A DNA stretch of 64,000 nucleotides, from contig JACYXH010000856.1 of the NCBI GenBank assembly GCA_026745465.1, positions 114,533 to 178,532 on the forward strand, read 5' to 3'. This document shows, piece by piece, positions 1-64,000 of this stretch (position 1 is the stretch's first letter; every line of letters starts with the position of its first letter). Origin of the DNA: Lota lota. Taxonomy: Eukaryota; Chordata; Actinopteri; Gadiformes; Lotidae. Position numbers and translations under genes: made by a program. The notes under the pieces are model-generated. The model was given only the letters and a program-made list of their open reading frames with translations. It did not search any database and had not been told where the DNA came from.

Positions 1-139
1 CTCTACTTACTAGGACGGCTAAGGACAAGCGAAATCACCATCATTATGTCCTTTTGATATCAAAAGATAATCAAAGTTTAGTTTGCCCTCATCAGCTAGA
101 TGTTCAGAAAGAGGTGACCTCACACACAGGGTTTAAGTT

Positions 140-204
140 GCGGTTTAATTTTATAGTGGTCAGTCTCCCCACTGGAGACCGGGGTTCAATTCCCCGAAGG
201 GGAG
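140..204 (+). pseudogene. tRNA-Asp pseudogene, anticodon arm lost
   Basis: The D-arm part (TATAGTGGTCAGT) and the T-arm and acceptor end (ACCGGGGTTCAATTCCCCG) match the tRNA-Asp gene at 1762-1833. The anticodon stem-loop is collapsed and no GTC anticodon remains. The upstream 100 bases resemble 2068-2172, so it belongs to the same tandem unit as the Asp/Leu copies further on. Confidence 0.8.
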
Positions 205-514
205 TTTTTGACGTATACCCACAGTCACCAACGTTGTGTTCCTTTAGCCGTGCTCCGCCTCCCTGCACGGCAGCACGTAGGAAGTTGTGTCCCGTTTGCT
301 CGATTGTGCTTTCCTCTCAGGGTGAGCAAGTATCCTTTGTATGTGCAAATATGTTTTTGTATTTAACATTGTATAATGTTAAATACTACTGCAGTAGTAG
401 ACTTTTTATTTTTATTTAGATTGGGTATGTCTTGATTTGTATATATTGTATATATTGTATAGATGACTTAGTAAATTTTTGAATTGAAAAAACATTAAAA
501 AAGATTTTTTTAAA

Positions 515-560
515 AGCACTATTGACTCCAGCGATCCGAGTTCAAATCTAGGTGGAACCT
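515..560 (+). pseudogene. tRNA-Gln fragment
   Basis: The 3' half of tRNA-Gln (from GACTCCAGCGATCCGAG to the acceptor GGAACCT) is present, but the 5' half and the proper anticodon loop are missing. The following 130 bases match those downstream of the tRNA-Gln at 896-967, so this is a decayed duplicate of the same unit. Confidence 0.8.
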
Positions 561-895
561 ATTGGCACTGTGTACCTTCGAAAGACATCTCTGCAGGCTT
601 TCTCACATCCGTAATTCACTACCCAAATCTTCAACACAGTCCCAAATTCCTGTGTTGCTTAAATGTAGTCTGGATCACATTTCTTAAAAAATTCACTTAT
701 ATGTAGTTTTAAGAACGACTACTTGGAAGGCAGCAATGCTAACATCTAATCCACCAATGCTTTCGGCAGCCAATAACTGAATGATAATAGACACCATGAA
801 TTCAACCAAGTTTCAGAGTAGTCGCTAAACATCACAGTCCTCCAGGTTTTAAATATAGTTGTTGTGGACTTTATTGAAACGCAAGTGCTGGGAAT

Positions 896-967
896 GGTTC
901 CATGGTGTAATGGTTAGCACTCTGGACTCTGAATCCAGCGATCCGAGTTCAAATCTCGGTGGGACCT
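896..967 (+). tRNA. tRNA-Gln (anticodon CTG)
   Basis: A 72-base cloverleaf nearly identical to vertebrate tRNA-Gln(CUG). The anticodon loop reads CTCTGAA and the T-loop TTCAAAT. The seven-base acceptor stem GGTTCCA pairs with TGGGACC with one G-U pair. Box A (TGTAATGGTTAG) and box B (GAGTTCAAATC) internal promoter elements are present. No TTTT terminator lies within about 130 bases downstream, which is unusual for a Pol III gene. Confidence 0.9.
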
Positions 968-1126
968 ATTGGCACTGTGTACCTTCGGAAGACATCTCTG
1001 CAGGCTTTCTCACATCCGTAATTCACTACCCAAATGTTCAACACAGTTCAAAATTCCTGTGTTGCTTAAATGTAGTCTATATCACATTTCATAACAAATT
1101 CTAAGTGTTTTAAACTTAAGATGGCT

Positions 1127-1208
1127 GATGGGGTGGCTGAGTGGTTAAGGTGATGGACTGCTAATCCATTGTGCTCTGCACGCGTGGGTTCAAATCCTAT
1201 CCTCATCG
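1127..1208 (+). tRNA. tRNA-Ser (anticodon GCT)
   Basis: An 82-base type II tRNA with a long variable arm (TTGTGCTCTGCACG). The anticodon loop is CTGCTAA. The acceptor GATGGGG pairs with CCTCATC with one wobble. The sequence follows the vertebrate tRNA-Ser(GCU) consensus closely. The first TTTT downstream is at 1235-1238, 27 bases away. Confidence 0.92.
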
Positions 1209-1353
1209 TTTGCACCATTCAAACATAACTGTCCTTTTCATGTAGTAAATGTGATGAATCATAGTCATGTGGCTGTCCTTTACCCTGCAAAGAAAATTCA
1301 GACCCTCACCTACAAAGACTTTAATCGCTGTGGCAATGGTAAGAATATATCGT

Positions 1354-1405
1354 TGCATTGGTCAGGAATGAAAGGCAGCTATATTTACCACTATAACACC
1401 AATAC
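1354..1405 (-). pseudogene. tRNA-Gly (TCC-like) pseudogene
   Basis: On the minus strand the piece runs from TATTGGTGTTATAGTGG through ATAGCTGCCTTTC to CCTGACCAATGCA. This matches the 5' two thirds and the acceptor end of tRNA-Gly(UCC), but about 20 bases covering the 3' anticodon stem and the T-arm are gone. It cannot fold as a tRNA. Confidence 0.65.
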
Positions 1406-1621
1406 AGGATTGAGAAATTACATACTGTGGATCGTCCAACCTGACCTCAAAACACGGAGGAACCTTGGTTGGTAGTAGCGGATGCATTGCCACAGGGGAG
1501 CCACTGTGGCGGTGCATCTGCTGCTGCTGGCACGGGTTCGGGGGTGGGGGGCGCGGTTGGGCTCGTGCGCTTGTCTGTTTGGCGGTGGAGGGGGGGTTCA
1601 GAACTGATCTAAAGTGTGCCT

Positions 1622-1664
1622 TGCATTGGCCGGGAATCGAATTCTACCATTGATCCACCAATAC
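1622..1664 (-). pseudogene. tRNA-Gly (GCC-like) pseudogene with central deletion
   Basis: On the minus strand TTGGTGGATCAATGGTAG then ATTCGATTCCCGGCCAATGCA matches the two ends of tRNA-Gly(GCC). The anticodon arm is missing. The deletion joins the two near-identical motifs GAATTC and TTCGATTC of the normal gene, suggesting slippage between short repeats. Confidence 0.75.
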
Positions 1665-1761
1665 TTGTTTGGTGCTGCATTTTGGCTCACACAATTTGTC
1701 CAACACACATTAACACTTGTGCTTGTGCTTACTAATGTTGCGGTGTTCTCATTCCAACAGG

Positions 1762-1833
1762 TCCTCGTTAGTATAGTGGTCAGTATCCCCGCCTGTCACG
1801 CGGGAGACCGGGGTTCAATTCCCCGACGGGGAG
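1762..1833 (+). tRNA. tRNA-Asp (anticodon GTC)
   Basis: A 72-base cloverleaf matching vertebrate tRNA-Asp(GUC): acceptor TCCTCGT with ACGGGGA, anticodon stem CCCGC/GCGGG closed around CTGTCAC, and T-loop TTCAATT. It is the only one of three Asp copies in the cluster with a paired anticodon stem. No nearby TTTT terminator is visible. Confidence 0.93.
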
Positions 1834-1975
1834 TGTTTGACATTAACCCACAGTCACCAACATCTTGTTCCTTTAGGGGCAGTCAGTGTCTATGAGCAAG
1901 AAGCAGTCTTTGTTTTCCATGACAAGTTTAACGAAATATACGCAACGATCCACAGTGGTACTTTTCCAATTAAGT

Positions 1976-2058
1976 GTCAGGATGGCCGAGCGGTCTAAGG
2001 CGCTGCGTTAAGGTCGCAGTCTCCACTGGAGGCGTGGGTTCAAATCCCACCTCTGACA
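1976..2058 (+). tRNA. tRNA-Leu (anticodon AAG)
   Basis: An 83-base type II tRNA starting GTCAGGATGGCCGAG. The anticodon loop TTAAGGT gives AAG. The backbone otherwise looks like the vertebrate Leu(CAG) set, so one base change at position 34 would account for the decoding identity. The acceptor stem has one A-C mismatch at its inner end and one wobble. A TTTT terminator follows five bases after the end. Confidence 0.88.
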
Positions 2059-2062
2059 GAAG

Positions 2063-2066
2063 TTTT
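2063..2066 (+). terminator. Pol III terminator of tRNA-Leu
   Basis: A TTTT run five bases downstream of the tRNA-Leu end, the only close Pol III terminator in the cluster. Confidence 0.6.
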
Positions 2067-2287
2067 GAGGATGGCTAAGGACAAGCGAAATCACTATTGA
2101 AATAAACTTTTGATATCAAATCACTCTTTAAAATTTAGTTCACACTCATCAGCTTGATGTTCAGAAGTGACATAGAGCAAAGCATTTCAGTTGCTGTTCA
2201 GAACTGATCTAAAGTTTGTCTGACATAAATAAACACCTGTAGACATAAATGCGCTTACTAATGTTGAGGTATTCTTAATACCACAGT

Positions 2288-2359
2288 TCCTCGTTAGTAT
2301 AGTGGTCAGTATTCCCACCTGTCACACTGGAGACCGGGGTTCAATTCCCCGACGGGGAA
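2288..2359 (+). pseudogene. tRNA-Asp-like copy with broken anticodon stem
   Basis: This has full 72-base length and keeps the GTC anticodon, the box A and box B elements and the acceptor stem of the copy at 1762-1833. Three of the five anticodon-stem pairs are mismatched (CCCAC against ACTGG). It is probably not a working tRNA, although it could still be transcribed. Confidence 0.7.
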
Positions 2360-2501
2360 TGTTTGACATTAACCCACAGTCATCAACGTCTTGTTCCTTT
2401 AGGAGCAGTCAGTGTCTGTGAGCAAGAAGCAGTCTTTGATTTCCATGACAAGTTTAACGAAATTTACGCAACGATCCACAGTGGTACTTTTCCAATTACG
2501 T

Positions 2502-2546
2502 GTCAGGATGGCCGAGCGGTCTACGGCGCTGCGTTAAGGTCGCAGT
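2502..2546 (+). pseudogene. tRNA-Leu 5' fragment
   Basis: Identical to the first 45 bases of the tRNA-Leu at 1976 except for one change in the D-arm. It then stops at the end of the anticodon stem, where unrelated sequence begins. This marks the 3' edge of the second tandem unit. Confidence 0.8.
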
Positions 2547-2829
2547 GAGCCAGGTTGCTTCAACCAGCCGTCATCCACACACACTCCCACTAACAGTAAA
2601 TATTGTCATCAGATTCATCAGTACATAATCAAACAATATGAAAAACAAACCAAACAATGTCTGCACAAAACACGACAGAGGTAAAAACAGAACTTTATTT
2701 TAGTATTATTTGTAAAGCCCATTGCAGTATTATTGTATATTGGTAGGCTACTGCTAGTTTTTAACTGTCTCTAACATTGCTTATATAGTGTGTGTGTGTT
2801 TTTTCTAACTGTCTCTAACATTGCTTATA

Positions 2830-2868
<39 letters not shown>

Positions 2869-3509
2869 TCTTTCTGAATACCTGCCTGTAAAGGGTGTAA
2901 CAAGAGGAAGAAACACGATAAAGCAACCAGATGACTCATTAAAGAGAAATGAAAAAAGAAAATAACCCTGCTATTATAGAAACATAACCCAATACAAAAC
3001 ACACACACACAGATCATCATTGTCTGTTATCAATCAGAAGCATATAGCCCCCCCTCCCTTTTATGAGTCAAACCACGTCAGTCCTGTAACTACAAACACA
3101 AAACTATAATGACCATCATCTTTATCAAAAGAGGACATTCGTTGGGACACATATTCACTCAACATTCCTTGTCATTTCTACATGACTTTATTCAACTTAA
3201 AAAAGTCAGGAGAACGCCTAACAGAAATGTCTAGGATGAGATCAGCCAATAGAATGGCCTCACTGTATTCAGAGGAATGAGGACCACCGTTTAGCGCCTT
3301 GTTCCCCTGATAGAAACAAAACGTACTGAAACAAAACACAAACTAAATTAACAAGTAGTCCAGCGTTCCGTCTGTGGCCGTTAACCGGCACGCCCAACAG
3401 GAAGTCGCCCAATGACGTTCCGTTCCGACCGTTATGAAACAGAAGACGAGAACAACCGAAGTTCCACATTCAGTGAGCTAGCTTTGGTTAAGCACACACA
3501 TTATCGCAG

Positions 3510-3510
<1 letters not shown>
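2547..3510. other. Non-coding, with (GT)n and a segmental-duplication fragment
   Basis: A (GT)n run lies at 2832-2865. About 140 bases at 2995-3135 match 19098-19240 in the same orientation. No convincing exon was seen. Confidence 0.6.
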
Positions 3511-3548
<38 letters not shown>

Positions 3549-3632
3549 AGTGAGTGAGTGAGTGAGTGAGTGAGTGAGTGAGTGAGTGAGTGAGTGAGTG
3601 AGTGAGTGAGTGAGTGTGTGTGTGTGTGTGTG
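3511..3632 (+). repeat. Compound microsatellite (TG)n-(AGTG)n-(TG)n
   Basis: Dinucleotide repeats flank about 18 AGTG tetranucleotides. Open frames across it are repeat artefacts. Confidence 0.95.
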
Positions 3633-3674
3633 TAGGAGGAGGAAGGTGGAGAGGGTGGAGGACAGGTCCTTGGT

Positions 3675-3745
3675 GAGGTCAGGGGTGTAGTTGACCCCGG
3701 CCGAGCACGCGTTGTTGGTCTTCTTGGAGAGCATCATGGGGGCCC
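3675..3745 (-). other. Short coding-like patch, unknown product
   Basis: On the minus strand the stretch reads KRAPMMLSKKTNNACSAGVN then YTPDLTKDLSSTLSTF. It has G/C-rich third positions and no repeat character, unlike the microsatellites on both sides. It could be a fragment of an exon from a duplicated gene. I do not recognise the family and see no clear splice sites. Confidence 0.25.
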
Positions 3746-3751
3746 GCTTCT

Positions 3752-3958
3752 GTGGTGGAGGAGGGAGGAGGGAGGAGGGGGGAGGAGGAGGGAGGAGCTG
3801 GAGGAGGAGGAAGTAGAAGGAGGTGGTGAGGGAGGGAGGGGGAAGAGGACGAGGGAGGAGGAAGTAGAAGGAGGTGGTGAGGGAGGGCGGGGGAAGAGGA
3901 GGACGAGGGAGGAGGAGGAGGAGGAGGAGGAGGAGGAGGAGGAGGAGGAGGAAGGGGG
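3752..3958 (+). repeat. (GGA)n-rich purine tract
   Basis: Almost pure purine on the plus strand, based on GGA and GGAGGAGG(A/G)AGTAGAAG units. Several overlapping long frames (proline/serine-rich on minus, arginine-rich on plus) are artefacts of the triplet repeat. Confidence 0.9.
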
Positions 3959-4795
3959 AGATGCACACTCCCAACCGTGCAGCAGACTTGAAAGCGCTGC
4001 GACCCTCGGCTCATGTCCCAGGTGGAACCACTGGGAGGCTCCCACCAAGCCATGCCTTGTCCCTCCTCAGGGCTAACACCTGAAGCCTTGGCAGGAGCTT
4101 CCTCCAGGCTGCTGTGGCAACGCAACCCTGCTGTGGTCAGAGACGCCGCATCAAGTAGAGGTCATGCCTTCCAGAAGAGGATGAAGAAACACCTCGTCTG
4201 CATGGGTCTGCAATCCTAAACGTAAGGACCTCAACAAAGTAGTCATCAACATATTCCTGAGTAGCTGTGGATCAGTGATGGGTGCTCTGAAATGTGTTCA
4301 TGAAGATTGTATCTGCAAAAGCATGCAAGAATAATAAAAAAGTAGGAAAGGGTTTGTTTAATCCATTTTTATTAGTTTTCAACTGAATTCACTGTAAGAC
4401 GCTTATTGATACAAACGTTTAATAAATGACTCACTAGTAAATTGTTCGGAGTACAGATGGTGACGCCTGCCCAAAGAAACAAATGAAAAACAACAACACA
4501 GAATCAAACAGGGTTTAGAGTTCAAATGTGTCTCTTTCTGTCAAGTTACCTCAGTGTGGGGCCCCATCTAAAGCTAGGGCCACACTGCCTGATTTTGATT
4601 GTTATCAAAATGAACACAAACGACTACTTCCTGTAGTAGTTTGCAATTTGATATCATTAAACGTATAAAAAACAGGAACAAGATGAGAGGGGACAGAGAG
4701 ATGGAGAGAGATATGAACTTTAACTGAACATGTAGATTGGAAGACACAGGCCCAATGCTGTTGACACACATCGATGACAGTCAGCTTCACTGTAG
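3959..4795. other. Non-coding, nothing recognised
   Basis: The first 260 bases are GC-rich and moderately open on the plus strand, but match no domain I know and have no clear splice sites. The rest is unique-looking, AT-richer sequence. Confidence 0.4.
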
Positions 4796-4925
4796 TAGAG
4801 AGGGAGGGAGAGAGAGAGGGGGAGAGAGAGGGGAGGATAGAGTGAGAGAGAAGGGGAGAGAGAGGGAAGGTGGGAGAGAGCGACAGGGAGAAAGAGGAAG
4901 AGGAGGGAAAGAGAATGAGGGAGAG
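4796..4925 (+). repeat. (GA)-rich purine tract
   Basis: Imperfect GAGA and GGGA repeats on the plus strand. Confidence 0.9.
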
Positions 4926-4929
4926 TGTA

Positions 4930-5265
4930 AGAGTAAGGAGAATGTAGCTATTCTACTGAATACATATTGTACTGAGAATGTACCTATTCTACTGAATACA
5001 TATTGTAGAGAATGTAGCTATTCTACTGAATACATATTGTACTGAGAATGTACCTATTCTACTGAATACATATTGTAGAGACCGTAGCTATTCTACTGAA
5101 TACATATTGTAGAGAATGTACCTAGTCTACTGAATACATATTGTAGAGACCGTAGCTATTCTACTGAATACATATTGTAGAGACCGTAGCTATTCTACTG
5201 AATACATATTGTAGAGACCGTAGCTATTCTACTGAATACATATTGTAGAGACCGTAGCTATTTCA
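4930..5265 (+). repeat. Minisatellite, about 34-bp unit
   Basis: About ten copies of a unit containing GTAGCTATTCTACTGAATAC, with junction variants (gagaatgt, gagaccgt). Confidence 0.92.
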
Positions 5266-5653
5266 CAGAAAATGACCCCATTTTACTTTTAGTACATTTT
5301 TGTTGAAATAGAAAGTGTACAAACATTTGATTATGTTGTCATTCATGATTCAGAAATATAAACTAAGATATATTTTACATTTTCTACTTGCTGCAAACGT
5401 TTACAATTTCATATTGTTAAATGTATACAAAACATTCAGCAGTAATCAGACATTGATCAATATAGAATATGTAATCTAATCTTGTATCATGGGGTATTTA
5501 TTACAAGTCAGGTTTATTTTCCTAAGTAATTGTTAAATGACAGAAGTACAACATTAATGCAGTTCTCTCAGATCTCACATAGCAGAGATTCTCAATCATG
5601 AAACAACATTAGTTGTTTTGGTCGTTTGATTATTTTATTATCAAACAAAGGTC
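5266..5653. other. AT-rich non-coding
   Basis: Nothing recognisable. It lies directly 3' of the damaged TRIM B30.2 segment and could hold its former 3' UTR. Confidence 0.4.
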
Positions 5654-6640
5654 CTAGTGTCTTTGATTGACAGGTGAGATGATCAGGGGGGCAGCGTTTC
5701 TACCTTTATAATCATAGCGACATGGGCAGAGGAATGGATAGAGAGGCTCACTAAAGGTGCAGCCAGTAGCAGAGTAGATATGAACCCTGGCTTCCACATC
5801 ATAGAAGGAGACCAGACCCTCATCATAATCAACAAACACCCCCACCTTCTGGAGCTCAGCTCTCAGAGGGAGACGGACAGCAGGGTTATCTGTAAAGACC
5901 AACCCATCGTTGTCTAAGTAAAGAGTCCAGTAACCATTCTCAGGGGTCAATATGATCTGACCTTTTCTGTTGATGGACTCTCTGGCCACTCCTAAAAACC
6001 ATGCAGTCTTGTCTTTAACCTGGACCTCAAAGTAAAATCTTCCAGAGGAGAAGCTCTGCCTCAAGAGAACACATAGATACTGTGAAAATCTCTTAGTTCA
6101 GCAGTTCACAGCAGTTCATGTAGTGCATCAAAGCAGTGAAGACCTGCATACCATCAGCTATCTCTCTGTCTGCATCTTTGTTGCTCAATTCTACTGTGTA
6201 TTTGATCTCCTTAATCTTTAGTTTTCTCTCCTGGATCATCTGCTGAACTTCAGCCTCTATCTTGCCCAGCTGGGCCGTCTTCACTTCATATTCCTCCTTC
6301 AGGGGTACAACAAGATGGGACTTGTGGTCTGTCTCAGTGCAGAACTGACACACACACACCTGTTCAGTCTGGCAGAAGAGCTCCAGAAGTCGGTCGTGTT
6401 TCTTACACATCCTGTCTTCCAGACGGTCCATAGGCTCGACCAGCCGATGTCTCTTCAGGCCTGTGACTCTCTGATGTGGCTCCAGGTGGGTTTGGCAGTA
6501 AGAGATAAAACACACTAGGCAGGACTTCACAGCCTTCAGCTGGGTCCCAGTACAGACGTCACAGGGAACTTCTCCTGGTTCAACCAATGGCTGCGCTTTG
6601 ACACGTACAGAACTTCTAAATTCTTTAAAAACAAAGACAT
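5654..6640 (-). pseudogene. Decayed bloodthirsty-like TRIM (B-box plus partial B30.2)
   Basis: Two protein blocks remain. The upstream block (about 6620-6120) carries the B-box1-like CDVCTGTQLKAVKSCLVC and B-box2 CKKHDRLLELFCQTEQVCVC, with the start of the coiled coil. The downstream block (about 6085-5654) carries the second half of a B30.2/SPRY domain (QSFSSGRFYFEVQ, then VGVFVDYDEGLVSFYDVEAR). Relative to the full copy at 26172-27240 the RING finger is deleted at the 5' side (the B-box frame runs straight into intron-like sequence near 6620). The rest of the coiled coil and the PRY part are deleted where the two blocks meet, with stops between. RING loss removes E3 ligase function. The B30.2 is the bloodthirsty/TRIM39-like type, different from the B30.2 in the other three TRIM copies here. 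I am confident of the family and of the decay. Confidence 0.85.
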
Positions 6641-8217
6641 TCATTTTATAATGGTAAAACAACAGTTTATAACTAGTTATAATGCATCTATATTGATACA
6701 TGCGTTGTTACTACAAGCAGAGCCCAACAGGTCGGTACAACATCAATAAAAAAAACATCAATCCCAATACGGAGCCTCCTGCTCTGTATGAAACACACAC
6801 ATCGCTATGGACTCTCACACCGCTTCCAAGGCGGACAAAGAGCCCGCTGCCCTCACGCATGCGTCCTCCTTATGAAGACTGATACTTTAATAGCTGCGCA
6901 TGCGTCCTCCTCATGAAGACTCATACTTTAATAGCTGCGCATGCGTCCTCCTCATGAAGCTCGATACTTGAATAGCAGTGAAACCAACGTTCCAATTCCA
7001 TTGTTGTCCCGCCACGTCGGATTCAACCAACACATCCAGAGCTGCGCTCCAAACAGCACGTCACCCACCAAGGATGTGTTGGTATAACCCGACGAGGCGA
7101 CACAACAAGTGGATTTAAAGGCTTGTTTCGCTGCGCATCCACAAAGTCTCAACGCGTTTTTCCACGAGGACACATACGTTAGCTCAGTGATCTCTTTTAA
7201 ATCACAGATTCCGCATTGCAACGTGGTTCAAAGACTAAAAGAGTAGTTTGGAAACAGAGTAAGTCCATAGCCACGTGTGTTGATACGGAGCGCAGGAGTA
7301 CAGCACGCTACAGTACAACATGGCGCCCTGCAGACAGGACGGCTTCAACGAGGATTATGGCTCAACATGTTGGACTCACCTTCTAATGTTTCCGTCTGAA
7401 TATTCCCTTTAAAAAGGCTTCTTTGTCTCCGGAGCGTGAGAAGAGCCGACACGTGGCGTTTCTTAGCTTTGGTTTAAATGAGCTTCCGTCTCCCGAACAA
7501 GAGAGAAGGGCCTGTAAATAGAGCTCCAAGCTCGGCCACGCCCCTCAGTCGGACCATTTCCGGTCCTGAGCTTGGAGGAGGAAGTGACGTGTGAAATTGT
7601 GAACGCCAGAAGGGACGATACGATCGGCCCATACACATCCATCTACTGTAGGTTTCATCAGGTCATTGTACATCAAGCACGGAACGAATAAATGGCACGA
7701 AAAACTGATGAAATAATTCGGACTGACAAAATGGCGTCAACTTTACATCAGTTACGACGAAACTATGTGGCATTTTCCAGTAGGAATCGCACAGTGAAAT
7801 AATTCAACCCTCAACCTAGTTTATGCTTTGTCATTTCACCTAAATATCCTATGTATTTAGAGGATTCAATTAGAATGGAGTTTCCCTTTTCAACCCAAGT
7901 GTAAAATAGTAAAACAATCACCCCCAATAGTAATAATAGTATTCTAGTTTAAACCCAAAAAGAAATACATGCATCATTATAACCATGTTATTATTATGTT
8001 ACGTCTTTTATAATAACCTGCATTAAATCAGAATAATAATAACAAATAATTCCCTTTTCAACCCAAGTGTAAAATAGTAAAACAATCACCCCCAATAGTA
8101 AAAATAGTATAGTTTAAATTAGTTTAATTTAGGGTTAGGGTTACATGTGATTAAGGAGAAGGTAGCGGTTAGACAGTGAATACAGATACATGTGATAAAG
8201 GAGCAGGTAGGGGTTAG
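6641..8217. other. Upstream flank of the decayed TRIM copy
   Basis: 6640-7060 is homologous to 38735-39150, the flank of the damaged TRIM at 36574-38696. It includes three imperfect copies of a 40-base motif GCATGCGTCCTCCT...GAAGACT. 7328-7410 resembles the noncoding 5' exon and splice donor (GTGAGTCC on minus) at 27420-27480. 7850-8110 has a 60-base direct repeat (TTCCCTTTTCAACCCAAGTG). Two TTAGGG units at 8128-8139 are too few to mean telomere. Confidence 0.65.
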
Positions 8218-8440
8218 ACAGTGTGTGTGTAGTAATATCCTCCCTCCACACACTGATGAAGAGGTGAATGAAGACTCCACTGTTGTGTGTGTAGTAATAT
8301 CCTCCCTCCACACACTGATGAAGAGGTGAATGGAGACTCCACTGTTGTGTGTGTGTAGTAATATCCTCCCTCCACACACTGATGAAGAGGTGAATGGAGA
8401 CTCCACTGTTGTGTGTGTAGTAATATCCTCCCTCCATGCT
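8218..8440 (+). repeat. Minisatellite, about 61-bp unit
   Basis: About four copies of a unit containing AGTAATATCCTCCCTCCACA and CTGATGAAGAGGTGAATG. Confidence 0.93.
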
Positions 8441-8892
8441 GATGAAGAGCTGAATGCAGCGCTATTTAGAGAGAGAGTTTCGACAACGGAAGTTCAAAAT
8501 GCTTGATCGTCACGGGGTTCATGGAGACTTCAGATAGTTCCCGGAAGTGTTTGGCGGGCCGTTTAAAACTGAATAGAAAGTGTAGATCTAGAGACAGAAC
8601 TGCGATTTCTGGTAGTTATGAGTCAATAAATGCATTGATTTACAATATGTAAATAGCACACCAACATGTGTATGTAGTTATGTCAGTACGTTTTAATGAT
8701 GTTTTAACGTCAAAATCAACCACCTACCTCGTTGACATATTTCACATTACCTTGGTTATAGAGCATGTTACTCTTTATTGCTTTGAAATGTTTTATTTTT
8801 AAATTATGTTCCTAAACTTCTAAGAAAGTCAAAAGCAATCACATCCTGATGTTAGCAGTATGTGTTTTTAGACCAAACTTAATGTGTTTATA
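8441..8892. other. TRIM-flank homology then unique AT-rich DNA
   Basis: 8459-8680 matches 39195-39390 beside the damaged TRIM (shared GTTCCCGGAAGTGT and GAACTGCGATTTCTGGTA motifs). This shows the TRIM flank was duplicated with the gene and was later split here by minisatellite growth. The remainder is unrecognised. Confidence 0.65.
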
Positions 8893-9140
8893 TGTTCCTT
8901 TTAGCTGTATGTGTTTTAGGACCTAATCGTATTGTGTTTTTGTGTTCATTTTAGCTGTATGTGTTTTAGGACCTAATCTGATTGTGTTTTTATGTTCCTT
9001 GTAGCTGTATGTGTTTTAGGACCTAATCTGATTGTGTTTTTATGTTCCTTGTAGCTGTATGTGTTTTAGGACCTAATCTGATTGTGTTTTTATGTTCCTT
9101 GTAGCTGTATGGGTTTTAGGACCCCATCTTAATTGTTCTT
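8893..9140 (+). repeat. Minisatellite, about 51-bp unit
   Basis: Four to five copies of a unit with GTATGTGTTTTAGGACCTAA and GTGTTTTTATGTTCCTT. One diverged unit lies on the opposite strand near 48395-48460 in the right arm. Confidence 0.92.
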
Positions 9141-9244
9141 TATGTTGTTTTAACTGTTTGGTGTACAAAAATGTAAACCTCTAACTCTGCTCTACTAGTT
9201 GTATAATATGTATATGGCTATTAAACACATTTGTAAGTTAACCT

Positions 9245-9665
9245 AAAGTAAATTCTTAACTAATGTCTCTGACTATTATACCCAGTTGTAGGACAACCTA
9301 AGTTAATGAATAACTGATGTCTCTGACTATTAAACCCAGTTGTAAGAAAAACTAAGTTAAGTTAATGAATAACTAATATCTCTGACTATTAAACCCAGTA
9401 TTAAGATAACCTAATTTATTTAATGAATAACTAATATCTCTGACTATTAAACCCAGTTGTAAGATAACCTAAGTTAATGAATAACTAATATCACTGACTA
9501 TTAAACCCAGTTGTAAGATAACCTAAGTTAAAAAATAACTAATATCAGTGACTATTAAACCCAGTTGTAAGATAACCTAAGTTAATAAATAACTAATATC
9601 TCTGACAATTAAACCCAGTTGGAAGATAACCTAAGTTAAAAAATAACTAATATCTATGACGTAGG
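9245..9665 (+). repeat. Minisatellite, about 53-bp unit
   Basis: About eight copies of a unit with CTGACTATTAAACCCAGTTG and AAGATAACCTAAGTTAA. Confidence 0.92.
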
Positions 9666-9699
9666 AGCCAATTCATTGTTTACTTTTATTGGCTATTTC

Positions 9700-9706
9700 C
9701 AGTATC

Positions 9707-9737
<31 letters not shown>

Positions 9738-11284
9738 ATTGTACTCACCTATTTGAATGGCAGTTGACGAGCGTTGCGTTGTGCAAATTCCTTGACAATG
9801 TCCTTGAGTCTTGACTCAGCAGTGAGTTCTCCTTTGAACACAGGCGTATTTCAGAAGTGGCGATCTGAATCTCTCGCAAGGGCCCATTCTCCGCACAACA
9901 CACTGTTGGAGGTCCCGCTCTCTCTACGGGCCCCCCACCCCACGGGCCCCAGTGAAACACCACTGCCTGCACCGTTTATATTTACGCCACTGCATAGGGA
10001 CTCAACTGCAGGAGGGGCACCAAAACAGCCTCATGATAAACGTTATAAGAATTAATCAAATGTAAGGTTAAGCACAACTCCAAAAGGTACATATAACCAT
10101 TTAAGGTAATACAAGATACACATATATGTGGGGCCCACAGTAATGTTGGGTATATTAATGGCATATTAGTGGACACTGGGCACCCCCCCATTCTCGTACT
10201 AAATTGTCATGTATTCTTTTCTTGTTTGATTTATTATTTTGTACATTTACAATCTGATGTATATGCATTTGCAAGAACAACTGATCTATTTCAGTAGGTT
10301 CAATTACTATTTACAATCAGTAAAGCTCCCACAGGCACTTTGGGGCAGCTAAGTAGCAACGATACACTGACGTGCTTGTGTTTCTGTATTTCTAGACAAT
10401 AATTAAAATAACCATTTTACATCTACGTGCGCTTGGAAGTCCCTTTATGTCCAAGTTTGCAACATATACATATACATATTTACTGTTGCTCGAAATAAAT
10501 AAATTATGGCACCCCCTCCCTCATCTCCCTGTGGAAGTACAGAGAGCTGAGACACTTGTGTGTCCGTTTGTCCTTCATCACCCAACAATATAGCACATCG
10601 ATTTCCCTTCATCACACAACAATATAACACAGAGAGAGATTTCCCATGATCCTTTGTGCAGCGCGTTGACGTACCTCACGAGGCCTATACAAATAATGCT
10701 TGCAAATGTTCAACGCCCTTCCAATTTCCCCGTAAAGTGCCTGTAAATGGCTGCAGTAGCTAGAAATGTTTTCCATTTTATCAATGGTTGTTCTTCCTAC
10801 CTAGAGCCAGTGTGAGCCGATGCAAAGTGATCTGTAGAGACAGACGTCAGGGCAAGGTACGTAGCAGTGGGGCCATAATCATGTTTAAGTAAGATACACA
10901 TCTGATATCTCTTTTACTCATGAGGACAAGTGTAAGTAGCCTAAACATGTTAACCAAAACGAAAGTTTGAAAAATGAATGTTTTAATTAGAACTACATAT
11001 AATTGGACAATTCTAATTCTACCAATTCATAATGAATACATTGAGAAGGAAATAAAACCATGCATTTATTTTCCATTGAATATCTTTGCATATCAAATTG
11101 GAGAGGAAAGTACAGAGGCAGACAGATAAAAGCATACCCATTGCTAGTAATTAAATAAACTCAATGACATCTCAACAAATCAAAGGGAAGACTACGGCCC
11201 TTGACAATGTGTTTTAGTGGTACCATTAAAGGGATCCACCCTGACGATACCATGTGTATAAGTACAAGCATTTCTAGAACGCTA
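9700..11284. other. Non-coding between minisatellites and left arm
   Basis: A (GT)n run lies at 9706-9733. 9770-10000 is GC-richer and looks like an old interspersed repeat of unknown class (it ends TTTATATTTACGCCACTGCA). Two copies of a 35-base unit with CTTCATCACNCAACAATATA lie at 10570-10625. No exon was identified. Confidence 0.45.
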
Positions 11285-11443
11285 GCCTTGCTTACCGTTT
11301 TTTTCCCCCTGTAATTCTAACTAAAACAAGTTTGTTGTAATAACAAAAGCCATGTTTTTGTTAAATTCACCTCATATCTCTCACCTTTCCTTTCCTGCAG
11401 AAAACCCCATAGTCACTCTCACAGTAAGGGCTTGAGGATTAGT

Positions 11444-11495
11444 ATTTGCATACAAGAGCCTTTGGATTAATGAATGCAAATCCAAGTGTATAAGG
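11444..11495 (+). promoter_or_regulatory. Candidate lectin promoter: two octamer motifs and a TATA-like box
   Basis: ATTTGCAT at 11444-11451 and its reverse complement ATGCAAAT at 11474-11481 form two opposed octamer (POU/Oct factor) sites. They are followed by TATAAGG at 11489-11495. The likely noncoding first exon begins about 25-30 bases later and ends at the donor GTGAGT (11553). The right-arm copy keeps one octamer and a TATA-like TATATGG near 55065-55085. Function is inferred from motif spacing only. Confidence 0.45.
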
Positions 11496-11786
11496 TGCTG
11501 GTCCTAGATGCAGACGCCTCATTCGTAGCAGACGGACCTACAGACTCTGCCGGTGAGTACCATCTTCAAGACAGAGAGAAAAACTATTTTGCGATATTTT
11601 TGTATTGCTCTCTAATGTTAGACTCCTAATTTTTGGACACCTAAGATTAATGTAATATTTCAGTTACTCATAGCTCCATCTCAAATGATCTAATCCTTTT
11701 CACTTTTAATATAATGTTAATATGAAGGAATGTATACCTAGTAGCTAGTATTATCTATTGTCTGAGCATGTTGTTTCTCCAGAACC

Positions 11787-14599
11787 ATGGGGTCAAGTCG
11801 TCTCATCTGCAGGTTCATTGGTAGGTATTCCACACAGTACGACAGTATTTATCATTATCCAGTTCATTATATTGAATTAATAAAAATGTACCTGCCATAA
11901 CTTTTAACAGTTGACCTCCTCCTATGTTATTGTGATCGTGGGCGTGTGTAAGATTCCCACCATGAATAGTTTGAATATTTCATAGAGTAGTTGCAGGATA
12001 AATGCTTGTAAAAAATAGCTGAAGTATTTATTTTATTAAGTAAATAGTATTTCCTCATCACCAGGTGTTGTGGTCCTCCTGTGGAAGTCACCTGGATTTT
12101 CTGGTATTTCTATGTGCCCCATTTAGGGGCCGATGACTAGTTATAATAATTATTATAAGTATTTCAATGTGTTTAGAACACTAGAATGCAACTTGACAAA
12201 CTATTCTGTGGTTCCACTCTCCATTAAGCTGCATCCCGCATTAACCTGGCGTTGAGCGGCAAGGCTATTCAGTCTACAACCTACTCGAACCTGGGGAAGG
12301 CTGAAAACGCCATTGATGGGAACACCGACCCTGAGTACAATCACAACAGCTGCACCCATACCAAGTTCCAAGCCAAACCATGGTGGAGGCTGGAGCTGCC
12401 TGGTGTGTACAGGGTGTCAGAGATCCAGGTCACTAATAGGAATGACGTTAGGGACAGGCTCAATGGCGTGGAAATACTCATCGGGAATTCACTGGCGAAC
12501 AACGGCAACAACAATCCAAGGTGAATCACTGGTGTCACCTCCCCTACTTCCACTGAATACTGTTAGACTCCCAGCCAAAACGTTCTGGGTTTGATTCCTT
12601 ATGACCTCGACCTGCTTTTAATTATTTGGAATTATTTGGATAAAAGTACAAATGACTAAATAGCATAAAATATTATACTCTCTGATACCTTCACCAGACT
12701 ACTGTATCTTCTCTCTCTGTCTCTTTTCCTCAGGTGTAACATCATCAACGATAACCCAAGCTGCTTGACTCAGACTGTCAAGTGTTGGGGAATGGAAGGA
12801 AGGTTCATCAACTTCTACAAGAACTCTGATGTAACAGATGCTTTGGTGTTGTGTGAGGTTAAAGTGTACGGAGGTAGGAACCCAGTCCATCATTACATGA
12901 TCATCAAAGGGGGATGGGTGTACCAGTACCACTGTTGGTCAACCATCATTGGTCAAAAGTCAAATACTGCTGTTCCTTATAGCTCAACAGGTAGAGCATG
13001 GCATTAACACTGTCAGGGTTAGGGGTTTGATTCCCACTCGGGGCTACCTATTATTACAATGTATGCACAGACAGTATTGTAAGACACTTTGGGTAAAAGC
13101 ATCCACCAAAGCACAATCTGCATACAGTGTTTTCAACCTGTGGTACCACTGGTGGTACACGAGGGTACTGCAGGTGGTACGTGGGATTTTATTCTTGAAA
13201 TAAACACTTTTTCCCACTGGCCAAGGCCTTTTTCTCAGTAATACTTGTGTATACAGGGTTTGCTGGCACTCTTGGGTCAGCCACTGCATTTGTATTTATC
13301 TAATTTCTACCGTTTGCATCTGAGGTGGTCCGTGAAAGGTCTTGATGACAATTTAGTGGTCCACCTAAAGTCAAAGGTTGGCACCACTGATCTACATGAC
13401 TGTTCTGTATTGTGATATTTCAGAGTGAAGTATCAAAGTAAGTTGGTTTCTGAATGGTCTAAGACACCTCATAGCCCTTCACATCAGTTGAGTTCAAGTG
13501 TGCTGAGATTTCAGAGAGAAAAGTACTGCCAAGTGTCTGAAGGTGTTGTGTGTGCATTTAAAAACATCGCACACCGATTGGCAATTTAGTGTCGCTAATG
13601 ACGTTTTTGTAAATGTGTCTGCTAAATGTGTTAATAGTGGGTAGGGAGTAGGTGTCTGCTCAAAGACACATAAAGAGATACTTACAGGGCTGAGAGTAGA
13701 AATCCCTCACCACCGCACTGTCTTTTGGTTCCCCAGAGTTAGGGCCTCCTCCACCCTCCATCAGCATTCAGGAGATGGGGAGGAACATCACTCTGGTGGG
13801 GAGGCGGCTGTGCTGGTCAGACGCCCTGCTGTACTGCAGAGACTTTCACTGGGACCTGCTGAGCCTCAGGGACCCAGAAGAGCATGAGATGATTGATGAG
13901 CTGGTGGCTGGTGCCCTCTTCCCACTAACCAGCCACCTCTGGGTGGGCCTGCGCAGGTACTGGCCAGACCTTGGTGTCTATCAGGCAATCAAGTCTGTCC
14001 TTATGATCATCTGTCCGTCCATCACTTTGTCTTATCAACAATACCATGAAAATATCACAAGCTAAATATTTGGCCACATTATTCTTCCTTCCACCCAGGT
14101 AACTCTTTCATCTCTTTCAATGTTGGTAGGTCTCTTTCAGGAAGCTCCTGGTTTTGGATGTCCGGTGAGCCGATGGACTTCAGCCAATGGGACGAAGGCT
14201 CACAACATTCCAGCCCCTGTGGGGGCGTGTCCAGTGTGGAACATTCCACATGGAGGCCACGCTCTTGTGAAGAACATCTTAAGTTCATCTGTTTTACAGG
14301 TTGGTGTCCAGCCTATAGAGCCATTACCAGGTCCTTATAAAGCCAAATATGCTTAACCTTCTGTAAAGGCATGCACCAGCTTGAAACAGTAAGAGGTTTG
14401 AGCTTCCTGTTAGGGAAAATAAAAGTCCTCATATGTACTACGCTCAACCTAGGATAGTGAATAAATGAAATGAGCTGTAGGTATTTTCAGCCACTTTCAT
14501 TACATTTCTTCTATTTATATTTCCGCAGGTCCGACAGAAGGAGTGAACCAGTTGCGCTTCTATACTTCCACAAGAGAGAATCAAATTCACTGCACCTAA
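11787..14599 (+). CDS. Secreted FTP (F-type lectin) + C-type lectin-domain fusion protein, left copy
   Basis: The model has seven coding exons: 11787-11820, 12065-12103, 12229-12520, 12734-12873, 13737-13956, 14145-14299 and 14529-14599. All have GT/AG ends and the phases fit at every junction, giving about 316 residues ending in TAA. A noncoding exon probably ends at 11552. The N-terminus MGSSRLICRFIGVVVLLW looks like a signal peptide. Exons 3-4 encode an FTP/fucolectin domain (INLALSGKAIQS, SCTHT, PWWRLEL, IQVTNRND, CWGMEGRFINFY, LCEVKVYG). The fucose motif is His-26 residues-Arg-Asn-Asp followed by Arg, one residue shorter than in eel agglutinin, and the usual vicinal Cys-Cys is absent. 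Exons 5-6 encode a C-type lectin-like domain (CWSDALLYC, HLWVGLR, SSWFWMSGEPMDFSQWDEG, final FIC) that lacks EPN/QPD and WND, so calcium-dependent sugar binding is unlikely. The last exon adds a short tail. It probably acts outside the cell as a glycan-binding defence lectin. An AATAAA at about 15796 may end the transcript. Confidence 0.85.
12562..12655 (+). mobile_element. SINE remnant in lectin intron
   Basis: It shares ACTCCCAG and GTTCTGGGTTTGAT with the SINE at 28018-29275 and ends in the common vertebrate SINE tail motif TTTGGATAAAAG. The same remnant sits in the right-arm intron at about 53665-53765, so it predates the duplication. Confidence 0.6.
12971..13116 (+). mobile_element. tRNA-derived SINE (V-SINE-like)
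   Basis: The head resembles a tRNA gene, with box A (TATAGCTCAACAGGTAGAGC) and box B (GGTTTGATTCC). The 3' part has GTAAGACACTTTGGGTAAAAG, a form of the conserved fish SINE tail. It lies in the intron between the FTP and CTLD exons and is shared with the right arm (53168-53285). Confidence 0.75.
13124..13389 (+). mobile_element. hAT-like MITE, left arm only
   Basis: The ends are imperfect inverted repeats (CAGTGTTTTCAACCT and the complement of AGGTTGGCACCACTG). The flanking 8 bases, ATCTGCAT and ATCTACAT, match at seven positions, as expected for a hAT target duplication. No coding capacity. The right-arm intron lacks it. Confidence 0.55.
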
Positions 14600-17173
14600 T
14601 TGGCCTCACTGGGAAACATAGCTGCTGATTTTGATAAAGACCTGAGTAGTGAAGTTTCTGAATGCTGTAGCTCAGAGTGTGTCTGAGGTAGCTAGCTAGT
14701 TCTGCATTCCGTCATTATGGGTATTGTGACAGGCCACATTTTGTGCTAGAATAGCATATAGTATACATTTACTTTAGTTTATAATCAGTGAACTTCTTTA
14801 TGACCAGATGTAGTTGTGTCATGCATCAATCCTTTGATCTGAAATGTGGAGAATGTGAGTTCAAGATGGTTTCAAAAGACTAAATCAAGTTTCTGTTGGC
14901 TTTTATATCTCTGTCTGGCTTAGCTGATTTACAAATTATATCAACACAGTAGGGTTATATCTTAAACTCTGATTGAGTAGGTTGTTTTAATGGAATTGAA
15001 GTGGGGGTTATATTTATGTATTGATATTGACGATTCACCTTTTCCTGATGTGAATGTGCTGGTTTGTCTTTATTTTGCATATAAATGTAACATATTTAAT
15101 GATTGTTTGCTAGTGTCATCCTAATATCACTGACCCGAAGACCAATAATCTGAATGTATAAATAGATCACATAGTTTGCCCCGCTGTAGTTATCAGAAAT
15201 GTTAGCAGGCTAGCTTTAGTTAACAGAGTAACAAACAGTTCTGATTCATGGCTCTCTTGGATAAGCTTTTCAATGTCCACCAACCTATCCACGTATCTTT
15301 TTGACAATATCAACGATGAAACGTGATCTCCAACCTAAACGTCAGAATAGGTTGTTTGTAGAGGTCTTTGAAAATGACCCATATGACCGTTTTAGCCCCC
15401 TATCAACTGTTTGAAGAAACAGCAATACGTCACGTATGTAAAGGTTCTGCCAAAACAAAATGGATGACAATCATTATATTCTCAGTGGAAAAAGCAACAT
15501 TTAAGATAGTTACGGAATTAAAATGAGCTTTGATAAAATTTCTAGTGATGAATATTCATTTTAATGTTGTAATCTTCAGTCAGTGAATGTAGAGGATGTT
15601 TAGTTTGTTAGTTAATGCAACTTTTTCTATCGTTGCCATGGTGATTCATATAGATGCTGGTAACCCTGAAACAACGCAGCTTGCATGTTGTTTGAATCTT
15701 TGTTTTGCGTTGTGTAACATTAGTCATCTGGGCTGCTATGTTATGTGTGTTCAAAGTCATGATATGTTATTTTATGTAACTGATGATGTTCTTTCAATAA
15801 AAACATAGATTTTTGAGTGACCCACGGATGACTTTTTCCGTCTTTGGGACGGAGCAGGCCGTAATGAGTTTATATCCACTTTGCTTCCGCCAAAAAATCC
15901 ATTCTAAAGGTTAATTTTATAAAAACATAGATAATAAGCACAATATAATCATGACCAATTAATTCCGCTTTAAAGCGTTTATGCGTCAATAAAGTAAAAG
16001 GAAGACTAAAAAGACTTGAAAGGCCCTCAAGGACAAGTAAGATAATACATTTAGGGCCTCTAGCCCTACAGGAAATAACTAAAAGAGTCTCGGATAATGC
16101 TCCATCTCATGACCTCTTACCCCTCTCACTTTGTTAGATCTCAGAAGGGGCGTGGCGTGGGCTCCTTCTGACCTTTCGACCCCATATATGAAAAACAGCT
16201 GTCTTTACACGCTGTTGAGGAAAGTGTCTTTAAACAGTTAAATTTGGTTTTGCCTCATACTGTTCCCCCCTCCCAGCCAGAACCCGGTCTCTGCCCCCCA
16301 CTGTTAGTTGACGACACCTTTTCCCTGCCCTTACGCCCCCCCCCCCCCCCCCCCGCCAGATCCCTTTCTCTGAACCCCAGTTTGAGTTCATATTTATATT
16401 TACCTTCATCCTGTTCTCATCCCCCTCCCTGCTAAACGTCTGTCTCTAACCCCCTTTTGTTCTTAAAGATATTGTAAGATATTGCTCCACGGTTGGTATT
16501 GCCATCAAATGGCCCTTCCCTTGTCTCACAACCTAACAACAGATCCCCCTCAGACAAACAGGTCGGGGGCCCATCATCAATAATTAGCCTGGATGTAGCC
16601 GTAGGGTGTAGGCGGTTTGTCATTGGCTTAATTTAATAACGGTAACCCAATAGCCATCTGTGGGTTATACCTTTTTGCATGATAACAGATGATGATAGGA
16701 GGTAACTGAGAGCCCCGCCCTTGTCATGTGCTTTAAGACACTGTGTTGTGTGATGACTAAAAACTTTAGTGGGAGACGTATGGGAGAAGAATAATAAGAG
16801 AGCACTCAGGATTTTACACACAGAATCAAGCAGAGCTTTTTGTGACCATGGAAGGACTCTGGTGGTTGTTTTGGGGATCCAGCATGAGCCCACAAATAGA
16901 GCATTGAACGTGAAGTATTGACTCTGCTGTCTTTTTGGAAGAATCGGACTGGAAACTTGCTGTGGATATATGTGAACTTCTACACATAAGAAAAAAATTG
17001 TTTAGTCTCTTGACCTCAGGGTTCAGAGGATAGCCTAGCATCATAGCACCAGAGTCTAGCGTCATGGAGATGCTATGTGATGGTGCTGGTGGTGATGGTA
17101 CTGGTAGTGGTGGAGGAGTTCTCGGGTGAGGTAGTAATAAGGGGACTCAGGGAGCCAATGTGCAGGCAGACAT
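14600..17173. other. Lectin 3' side and non-coding left-arm DNA
   Basis: No second gene was recognised. The block is homologous to 48480-51209 in reverse. It has a C homopolymer near 16338-16355, AATAAA at 15796, and an AT-rich 3' UTR-like stretch up to about 15810. 16440-17060 has several open frames on minus but no domain. The right copy has an extra stretch of about 280 bases (49495-49775) not found here. Confidence 0.5.
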
Positions 17174-17233
17174 CTTGACAGGTGCTAGGACCCTGGGGAA
17201 GCCGTGGTCCCCAGGGTCCTAGCGCCTGTCAAG
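17174..17233 (+). other. 60-base near-perfect hairpin
   Basis: 26-base arms (CTTGACAGGTGCTAGGACCC... and its complement) enclose an 8-base loop AGCCGTGG. Only one position is non-Watson-Crick, and it would be a G-U pair in RNA. It is absent from the matching part of the right arm. It could be a microRNA-like hairpin, a foldback element, or a product of replication template switching. Confidence 0.75.
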
Positions 17234-17689
17234 TGTGAACTCAGTGCGGTCAGCTCCAGTAGGAGGACGATACTACCGGCCTACTGAAGACCAGACGGCC
17301 CCGTTTTCCAGGGACAGTCCCCGTTTTAAAAAATAGCATTTTAAAGATATATCAACAGATTGAAAGGTTCTAGCATGCTCATGAATATTCATTTCTAGAC
17401 AGTTGGTAATTAGTCTGGGGTCTATCTGATAGGCTGTGACGCGGCCTCGCTACGCGGGGGGTCTATATATGGATTTAAACCATAAGCAGACCGATCATAT
17501 TCAATAGGCTATCAATACAATATGTAGCAATACAGTTGTGGATGACAAACTAAGCTTTGAGCTTAATGTGAAGTCAGTCTCAAACAAAGGTCACCAGCTC
17601 TAATTCTTTTTAAGGAAGCTTTGATCACCAGTGCAAAAGTTAAATATTTGTGTGTAGCGACTGGTGGTTATTTGCGACTGTAACTGGGA

Positions 17690-17707
17690 CACACACACAC
17701 ACACACA

Positions 17708-17746
<39 letters not shown>
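17690..17746 (+). repeat. (CA)n microsatellite
   Basis: Near-pure CA repeats. The right-arm counterpart is (TG)n at 46975-47008. Confidence 0.95.
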
Positions 17747-17748
<2 letters not shown>

Positions 17749-17759
17749 GTCTGTATGGG

Positions 17760-18065
17760 CAGGAGAGCACTTCACCGGGGAGTGTCGCTCGAGGAGGGAG
17801 GAGCCGTGAGCTGTACAGGTCCGGACACACGGCACTTCCGCTCGCACCGCTCGCTGTCCATGTTCCCTCGTGAAGAGTCTGGAGCCTTCCGCTCCGTCAG
17901 CCTCCGCAGTCCAGTCAGCCTCCGCACCGCGCGGAGCGTCGTGTTGACGCTGAGTGAACTGTCTCTCCGCCCCCACGGGCCACGCCCCCACGGGCCACGC
18001 CCCCTCTTGCCGTATGAACCAGGTGTGTCGCATTAGTCGTTCACCTCGTCCGACCCGGAAGTAGA
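17760..18065. promoter_or_regulatory. CpG-rich island, promoter-like
   Basis: This stretch is dense in CpG in an otherwise CpG-poor neighbourhood. It has a 15-base direct repeat with CCACGCCCC (GC/KLF box) around 17970-18003, and ETS-type CCGGAAGT near 18054 and ACTTCCG near 17836. The same block is conserved at 46670-46960. Both strands are open for long stretches, but the peptides resemble nothing known and neither neighbouring gene starts here. A promoter for an unseen noncoding transcript, or the relic of a lost 5' exon, are both possible. Confidence 0.4.
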
Positions 18066-18941
18066 CTCTGTTCAACACAGTACGATTTGGGCTGAGAACA
18101 CTCAGCGGGAGGAGGGGGGGGGGGGGGTTATCTCCATGGTTACGACCCACGGCCACTTTGTGATGCTCTTTTTTACAGTCGCTGAGTGGGAGCGTCATCA
18201 TGAGCGATGTTGAATATGAAACGCACCACACACCGTGGCCTTATCCTACAAGTGTCCCAGAAGCTTCATGAACCTTCTCGGACCCCAACAATAACCACTC
18301 CCCAGATGGAGCTGTCGTTGTGACGTCACGGGGCCTCCGAAAGGCCCCGTAGACATCCCGGAAAGAACCGGACCGGAGTTCAGAGCAGCGTGGAACGGGT
18401 TTCTTTCTGCATTATGTGATTATTCTAGTAACGTTGACTAAAGAGCATAGGTTACTAAGTTTAAGATCATAGAAGACATACTAAGACGGAACAAGATAAG
18501 GGTTTATATTGGTAATGATAAGAATTGTAGGTAATATAATTATATAGAATAATGAGCACTGTTAATAACCTCTCATTTATAACAGCCTGCTTTTATATAT
18601 AACAAGTATTTATTAAATAATAATAACTCAAGTAGAAGTAAGAGTAGTCATCAGATAATAGCTTGAGGAAGAGTAAGAAAGTACCTAGTGAAAAGACTAC
18701 TCAAGTACTGAGTTATTTCAAACCAAATGATTTATTGTTGTAATAAGCAGAGCAAGATGAACGTAAATAGACACATATTACATTGTATATGCTTGTCTAA
18801 TAGACATTAACAACATATAAAATAGCATGTATCCCATCAAATAAAACATCACACAATAACATATTAAACGTTTACAAAATAACATGAATGAAGACAAATA
18901 CAGACACAAGAAAGCTCTCTCTCTCTCTTTCTGTGTGTTTG

Positions 18942-18944
<3 letters not shown>
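18066..18944. other. Non-coding, includes the candidate TRIM poly(A) region
   Basis: 18232-18860 matches 45880-46480 in reverse. On the minus strand AATAAATCATTTGG (around 18722-18735) is conserved at the same place after all three TRIM16-type B30.2 exons (also about 36123-36136 on minus, 45973 on plus), so it is the likely polyadenylation signal. A GC-rich self-complementary motif GGGGCCTCCGAAAGGCCCC lies at about 18329-18347. Confidence 0.5.
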
Positions 18945-19028
<84 letters not shown>

Positions 19029-19034
19029 GTGTGT
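18945..19034 (+). repeat. (GT)n microsatellite
   Basis: About 45 near-pure GT units. Confidence 0.96.
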
Positions 19035-21244
19035 AAAGATTTGCACCGTTTGAAGAAGTAGATAACCCCCTTGGGAGTAAAATTGGATCTTACATAAACA
19101 CACACACACACGTGCGCAGATCATCATTGTTTGTTAATGATCAGAAGAATACAGCCCTCCCTCCCTCATATGAGACCACATCAGTCCTGTAACTACAAAC
19201 ACCAGCAGCCCTATAATGACCATCATCTTTATTCAAATATGAGATTAGTTGGCACACAAAGACCAACGATAACAACCAAAGTCCACCATGTAGTCTGCTT
19301 CACTGCCATAGGCAGAGTGAAAATTTGAATCAAAAAGAACAAAACATGAGCTGTGAAGCTGCTCAACAGTTGGGGTTGGAGCCAACCACTCGACCACAAG
19401 GGCCCTCGGGGTGTGTGTGTGTGTGTGTTTGTGTGTGTGTTTGTGCATGCGTGCGAGTGTGTGCATGCATGCGCGCATGTGTGTGCGTGCGTGTGTGTGC
19501 GTGTGTGTGCATGCGTGTTTGTGTGTGTGTTTGTGTGTGTGTGTGCGTGCATATGTGTGCATGTGTGTGTGTGTGGGGTAGGAGGAAGTTGGCGGCGGGG
19601 GTTTGAGATGAATGTTGAACAGGTTGAGACGATCTAGCACATCTGGGGAACGTGATTAACTGTCCTTAGGAACATGCAACACTGGAGAACGGAGGAAGGA
19701 TTAAAGGGCTGTGTCAGACAGAAAAGAAGTCCTTATATAGAGCATGTCCAACATCCATACCTTCAGATTGGTGCCACAGCAGTGAGGGCCGCTATCGCCG
19801 ATATGGCCTGGACCATCAGTGAGGCAGCGGGGGTGTCAGACAGACCAGGCAACCAAAAGTTAAAATGTCTTGATTCTGTCCAAACCTCCACGCCCCACAC
19901 CCCCTCCTCTGAGCTGATGAACTATTCATCTTGTCCGTTGTTTCTTTCAGTTCAAAGTTGTCTTTTATAGAAGTAAAGGGGGGGACGGTTAGATTAATCT
20001 GTAAATCTTTAATCTTATGTTGGCATACTGTATGTTTGTTGGCTTATGAAAGGTCTCCAAAAATGAAGCAACGTGGGGAAAACCAACAGGGAATGTAGGG
20101 CATCATGTGTTCTGGCCAGAGTACGCGGTCAGTTTACCCAAAATCCCAAATATCCTCCCACTTTTTACCAAAACAACCAGGTGGTTTCTATGGGATTTCT
20201 TTGAAAAACGGCCTCATATCTTAATATTTAGTCTTTTATTAGACGCAGTGATCCAAAGCTACGTAGTGAAAAGATACACATATGCGTTGAAAGTATGATG
20301 CTAAGGGTGCTGCAGCACCCCCCGTTTGAAATAATGTTGTAAATATTATTGTAGTTTTTTAAAATAATTTCTGATTTATATATATTCTTCTTCTTAAGGC
20401 CCTTGTGTTAGCATTATTTAGTATTAAAACTAAAATAATTATTGGCTGAATACACGAGAACATTCAGTTGAATCCACTCTTTATTACCATGACGCTTCAT
20501 TAACAAATAGAACAGAAAAATAGTCCCTTACGTGTACACAATAAACACAAGAACTAATATAATAGAAGTAGCAGACATTACAAACCATAAACAGGTGCGC
20601 ACATATCTTGAATAACTGAACATGTTCTGCTGACATTTTGTTCCCAACAGAACACAAGGAATCAATATTCAGTTTAAAGTTATTTACAACATGAACATTA
20701 CCCCATAGACCAGTTGGTCTAATGAATAAAATATCAAATCTGCTTTAAATCAGGTTCCATGTTAGGATTATTACAATGAAAACTGAAATCAGAGTCCTGA
20801 AGAACAAAACTGTTAATGACTGAAAATATACAAATATTGTAGTATAAGAAAAATGTGATTTACCATCAACAAGTATTTAAATACATTTCAAATTAAAAAA
20901 AGTATATTTGTAAAACCTGCTTAGCTAACTCTATGGAGAATCTTAAAAGTCTCTTCCATTCATGGCTTATCAAGATAAACTTTTCAGAAGCCCAATAAAA
21001 TGTAGCATTTGGAGTTTAGTTAATACATGTTTTAAAATCAACCAAAATACAAAAGTCTTGAAATTGCGGAAACACTGATACGAGTATCATTCATAGTGAT
21101 GTCACACGTTCACCTTCTCTACAGCGTATAAAAAAACAAAACACTGATTCATTCTCCTGACCCAATTTACACTGATAACCACCTTATACAATAGAGAGAG
21201 AGAACATGACATCAACCTCTAAAACAGAGCAATAGTCCCTAACC

Positions 21245-21247
<3 letters not shown>
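19035..21247. other. Left-arm-specific block, no gene recognised
   Basis: About 2.2 kb with no counterpart in the right arm. It holds a fragment duplicated from 2995-3135, a (GT)n/(GTGC)n tract at 19405-19576, and unique AT-rich DNA. On minus, about 19750-19850 reads SDTPAASLMVQAISAIAAL followed by TAVAPI, which is coding-like and hydrophobic but unassigned. The block separates the TRIM stop codon from its conserved poly(A) motif. Confidence 0.5.

Positions 21248-21280
<33 letters not shown>
21248..21280 (+). repeat. (GT)n touching the TRIM stop codon
   Basis: The repeat begins immediately after the stop codon of the B30.2 exon (minus strand). Confidence 0.95.
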
Positions 21281-21284
<4 letters not shown>

Positions 21285-24200
21285 AACCGACACAGAGACA
21301 CTGAGGCACCATCCCACCCTAACCCAAACCCAGGGAGGAGGTCCTCCTGGGTGAAGGTGGACTGGAAGGTGTGGATGTGTGTCAGTGTGTCTGAGGACCC
21401 TCCTACATCTGGGGACACTCTGTAGAAGGACAGAGTGCCAGCAGGCCAGTCCAGATACACTCCTACTCTCTTAGAGCCAGCTGGGGGGAGACGTATGGCT
21501 GTTACACTACCGTTGTACCAGGCATAGTAACCACCATCATGACAAAGAAGACTCCAGGACTTCTTGTTCCCTCCAAGCATGCTGTCATCACCCCCTCCTC
21601 TCCTTGTGATTCCTCTGTATGTCACTCCTATATAAACAAGTACTTCCCTCTCTACCTCCCAGTAACAGCGGTCAGTCAGAGCCTCTCTACACAACACCTG
21701 GGCCCAGTGGTCAAATCTGTCTGGGTGATCAGGATACGACTGGTCCTCTATAACCCGCGTCCCCTTTCTGTTGTCCTCAGACAGAGAGAGTCGTCTGTGG
21801 GCTGTGTTTGGGTCCAGTGTGAGTTCACAGGCATCTGATGGGAGAACAAGACATGATTAGCTGCTGAACCGTTCTTCATCATCATCATCATCACTAGTAC
21901 TGTTCTCTTGCAAACTTCTTTTTATTCTCTTTCTGACACTTTTTATGGTCGCTATCTACTCTTCAAACATTAACATAGAAAGACAAAAAATTTATATATG
22001 ATCATATAAAAAAAGCACTATAGTGGAATCATGTGCTATATATTTAGTATAGTAATAGTACACGTTGTTTTTAAGATAATTAAAGTTAAAGTTAATAGCA
22101 AATCCCATGTGTGTGTGAGTGGCTGTCCCAGTCAACACATTGAAACCAAGGAACATGTATAAACTGTATTTACTCCCTCAATATTTACACTACATACACA
22201 TATCATACATGTACTCATACATACACATACATACCATATATACATAGACATGTACTCATACATACTATATATACATAGACATGTACTCATACATACTCGT
22301 ACATACTATATATACATAGACATGTACTCATACATACACATACATACTATATATACATAGACATGTACTCATACATACTATATATACATAGACATGTACT
22401 CATACATACACGTTCATACTATATATACATAGACATGTACTCATACATACACGTACATATTATATATACATAGACATGTACTCATGCATACACGTACATA
22501 CTATATATACATAGACATGTACTCATACATACACATACATACTATATATACATAGACATGTACTCATACATACTATATATACATAGACATGTACTCATAC
22601 ATACACGTACATACTATATATACATAGACATGTACTCATACACGTAGATACTATATATACATAGACATGTACTTATACATACACGTACATACTATATATA
22701 CATAGACATGTACTTATACATACACGTACATACTATATATACATAGACATGTACTCATACATACACGTACATACTATATATACATAGACATGTACTTAAA
22801 CATACACGTACATACTATATATACATAGACATGTACTCATACATACACGTAGATACTATATATACATAGACATGTACTTATTTTTGTAGAAGAAACACGC
22901 AACTTGATGTCTGCCGAAATGTAACCTGACACTTCTACCGAAACGAACGACACCCTGTGAAGTGGGGCCTTATGTAAATCTGCTATAGTATGCGGCCAGA
23001 GATACCGTTGCATTCCCCCAACGGAGTAGTGCCCATGGAACACTAAAACATCCCCCTCTCGACAAAGACCCCCAGCTGAGAACCCTGAAGATATAACCCA
23101 TTGTCGCAGAGGTCTCTAGCTCTTTCTCCGGTGTTCTCTCGCGGGTCCACACCTTTAAGGGGTGGGCCTATTGACAAGAATACAGCGCGCTGTAGAGATA
23201 GCAGCGAGTATCGAGATTTGACATTTGTGTGTTCTATATTAGTATATGAATAAAACTCCATACCGCATTATTAATTTGACTTGCATCTTTGCTTCTTTTT
23301 ACCGGGTTTCCAAGTTCAACATCGTCTTGCCTTTTAAAATAACAACATCATACATACACGTACACACTATATATACATAGACATGTATTCATACATACAT
23401 GTACATAAGTACACATACACATACATATACATAAGTACACGTACACATACGTATTATACATACATATGCATACTCATACATACATGCGTACATACACAAA
23501 CATATATAAACATAAGTACACATACATACGTATACAAACATACACATAGCTAAACATACGTATACCTACTCAGGCATACGTATACATAAGTACACACACA
23601 TATGTATACATAAGTACACATACATAAGTGTACATAAGTACACATAAATAAGTACACATACATATATACATAAGTACACAGATATAGACATAAGTACACA
23701 CACATAAACATAAGTACACATACATACGTATACATACATGCACATAGCTAAACATACATATACTGTACATGCTCATACCTACATATTCATATGTACATAC
23801 TCATAGGTTTGTACAAATACGTACACATACATAGTATACATACGCATACACACTGATACATTCACAAACATACATACACATTCAAACACATGCGTACACA
23901 TACATATACATAAGTACATTTACATACGTGTGCATACTCATACATATGGAAACATACAGATGCGTATGTTTACATATGTACACATACCTACACATATGTA
24001 AACATACATACGTACATGTACGTAAACATACCTACACATACATAAACAAACATATGAATATACACACACACATAAGCATGTAGTGGCAGTGCAAGTATAA
24101 TTTCTTCAGGAATTGTACGATGTCTAGTTCCTACTTCTATCCTATTTCGCTTTCCATCCACTAGCACAAACAACAACGTAGAGTGACAACAAATATATAA

Positions 24201-26059
24201 TATGATAGGTACTATAGTGGACTAGTCTGCTATGTTTTTTAGAAGCAATAGTGTATATCATTTGTTTAGAAGGCAGGCCTCCTTCTAGATTAGTCATGGA
24301 AAATGAGAACTGAGTTTTCCTTTTGCATCTAGCAGTGAAACAGTCAGAGATCACATGGTCCTGCCATGAGACTATTGTGCATGCGCACATCACAATGACA
24401 ATGCTGAAACCATATATGGTACAGCCCTACTACATGTTATCGTTATTATTAGAATATATTATTATTCTTTATTATTCTCAACAAATTTTGGGATCTGACA
24501 AAGGTTTTCACCTAGAGACTCTATTCCAATTTGAAAATGTTCATCTTTGATTGGAATCGCTCACTATCATTACATTTTTTATTTATTATTTAACTTTTAA
24601 AATAATATTTTATAATATAAGTCAATGTCCAGTCGCTGAGACTTCAACTACTTCAGACTTTGCATCTCGGCAAATTTCTAACCTTTAATCTTCAGTCAAA
24701 CATTTTACAAAATCATTACACTTTGATCTTTAAACAGAGTTTAGATATCATTTATACTTGTTGACATTCAACAGTTTTAGTTTTAAACATGCTTAGTATA
24801 TTTTCAGTTGGTCTCCTTGACTTCCGCTGAGCCCTGCTAGAGCGTGATGACATCACCGCGCTCTAGCCCAAGGTGGCTATCACAAAAGCTAACCATTTCG
24901 GACGTCGCCGAGCCTTACAACGTCAATATTTAACCTAGAAACTCAACATACCGCTTTAACTGTTCGGGTATTTCTTGTTTCACTGGCGCCACAACGGTTA
25001 ATCGATTGGGAATATACTTGTTGAGCATCAGGCGTTTGTTTGTGGCGACCCCCGTTTATATTAGAAAAGTCTCATCTTTAACGCCGTTTTTAACCTTGCG
25101 AATAAACTCACATACTTGAAGGGACAGACACACATTGAACATTCTCACGTTTGTCTACTTCTACTGATCAAGATTGTGTCCAACTTATAAAAGTAATTTA
25201 TAGTTTTTGAGAACGAGTCCATGGTTTGAGGCTAGGTTCTTCATACATGGCTGGTTGTCTGCTTTCGGTATAAGCTAAATGCTAATGTACTTAAAAACGT
25301 AATTTTTCACGTAATGCAATCTACAAAAACTAGGGTGGTAACGGTTCACAAAATTCACGGTTCTGTTCATATCACGGTTTTGGGTTCGGTACGGTATGTT
25401 TTAGGTGAAGAAATATGAGATGTTGTTCTGTGTTTAATATAATGAGTGGTAATGGCTCTGTGATGATTTAAGGTCTTGTTTTGTGTTTAATATAATGAGT
25501 GGTAATGGCTCTGTGATGATTTTAGGTGTTCTGTGTTTAATAAAATAAGGTGTAAGGGCTCTGTGAAGTAATAGCGCGGCTGTATGGCGGCGCCGGTGTT
25601 CGAGCTCTCATTGTTAAGTCAAATTGTAAAGTTACAACCACGAATGATAGCATCTTACCTTGTTGTTATCAAGTCATGTTTGATCGCATTAAACCACCAT
25701 TAACAGATATTTCAGTGTCATGTGTCATTTAGAACCTAAAGAGACTAAGCCATAAGCTAATGTAGTAATGCCACCCACACACACTATATTCTTCTTTTTC
25801 TTACTTGACTGTTACACTGACTTGATTCAAACATTTCAATCTTCATCACTTTAGTTTAGCTATTTGTTTTAACTCTTATAGTCCAACTATTTGACATTTT
25901 TTTAATGGTCTGTATGTTTACATTATTACACTTACTCGATTCAGACTTTAAACTCTGTTCAAATATTTTAACTTGAGTTCAGCTATTTAACTTCACCGTA
26001 TATCTTAAACACTTTACACACTTTACACTTTACACTGCAATGTTCAATTTAGTTCTAAA

Positions 26060-26109
<50 letters not shown>

Positions 26110-27240
26110 AGGAATATTGAAATATTGAATGTACATTTGACAGCCCTAAATCAAACTAAACAGACACTTACACTTCTTTAGAGCTGATCTCAGGTGAGGC
26201 AGCTTCTTCATCTCCATGTTCAGTATCTCCTCCAGCTGATCCAGGGATCTCCTCAAGGTCCCTACGTATGACGGAGGACGGACCTCCACCGTTGTCCAGT
26301 CCCTGGTGGGTGGAGGATTCTTCAGGGATCTGAAGGTCTGGAGGAAGTGGAGGTGGTCTTCAGTGTGTAAGAGCTGCTTCACCTCTGAGCTTCTATTGGT
26401 CAGATCTTTAATTTCCTGCTCCAGCTCTTTGATGAGGCCTTCAGCTTGTTTCTCTGTGGATATCAGTTTCTCTTTAACCGTTTGGTTGTGACCATCCTGC
26501 CACTTATCAATAGAGCGCTTCAGAGCAGTGAGGACCTGCACACCATCGGCTATCTCTCTGTCTGCGTCTGCTTTGCTGCGATCTACTGTGTCTTTGATCT
26601 CCTGAATCTTTTGTTGTCTCTCCTGGATCAACTGCTTAACTTCAGACTCCATCTTCTCCAGCTTGGCCGTCTTCACTTCATATTCCTCCTTTAGAGGTAC
26701 AACATGATGGGACTTGTGGTCCAACACTGTGCAGAACAGACACACACACACCTGCTCAGTCTGGCAGAAGAGCTCCAGAAGTCGGTCGTGTTTCTTACAC
26801 ATCCTGTCTCCCAGACGGTCCATAGGGTTGACCAGCCGATGTTTCTTCAGGACTGCGACTCTCTGATGTGGCTCCAGGTGGGTTTGGCAGTAAGAGGTAA
26901 AACACACTAGGCAGGACTTCACAGCCTTCAGCTGGGTCCCAGTACAGATGTCACAGGGAACTTCGCCTGGTTCAACACAAGGCTGCTCTTTGACTTGTAC
27001 AGAACTTCTACACTGATAAACCATCTCTGATAAGAGGGTATTGACCCGTAGATCAGGTCTTGTGTGGAAAAGCTCATTGCAAACAGGACATTTGTACTGG
27101 ACTTGGTCATTCCAGAACGATGTAATACAGGTTCTACAGAAGTTGTGTCCACATGGAGTGGAAACTGGGCTGTTGAACACATCCAGACAGATGGAACATG
27201 AAAAGTCCTCCTCAGACCTGGAAGTGTTAGCAGAGGCCAT
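21281..27240 (-). CDS. TRIM E3 ligase: RING, two B-boxes, coiled coil, PRY-SPRY (left arm)
   Basis: Exon 1 is 27240-26172 and exon 2 is 21834-21281. The donor AAGT|GTAAGT and acceptor CATCAG|ATGCC give matching phases and about 540 residues. The RING is complete (Cys15, Cys18, Cys30, His32, Cys35, Cys38, Cys51, Cys54). The B-box1-like segment is at 96-125 and B-box2 at 148-178. A coiled coil follows to about 300. B30.2 begins CELTLDPNTAH and includes CYWEVE and GVYLDWPAGTLSFY. A noncoding exon with a donor at about 27476 probably precedes the ATG. RING TRIMs transfer ubiquitin, with B30.2 choosing the target; many fish members act in antiviral defence. The RBCC exon is bloodthirsty-like, whereas this B30.2 is closest to the TRIM16/NLR-associated fish type, so the gene looks chimeric. 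The intron is about 4.3 kb and carries minisatellites and a solo LTR. It is the only TRIM here with no visible break. Confidence 0.8.
22190..22881 (-). repeat. Minisatellite, about 41-bp unit, left arm
   Basis: About sixteen copies of a unit with ACTATATATACATAGACATG and TACTCATACATACACGTAC, in the TRIM intron. The inverted counterpart is at 43742-44415. Confidence 0.93.
22882..23347 (-). mobile_element. Solo LTR, 466 bp, left-arm copy
   Basis: An LTR-like element with TG...CA ends extended to a TGTTGT/ACAACA inverted pair (best seen in the right copy), a 4-base flanking duplication TCAT (TTAT on one side here), and an AATAAA signal inside. No internal retroelement region is attached. The inverted counterpart has exactly the same length and flanks, so insertion predates the arm duplication. 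Superfamily not determined. Short open frames within it are not genes. Confidence 0.8.
23348..24110 (-). repeat. CATA-rich low-complexity DNA
   Basis: Degenerate CATACATA and ATGTAC repeats, matching 42520-43275 in reverse. Long open frames here are repeat artefacts. Confidence 0.9.
24111..25389. other. TRIM intron, non-coding
   Basis: Matches 41340-42520 in reverse. About 114 bases at 24122-24235 are absent from the right arm. Part of them also occurs at 37432-37457 beside another TRIM copy, so the right arm probably lost them. No exon seen. Confidence 0.6.
25390..25560 (-). repeat. Minisatellite, about 53-bp unit, left arm (3 copies)
   Basis: The unit contains GTTTAATATAATGAGTGGTA and GCTCTGTGATGATTTTAGG. 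The right arm has about eight copies (40375-41310). Confidence 0.9.
25561..26171. other. TRIM intron with (TA)n
   Basis: Matches 39711-40370 in reverse. A (TA)n run lies at 26064-26106. AT-rich, no exon. Confidence 0.7.
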
Positions 27241-27242
27241 TC

Positions 27243-28017
27243 CTATAAGAGATGTGTTTAATAACGTTAAAAGAAAATTACTTTTGTTTTTAAATTGTAT
27301 AACAATGGTAAACTAACAGTTTTAACTTGTTCTAATGTATGTGTGTTATATATTTTATATATTCATATAGTTTCAAGCAGAAATCATCATTCAACAGGAG
27401 GTACAACATGAAGCCCTGCAGACAAGACAGATTCACTGAGGATTATAGTCAATATGTTGGACTCACCTGATAATGTTTCTGTCAGACTATTTAGTTTATA
27501 AAGTGTTGTTCTTTGTCTCCAGAAAGAGAGAAGTGCCTCCATGTAGTGTTACTTTGGATACTTTGCATTTAAATTAAGTAATAATCAATTATGAAAGTAC
27601 ATTTCTATCAATAATTGTCTAAAATATGGTAAGTATGTGTCCAAAAACCACGTTAGCATAGGGTGAGCAGTCTCTGACTCCTGCCCAGCTGAAACAGCTG
27701 AGTGTCACAACGCTACGCTTTCAGAGGTCGGAGATAGGAGTTAACATGGAAGTACTTATTCTGTTAGTCCCTGAAAACTATTTAGAGCATCAAATACAAC
27801 GTTATCCTAATGAAACAAAACCACCCTCGTCTACAACATGGGAAGGTATTTAAATAGTCATGACAGGGTGAATTTTTTAATCATTATAATGTAAATAAAG
27901 TAGCCTATAGTATAGTAATAATAATAAGATGCCTACCGTTAAAGTCACCCAGGGACACTTCAGATGTAGGACCAATCCTAAAACAGAAGAATGAAAAACG
28001 ATTATTTCAACGGTGCT
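27243..28017. other. TRIM 5' flank
   Basis: 27243-27480 is the intron behind the TRIM start exon, with acceptor CTTATAG next to the ATG and a donor GTGAGT of a probable 5' UTR exon at 27477 and upward (minus). The remainder is AT-rich and unrecognised. Confidence 0.55.
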
Positions 28018-29275
28018 TGACTCCCAGCTGAAAGGTGTAACGACTAGGTGAACCACAGGGAAAGAAGAACTCAATAGCATGACTCGGAGGTAACAGTCTG
28101 GATAGTAAGAATGGTCTTTACTAAGAAACAAGGGTCGGTACACGGGTAATCAGTTGGAGATCAGGCAAACAATCCGGCAGGGAGAAGGCAAAGGCGTAGT
28201 CGGGAATAGCAGGCATGAAACAAAAACCATGATTCGTAAAAATCACTAGGAGTAATGCTGGAACGTTTGACACAGAGGAACAAAGACGGACTGGCACAGA
28301 GGAAGGGAAACATACAGACTAAAAACACTAGGAGGGGAATGTTAATGAGGGATAGGTAAAACAATCAAGGTGAGTGGGGACAATCAGAGAAGCAGGAAAC
28401 AAAAGGACAGAGAGTGAAGTCTTCAATGAAGAGGGTGAGATGTGACAAAAGGTTCTGGGTTTGATCCCCAATGTCCATAGTCCAACCTGTAGGCAGCAAG
28501 ATGCCCCCTAACCCCTACCTGCTCCTTAATGGCACGTCCCTGTACTGTCTAACCCCATACCTGCACCTTAATGATCTGTCTCTGTACTGTCTAACCCCTA
28601 CCTGCTCCTTAATGACCTGTCTCTGTACAGTCAAACCCCTACCTGCTCCTTAATGACCTGTCTCTGTACTGTCTAACCCCTACCTGCTCCTTAATGACCT
28701 GTCTCTGTACTGTCTAACCCCTACCTGCTCCTTAATGACCTGCCTCTGTAATGTCTAACCCCTACCTGCTCCTTAATGACCTGTCTGTACTGTCTAACCC
28801 CTACCTGCTCCTTAATGACCTGCCTCTGTAATGTCTAACCCCTACCTGCTCCTTAATGACCTGTCTGTACTGTCTAACCCCTACCTGCTCTTTAATGACC
28901 TGTCTCTGTACTGTCTAACCCCTACTTGCTCCATAATGACCTGTCTCTGTACTGTCTAACCCCTACCTGCTCCTTAATGACCTGTCTCTGTACTGTCTAA
29001 CCCCTACCTGCTCCTTAATGACCTGTCTCTGTACTGTCTAACCCTTACCTGCTCCTTAATGACCTGTCTCTGTACTGTCTAACCCCTACCTGCTTCTTAA
29101 TGACCTGTCTCTGTACTGTCTAACCCCTACCTGCTCCTTAATGACCTGCCTCTGTACTGTCTAACCCCTACCTGCTCCTTAATGACCTGTCTCTGTACTG
29201 TCTAACCCCTACCTGCTCCTTAGTGACCTGTATCTGAATTTAGTCAGTCACTTTGGATAAAGAAAAGTAATTTTG
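28018..29275 (+). mobile_element. SINE expanded by a 41-bp minisatellite and split by a solo LTR
   Basis: The SINE begins ACTCCCAGCTGAAAGG (28020-28035), is interrupted by 28036-28447, and continues TTCTGGGTTTGATCCCC. A unit with CTAACCCCTACCTGCTCCTT and AATGACCTGTCTCTGTACTG is then repeated about 17 times (about 28500-29230). It ends CAGTCACTTTGGATAAAG, the fish SINE tail. Normal members should have only one or two of these units. Confidence 0.7.
28036..28447 (-). mobile_element. Solo LTR, 412 bp, inside a SINE
   Basis: It begins TGTAACGACT and ends GATGTGACA, with a perfect 5-base target duplication AAAGG (28031-28035 and 28448-28452). Removing it in thought leaves a continuous SINE. Its make-up resembles teleost Ty3/Gypsy-type LTRs read on the minus strand. 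No internal region is present. Confidence 0.75.
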
Positions 29276-30369
29276 ACAAAAAGCTGACCATTTAAGCTGA
29301 CCATTTAACTGACCATCAACCTATTGGTAAGATTCAAAGTCATACATATGTATGCTGTATCATGGATCAGAGTTGAGTACAGTATCATTTCCAGTACCAC
29401 TTCCTGCTGTAATAAAGTGAGCCACACCAAAGTGTCCGACTCATAACAAGGAAATGATGTTGTAAACAAACCAGTTGGTCCAGTTCCCTTCCCAGTTTAC
29501 ACTCCTCTCAGACTAACCTCTTATAGGCTGCCTTTCCATGACCTCACTGTAGGGTGTCAGGTGTCCCACTCTATATGAGACTGCACAGTATTTATATCTC
29601 TTGTCCCGCCTCCAACATATTGAGAGGATGTCCCGCATTTTGATTGGCTCTAGCTTTCAAAAGTCAAATCACTGCAGGACACTTTTCTAAAATCTGGATT
29701 TTAGCCAATGGCTGTGAAGAAGGCAGGGAAGGCTGTCATCACGGGGGTGTGTTTGATGTGGATCAAACTGAGCCCACATGTGTGTCGCGTGCAGGTGAAC
29801 CTGTCACCGTCTTTGCTGCCTGCTATGCTCCACCCAACGCTGAACATGGAGTCACCACAAAGTCACAAGCTGTGCAGATTTAGGCGGAATATGTTGGAAA
29901 CTACCACAAAGAAAATGAAATGCACTTACAACAAAGACTGTGAAACTCCTTAGAACTGGGTAAAGCTGGTAGAAGGCGATTCTCAGAGTTTGTTTTTGTC
30001 AACGTCCCACGGGGGAATATGATGTGAAGCAACATGAGAATGTTTATTTCTCAAGGTAGAAAGACACATTTGTATACTAGCTCTCCACATTGGTAACGTG
30101 TCACACATTGTCCCACACAAACATACTCTTTGTCACACATTTGGTTTGTTGGGATCTACTGAGTGATGAATACTAACCACTTATAGGCTGCTGTTCCATG
30201 ACTTCCCTCAGTAATGAAGAATGATCCTTTTATTAAAATATGAATGATAGACAGAGAGCTCTGATGTCTACAAGCTAAGAGAAAAACAAAGGAACACTTG
30301 ATAGTTCAAACAGCATGTAGAGACACATCACTGATGCAGCTCCTTCTATACAGTATAATGAACAGGAAC
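29276..30369. other. Non-coding, nothing recognised
   Basis: Unique-looking DNA with a doubled AAGCTGACCATTTAA near 29280. No exon was supported. Confidence 0.4.
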
Positions 30370-30845
30370 ATAACACCTCCTCTAGCTGTCTGAGCTCTGT
30401 CTGCTCACACACTACTGAACCCCTCCATGTAGAATCCTCCTCTAGCTGTCTGAGCTCTGTCTGCTCACACACTACTGAACACCTCCATGTAGAATCCTCC
30501 TCTAGCTGTCTGAGCTCTGTCTGCTCACACACTACTGAACACCTCCATGTAGAATCCTCCTCTAGCTGTCTGAGCTCTGTCTGCTCACACACTACTGAAC
30601 ACCTCCATGTTGAATCCTCCTCTAGCTGTCTGAGCTCTGTCTGCTCACACACTACTGAACACCTCCATGTAGAATCCTCCTCTAGCTGTCTGAGCTCTGT
30701 CTATTCACACACTACTGAACACCTCCATGTAGAATCCTCCTCTAGCTGTCTGAGCTCTGTCTGCTCACACACTACTGAACACCTCCATGTAGAATCCTCC
30801 TCTAGCTGACTGAGCTCTGTCTGCTCACACACTACTGAACACTTC
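30370..30845 (+). repeat. Minisatellite, 60-bp unit, 8 copies
   Basis: The unit holds TCTAGCTGTCTGAGCTCTGT and CACACACTACTGAACACC. Because 60 is a multiple of 3, the minus strand stays open and gives an apparent 20-residue peptide repeat. Confidence 0.95.
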
Positions 30846-30982
30846 AGTCGTTTTTTTAAAGAAAATCCCTTCCTCCTTTGCACCTCTGACTCTCACAATG
30901 TTTCATCTGCCCTGGCCAGGTGCACTTGTACAACCCCCCCCCCCCCCCCAAAAGAAACCTCAGGTCACTCTTGAGCCAACAA

Positions 30983-31788
<806 letters not shown>

Positions 31789-31789
31789 T

Positions 31790-32310
31790 AAGGACATTCA
31801 AAAGATTTCTGTCACGTCCTTCTTTTCATTTTGAGTAGCATCAAGACAAATGAATCACTTGAAAATTGAACGCAATGTTCAAGTTACCACATGGCTCAGA
31901 AAAGCACAACAGTGAAACATTAAACTAATATTGTATTTCTCTAAAGTATAATATAAACTGTAGTAAACAGTAGGCTTACCGTATCTATTCCATGATGAAA
32001 ATGTGCTCTGCCCTGTACAGTATAAAGTTATAAAAAGTATAAATGCAAAGGAAGAAACAGGCTAAAGTGTTCCTAAAAAAAGGAAATCAGGGAAAATGGA
32101 TTAAAATGGATCTAGAGAAAGATTGAGCTTCACGTCTACTCACTGCATAAGACTGAAGTTCAAATGAGGAAGTAGACTTTAACGTCTCAGAGAGGAAGCA
32201 ATGTTTTCGTCATCTGGCATCGCGTGTTTTCAGGGAAGGTGATGGTTTTGAAAACTTCAGACAGGCACGCATGCACGCACACACACTGATGCATGCAAAC
32301 CCACAGACAC
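31790..32310 (+). repeat. Direct duplication, copy 1
   Basis: Matches 33965-34600 in the same orientation (shared CATTTTGAGTAGCATCAAGA). Copy 1 lacks about 85 bases found in copy 2 near 34135-34220. Neither copy contains a recognised exon. Confidence 0.85.
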
Positions 32311-32804
32311 ACAGACATACACACACATATGCACACACACACACACAATATAAGCAACATAAGAATCACAAGAATCCTGCAATGAGGTTTAAAAATACAA
32401 CGTCTAGGAGCTATTTCCTTAGTGTGAATGTTGAATATATTACTCTGATTTTGTTGTTCCCTTTGCAGACACTAGGGGCGCTACACCTAATCAGACCAGG
32501 CATACACCATATAGGGGGACAGCTGTTATTGTCAGGTGATGCACCTGGAAGGGCCTACGGTTGTTCACCAGAGCAAGAGAGAGACGACAGGATGAACCAC
32601 GCTGTATGTGGTCTGCTTTGACTGAAATAGATGTACCACAACGTGAGTCCTGCCTGGACATTGGGCTTCATATCGCCTGAGAACCCAGTTTAACCGCTGC
32701 ATCAGGGGCCTTTTTGAGTTATGTTTATTTTGAAGAAATGCTTAATATGGAACAGCCACTACACCACGAATGTACACCAGTTGACAGTTGTACGGCTGTG
32801 TCGT
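32311..32804. other. (CA)n remnant and unrecognised DNA
   Basis: CA-rich to about 32348, then unique sequence; an open frame near 32400-32620 has no recognisable domain. Confidence 0.4.
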
Positions 32805-32940
32805 TGTGGAGTGTGTGTGTGTTGATGGGTGAAGCAGCCTCACCCGGCCCGGGTCAGACTGACTGGACTCTGGGGCTGGGTGAGGCTGCACACCTGTGGT
32901 GCATTGACCAATCAAGACTCACAGGTTAAACCAGCCATCA

Positions 32941-32990
<50 letters not shown>

Positions 32991-33135
32991 AGGAAGAGAG
33001 AGCGCTGAGAGTATTCACCTCATGCAAGAGACTTTCAAACTCTGTGATAAACTGGTTTTCATCTACTACCAGTGTCCTAGTGTGGGAGGAGCCCAGTAAA
33101 GCCACATGGGTGGCGTGTGGCAGGGTCACCTGCTA
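32805..33135 (+). repeat. Dispersed repeat, unassigned class, copy 1
   Basis: Shares AAGCAGCCTCACC, ACTCTGGGGCTGG, GGCTGCACACCTGT and TTAAACCAGCCA with 60830-61140, and both end near a GTGGCGTGT motif. A (CA)n at 32941-32988 splits this copy. The other copy has an AATAAA-like ATAAACC, so an LTR-type origin is possible, but I could not define its ends. Confidence 0.6.
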
Positions 33136-33224
33136 CCATCGGATTTTGTGCAGAAATAGTATTTTGAGACAAAAGATAACATATTATTGCTGTGTAATGT
33201 TGTGCTTCATAACATAACAATTGC

Positions 33225-33480
33225 TGCATGTTATTGCTGCAAGATCAAAAAGAAGATAGAGGCACTGCATGTTATATAGGCTATACAATAAGATACACTG
33301 CATGTTATATAGGCCCGACAATAAGATACACTGCATGTTATATAGGCCCTACAATAAGATACACTGCATGTTATATAGGCCCTACAATAAGATACAGGCA
33401 CTGCATGTTATATAAGCCCTACAATAACATGCAGGCACTGCATGTTATATAGGCCCTACAATAAGATACAGGCATGTCAT
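33225..33480 (+). repeat. Minisatellite, 33-37-bp unit
   Basis: About six copies with CTGCATGTTATATAGGCCCT and ACAATAAGATACA. Confidence 0.92.
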
Positions 33481-33964
33481 ACACACCCTCGTTGGTGATT
33501 AGACTATCATGTTCTACCATTACGATGAGAAAAACAGTCAAGAGGCCTTCAGTGAATCAAAACACTTAAACCATCAGAGGAGGAAATACAGCCAATCACT
33601 ACAAGTAACGTGAAAGTAACCATAACGTATCATATCACGTTCAAATAGTATATGACACTTCTTATATTAAAAAATACATATAGAAATATGAGTAGCTCTC
33701 TGATAGATAAACAGCAAACGTTTGACCTCAGCTCTAAATGAACATCTTAAACAACCTCTAAATCTAAATAGCCAATAAATAGAGATAAATGAGAAGTCCT
33801 GGTCTATATTCAGTCCATGAGGAGACAGGTTCTCAGACGGAGGTCAAATAGTGTTCCCTCCTTACCAAGTGACCTCCTCTCAGGGGGGGAGGGGGGGGGG
33901 GGGGGGGTGAAAGAGTTGGCAGCGCTGGTCACAAGTCGTCTGCGCTACGTACACATATTTAACT
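33481..33964. other. Non-coding with G homopolymer
   Basis: AT-rich DNA ending in an interrupted G run at about 33884-33907. Nothing else seen. Confidence 0.5.
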
Positions 33965-34609
33965 TGTGATTTAAATATAAGGACATTCAGAGGATTTATG
34001 TCATGTCCTTCTTTTCATTTTGAGTAGCATCAAGACAAACGAATCACTTAAATATCAAATGCAACGTTCAATTTACCACACTGGTCAGAAAAGCACAATA
34101 TATTAAACATTAAACTAACGTTGTATTTCTCTATAGTCAAATGAGTTTGTAACATGTAATTGATAAGCGTTACACGGAACCGTTTCCCAAGATTAAATCA
34201 TTTAATATACCAGTAACATAAAGACAATATAAACGGTAGTAAACTGTAGGCCTACCTTATCTATTCCGTGATTAAAATGTGTTCCGCCCCAGACAGTATA
34301 AAGTTATTAAAGTATAAATGCAAGGGAAGAAAATGAGGTTAAAGTGTTCCTAAATCAAGTAAATCAGGTAAAAGTGATTAAAAGTGGATTTAGAGAAAGA
34401 TTGAGTTAAGGGCTCCTCACTGAGAAAGACACAAGTTCAAATGAGGAAGCAGACTTGAACAATGAGGAAGATACAGCACTGTGACGCATTGGGAAGTCCA
34501 GACAGCCAATCACAGCCTCGGATAACTCACAGGAATCGCCCTCTCTCAGCAAACTTGCATTTTTTCTGGGAAATCAAAGGTTTCAGACACGTGCATTCAT
34601 GCACATGCA

Positions 34610-34610
<1 letters not shown>
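33965..34610 (+). repeat. Direct duplication, copy 2
   Basis: Homologous to 31790-32310. The junction TATAAGGACATTC is continuous here, showing the pre-insertion state of the Tc1 site in copy 1. Confidence 0.85.
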
Positions 34611-34655
<45 letters not shown>

Positions 34656-34662
34656 ACTCACA
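34611..34662 (+). repeat. C homopolymer (about 30) joined to (CA)n
   Basis: A run of about 30 C followed by CACACA repeats, likely unstable in sequencing. Confidence 0.95.
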
Positions 34663-35412
34663 CTGTGGCGACCATATCAAGAAACGCATCAAACAGCACA
34701 GAAGGCACCCATTTTAGTGGAGGGATTTAGGGAGATTGAGAGAACAGAGATAGTGCATAAGAGAATGGTAGAAGGGGTGATTACAATACTGGCATTAAAT
34801 AAATGTGGCATTATGCAATAAATAAATGTGGCATTATGAAATAAATCTGGCATTATGAAATAAATGTGACATTAAATAAATGTGGCATTACGAAGTAACT
34901 AAATGTGGCATTATGAAATCAATATGGCATTAAATAAATCAATGTGATTTTTAAATAAATGGGGCATTATGAAATAAATGTGGCATTTAATAAATAAACG
35001 TGGTATAATTTAAAAAAGTCCCCTGAAATAAATAAATGTGGCATTAAATAAATAAATGTAGTATTTTGAAATAAGTCCCCTGACACTATATAAAAAATAC
35101 GGACTATATAGAGTATGTCTGTTTTTAAAATTCATCTGTATTGTTGAGAACTCTTCTATTAAACCTTCATTGCCCTTTATAACTAGGCTTATTTAGTTAT
35201 AGGAACCAACGCATGATAAAGAATGAAGCTCCAGCCCCGATCCAATATACAACAAAAGAAGAAGAAGTGAGAACAGATCTGTTTATTGCCGCTACGCTCG
35301 CTGCAGGAACTCCCCCCGGCGTGCACGCGCACAGTGCACACACGAGCAGCAGAGCTATGAGAGCAGCAGACAGCGGATTCAGTCAGAGTAGGAAGTAGAG
35401 GAAGTAGCGCTC
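34663..35412. other. AT-rich short repeats and a GC-rich patch
   Basis: 34795-35080 is a degenerate array of AAATAAATGTGGCATTATG. 35325-35400 (ACACGAGCAGCAGAGCTATG) recurs in reverse at 58670-58740, next to another (CA)n. Confidence 0.6.
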
Positions 35413-35417
35413 CGTGT

Positions 35418-35461
<44 letters not shown>

Positions 35462-35480
35462 TTGTGTGTGTGTGTGTATA

Positions 35481-35517
<37 letters not shown>

Positions 35518-35544
35518 GTGTGTTTGTGTGTGTGCGTGTGTGTG
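35413..35544 (+). repeat. (GT)n compound microsatellite
   Basis: GT units with occasional TT, TA and GC interruptions. Confidence 0.95.
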
Positions 35545-35584
35545 CATTATATCAGCAAAACGATAATCACCACAATATAAAAAA

Positions 35585-36010
35585 ATACTGATGACTAAAT
35601 ACATGAACATAGTTGTTTCCAGGCCTACAGTTTGTTAAATGCCAACACTGCTGTATTATGCAGTTATGTCTGTTTCATTCAGCTCTAGCTAGTACCGTGG
35701 AGAATGAAGCTATAGGCCTACATGACTCATTTAAACGTCTTGAGAATAATAAACCAATTGATTTAATACAAGGTCCCTTTTTAAACACTACAAAAAGGTG
35801 CACCGTAGCACCATCTGCTGGTTAGATGACGTCAGTGCAACTGGCTGACCTGAAAAACATGAACCCTACGTCATCACCATTGATTTATGTGTTGAGATGG
35901 TCCTGGCAGTTTTTAAATCACCTTGAAGGTCATTTCATGTCCCTCTCATACGAGTGATCCTCTCAAATATAGAGTAGGCCTACACTACATAACAGAATAT
36001 TGAGATTGGC
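35585..36010 (+). repeat. Segmental duplication, copy 1
   Basis: Nearly identical to 47520-47945 in the same orientation (shared GTGCACNGTAGCACCATCTG). This is a direct pair although one member lies inside the inverted right arm. No exon recognised. Confidence 0.85.
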
Positions 36011-36573
36011 TCCACAATATTCAAAACAATATCACTTGAGTAAAAGTATTCATCAGATAATGACTTGAGGAAGAGTAAGAAAGTATCTAGTGAAAAAACT
36101 ACTCAAGTACTGAGTTATTTCAAACCAAATGATTTATTTTTGTAATAAGCAGAGCATGATGAACGTATATAGACAAATATTACACTGTATATGCTTGTCT
36201 AATAGACATTAACAACACATAAAATAGCATGTATCCCTTCAAATTAAACACACAATAACACATTCAATCTTTACAAAATAACATGAATGAAGGCAAATAC
36301 AGACACAACAAATCTCTCTCTCTCAGACTTGAGTAGGAGTGAAAAGTATGTTACAATAAAACTACTCTTAAAAGTAATCTATTCTAAAAGTTACTGAAGT
36401 ACATGAAAGAGTAAATATAGCCTCTGCGTGTATTTATATGTTTGTAACAAATTTGTTTTAGTCTGTGTGTGTACTGTGCACGTGTACTGTATGTGTACTG
36501 TGTGTGTGTGTACTATGCGTGTGTGTGTGCGCGTACTATGCGTGTATATGTACTATGCGTGTGTGTGTGTGTA
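36011..36573. other. 3' region of the middle TRIM copy
   Basis: 36050-36320 matches 18660-18900 and, in reverse, 45890-46070, including the conserved minus-strand AATAAATCATTTGG. A GT/TACTATGCGTGTG microsatellite lies at 36460-36700 and overlaps the end of the B30.2 frame. Confidence 0.6.
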
Positions 36574-38696
36574 CTATGCGTTTGTGTGTGTGTACTGTGT
36601 GTGTGTACTATGTGTGTGTGTGCGTGTATGTGTGTATATGTACAATGTGTGTGTGTGCACTATGTGTTTGTGTGTGTGCGCGCATGTCCGCCTGCCCACC
36701 CGCCGGAGCGCGTGCGTGTGTTTTTTTTCTTCATCTGACAGAGACACTGAGGCACCATCCCATAACCCAAACCCAGGGAGGAGGTCCTCCTGGGTGAAGG
36801 TGGACTGGAAGGTGTGGATGTGTGTCAGTGTGTCTGAGGACCCTCCTACATCTGGGGACACTCTGTAGAAGGACAGAGTGCCAGCAGGCTGGTCCAGATA
36901 CACTCCTACTCTGTTAGAGCCAGCGGGGGGGAGACGTATGTCTGTTCTACTACCATTGTACCAGGCATAGTAAACACCATCATTACAATGAAGACTCCAG
37001 GACTTGTTGTTCCCTCCAAGCCTGCTGTCGTCACCCCATCCTCTCCTTGTGATTCCTCTGTATGTCACTCCTATAACAACACCTCCTTTCCACTCTACCT
37101 CCCAGTAACAGCGGCCAGTCAGAGCCTCTCTACACAACACCTGGTCCCAGTAGTCAAATCTCTCTGGGTGATCAGGATACGACTGGTCCTCTCTATCCCG
37201 CGTCACCTTTCTGTTGTCCTCAGACAGAGAGAGTCGTCTGTGGGCTGTGTTTGGGTCCAGTGTTAGTTCACAGGCATCTGATGGGAGAACAAGACATGAT
37301 TAGCTGCTGAATCAATCTTCATCATGTTCATCATAATCATCACTAGTACTGTTGTCTTGCATACTTATTCCTGTCCTTTTTCACATGCCCTCTTCTCTAC
37401 AAACTAACGTAGAAAGACAAAATCATATCGTATGATAGGTACTATAGTGGACTAGTGTACTATAGCTTTAGAAATTGTGCATATTGTTTAAGATAATTAA
37501 AGTTAAACTTAACAGCAAATCCCATGTATGTGAGTGGCTGTGAGTGGTTTGTTACATTTCAGTTTAAAAAGAGACCATTGACTTGTGTTCACAGGGGGAA
37601 GGCGGGCCACATATACATACAATATTCTTCTACACTTACTTGAAATAATAAAAAAAATTTTTTTTATATTTTAACAATATTGGATTATTTAATGTACATT
37701 TGACAGCCCTAAATCAAACTAAACAGACACTTACACTTCTTTAGAGCTGATCTCAGGTCAGGCAGTTTCTTCATCTCCATGTTCAGTGTCTTCTCCAGCT
37801 GATCCAGGGATCTCCTCAAGGTCCCTATGTATGACGGAGGACGGACCTCCACCGTTGTCCAGTCCCTGGTGGGTGGAGGATTCTTCAGGGATCTGAAGGT
37901 CTGGAGGAAGTGGAGGTGGTCTTCAGTGCGTGAGAGCTGCTTCACCTCTGTGCTTCTATTGGTCAGATCTATTATTTCCTGCTCCATTGAGGACCTGCAC
38001 ACCATCGGCTATCTCTCTGTCGGCATCTGCTTTGCTGCGATCTATTGTGTCTTTGATCTCCTGAATCTTTCTATGTATATCCTGGATCATCTGATGAACT
38101 TCAGACTCCATCTTCCCCAGCTGGGCCGCCTTTACCTCATATTCCTCCTTTAGAGGTACAACAGGATGGGACTTGTGGTCTGTCTCTGTGCAGAACAGAC
38201 ACACACACACCTGCTCAGTCTGGCAGAAGAGCTCCAGAATTAGGTCGTGTTTCTTACACATCCTGTCTTCCAGACGGTCCATAGGCTCGACCAGCCGATG
38301 TCTCTTCAGGACTGCGACTCTCTGATGTGGCTCCAGGTGGGTTTGGCAGTAAGAGGTAAAACACACTAGGCAGGACTTCACAGCCTTCAGCTGGGTCCCA
38401 GTACAGACGTCACAGGGAACTTCTCCTGGTTCAACACAAGGCTGCTCTTTGACACGTACAGAACTTCTAAACCGATCAACCATCTCTGATATGAAGGTAT
38501 TGACCTGTACATCAGGTCTTGTGAGGTAAAGCTCGTTGCAAACAGGACATTTGTACTGGACTTGGTCATCCCAGAACGTTGTAATACAGGTTCTACAGAA
38601 GTTGTGTCCACATGGTGTGGAAACTGGGCTGTTGAACACATCCAGACAGATGGAACATGAAAAGTCCTCTTCAGACCAGGAAGTGTTGGACGCCAT
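36574..38696 (-). pseudogene. Damaged TRIM: intact RING/B-box, broken coiled coil, B30.2 running into a microsatellite
   Basis: Exon 1 (38696-37735) keeps a complete RING (CSICLDVF... CPVC) and both B-boxes. Compared with the copy at 26172-27240 it has lost about 104 bases in the coiled coil near 37986. That shifts the frame, so the rest of the exon (38005-37735) is in another frame. The donor AAGT|GTAAGT is kept. Exon 2 (37277-36574) has a TRIM16-like B30.2 (CELTLDPNTAH, CYWEVE, VGVYLDQPAGTLSFY). Its normal end CRL-stop is gone, and the frame continues through the GT-rich repeat, adding about 50 His/Thr-rich residues. The intron is only about 460 bases. The first exon alone could still give a short RING/B-box protein. 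An assembly error in the coiled coil is possible but less likely. Confidence 0.75.
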
Positions 38697-39404
38697 TCCT
38701 AGAAGAGATTATTTAAAAAAGATTATGTTAAAAACAAAGACATTCATTTTCTAATGGTAAAACAACAGTTTATAACTAGGTATAATGCATCTATATTCAT
38801 ACATGCGTTGTTATTACAAGCAGAGCCCTTCATCCAACAGGTCGGTACAACATCAATCCCAACATGTGCCTCCTGCTCCGTATGGACACACACGTCGCTA
38901 TGGACTCTCACACCGCTACCAACGCGGACAAAGAGCCCGCTGCCCTCACGCATGCGTCCTCCCTATGAAGACTGATAGTTTAATAGCTGCGCATGCGTCC
39001 TCCTCATGAAGACTCATACTTTAATGGCTGCGCTTGTGTCCTCCTCATGAAGATCGATACTTTAATAGCAGTGAAACCAACGTTACAATTCCATTGTTGT
39101 CCCACCACGTCGGATTCAACCAACACATCCAGAGCTGCGCTCCAAACAGCACGTGACGACTGAAATTTTGTAAGCAGGAAGGGACGATCGCCCCAGAGCT
39201 ATTTAGAGAGAGTTACGACAACGGAAGTTAAAATGTGGTTCAGGGAGACTTCAGATAGTTCCCGGAAGTGTTAGGCGAGCCGTTTAAAACTGAATAGAAT
39301 GTGTAGATCTAGAGACAGAACAGCGATTTCTGGTAATTACGATAAATGCATTGATTTACAATATGTATATGGCACACTGACATGTGTATATTGTAATTGA
39401 TTGA
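38697..39404. other. TRIM 5' flank joined to the right arm
   Basis: 38735-39150 matches 6640-7060 and 39195-39390 matches 8459-8680. It has the same GCATGCGTCCTCCT motif repeats. The inverted arm begins abruptly at about 39405, marking a junction. Confidence 0.65.
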
Positions 39405-40374
39405 TTAAAGAGAAACTGAAATCCACAGAGAGAGAAGCTGAAGGCCTCATCAAAGAGCTGGAGCAAGAAATAAAAGATCTGACCAATAGAAGCTCAGAGG
39501 TGAAGCAGCTCTCACAGACTGAAGACCACCTCCACTTCCTCCAGACCTTCAGATCCCTGAAGAATCCTCCACCCACCAGGGACTGGACAACGGTGGAGGT
39601 CCGTCCTCCGTCATACATAGGGACCTTGAGGAGATCCCTGGATCAACTGGAGAAGACACTGAACATGGAGATGAAGAAGCTGCCTGACCTGAGATCAGCT
39701 CTAAAGAAGTGTAAGTGTCTGTTTAGTTTAATTTAGGGCTGTCAAATGTACATTCAATATTCCAATATTCTTATTATATCTATATCTATCATATATCTAT
39801 ATATATATATATATATAGATAGATATATATATATACTGTATATATTCTTTTTACATTAGGACCAAATTGAACACGAAACTAGAAAATGCATTTCCTGAAG
39901 AAAATGTGATGAGTGCTGCAGTGTACAAGTGTTTAAGACACATTGAAAAGTTAAATAGTAAAAAGTTAAATAAAATATTTGAACAGAGTTTAAAATCTGA
40001 ATTGAGTAAGTGTAATAATGTAAACATACTAACCATTAAAAATGTTCAAATAGTTGGACTATAAGAGTTAAAACAAATAGCTAAACTAAAATGATTAAGC
40101 TTGAAATGTTTGAATCAAGTCAGTGTAACAGTCAAGGAAGAAAAATAATAATAGTGTGTGTGTGTGTGTGGCATTACTACATTAGCTTATGGCTTAGTCT
40201 CTTTAATGACACATGCCACTGGAATATCTGTTAATGGTGGTTTAATGCGATTTAACATGATTTGATAACACAGGTAAGATGTTATCATTCGTGGTTGTAA
40301 CTTTACAATTTGACTTAACAATGAAAGCTCGAACACCAGCGGCGCCATACAGCCGCGCTATTACTTCACAGAGC

Positions 40375-41330
40375 CCTTACCACTCATTATATTAAACACA
40401 GAACAAGACCTAAAATCATCACAGAGCACTTACCACTCCTTATATTAAACACAGAACAAGACCTAAAGTCATCACAGAGCACTTACCACTCCTTATATTA
40501 AACAGAACACCTAAAATCATCACAGAGCCATTACCACTCATTATATTAAACACAGAACAAGACCTAAAATCATCACAGAGCCATTACCACTCATTATATT
40601 AAACACAGAACAAGACCTAAAATAATCACTGTTAGGGTACAGAGCTAGGACCCAAACGCGAGACACCAAGACAGAGATGGAGTGGGGTCGAAAGGGATTT
40701 ATTTACAGCAAAGACAAGGGCTAGGCAGGTGGATAGTCAGGCAAGCAGGGGTTCGTTGGCAGGCAGATGGCAGTAGGTCGATGAACGTAGTCAGGCGAGT
40801 GGTCGTTTAGCAGGGAAGGCAGTCAGACGAGTGAAGGCTGGAGACGGGATTGAACCGGGAGGACTAGAGGAGAAGGACACGCGGGTTAGACAGGCAAGGA
40901 CTGGGTAACTAGAACTAGAACTAAACTAGAACTAGAACTAGAACTAGAACTAGAACTAGAACACTGGAACGAGGTACTGACTTAGAAAAGTGTAACAACG
41001 AACTGGCGCCGGCTGCTTGGTGAGGAGGGAAGAAGTAGGGTGCGTTGATTGTAGATTGGAGACCGGTGTGTAGAGCGGAGTGCACGAGGGTAATTGGTGA
41101 CGGAAAGGTAAACAAAGGCACGTGGGGAAGTGACAGCCGGCGCCACTAGGTGGTGGCAGAGGGTCACGTTACAATCACAGAGCCATTACCACTCATTATA
41201 TTAAACAGAACACCTAAAACCATCACAGAGCCATTACCGCTCATTATACTAAACACAGAACAAGACCTAAAATCGTCAAAGAGCCATTACCGCTCATTAT
41301 ATTAAACACAGAACAACAGCTCATATTTCT
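40375..41330 (+). repeat. 53-bp minisatellite, right arm, split by a solo LTR
   Basis: About five units lie before and three after the insertion at 40630-41173. The left arm has about three in total. Confidence 0.9.
40630..41173 (-). mobile_element. Solo LTR, 544 bp, right arm only
   Basis: It starts TGTTAGGGTAC and ends CACGTTACA, with a perfect 5-base target duplication ATCAC (40625-40629 and 41174-41178), and has no internal region. On the minus strand it ends with CGTTTGGGTCC...CTAACA, like teleost Ty3/Gypsy-type LTRs. It includes an (AACTAG)n run at about 40910-40962. Its absence from the left arm dates it after the duplication. Confidence 0.8.
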
Positions 41331-42519
41331 TCACCAGAAACATACCATACCAAACCCAAAACCGTGATATGAACAGAACCGTGAATTTTGTGAACCGTTC
41401 CACCCTTAGTTTTTGTAGATTGCATGACGTGAAAATTTACGTTTTTAAGTACATTAGCATTTAGCTTCTACCGGAAGCAGACAACCAGCCATGTATGAAG
41501 AACCTGGCCTCAAACCATGGACTCGTTCTCCAAAACGATAACTGACTTTTATAAATTGGACACGATCAGGATCAGCAGAAGTAGACGAACGTGAGAATGT
41601 TCAATGTGTGTCTGTCCCTTCAAGTATGTGAGTTTATTCGCAAGGTTAAAAACGGCGTTAAAGATGAGACTTTTCTAATATAAACGGGGGTCGCCACAAA
41701 CAAACGCCTGATGCTCAACAAGTATATTCCCAATCGATTAACCGTTGTGGCGCCAGTGAAACAAGAAATACCCGAACAGTTAAAGCGGTATGTTGAGTTT
41801 CTAGGTTAAATATTGACGTTGTAAGGCTCGGCGACGTCCGAAATGGTTAGCTTTTGTGATAGCCACCTTGGGCTAGAGCGCGGTGATGTCATCACGCTCT
41901 AGCAGGGCTCAGCGGAAGTCAAGGAGACCAACTGAAAATATACTAAGCATGTTTAAAACTAAAACTGTTGAATGTCAACAAGTATAAATGATATCTAAAC
42001 TCTGTTTAAAGATCAAAGCGTAATGATTTTGTAAAATGTTTGACTGAAGATTAAAGGTTAGAAATTTGCCGAGATGCAAAGTCTGAAGTAGTTGAAGTCT
42101 CAAAGACTGGACATTGACTTATATTATAAAATATTATTTTAAAAGTTAAATAATAAATAAAAAATGTAATGATTCCAATCAAAGATGAACATTTTCAAAT
42201 TGGAATAGAGTCTCTAGGTGAAAACCTTTGTCAGATCCCAAAATTTGTTGAGAATAATAAAGAATAATAATATATTCTAATAATAACGATAACATGTAGT
42301 AGGGCTGTACCATATATGGTTTCAGCATTGTCATTGTGATGTGCGCATACACAATAGTCTCATGGCAGGACCATGTGATCTCTGACTGTTTCACTGCTAG
42401 ATGCAAAAGGAAAACTCAGTTCTCATTTTCCATGACTAATCTAGAAGGAGGCCTGCCTTCTAAACAAATGATATACACTATTGCTTCTAAAAAACATAGC
42501 CATCGTACAATTCCTGAAG
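41331..42519. other. TRIM intron, right arm
   Basis: Mirrors 24190-25380. No exon. Confidence 0.6.
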
Positions 42520-43275
42520 AAATTATACTTGCACTGCCACTACATGCTTATGTGTGTGTGTATATTCATATGTTTGTTTATGTATGTGTAGGTATGTTTA
42601 CGTACATGTACGTATGTATGTTTACATATGTGTAGGTATGTGTACATATGTAAACATACGCATCTGTATGTTTCCATATGTATGAGTATGCACACGTATG
42701 TAAATGTACTTATGTATATGTATGTGTACGCATGTGTTTGAATGTGTATGTATGTTTGTGAATGTATCAGTGTGTATGCGTATGTATACTATGTATGTGT
42801 ACGTATTTGTACAAACCTATGAGTATGTACGTATGAATATGTAGGTATGAGCATGTACAGTATATGTATGTTTAGCTATGTGCATGTATGTATACGTATG
42901 TATGTGTACTTATGTTTATGTGTGTGTACTTATGTCTATATCTGTGTACTTATGTATATATGTATGTGTACTTATTTATGTGTACTTATGTACACTTATG
43001 TATGTGTACTTATGTATACATATGTGTGTGTACTTATGTATACGTATGCCTGAGTAGGTATACGTATGTTTAGCTATGTGTATGTTTGTATACGTATGTA
43101 TGTGTACTTATGTTTATATATGTTTGTGTATGTACGCATGTATGTATGAGTATGCATATGTATGTATAATACGTATGTGTACGTGTACTTATGTATATGT
43201 ATGTGTATGTGTACTTATGTACATGTATGTATGAATACATGTCTATGTATATATAGTGTGTACGTGTATGTATGA
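42520..43275 (+). repeat. GTAT/ATGTAC-rich low-complexity DNA, right arm
   Basis: Reverse-complement partner of 23348-24110. Confidence 0.9.
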
Positions 43276-43741
43276 TGTTGTTATTTTAAAAGGCAAGACG
43301 ATGTTGAACTTGGAAACCCGGTAAAAAGAAGCAAAGATGCAAGTCAAATTAACAATGCGGTATGGAGTTTTATTCATATACCAATATAGAACACAAAAAT
43401 GTCAAATCTCGATACTCGCTGCTATCTCTACAGCGCTCTGTATTCTTGTCGATATGCCCACCCCTTAAAGGTGTGGACCCGCGAGAGAACACCGGAGAAA
43501 GAGGTAGAGACCTCTGCGACAATGGGTTATATCTTCAGGGTTCTCAGCTGGGGGTCTTTGTCGAGAGGGGGATGTTTTAGTGTTCCATGGGCACTACTCC
43601 GTTGGGGGAATGCAACGGTATCTCTGGCCGCATACTATAGCAGATTTACATAAGGCCGCACTTCACAGGGTGTCGTTCGTTTCGGTAGAAGTGTCAGGTT
43701 ACATTTCGGCAGACATCAAGTTGCGTGTTTCTTCTACAACA
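43276..43741 (+). mobile_element. Solo LTR, 466 bp, right-arm copy
   Basis: Ends TGTTGT...ACAACA, with a perfect 4-base duplication ATGA on both sides. Same length as the left copy, and I count about nine base differences by eye, or about 2%. Solo, with no internal region. Confidence 0.85.
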
Positions 43742-44415
43742 ATGAGTACATGTCTATGTATATATAGTATCTACGTGTATGTATGAGTACATGTCTATGT
43801 ATATATAGTATGTACGTGTATGTATAAGTACATCTCTATGTATATATAGTATGTACGTGTATGTATGAGTACATGTCTATGTATATATAGTATGTACGTG
43901 TATGTATAAGTACATGTCTATGTATATATAGTATGTACGTGTATGTATAAGTACATGTCTATGTATATATAGTATCTACGTGTATGAGTACATGTCTATG
44001 TATATATAGTATGTACGTGTATGTATGAGTACATGTCTATGTATATATAGTATGTATGAGTACATGTCTATGTATATATAGTATGTATGTGTATGTATGA
44101 GTACATGTCTATGTATATATAGTATGTACGTGTATGTATGAGTACATGTCTATGTATATATAATATGAACGTGTATGTATGAGTACATGTCTATGTATAT
44201 ATAGTATGAACGTGTATGTATGAGTACATGTCTATGTATATATAGTATGTATGAGTACATGTCTATGTATATATAGTATGTATGTGTATGTATGAGTACA
44301 TGTCTATGTATATATAGTATGTACGAGTATGTATGAGTACATGTCTATGTATATATAGTATGTATGAGTACATGTCTATGTATATATGGTATGTATGTGT
44401 ATGTATGAGTACATG
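43742..44415 (+). repeat. Minisatellite, about 41-bp unit, right arm
   Basis: Reverse-complement partner of 22190-22881, with a similar copy number. Confidence 0.93.
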
Positions 44416-45369
44416 TATGATATGTGTATGTAGTGTAAATATTGAGGGAGTAAATAGTTTATACATGTTCCTTGGTTTCAATGTGTTGACTGGGACAGCC
44501 ACTCACACACACATGGGATTTGCTATTAACTTTAACTTTAATTATCTTAAAAACAACGTGTACTATTACTATACTAAATATATAGCACATGATTCCACTA
44601 TAGTGCTTTTTTTATATGATCATATATACATTTTTTGTCTTTCTATGTTAATGTTTGAAGAGTAGATAGCGACCATAAAAAGTGTCAGAAAGAGAATAAA
44701 AAGAAGTTTGCAAGAGAACAGTACTAGTGATGATGATGATGATGAAGAACGGTTCAGCAGCTAATCATGTCTTGTTCTCCCATCAGATGCCTGTGAACTC
44801 ACACTGGACCCAAACACAGTCCACAGACTACTCTCTCTGTCTGAGGACAACAGAAAGGTGACGCTGGTTAGAGAGGACCAGTCGTATCCTGATCACCCAG
44901 AGAGATTTGACTCCCATCACCAGGTGTTGTGTAGAGAGCCTCTGACTGGCCGCTGTTACTGGGAGGTAGAGAGGGAAGGACAAGTTTTTATAGGAGTGAC
45001 ATACAGAGGAATCACAAGGAGAGGAGGGGGGGGGTGACAGCTGGCTTGGAGGGAACAACAAGTCCTGGAGTCTTCTTTGTAATGATGGTGTTTACATTGC
45101 CTGGTACAACGGTAGTAGAACAGTCATACGTCTCCCCCCCGCTGGCTCTAACAGAGTAGGAGTGTATCTGGACCGGACTGCTGGCACTCTGTCCTTCTAC
45201 AGAGTGTCCCCAGATGTAGGAGGGTCCTCAGACACACTGACACACATCCACACCTTCCAGGCCACCTTCACCCAGGAGGAGCTCCTCCCTGGGTTTTGGT
45301 TAAGGGGTGCCTCAGTGTCTCTGTGTCGGATGTAGAAAAATAGAAATGCGGCGGGCGGGCCGTGTGTGT

Positions 45370-45685
45370 GTTTCTTTTTTTCACACACACATAGGACACA
45401 CACAAACACACATAGTACACACACACACACACATAGTACACACACATACACACACATAGTACACACACACACACATAGTACACACACACATAGTACACGC
45501 ACACACATAGCACACGCACATAGTACACGCACATAGTACACGCACACATAGCACACACAAATAGTACACACACATAACACACACATGGCACACACACATA
45601 GTACACACACATAGTATACACACATAGCACATGCACATAGTACACACGCACATAGTACACACACATAGTACACACACATAATTAC
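45370..45685 (+). repeat. (CA)n-CATAGTACA compound microsatellite
   Basis: Long CA tracts broken by ATAGTA, placed just after the B30.2 stop as at 36460-36700. The frames here (Cys/Val-Tyr repeats) are artefacts. Confidence 0.95.
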
Positions 45686-46669
45686 ACGAAGAAGTTATAT
45701 TTTCTCTTTCATTTACTTCAATAATCTTTTACATTTTTTAATGTAACATATTGTTTGCTTTTACTCAAGTCTGTTTGTGAATTAAAAATGGAGGCGAGAG
45801 AGAGATTTATTGTTGCTGTATTTTCCTTATTTCCTTATTTTGTAAAGATTTAATGTCTGTGTTTTATTTGAAGGGTTACATGGCTATTTTATGTGTTGTT
45901 AATGTCTATTAGACAAGCATATACAATGTAATATTTGTCTATTTACGTTCATCTTGCTCTGCTTATTACAACAATAAATCATTTGGTATGAAGTAACTCA
46001 GTACTTGAGTAATCTTTTCACTAGATACTTTCTTACTCTTCCTCAAGTCACTATCTGATGACTACTTTTACTTCTACTTGAGTTATTATTACTTTAAATA
46101 TATACTTGTTATATATAAAAGTAGGCTGTTATAAATAAGAGGTTATTGACAGTGCTCATTATTCTATATAATTATATTACCTACAATTCTTATCATTACC
46201 AATATAAACCCTTATCTTGTTCCGTCTTAGTATGTCTTCTATGATCTTAAACTTAGTAACCTATGCTATTTAGTCAACGTTACTAGAATAATCACATAAT
46301 GCAGAAAGAAACCCGTTCCACGCTGCTCTGAACTCCGGTCCGGTTCTTTCCGGGATGTCTACGGGCCCTTTCGGAGGCCCCGTGACGTCACAACGTCAGC
46401 TCCATCTGGGGAGCGGTTATTGTTGGGGTCCGAGAAGGTTCATGAAGCTTCTGGGACACTTGTAGGATAAGGCCACGGTGTGTGGTGCGTTTCATATCCA
46501 ACATCGCTCATGATGACGCTCCCACTCTGCGACTGTAAAAAAAAGAGCATCACAAAGTGGCCGTGGGTCGTAACCATGGGGATAAAATCTCCCCCCCCTC
46601 CCCATCTCCCTCCCTCCCCCTACCCCCCGCTGAGTGTTCTCAGCCCAAATCGTACTGTGGTGAACAGAG
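45686..46669. other. TRIM 3' region and non-coding DNA, right arm
   Basis: Contains AATAAATCATTTGG at about 45973, the likely poly(A) signal, and mirrors 18232-18860. Confidence 0.55.
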
Positions 46670-46969
46670 TCTACTTCCGGGTCGGACGTGGTGAACGACT
46701 AATGCGACACACCTGGTTCATACGGCGAGAGGGGGCGTGGCCCGTGGGGGCGGAGAGACAGTTCACTCAGCGTCAACACGACGCTCCGCGCGGTGCGGAG
46801 GCTGACTGGACTGCGGAGGCTGACGGAGCGGAAGGCTCCAGACTCTTCACGAGGGAACATGGACAGCGAGCGGTGCGAGCGGAAGTGCCGTGTGTCCGGA
46901 CCTGTACAGCTCACGGCTCCTCCCTCCTCGAGCGACACTCCCCGGTGAAGGGCTCTCCTGCCCATACAG

Positions 46970-46975
<6 letters not shown>
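46670..46975. promoter_or_regulatory. CpG-rich island, right-arm copy
   Basis: Conserved mirror of 17760-18065, with one GGGGCGTGGCC box where the left has two, and ACTTCCGG at about 46673. A partial third copy of the neighbouring segment occurs at 56100-56200. Confidence 0.4.
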
Positions 46976-47010
<35 letters not shown>

Positions 47011-47130
47011 GCATCAATATAGACATGATTAAGCTGCATGTGTGTGTGTGTTTGTGTGTGTTTGTGTGTGTTTGTGTTTGTGTGTTGTATCAATATAGAC
47101 ATGATTAATCTGCATGTGTGTGTGTGTGTC
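46976..47130 (+). repeat. (TG)n microsatellites with a 60-bp duplication
   Basis: Two copies of ATCAATATAGACATGATTAA each flanked by TG repeats. The same 20-base motif is in reverse at 58600-58620. Confidence 0.93.
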
Positions 47131-48480
47131 TTTCTGAATACCTTCCTGTAATGTGTGTAAGAAAATCACCCTGCCTTTTGTAGAAACATAACCCATTATA
47201 AATGGTTACATTACATATACTATACTGTTCACTGTCTGTTTTCTCCTCAACACCTTTTATAACCTTTAATGCTAGAACATCAACAGTTGCAGTCATGTAG
47301 AAATGTTTAAAGGATTTAAGTTTATGCTAACGAATACTGAATAACATGTTACAATGTATGATCACTTTACTGATTTGAATAAAGACAAAGTGTGTGTATA
47401 TCGCATCAATATAAACAAAAAACAATGATCACCACGATATAAATAAATACAAGGTGAAACTAACACAGCAGTCCTATTCAAATATGCTTCATAACTGTAG
47501 GCCTATAATAGTGCTGACTAAATATATGAACATAGTTGTTTCCAGGCCTACAGTTTGTTAAATGCCAACACTGCTGTATTATGCAGTCATGTCTGTTTCA
47601 TTCACCTCTAGCTAGTAACATGGAGAATGAAGCTATAGGCCTACATGAATCATTTAAACGTCTTGAGAATAATAAACCAATTGATTTGATGTAAGGTCCG
47701 TTTTGAAACACTAGAAAAAGGTGCACTGTAGCACCATCTGCTGGTTAGATGACGTCAGTGCAACTGGCTGACCTGAAAAACATGAACCCTACGTCATCAC
47801 CAATGATTTATGTGTTGAGACGGTCCTGGCAGTTTTAAATCACCTTGAAGGTCATTTCATGTCCCTCTCATACGAGTGATCCTCTCAAATATAGAGTAGG
47901 CCTACACTACATAACACAATATAGGGATTGGCTCCACAATGTTCAAAGCAATATCACATGAATGGTTAAAATCCCTGGTCACCCAAATCCAAAGGGTAAA
48001 AACGTCTTCTTGAATTCAAAGTTGATATTAGTCATCCATCAAAGATTGATAAAGAAAATATGCTATTTAATAATCTAAAATGCTGTTTAAAAATGGCTTT
48101 ATTAGCACATCACATCATTTTCCAGGATTGAGTGGGCATGGCAGTAATTTGGTTAGAGCTGTTTGATTGACAGCTACAGGAACCAATCGGGTCTGACCAC
48201 TGGGCCTTCATCATTCTATATTGTCCCTGGCAGTATTTTAAAATACAATTCATTACAAAAGCCGTTTGCCACATGTGTCGTTTACTAATTACCGGTCTGC
48301 TACTTGTACGTGGGCCTACCAGGGCATGGGTAGAGTAGATGAATCTTTATTATCCCTGCTGGGGCAATTCCTTTTACAGCAAACAGTTAAAAAAAAGGTA
48401 AAGAACAATTAAGATGGGGTCCTAAAACATATACAGCTAAAAGGAACATTAAAACACTATAAGATTAGGTAGACTCTGGC
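47131..48480. other. Right-arm-specific block
   Basis: It includes 47520-47945, a direct duplicate of 35585-36010, and a single diverged unit of the 8893-9140 minisatellite near 48395-48460. No gene recognised. Confidence 0.6.
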
Positions 48481-51209
48481 TCTATGATGCTAGGCTATCC
48501 TCTGAACCCTGAGGTCAAGAGACTAAATTAGGTGTAGAAGTTCACATATATCCACAGCAAGTTTCCAGTCCGATTCTTCCAAAAATACACCTGAGGCAAT
48601 ATTTCACGTTCAATGCTCTATTTGTGGGCTCATGCAGGATCCCCAAAACAACCACCAGAGACATTCCATGGTCACAAAAAGCTCTGCTTGATTCTGTGTG
48701 TAAAATCCTGAGTGCTCTCTTATTATTCTTCTCCATTCTTCTCCCATTAAAGTAGTTTCTTCATCACACAACACAGTGTCTTAAAGCACATGACAAGGGC
48801 TGGGCTCTCAGTTACCTCCAATCATTACTTGTTATCATGCAAAAAGGTGCAACCCACAGATGGCTATTGGGTTACCGTTATTAAATTAAGCCAATGACAA
48901 ACCGCCTACACCCTCTCTAGGCTAATTATTTCGGGGGAGGGGGGGGGGATGATGGGCCCCCGACCTGTTTGTCTGAGGGGGATCTGTTGCTAGGTTGTGA
49001 GACAAGGGAAGGGCCATTTGATGGCAATACCAACCGTGGAGCAATATCTTACAATATCTTTAAGAACAAAAGGGGGTTAGAGACAGACGTTTAGCAGGGA
49101 GGGGGATGAGAACAGGATGAAGGTAAATATAAATATGAACTCAAACATGGGTTCAGAGAAAGGGATCTGGCGAGGGGGGGGGGGGGTAAGGGCAGGGAAA
49201 AGATGTCGTCAACTAACATTAGGGGGCAGAGACCGGGTTCTGGCTGGGAGGGGGGAACAGTATGAAGCAAAACCAAATTTAACTGTTTAAAGACCCTTTC
49301 CTCAACAGCGTGTAAAGACAGCTGTTTTTCATATATGGGGTCGAAAGGTCAGAAGGAGCCCGCGCCACTCCCCTTCTGAGATCTAACAAAGTGAGAGGGG
49401 TAAGAGGTCATGAGATGGAGCATTATCCGAGGCTCTTTTAGTTATTTCCTGTAGGGCTAGAGGCCCTAAATGTATTATCTTACTTGTCCTTGAGGGCCTC
49501 TTTCATATGAAAGAAACACCAGGTCTCTTTCTCACTCCAAAGTGTCCTTGACCCCTAGGTCACCTACTAATTACATAACTTCCTGTAGGGCTGGAGGTAC
49601 AGTACATTAGCTACTATTTTAGTAAATCTTGATGCCCTGATTCATATAAAAGAGACCAGATGTCGTCATCTTACTCCCTGTGCACACACCATTAACAGGT
49701 TAATGGTGTGTTTGCATCACTTCCTGTAGGCCTAGGACCCTCATGATGATAATTGTAGTAATCTTTTGAAAGTCTTTTTAGTCTTCCTTTTACTTTATTG
49801 ACGCATTAACACTTTAAAGCGGGATTAATTGGTCATGATTATCTTGTGCTTATTATCTATGTTTTTATAAAATTAACCTTTAGAATGGATTTTTTGGCAG
49901 AAGCAAAGCAGACATAAACTCCCTGTTTTCCCACAAAACATGTCGGCCTGGTCCGTCCCAAAGAAGAAATATGTCATCCGTGGGTCACTCGAAAATCTAT
50001 GTTTTTATTGAAAGAACATCATCAGTTACGTAAAATAACATATCATGACTTTCATATAACACACATAACATAGCAGCCCAGATGACTAATGTTACACAAT
50101 GCAAAACAAAGATTCAAACAACATGCAAGCTGCGTGGTTTCAGGGTTAGCAGCATCTATATGAATCACCATGGCAACGATAGAAAAAGTTGCATTAACTA
50201 ACAAACTAAACATCCTCTACGTTCACTGACTGAAGATTACAACATTAAAATGAATATTCATCACTAGAAATGTTATCAAAGCACATTTTAATGCCGTAAC
50301 TATCTTAAAATGTTGCTTTTTCAACTGAGAATAGAATGATTGTCATCCATTTTGTTTTGACAGAACCTTGACATACGTGACGTATTGCTGTTTCTTCAAA
50401 CAGTCGATAGGGGGCTAAAACTGTCATATGGGTCGTTTTCAAAGACCTATACAAACAACCTATTCTGACGTTTAGGTTGGAGATCACGTTTCATCATTGA
50501 TATTGTCAAAAAGTTACGTGGATAGGTTGATGGTCATGAACAGCTTATCCAAGAGAGCCATGAATCAGAACTGTTTGTTACTCTGTTAACTAAAGCTAGC
50601 CTGCTAACATTTCTGATAACTACAGCGGGGCAAACTATGTCATCTATTTATACATTCAGATTATTGGTCTTCTGGTCAGTGTTATTAGGATGACACTAGC
50701 AAACAAACATTAAATATGTTACATTTATATGCAAAATAAAGACAAACCAGCACATTCACATCAGGAAAAAGTGAATCGTCAATATCAATACATAAATATA
50801 ACCCCCACTTCAATTCCATTAAAACAACTTACTCAATCAGAGTTTAAGATAAAACCCTACTGTGTGGATATCATTTGTAAATCAGCTAAGCCAGACAGAG
50901 ATATAAAAGCCAACAGATACTTGATTTAGTCTGTTGAAACCATCTTGAACTCACAATCTCCTCATTTCAGATCAAAGGATTGATGCATGACACAACTACA
51001 TCTGCTCATAAAGAAGTTCACTGATTATAAACTAAAGTAAATGTATTCTATATGCTATTCTAGCACAACATTTGGCCTGTCACAATGCCCATAATGACGG
51101 AATGCAGAACTAGCTAGCTACCTCAGACACACTCTGAGCTACAGCATTCAGAAACTTCACCACTCAGGTCTTCTTCAGAATCAGCAGCTATGCTCCCCAG
51201 TGAGGCCAA
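48481..51209. other. Right-arm non-coding DNA and lectin 3' region
   Basis: Mirrors 14600-17070. G homopolymers lie at about 48943 and 49177-49187. A perfect 13-base hairpin is at 49684-49711. TTTATT (AATAAA on minus) at about 50005 is the partner of the left poly(A) candidate. Confidence 0.5.
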
Positions 51210-54200
51210 TTAGGTGCAGCGAATTTGATTCTCTCTTGTGGAAGTATAGAAGCGCAACTTGTTCACTCCTTCTGTCTGACCTGTGGAAATATAAATATAA
51301 GAAGGTAAATGAAAGTGGCTGAAAAGACCTACAGCTGATTTCACTCATTCACACTCCTAGGTTGTTCACAGTACTAAGGAGGACTTTTATTATCCCAAAT
51401 AGGAAGCTTGAAAGTCTTATTGTTTGAAGCTGTTTGTATTTTTTTTTTAGTTGACTGAAAAAAGAGATTCCTCATGAAGATCTTATCTGAGACTCCCTTG
51501 TGCAGGTAGCACATGCAAGCTGGTGCATGCCTTTACAGAAGGTTAAGCATATTTGACTTGATAAGGACCTGGTAATGGCTCTATAGGCTGGACACCAACC
51601 TGTAAAACAGATGAAGTTAAGATGTTCTTCACAAGAGCGTGGCCTCCATGTGGAAGGTTCCACACTGGACACGGCTCCACAGGGGCTGGAATGGTGTGAG
51701 CGTTCGTCCCATTGGCTGAAGTCCATCGGCTCACCGGACATCCAAAACCAGGAGCTTCCTGAAAGAGACCTACCAACATTGAGAGATTAAAGAGTTACCT
51801 GGGTGGAAGGAAGAATAATGTGGCCAAATATTGAGCTTGTGTTATTTTCATGGTAATTTTGATAAGACAAAGTGATGGACGGACAGACGATCATAAGGAC
51901 AGACTTGATTGCCTGACAGACACTAAGGTCTGGCCAGTACCTGCGCAGGCCCACCCAGAGGTGGCTGGTTAGTGGGAAGGGGGCGCGAGCCACCAGCTCA
52001 TCAATCATCTCCTGGTCTTCTGGGCCCATGAGGCTCAGCAGGTCCCAGTGAGAGTCTCTGCAGTACAGCAGGGCGTCTGTCCAGCACAGCCGTGTCCCCA
52101 TCAGAGTGAGGTTCCTCCCTATCTCCTGAATGCTCATGGAGGGTGCAGCGAGCTCTGTGGAAACAATTGACAGTGTGTTGTTGAGGGAGTTTTACTTTCA
52201 GCACTGTAAGTCTAGTAGAGCTATGAAGTAGAGCCTCTATAATCCCATTCAAAATAGCCTAGCCTACTATTAATATTTACTATGTACCTATTCACCGTAT
52301 ATACAGTCTTCTGCATTGCCAATGCCACTATCAGCATGTAGTTGTTAAACGTTCTGTCCACTAGAGGGCATTCTACCAATTTACATTTATTTAAATATTT
52401 TATTAAATATATTTAGGTAAATATTAATATTAGCAACAAAATCACGACTCACATTGTTTTACATTTAATGTGATTGTTCGTTTCACACAACAATAAAATA
52501 ATAACAAGTCATTGAGTTGAATGGGAGTGAACACATACAAAGTGATTTCCCTTTTGCAAAAGGCAACATACATTTGATTCACACCAAGGTCTAATTTGTA
52601 CGGCTCTAGCCAGGGAATAAATATGCTAAACCAATCACATTTCGCTGTCTTTGTCAAAGTCACCATTGAAACTGTACAAGTTGGAGGAGGTACCAGCCTA
52701 TTAACGTTTCTCAACACACAGTGTTCTTACTGCATCCAAAGTGGTAAACTACAATTATAGACCTATAAATATCACTATCTGTTATATGTATTGATCATTC
52801 ATCTCGATAGCAGTCGGCGCCACAAGCGAATGTTATATTCCACCTCAGTACGTGAATATAGGTTGCTTTTGATAACATGAAGGTGTGCCGTTGTATCGCA
52901 ACAGTTTAGTTTTGGATACCAACTTTCTACAAAAGAGTGACAACTCTATTTTAGTTATTGAGCAGGGAAACAACCTCAAAAACCATAGTCTCCAAAACAT
53001 GGATGTATTCAAGAATGCACACCCACTTATTATATAATTATATATTATATATATTATAAATTAGAAGTCAGCAATGCTGCTTATGCTCCCTTTTTGATTA
53101 TTAAGCAAACACAAAGCAACACAAAGCATCAATGGAAAACCTTACAATGCAAAAAGGTTATTGCACAAAGTGTCTTACAATAACATCATGCATACATTGT
53201 AATAATAGGTAGCCCCGAGTGGGAATCAAACCCCTAACCCTGGCAGTGTTAATGCCATGCTCTACCTGTTGAGCTATAAGGAACAGCAGGATTTGACTTT
53301 TGACCAATGATGGTTGACCAACAGTGGTACTGGTACACCCATCCCCCTTTGATGATCATGTAATGATGGACTGGGTTCCTACCTCCGTACACTTCGACCT
53401 CACACAACGTCAAGTAGCCTCCTTGATCAGAGGACTTGTAGAAGTTGATGAACCTCCCTTCCATTCCCCAACACTTGACAGTCTGAGTTAAGCAGCTTGG
53501 GTCATCGTTGATGATGGCACACCTGAGGAAAAGAGACAGAGAGAGAAGATACAGTAGTCTGGTGAAGGTATCAGAGACCAGATTCCAGTAGCTGGTGTAT
53601 GTCCAGGTGTACTTCAGCAGAGCACTGGCTGTGTTCCCTTATTTTCTGGGAATAGAATATTCTATGCTATTTAGTGATTTACATTTTTATCCAAAGACAC
53701 TTAAAAGCAGATTGAGGTCCATAGGGATCAAACCCAGAACGTTTAGGCTGGGAGTCTAACAGTATTGAGTGGAAGTAGGGGAGGTGACACCAGTGATTCA
53801 CCTTGGATTATCGTTGCCGTTGTTCACCAGTGAATTCCCGATGAGTATTTCCACGCCGTTGAGCCTTTCCCTAGCAACATTCCTATTAGTGACCTGGATC
53901 TCTGACACCCTGTACACACCAGGCAGATCCAGCCTCCACCATGGTTTGGCCTGTTCCTGGGTATGGGTGCAGCTGTTGTGCTCCAACAGAGGGTCGGTGT
54001 TCCCATCGATGGCGCGTTCAGCCAGCCCGCCCCAACCGGTTGTAGACTGAATAGCCGTGCCGCTCAACGCCAGGTTAATGCGGGATGCAGCTTAATGGAG
54101 AGTGAAACCATAGAGTAGTTTGTGAAGTTGCATTCTAGTTTTCAAAACAAATTGAAATACTTATAATAATAATTATAACTTGTCATCGGCCCCTAAATGG

Positions 54201-54541
54201 GGCACATAGAAATACCTGAAAATCCAGGTGACTTCCACAGGAGGACCACAACACCTGGTGATGAGGAAATAATATTTATTTAAGAAAATAATATTTAAGC
54301 TATTATCAGCTTATAATTACAAGCATATATTCTGCAACTATCAATGAAATATTCAAACTAGTCATGATAGGAATCTTACACAAGCCCAGGATTACAATAA
54401 CATAGGAGGAGATCAACTATCAAATGTAATGGCAAGTTGATTTTTTATTAATTCAATATAATGAACTGGATAATGATAAATACTGTAGTGCTGTGTGGAA
54501 TACCTACAAATGAAACTGCAGATGAGACGACTGGACCCCAT
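51210..54541 (-). CDS. Secreted FTP (F-type lectin) + C-type lectin-domain fusion protein, right copy
   Basis: Seven coding exons on minus: 54541-54508, 54254-54216, 54090-53802, 53522-53383, 52154-51941, 51754-51600 and 51280-51210. All have GT/AG ends and phases fit, giving about 313 residues. It differs in length from the left copy only by whole codons (one in exon 3, two in exon 5). Signal-like start MGSSRLICSFICVVVLLW. FTP domain with SCTHT, PWWRLDL, WGMEGRFINFY and LCEVEVYG. The fucose-motif Asp is replaced (NRNVARERL against NRNDVRDRL), and the segments TGWGGLAER, LLEH and QEQ differ strongly from the left copy. The CTLD (CWTDALLYC, LWVGLR, WMSGEPMDFSQWDE) is nearly unchanged and also lacks EPN/QPD and WND. 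It is probably a diverging secreted lectin paralogue with altered sugar preference. The noncoding exon begins near 55007. Confidence 0.85.
53168..53285 (-). mobile_element. V-SINE-like element, right-arm copy
   Basis: Reverse-complement partner of 12971-13116. The tail after GTAAGACACTTT is replaced by other sequence. Its intron position is conserved. Confidence 0.7.
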
Positions 54542-55044
54542 GGTTCTGGAGAAACAACATGCCCAGACAATAGATAACACTAGCTACTAGGTGTACATTC
54601 CTTCATTTGAAGGAATGTACACCTAGCAAGGTCCACCTGCAAGGTGGAAAGTATAAGTGCATAAGCACTTATACTAAGGTACTGTTCATACGTAAACAAT
54701 AAGTGCACATACACTACTACAGTAGTAGTAATACTACTTGTAGTAATACTAGTAGTAATACTTAATACTACACTATTATGACACTTAGCACATAAGTAAG
54801 ACTATACGTTTGTGGCAAGGTATACATTCATACGTGATGACACATACACCATTCTACAACAAGTGGGAACCAATAGATCCTTTGAGATGGAGCTATAAGT
54901 AATTGACACATTACATTAATCTTAGGAGCCCAAAAATGAGGAGTCTACCATTACAGAGTAATACAATAAAATCGTTTTCTCTCTCTGACTTGAAGATGGT
55001 ACTCACCGGCAGAGTCTGTAGGTCCGTCTGCTACGAATGAGGCG

Positions 55045-55140
55045 TCTGCATCTAGGATCAGCACCATATACACTTGGATTTGCATTAAGTAATCCAAAGG
55101 CTCTTGTTTGCAAATACTACTGCTCAAGCGATGACTGTGG
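55045..55140 (-). promoter_or_regulatory. Candidate promoter of the right lectin gene
   Basis: ATGCAAAT (read on minus, about 55078-55085) and TATATGG are retained from the left promoter. The second octamer is altered to TTTGCAAA. Function inferred from homology to 11444-11495. Confidence 0.35.
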
Positions 55141-55275
55141 GAGTGATTAGGGGAGGTTCTAAGCGGCAAAGAAATAGTGAGAGACATGAGGTGAATTTAA
55201 CAAAAACATGGGCCTCTTTATTACAACAAACTTGTCTCGGTTTGAGGTACAGGGGGAAACCGGTAAGCAAGGCTG

Positions 55276-55739
55276 GATGAGCTCGATGGACTAGCCAGCG
55301 CTACAGTAACCTTCACCAACTTGCATCTGATCAGTCTGGTTCTTATTCTGTGGCCCATTGGTGTTGATTATTCTGATGTTTCTCAGCTGCTTTCCCCAGG
55401 TGGTGGAGCTAGCCTGAATGCTGCCAGGACGTCTGGATGTGTCCCAGTCGTCACAACCACCTTTTCCAGTAGGCCTCAACACCTTGTCCATTAGGATCAG
55501 AAAGTCCTAAAGGGAAGAACCAAATGAATGTTTATGTGCACGTTGACAGAAAACTAACCTGCATTGTCATTTATTGTGCCATGGCATTCTTTTCTGTAGA
55601 AAGCCTCTTGCTCCCGCATTGCCATTTGCATAGAAAAAATAAACTGACATGATTTGAGTATTCCTGAGTATTTTAAATTAAAGTATCAAAGCCGAGCACT
55701 TAGTGTCAATGTTTATGACCTTATAAAATCAGATGCTTA
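55276..55739 (-). other. Exon-like open stretch, unknown product
   Basis: On minus, after TTCCCTTTAG at about 55510, the frame reads DFLILMDKVLRPTGKGGCDD then WDTSRRPGSIQASSTTWGKQ and on to about 55291. The acceptor, length and composition look exonic. I do not recognise the protein, and nothing in the left arm matches. 55510-55740 is AT-rich. Confidence 0.3.
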
Positions 55740-56549
55740 AACAAGAAGAGGGTTGGATAATAAAAACTGCAGGGCTATTTAAATCCCTGTAGGCAAATGG
55801 TCTGTGAATACACAAATACGAAGGACTCTGATGGAGGAGGAAGGGAGACGAAGCGTGTGATAGCGAGAGGGGGATGAAGAGAGAGAGGTAAATATATGGA
55901 TATATTTGCATTTGTTGGAGGCATCTTAAAACAGTGTGCACTGTGGTACTAGTACCAATAGTGTGTGATACTAGTTTTAGTACCAAAGGGTTTCTATCCA
56001 TCTCTCTATGTTCCACTCTGCATTCAGGACGAAGGGACAGCGGTGGCCAGGTGTGTCTGGATGTATGGAGCTCTGTCGGGCCAGCGGTTGATGTCTGCGT
56101 CCGAGAACTGGTTAAGCTTCTCGGACACTTATCTTCAACGCCACGGTGTGTGGAGCATTTCATACACAACATCGCTCATTAAAACGCTCAGACACAACGA
56201 TGGTACTAGCTTAAATCCCATCCCCACCCATCTCTTTAACATTAGAAACATATGCTTCATCTCCAAATAGAAAACTTTGCAAAAAAGACATGATTAGAGT
56301 ATTCCTGAGTATTTGCTATTCAACTAACAAAGCCGAGCATTTAGGGTGGATGTTTAGGACCTTACAGGTCAACAGATGCATGAACAGAAGCAGAAGGATA
56401 GACAACAATAAACTGCAGGGTTATATAAATCCCTGTAGGCAAACAGTCTGTGAATATACAAATAGGAAGGACTCTGAGAGAGGAGGAACAGAGAGAGAGA
56501 GATGGGGCTGAAGAGAGAGGTAAATATATGTGTATATTTGCATATAGTC

Positions 56550-57128
56550 TGTCACGGCTTGTGCAGGGAGGTAAACAAATGCAGTCATCAGACTCAGATG
56601 GGTAGGAGCAAAAGGAAGCTTTACTTCATTTAAACAGACAGACAGAAACAAACATACAACAAACAATGAGCCAACAAATCATAAACCAATCAGGCTCAGG
56701 GCTAGACACCCAAGTCTCAGGGCTAGCTCAGGCTAGGGAGCAGGGCTAGTCACCCAAGTCGTAGGGCTAGCTCAGGCTAGGGGGCAGGTCTAGACACCCA
56801 AGTCTCAGGGCTAGCTCAGGCTAGGGAGCAGGGCTAGACACCCAAGTCTCAGGGCTAGCTCAGGCTAGGGAGCAGGGCTAGGAAGGCCAGGAACAGTGCT
56901 AGCTCAGGCTAAGGAACAGGGCTAGGAAGGCTAGGGAACAGGGCTAGGAAGGCCACGAACAGGGCTAGCTCAGGTAAGGGAACAGGGCTAGCTCAGGCTA
57001 GGGAACAGGGCTAGGAAGGCCACGAACAGGGCTAGCTCAGGTAAGGGAACAGGGCTAGCTCAGGCTAGCCCCCCCCCCCCCCCCAGGCAGACTGGGGCAG
57101 AAACTACATGCTACATTGAAATACATGT

Positions 57129-57130
<2 letters not shown>
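56550..57130 (+). mobile_element. Truncated LTR-like end, swollen by a minisatellite
   Basis: It begins TGTCACGGCTTGTGCAGGGA, with AAATGCAG shortly after, as in teleost Ty3/Gypsy-type LTRs read in reverse. A GGGCTAGCTCAGGCTAGGGA-type array (about 56690-57075) and a C run precede the (GT)n where similarity ends. Only part of the element remains. Confidence 0.55.

Positions 57131-57133
<3 letters not shown>

Positions 57134-57202
<69 letters not shown>
57134..57202 (+). repeat. (GT)n microsatellite
   Basis: About 34 GT units. Confidence 0.96.
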
Positions 57203-57204
<2 letters not shown>

Positions 57205-57801
57205 ACGTGGGTAAATTACAGCTCAGACATTTGATTAATGACAGCATTACATTTTGTATGGTTTCTTGGTGTTGATGTGTGTATGTGTGGGTGTATGTGT
57301 GTCCAGTGACGTGTGTGTGTGATGATTTGAAGATCACTGACAATCTTCATTGGATAAAATCTGTAAAAGAATGTCAATTAAAAATGCATTTAATGTGAAT
57401 ATGGTAAAAGTTAGTGCAAATGATGATTTTGGTACAATAAATGTAGGCTACTGATAACAAAACAAACATACTGCATCCATTTGAACAAACAACAAATATT
57501 TATGAAATGATGTGGGCATAATGAAGTTAATATTACAATGGTTTGTCCTCGTTCTGAATGAAAGGTTGCTGTTTGCAAGTCCAAGTCAAGTCTCAAGACT
57601 CTTATGGTTAGAATGTTTTTTTTATTCTTTACCAATACTGATTATGTAAATCCCTGTAGGCAAACATGTTGGGGAATATACAAATACAAAGGACTCTGAT
57701 AGAGGAGGAAGGGAGACGAAGCGAGTGATAGCGAGAGGGGAGGGAGGTTAATATATGGACATATATTTGCATTTGGTGGAGGCATCTTAAAACACTGAGT
57801 G

Positions 57802-58097
57802 TGTCACGGCTTGTGCAGGGAGGTGAACCCAAATGCAGACATCAGACTCAGAGGGGTGGGTGCAAAAGGAAGCTTTACTTCATGTACACAGACAGAAACA
57901 AACCTACAACAAACAAGGAACCGACAAACTGGGCCAGCAGCTAGAGAACTTCCAATACATGGAACACAGGTGACCAGAATTACTAATAAACACAGACAAA
58001 CATTACACTAACGACACAGGAAATACATGTAGTGAATGGGGTTACAGCACCCCCCCCCCCCCCCCCCCGAACCGAAAAACTGGGGCAGAAACTAGGG

Positions 58098-58098
<1 letters not shown>
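57802..58098 (+). mobile_element. Truncated LTR-like end, second copy
   Basis: Same family and start as at 56550, with AACCCAAATGCAGAC intact, a C homopolymer at about 58050-58068, and loss of its far end in a (GT)n tract. No internal region seen. Confidence 0.55.
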
Positions 58099-58135
<37 letters not shown>

Positions 58136-58136
58136 C

Positions 58137-58179
<43 letters not shown>

Positions 58180-58739
58180 TCAATATATTTATATATTTGC
58201 ATTTGGTCGAGGCCTCTTAAAACACAGAGTGTGTCAAAGCTTGAGCAGGGAGGTGAACTGTTGGATGTGAACTAAGGTTGGATGACTCTAACAACCTCCC
58301 CCATGACAGAGGGACCTTGACCCCATGACCCTAGACTCTGGCCCTAGACTCCCCTATGATGCTAGGCTATCCTCTGAACCCTGAGGTCAAGAGACTTAGG
58401 CCCAATCCCAGTTCACTCCTTGCCCCTACCACGTAGTACACAGACACACACACACACACACACACACATAATAAAATCTAGTTGGATTTGCAACTAAATA
58501 AAATACCTAGGGGTGGGTTAACCTACGTTTGAAAATAAATTCACATTTTTGCGTTTCATAATATTATGTTTATGTGGGTCACAAATGCAGCTTAATAATC
58601 ATGTCTATATTGATGCAACACAGACACACACCCACAACCACACACACACACACACACACACACACCAAACTTCCTACTCTGACTGAATCCGCTGTCTGCT
58701 GCTCTCATAGCTCTGCTGCTCGTGTGTGCACTGTGCTGG
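58099..58739. other. (GT)n, (CA)n and duplicated fragments
   Basis: GT repeat at 58099-58172 and CA repeats at 58445-58470 and 58640-58667. 58345-58400 duplicates 48485-48530. 58670-58740 is the reverse of 35325-35400. No gene. Confidence 0.7.
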
Positions 58740-59880
58740 TTTGATGTTGGTATGGTTTTGGGCGGGGTTTAGGTGCAGGTTGTGAGGGGTGCTCGGTGTT
58801 GGGTGCTGTTTGGGATGGGGCACGGTGTTGGGGGGTGGTGTGGGGGTGTGTGGTGGTGTTGGGGTTGGATGTGTGAAGGGTTTTGTGTTGTGGGGGTGGT
58901 GTGTTTGGTGTTCGTTAGGGGTTTGTTTGTTTGTGGGGAGGTTGTTGGTGTTAGGGTTGTGGGTTGGTGTTGAGTGTGTTATAAGGTTGGGGTAGGTGTT
59001 GGGTGGTGGTGTGTTTGGGGGTGCGGGAGGTGTTGGGGGTGGTGAGGTTGTTGGGGTTGTGTTTTGGGGTGGTGTTGCGTGTTGGGTGGTGTTAGGTTGG
59101 GGTTTGGTTATGACTTGGGTGGCGGTGTTGGTGCCGGGTTGGGGTTGGGGTGGCGGTTGGGGTGGTGGTGAGCAGGGGTGAGTGGGGGGGGCGGGGGGGT
59201 GAGGGGTGAGGTGACGGGGGGTGGTGGGTGGGGGGGGGGTGGGTGGTGTGGAGGGGGTGGGGTTTGGGGGGGTGGGGGGTGGGGGGGTGGTGGGTGTTGG
59301 GGCTGTCGGGTGGGTGGGGGGGGTGGCTGGTGATATGGCAGGTGTGGGTGGGGGTTATTGGGTGGGGGTGGTGGTTTTGGTGGGTGTGGGGGTGAGGTGG
59401 TATTTGGTGGTGTTGGGATGGGGTTGGTTTCGTGGTGGTGTTGGTGTGGTGTTGTGGTGTGGGTGGTGTTGGGGTGGTGTTTAGTTGGTTGGTGGGAGTG
59501 CTGTGGGGTGGATATGTGGGTGGGTTGGAGTGGTGGTGTGTGGTGGTGGGCGGTGTTGGGGTGTGTGGTGGGTGGGGGGTGGGTGTGTTGGGGTTGTTGA
59601 GTGTGGGTGGTGGGGCGTGGCAGTGGTGTGTGGGCGGGGAGGTGTGAGGTGTTGGAGGGTTGGTGTTGGTGGTGGGGGGTGTGATCGGAGGGTATGTGGG
59701 GGTGGGGGGGTGGATTATGAGGGTGTGTTGGGTTGGTGTGGGTTGGTGGTGTTGGGGTGGTGTTTGGTTGGGGTTGTTGGTGAGTGTGGTTGGGGTTTGT
59801 GTGTTGGTGGTGTTGGTGTTGGGTTGGTGTTGGTGAAGTGGGTTGGTGTTGGCGGTGGTTTTGTGGTTATGATGATCAGT
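58740..59880 (+). repeat. G/T-only, strand-asymmetric minisatellite
   Basis: Over 1.1 kb almost free of A and C on the plus strand, built from degenerate GGTGTTGGGGTGGTGTT units. Dozens of GGG or longer runs give strong G-quadruplex potential. Long frames on both strands (Gly/Val-rich and Thr/Pro/His-rich) are artefacts. Confidence 0.9.
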
Positions 59881-60535
59881 GTTACGTTGTGGTGATCGTA
59901 ATGGCATTGTGGTGATGATGATCGTTGTGGCATTGTGGTGATCGGTGTGGTGATCGGTGTGCCGTTGTGGTTATGATGATCGGTGTGGCGTTGTGGTGAT
60001 CGGTGTGGCGTTGTGGTGATCGGTGTGGCGTTGTGGTGATCGGTGTGGTGATGATGATCGGGTTGGCGGTGTGGTGATGACGATCGGTGTGGCTTTGTGG
60101 TGTTGTCGATCGGTGTGATGTTGTGGTGATCGGTGTGGCAGTGTGGTGATGAGGATCGGTGTGGCGTTGTGGTGATGATGATCGGTGTGGCTTTGTGGTG
60201 TTGGTGATCGGTGTTATGTTGTGGTGATCGGTGTGGCAGTGTGGTGATGAGGATCGGTGTGGCGTTGTGGTGATCGGTGTTTTGGTGTGGTGATGATTAT
60301 CGGTGTGGCGTTCTGGTGATGATAATCGGTGTGGCGTTGTGGTGATCGGTGTGGCGTTGTGGTGATTGGTGTGGCATTGTTGATATGACGATCAGTGCGG
60401 CGTTGTGGTGATCGGTGTGGCGTTGTGTAATCGGTGTGGCGGTGTGGTGATGGTGATCGGTGTGGCGTTGTGGTTATGATGATCGGTGAGGCGTTGTGGT
60501 GGCGGTGTGGCAGTGTGCTTATGATGATCCATGTG
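59881..60535 (+). repeat. Minisatellite block 1, unit about 20-26 bp
   Basis: Repeats of GATCGGTGTGGCGTTGTGGT with optional inserts such as TATGAT. It grades from the G/T tract upstream. Confidence 0.93.
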
Positions 60536-61565
60536 GTAGATTTTGTTTCCAAGTCTTCATCAGCAGAGGTTAGCGTCAATGATACTGAAGGAACCATGAC
60601 GTAGTCTATTCATAATTCACGTCAATCGTTCCTTACGCTGCATTATTACAATTCCAATCAATCATCATGTGTAATATTTGTGCTCATCATTAACCCCTTG
60701 CCGTCCGTCCCTTTACTACTTACGCCATTAACAGCGTCAGACACTAGTAGTCTATCTGCTGCTGCTGCACGTCCTTTCAATCGTCCTAATTAATAAATAC
60801 TGACGGACATTCTTTATTAATAGACAACTGTGGGAGTGTGTGTGGCTGGTGTAAGCAGCCTCACCTGGCCCGAGTCAGACTAATTGGACTCTGGGGCTGG
60901 TTGGGGCTGCACACCTGTTGCACATTGAGCAATCAGTGTGCACATGTTAAACCAGCCACCACCTCACACACTCAGAGAGAGCTCTCTGGCATGACAGCAT
61001 GGAGCACCATCTGCATGCCTCATTCCACGCAACCTTTACAATAAACCGGTTCAACATCACCACCCTGTGTCCATTCGTTTGGAGGAGCCCGAGGAAAGTC
61101 ACCTAGGTGGAGTATGGGAGCCACCTAGGTGGCGTGTAGTATTGGACAAGGCTACAACAACATATTCATTCAGGTGCATTAGAGCACATTAGTGCATGCC
61201 TTACTCAATTCCAATCATACTATTGACATCATCGATGTGTGCTGATGACTGTCGTCCCTTTAACAGCGTCATAGACTAGTAGTCTGCTGCTGCACTTCCT
61301 TTTAATCGTCATCCTCTAATTAATAAATGACTCTTTGCAACACTTGCTAACTGTTTCTGATGTCAGTGGAGTGAGTTAAAGTGACAGGAAGTTCAATATT
61401 AATAGACTACATATTCCTTCACTCAATTATTACTCGATTCAAATGGTAATATAAAAAATGCTATGCAATATTTGTGTGATCATTAACACTGCTACGTGCC
61501 TTTCATTGACAAGGTGGCAGACTATTATTACACAAACTGTGTGTGTCTGTCTGTCCTCAAACCTT

Positions 61566-61617
<52 letters not shown>

Positions 61618-61807
61618 GCCCCATGCCTGCTATTATTATCATTTGTATAACCCTAAATATACAAAATGGAATAACAAATATAAACTACAGAATTAAACTG
61701 GAAATAACACATATATGTTATATATTCATTCACCCTAGTATGTCCCTTTACTTTACACTATTAACAGCGGGATAGACTTATTATTTTGTAGTCTGCTAAA
61801 GCTGTTA

Positions 61808-61847
<40 letters not shown>

Positions 61848-62330
61848 TCCCTGCACCAGACCGCCCCGTGCCTTGACGTCCCCATCCTGTGCAGCACCTA
61901 CCCGCTCCTGCGCAAAGACCAGCCTCCGCCCGCAGCACAGCCAGCCAGCCACCGCCATTCACCGGTGAATAAGATGGCGGCCCTCTCTCTCGCCCAATGT
62001 CACGAGGGCCTTACTCACAAGCACACATCACTGTGGTGTTTTTGGTGTACTTTTAGGGATTACTTTACACATGAGTGTAGCTGTAGGCTTTACTTTACAG
62101 TCCTTTTCTTATGTATACATGGATCTATGTTGTGTCTTATACTTATTAATACTAACAAGAACAAATAATAGCCAAGCAACTCTTTCAGTTCATTTATGTT
62201 TTCACACAAAAACACATTATCTCTCATCTATTCATCACCCTCATCACACAGGTAGGTGTTGCTTTCTCAATGTATGCTTATATGAAACTGTTACTCCACT
62301 ACATACATATGATAATAATGTTAATCTTGT
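60536..62330. other. Spacer between minisatellite blocks
   Basis: A 90-base motif with ACTAGTAGTCTNCTGCTGCTGCAC repeats at about 60700, 61245 and (diverged) 61742. (CA)n at 61566-61615 and (CT)n at 61810-61845. A short GC-rich, CpG-containing patch (61855-61990) ends AAGATGGCGGCC, which resembles a YY1-type promoter motif. No exon was established. Confidence 0.5.
60830..61140 (+). repeat. Dispersed repeat, unassigned class, copy 2
   Basis: Partner of 32805-33135. It contains AATAAACC at about 61038-61046, and the ends are not defined. Confidence 0.6.
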
Positions 62331-63640
62331 GATCGGTGTGGCGTTGGGGTGATCGGTGTGGCGTTGTGGTTATGATGATCAGGGTTAAGTTGTGGTGATC
62401 GTAGTGGAATTGTGGTGATGATGATCGGTGTGGCGTTGTAGTTTTGATGATCGGTGTGGCGTTGTGGTTATGATGATCAGTGTGGCGATGTGGTAATCGG
62501 TGTGGGGGTTTAGTTATCGGTGTAGCGTTGTGGTTTTGATGATCGGTGTTGCGTTGTGGTGATCTGTGTGGCGGTGTGGTGATCGGTGTGGCGTTGTGGT
62601 TTTGATGATCAGTGTGGCGTTGTGGTGATGATGATCGGTGTGGAGTTGTGGTGATTATGATCGGTGTGTCGTTGTGGTGATCTGTGTAGCGTTGTGAGGA
62701 TGATGATCGGTGTGGCGTTGTGGTGATCGGTGTGGCATTGTGGTGATTGGTGTAGTGATTATGATCAGTGTGGCGGTGTGGTCACAAATATCGGTGTGGC
62801 GTTGTCGTGATAATGATCGGTGTTGTGGTGATTGGTGTGGCATTTTGGTTATGATGATCGGTGTGTCATTGTGGTGATCGGTGTGGCGTTTTGGGGTTGA
62901 TGATCGGTTTGGCGTTGTGGTTATGATGATCAATGTTGCGTTGTGGTGATCTGTGTAGTGTTTTGGTGATGATGATCGGTGTAACGTTGTGGTGATTGGT
63001 GTGGCGTTGTGGTTATCGGTGTGGTGATTATGATCAGTGTGGCGTTGTGGTTTTGATGATCGGTGTGGCGTTGTGGTGATTGGTGTGGCGTTGTGGTGAT
63101 CGGTGTGGCGTTGTGGTGATTGGTGTGGCGGTGTGGTTATGATGATCGGTGTAGCGTTGTGGTGATGATGATCTCTGTGGCGTTGTGGTTTTGATGATCA
63201 GTGTGGCGTTGTGTTGATCGTATGGCATTGTGGTGATGATGATCATTGTGGTGATCGGTGTAGCGGTGTGGTGATCGGTGTGGCGTTGTGGTTTTGATGA
63301 TCAGTGTGGCGTTGTGGTGATCGGTGTGGCGTTGTGGTTATCGGTGTGGCGTTGTGGTTATCATTGTGGCATTGCGGTGATTGGTGTAGTGATTATGATC
63401 AGTGTGGCGGTGTGGTCATGATGATCGGTGTGGCGTTGTGGTTATGATGATCAATGTTGCGTTGTGCTGATCTAAGTAGTGTTTTGGTGATGATGATCAG
63501 TGTACCGTTGTGGTGATTGGTGTGGCGTTGTGGTTATCGGTGTGGTGATTATGATCAGTGTGGAGTTGTGGTTTTGATGATCGATGTGGCGTTGTGGTGA
63601 TCGGTGTGGCATTGTGTTGATCGTGTGTCGTTGATGATCA
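62331..63640 (+). repeat. Minisatellite block 2, unit about 20-26 bp
   Basis: Same unit as block 1, about 50-60 degenerate copies, with hints of a higher-order period near 620 bases (62745-62960 recurs at 63380-63510). Confidence 0.93.
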
Positions 63641-64000
63641 TAAATCAATTATATTATTAACATTATCATATTCTAATATTAATTATTTATAATTATTCAA
63701 TATTATTTATCACATATATAATATATTATCACTATACTTTCAACATAATTTATTCCATATATTTATATCATCACATAAATTCTAATATTATCACTTATAC
63801 TCTATACCTTCAATATCCTTATTTTCTAAAATTTTATCCTTAATATTATATTATCTAATATTATAAAAATATATATTCTTAATATCTCACACTTATTTTA
63901 ATATTAATATTAGTACTACTATCAAACACTATTATTCTTATATTATCAATTATTATTCCTTTATATAACATCACTTATATTCTAATATTATCACTTATAT
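63641..64000. repeat. AT-rich low-complexity DNA
   Basis: Degenerate ATTATC, TATTCTAATATTA and TCACTTATA repeats reaching the window end. Confidence 0.85.

What the first reader, a model, noticed from the sequence alone, without database searches (positions are those of the whole stretch)
11285..55275. About 15-kb imperfect palindrome carrying two lectin and two TRIM loci
The arms 11285-26480 and 39405-55275 are reverse complements over most of their length, with a roughly 13-kb spacer. Genes in each arm converge. Such inverted duplications promote inversion, gene conversion and copy-number change, and here the cargo is immune-related.
Basis: seen in the sequence. Interest (0 to 1): 0.7.

Follow-up and report, generated by a model that had tools for sequence, protein, structure and literature searches.

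The report
Inverted immune-gene duplication in a fish
A fish-like stretch of DNA carries two mirror-image copies of a block with a sugar-binding lectin gene and a TRIM immune gene; both lectins look intact but differ where they should touch sugar, while one TRIM copy is cut off at the mirror edge, an example of a known way that immune genes multiply and diversify.

Summary
The inverted duplication is real in the sequence: arms 11284-26477 and 39405-55274, 94.9% identical over 11,341 aligned bases. Identity is mosaic. A stretch of arm A (21802-25151) has 20 mismatches in 3,232 aligned columns; the rest has 557 in 8,109 (6.9%). That fits recent arm-to-arm gene conversion.

The cargo needs correcting. 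Each arm holds one lectin gene, a probably secreted F-type + C-type lectin chimera with open frame and GT-AG introns in both arms. Only TRIM A is intact (540 aa). Arm B's TRIM starts at codon ~252, cut by the inner junction, and has a 1-nt insertion in its B30.2 exon. A third, frameshifted TRIM (C) lies in the 'spacer', and a remnant (D) at 5.8-7.1 kb.

Recognition parts diverge most. B30.2: A/B dN/dS 4.6; ML omega 3.1, p=0.005. F-type domain: 19 of 27 differences fall in 36 loop positions around the fucose pocket (loops set by me); its overall dN/dS is about 1.

These are known processes in fish TRIM and lectin families. Neither reads nor relatives were available; misassembly is unlikely but not excluded.

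The parts
11284..26477 (+). Arm A of the inverted duplication
39405..55274 (-). Arm B (reverse complement of arm A)
26478..39404 (.). Spacer, 12,927 bp, with TRIM copy C, tandem arrays and a Tc1-type transposase fragment; also the 5' part of TRIM A exon 1
11787..14299 (+). Lectin gene A (F-type lectin domain + C-type lectin domain): exons 11787-11820, 12065-12103, 12229-12520, 12734-12873, 13737-13973, 14141-14299; 5 of 5 introns GT-AG, frame open; 3' end beyond exon 6 not settled
51600..54541 (-). Lectin gene B, same six exons: 54541-54508, 54254-54216, 54090-53802, 53522-53383, 52154-51924, 51758-51600; 5 of 5 introns GT-AG, frame open
26172..27240 (-). TRIM A exon 1 (RING, B-box, coiled coil in one exon); its 5' part lies outside arm A
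21281..21834 (-). TRIM A exon 2 (PRY-SPRY/B30.2 and stop); with exon 1 gives an intact 540-aa protein
39395..39710 (+). TRIM B truncated coiled-coil exon: homology starts at codon ~252, stop just upstream, no RING or B-box match
44787..45335 (+). TRIM B B30.2 exon; 1-nt insertion in a G run and a 6-nt deletion relative to A
37735..38696 (-). TRIM C (spacer) RING/B-box/coiled-coil exon with an internal deletion and frameshift
36739..37299 (-). TRIM C B30.2 exon region; altered at its 3' end
5765..7064 (-). TRIM D remnant with flank: B-box and start of coiled coil, 37 bp from a divergent SPRY piece (31% identity); no RING match
21802..25151 (.). Arm A side of the near-identical tract (mostly TRIM intron), 20 mismatches in 3,232 columns to arm B; mate in arm B about 41.6-44.8 kb
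39397..39405 (.). Inner junction: C-type upstream flank (similar to 8457-8681) meets the truncated arm-B exon

Best explanation
This is an inverted segmental duplication inside a small array of TRIM + lectin units in a teleost-like genome. One unit (arm A: F-type/C-type lectin on +, TRIM on -) was copied in inverted orientation. The inner junction fell inside the TRIM coiled coil, so arm B has an intact-looking lectin gene but a TRIM without RING and B-box. After the copy, arm-to-arm gene conversion homogenised at least one 3.3-kb stretch, while recognition parts (B30.2 exon, fucose-pocket loops of the lectin) diverged by selection for new ligands. Shown: the arms, the mosaic identity, the open and broken frames, the excess of amino-acid-changing differences in B30.2. 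Inferred: conversion as the cause of the tract, selection as the cause of the excess, the fish origin (from the nearest protein relatives), secretion, and that the two lectins bind different fucosylated glycans.
For: Colinear inverted arms at 94.9%. A window of 3,000 aligned columns with 19 mismatches, not reached in 2,000 column permutations (lowest 110) or 5,000 block permutations (lowest 45); sharp edges at 21801 and 25152. Lectins A and B: 5 of 5 introns GT-AG in each and open frames of 300 and 297 aa through exon 6; F-type match to FBP32 (3cqo) E=2.9e-68; His52, Arg79 and Arg86 of eel agglutinin kept in both, while aligned positions 27, 45, 46 and 81 differ (roles of these residues from PMC5712786, passages). 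B30.2 A/B: 37.2 nonsynonymous and 2.8 synonymous differences, omega 4.6, Fisher p=0.005; ML omega 3.14 over 188 codons of A, B and C, LRT p=0.005. TRIM B truncation and TRIM C frameshift.
Against: Counts behind omega are small; A/C and B/C alone are not significant by Fisher (p=0.07, 0.14). Arm B's own changes (17N:2S) are compatible with neutrality (p=0.12); A's are borderline (17N:1S, p=0.045). B and C are damaged copies, so selection on them is hard to explain unless it predates the damage or variants came by conversion. The exon-intron contrast at the B30.2 exon is confounded because the tract ends inside that exon. F-type lectin omega overall is 1.02, and CTLD 1.82 is not significant. Over all six lectin exons against all aligned intron parts divergence does not differ (81/894 against 76/1008, p=0.24). 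Loop windows were drawn by me after seeing the alignment. No reads, transcripts or relatives.
Confidence: 0.75

Rival explanations
1. Assembly artefact: two haplotypes, or two distant copies, were joined in opposite orientation.
For: The inner junction lies within 8 bp between a flank shared with 8457-8681 and a truncated coding exon, a place where an assembler could misjoin; the B30.2 frameshift in B is in a G run.
Against: Arms differ by 5.1% of aligned bases overall and by 11-14% in lectin exons 3-4, with long stretches present in one arm only; a 12.9-kb spacer does not look like a fold-back read artefact; the window has no N and continues beyond both outer ends.
Confidence: 0.15
2. No recent conversion: the whole duplication is recent (about 0.6% divergence), and the more divergent parts were replaced by recombination with other copies of the cluster.
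For: The arms are mosaic in more than one way: B and C share a repeat-rich stretch 3' of the B30.2 exon (75% identity), while parts of A's 19.1-19.6 kb resemble 3.0-3.65 kb on the side of remnant D (79% and 72%).
Against: The divergent part is 8,109 of 11,341 aligned columns and stays colinear; a single 3.3-kb tract is the smaller change. Both versions need exchange between copies.
Confidence: 0.2
3. The nonsynonymous excess reflects relaxed constraint in decaying copies, not selection for new binding.
For: TRIM B and C are broken; B- and C-specific changes fit neutrality; F-type domain omega is about 1.
Against: Relaxed constraint gives omega near 1, not 3-4.6; A, the intact copy, also has 17N:1S; the lectins are intact in both arms and their differences cluster in loops.
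Confidence: 0.25

Closest known systems
Class IV TRIM genes of teleosts (finTRIM, btr, trim35/hltr) with B30.2 under positive selection (PMC2657112, PMC3137616; passages seen)
   Same: RBCC-B30.2 protein, local duplicates, pseudogene copies, omega>1 in the B30.2 exon
   Different: RING to coiled coil lies in one 1,069-nt exon here, against the 555-594, 96, 234, 154, 60, ~545 bp exon pattern given for ftr genes; best solved relatives are TRIM25 (RBCC) and, among TRIM proteins, TRIM16 (B30.2)
Zebrafish NLR-B30.2 family (PMC4852459; passages seen)
   Same: Gene conversion plus positive selection on B30.2 domains
   Different: NLR, not TRIM, partners; nearly 400 genes there, three alignable B30.2 copies here
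F-type lectins: eel AAA/eFL isoforms, MsaFBP32, oyster bindins (PMC5712786; passages seen)
   Same: H-R-R fucose triad kept while CDR loops vary between paralogues
   Different: One F-type domain joined to a C-type lectin domain; the review credits Bishnoi et al. (not seen) with finding CTLD associated with FTLD in teleosts
Gene-bearing palindromes with arm-to-arm conversion (mammalian sex chromosomes, willow; PMC6790999, PMC7023750; search listing and start of abstract only)
   Same: Inverted arms with genes and conversion between arms
   Different: Lower identity (94.9%), large spacer, sex linkage not examined, immune cargo

Membership tests
Inverted segmental duplication (palindrome) | Two long arms in reverse-complement orientation | tested here: met
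Inverted segmental duplication (palindrome) | Arm-to-arm gene conversion | tested here: met
   one tract only; conversion as its cause is inferred
Inverted segmental duplication (palindrome) | Near-identity over whole arms, as in Y palindromes (recalled) | tested here: not met
   94.9% of aligned columns
Inverted segmental duplication (palindrome) | Present in the physical chromosome (reads span it) | not testable with these tools
   no reads; the genome search own unanswered in 9 of 9 tries
TRIM class IV (RBCC-B30.2) | RING, B-box, coiled coil and PRY-SPRY in order | tested here: met
   TRIM A only; TRIM B lacks RING and B-box
finTRIM (ftr) | ftr pattern of six coding exons | tested here: not met
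   two exons in my model of TRIM A against PMC2657112 (passage)
F-type lectin | F-type domain by sequence | tested here: met
   3cqo E=2.9e-68 for the whole 301-aa query, 1k12 E=2.1e-29 aligned over 28-167 (arm A)
F-type lectin | His52-Arg79-Arg86 triad | tested here: met
   both arms
F-type lectin | Asp81 in CDR4, which interacts with subterminal sugar in AAA | tested here: inconclusive
   D in A, V in B
C-type lectin domain | Lectin_C by profile | tested here: met
   Pfam PF00059 E=1.5e-9, on two arm-A pieces joined by hand before the splice sites were settled; one search agrees
C-type lectin domain | Canonical calcium/sugar motifs EPN or QPD and WND (recalled) | tested here: not met
   read by eye in the translation: EPM, no WND; sugar binding by this domain is not claimed

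The most novel reading that the evidence does not exclude
The mirror-image arrangement works as a germline diversifier for two unrelated recognition systems at once: pairing between arms keeps introns and frameworks alike by conversion, while ligand-contact codons of an extracellular lectin and an intracellular TRIM are exempt or re-shuffled, with the truncated arm-B TRIM kept as a silent donor of B30.2 variants to the intact arm-A gene.
Probability: 0.1. Interest if true: 0.65.

Novelty: new member of a known kind. Interest (0 to 1): 0.35.

Why it matters
Paralogues that share a near-identical intron but differ in binding parts give a clean test of how conversion and selection act together on immune genes. 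The locus offers that for a lectin and a TRIM side by side, including a truncated TRIM whose B30.2 exon could act as a donor. Otherwise it illustrates how fish immune clusters grow and break, and shows that counting 'two TRIM genes' from such arms overstates what works.

Tried and rejected
Structure prediction of the TRIM A B30.2 domain (alignment of A and C only) came back at mean pLDDT 43, too poor to place variable residues in loops; not used, and no fold search was run.

The genome search on the window's own assembly was tried nine times and never answered, so other copies in the genome and the species are unknown. The viral, metagenome, prokaryote-genome, phage, plasmid and E. coli collections were not searched for this fish-like sequence.

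Termini that would mark the 455-bp element shared by 47507-47961 and 35584-36039 as a transposon were not clear. The inner junction was aligned with A and with D and showed no long microhomology by eye; no mechanism of the inversion is claimed. The idea that the B30.2 exon outruns its own intron was dropped because the near-identical tract ends inside the exon. A first exon-intron test for the lectin left out the 56-bp second piece of intron 4; with it the result weakens from p=0.006 to p=0.026, and for all six exons against all aligned intron parts it vanishes (p=0.24). Feature limits differ by up to three bases from the exons settled.

Papers: searches were (no hits). Rows shown for (12 of 82; 1 of 1) included no fish lectin/TRIM palindrome; I do not claim that none is in print.
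Full report
OBSERVATION. A self-comparison of the window gives minus-strand matches that pair 11284 with 55274 and 26477 with 39405. Aligned in five blocks, the arms share 11,341 columns with 577 mismatches, 94.9% identity, plus 1,067 gap columns; stretches between blocks, present in one arm or unalignable, were left out. The arms are 15,194 and 15,870 bp and the spacer 12,927 bp.

MOSAIC IDENTITY. Identity per 200 bp runs from 84% to 100%. Per feature, mismatch is 13.0% in the lectin 5' flank, 11.0% and 14.4% in lectin exons 3 and 4, 2.6% to 10.4% in the other lectin exons and introns except a 56-bp intron piece at 19.6%, 4.9% and 4.1% in the two blocks between the genes, 1.6% in the TRIM intron block 21857-25566, 11.6% in its remainder and 3.9% in the coiled-coil end. 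The lowest window of 3,000 aligned columns (A 21993-25110) has 19 mismatches against 153 expected; 2,000 column permutations gave at best 110, and 5,000 permutations of 200-column blocks at best 45. From 21802 to 25151 there are 20 mismatches in 3,232 columns; outside, 557 in 8,109. Mismatches resume sharply at 21801 and 25152. The simplest reading is a recent gene-conversion tract between the arms; the reverse (a recent duplication with replaced flanks) is kept as a rival.

LECTINS. Each arm carries one gene with an F-type lectin domain followed by a C-type lectin domain (3cqo E=2.9e-68, 1k12 E=2.1e-29; C-type matches from about residue 187 on). Six exons were placed by eye from the sequence and checked: in each arm 5 of 5 introns are GT-AG and the frame is open, giving 300 aa (A) and 297 aa (B) from a hydrophobic start to the end of exon 6. 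Secretion is inferred from that start; no signal-peptide program was run. Where translation ends after exon 6 is not settled. Of 27 differences between A and B in the F-type domain (26 substitutions, one deletion), 19 lie in 36 loop positions and 8 in 104 others (Fisher p=4e-8). I set the loop windows myself on eel agglutinin numbering after seeing the alignment, and counted residues without an eel counterpart as loop. The fucose triad His52, Arg79, Arg86 is kept in both. Positions aligned with AAA residues 27, 45, 46 and 81 differ; a review describes these as pocket or extended-site residues (PMC5712786, passages). Loops have pN 0.38 and pS 0.23; the rest pN 0.04 and pS 0.09. For the whole F-type domain omega is 1.02, and for the C-type domain 1.82 with bootstrap P=0.07, so selection on the lectins is suggested by the pattern, not proven by omega. 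F-type exons 3+4 differ somewhat more than introns 1-4 (52/429 against 69/845, p=0.026), but all six exons do not differ from all aligned intron parts (81/894 against 76/1008, p=0.24). The association of F-type and C-type domains in teleosts is already reported (PMC5712786 citing Bishnoi et al., passage).

TRIM COPIES. TRIM A is intact: one exon 27240-26172 for RING, B-box and coiled coil, a GT-AG intron, and a B30.2 exon 21834-21281, 540 aa. Only the 3' part of exon 1 lies in arm A, because the palindrome ends at 26477 inside it. Arm B therefore has only the end of that exon, from codon ~252 with a stop just upstream, plus a B30.2 exon with a 1-nt insertion in a G run and a 6-nt deletion. A third copy, C, sits in the spacer as a direct repeat of A: its coiled coil has a deletion and frameshift. 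A fourth, D, left of the palindrome, has no RING match and is followed after 37 bp by a divergent SPRY piece. So the statement 'two TRIM loci' becomes one intact gene and three damaged copies in this window.

B30.2 DIVERGENCE. A/B: 37.2 nonsynonymous and 2.8 synonymous differences over 189 codons, dN 0.092, dS 0.020, omega 4.6 (Fisher p=0.005). A/C omega 2.3 (Fisher p=0.07), B/C 2.0 (p=0.14). One ML omega for all three (188 codons) is 3.14; fixing it at 1 costs 3.96 log units, p=0.005. Split by copy, unique changes are A 17N:1S, B 17N:2S, C 9N:3S; only A is nominally off neutrality (p=0.045; B 0.12; C 0.67). Between A and C the intron next to the exon differs by 25% over 238 columns, while synonymous sites of the B30.2 exon differ by 3%, those of the coiled-coil end by 3% and those of the RING/B-box part by 9%, which suggests that B30.2 and coiled-coil ends have been exchanged between A and C as well. 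Gene conversion together with selection on B30.2 is described for zebrafish NLR-B30.2 genes (PMC4852459, passages), and positive selection on B30.2 for finTRIM, btr and trim35 genes (PMC2657112, PMC3137616, passages).

ORIGIN AND RIVALS. A, C and D are TRIM copies in one direction and B is the inverted one. The inner junction falls within 8 bp, between a flank shared with D's side (39194-39397 to 8457-8681) and the truncated exon. B and C share a repeat-rich region just 3' of the B30.2 exon, while parts of A's 19.1-19.6 kb resemble 3.0-3.65 kb, so more than one exchange probably shaped the cluster. A haplotype misjoin is disfavoured by the divergence, the one-arm stretches and the spacer, but only reads can exclude it.

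VERDICT. The finding is real and its reading partly right. It is a new example of known processes (inverted segmental duplication, arm-to-arm conversion, diversifying selection in fish TRIM and lectin genes). The most interesting part is the contrast between a nearly identical intron and divergent recognition sequence, with the caveats given.

Noticed in passing
896-2360: Cluster of five tRNA-like genes on + (Gln, Ser, Asp, Leu and one of unclear anticodon) with a duplicated ~300-bp unit 1724-2020/2250-2546.
   Followed up: no
12972-13045 and 53211-53284: tRNA-Val-like element in lectin intron 4 of both arms, perhaps a tRNA-derived SINE that predates the duplication (Rfam reached its threshold only for the arm-B copy).
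   Followed up: partly
30856-31425: Tc1/mariner-type transposase fragment (HTH_Tnp_Tc3_2) in a frame that runs on into an AG-rich microsatellite.
   Followed up: no
47507-47961 and 35584-36039: 455-bp element, 94.7% identical, present in arm B and beside TRIM C, not found by BLAST in arm A; no clear termini.
   Followed up: partly
58670-60540 and 62330-63640: Long related G/T-rich minisatellite arrays with strong strand asymmetry.
   Followed up: no
26172-27240: RING, B-box and coiled coil sit in one exon, where finTRIM genes are described with several; perhaps intron loss in this TRIM lineage.
   Followed up: partly
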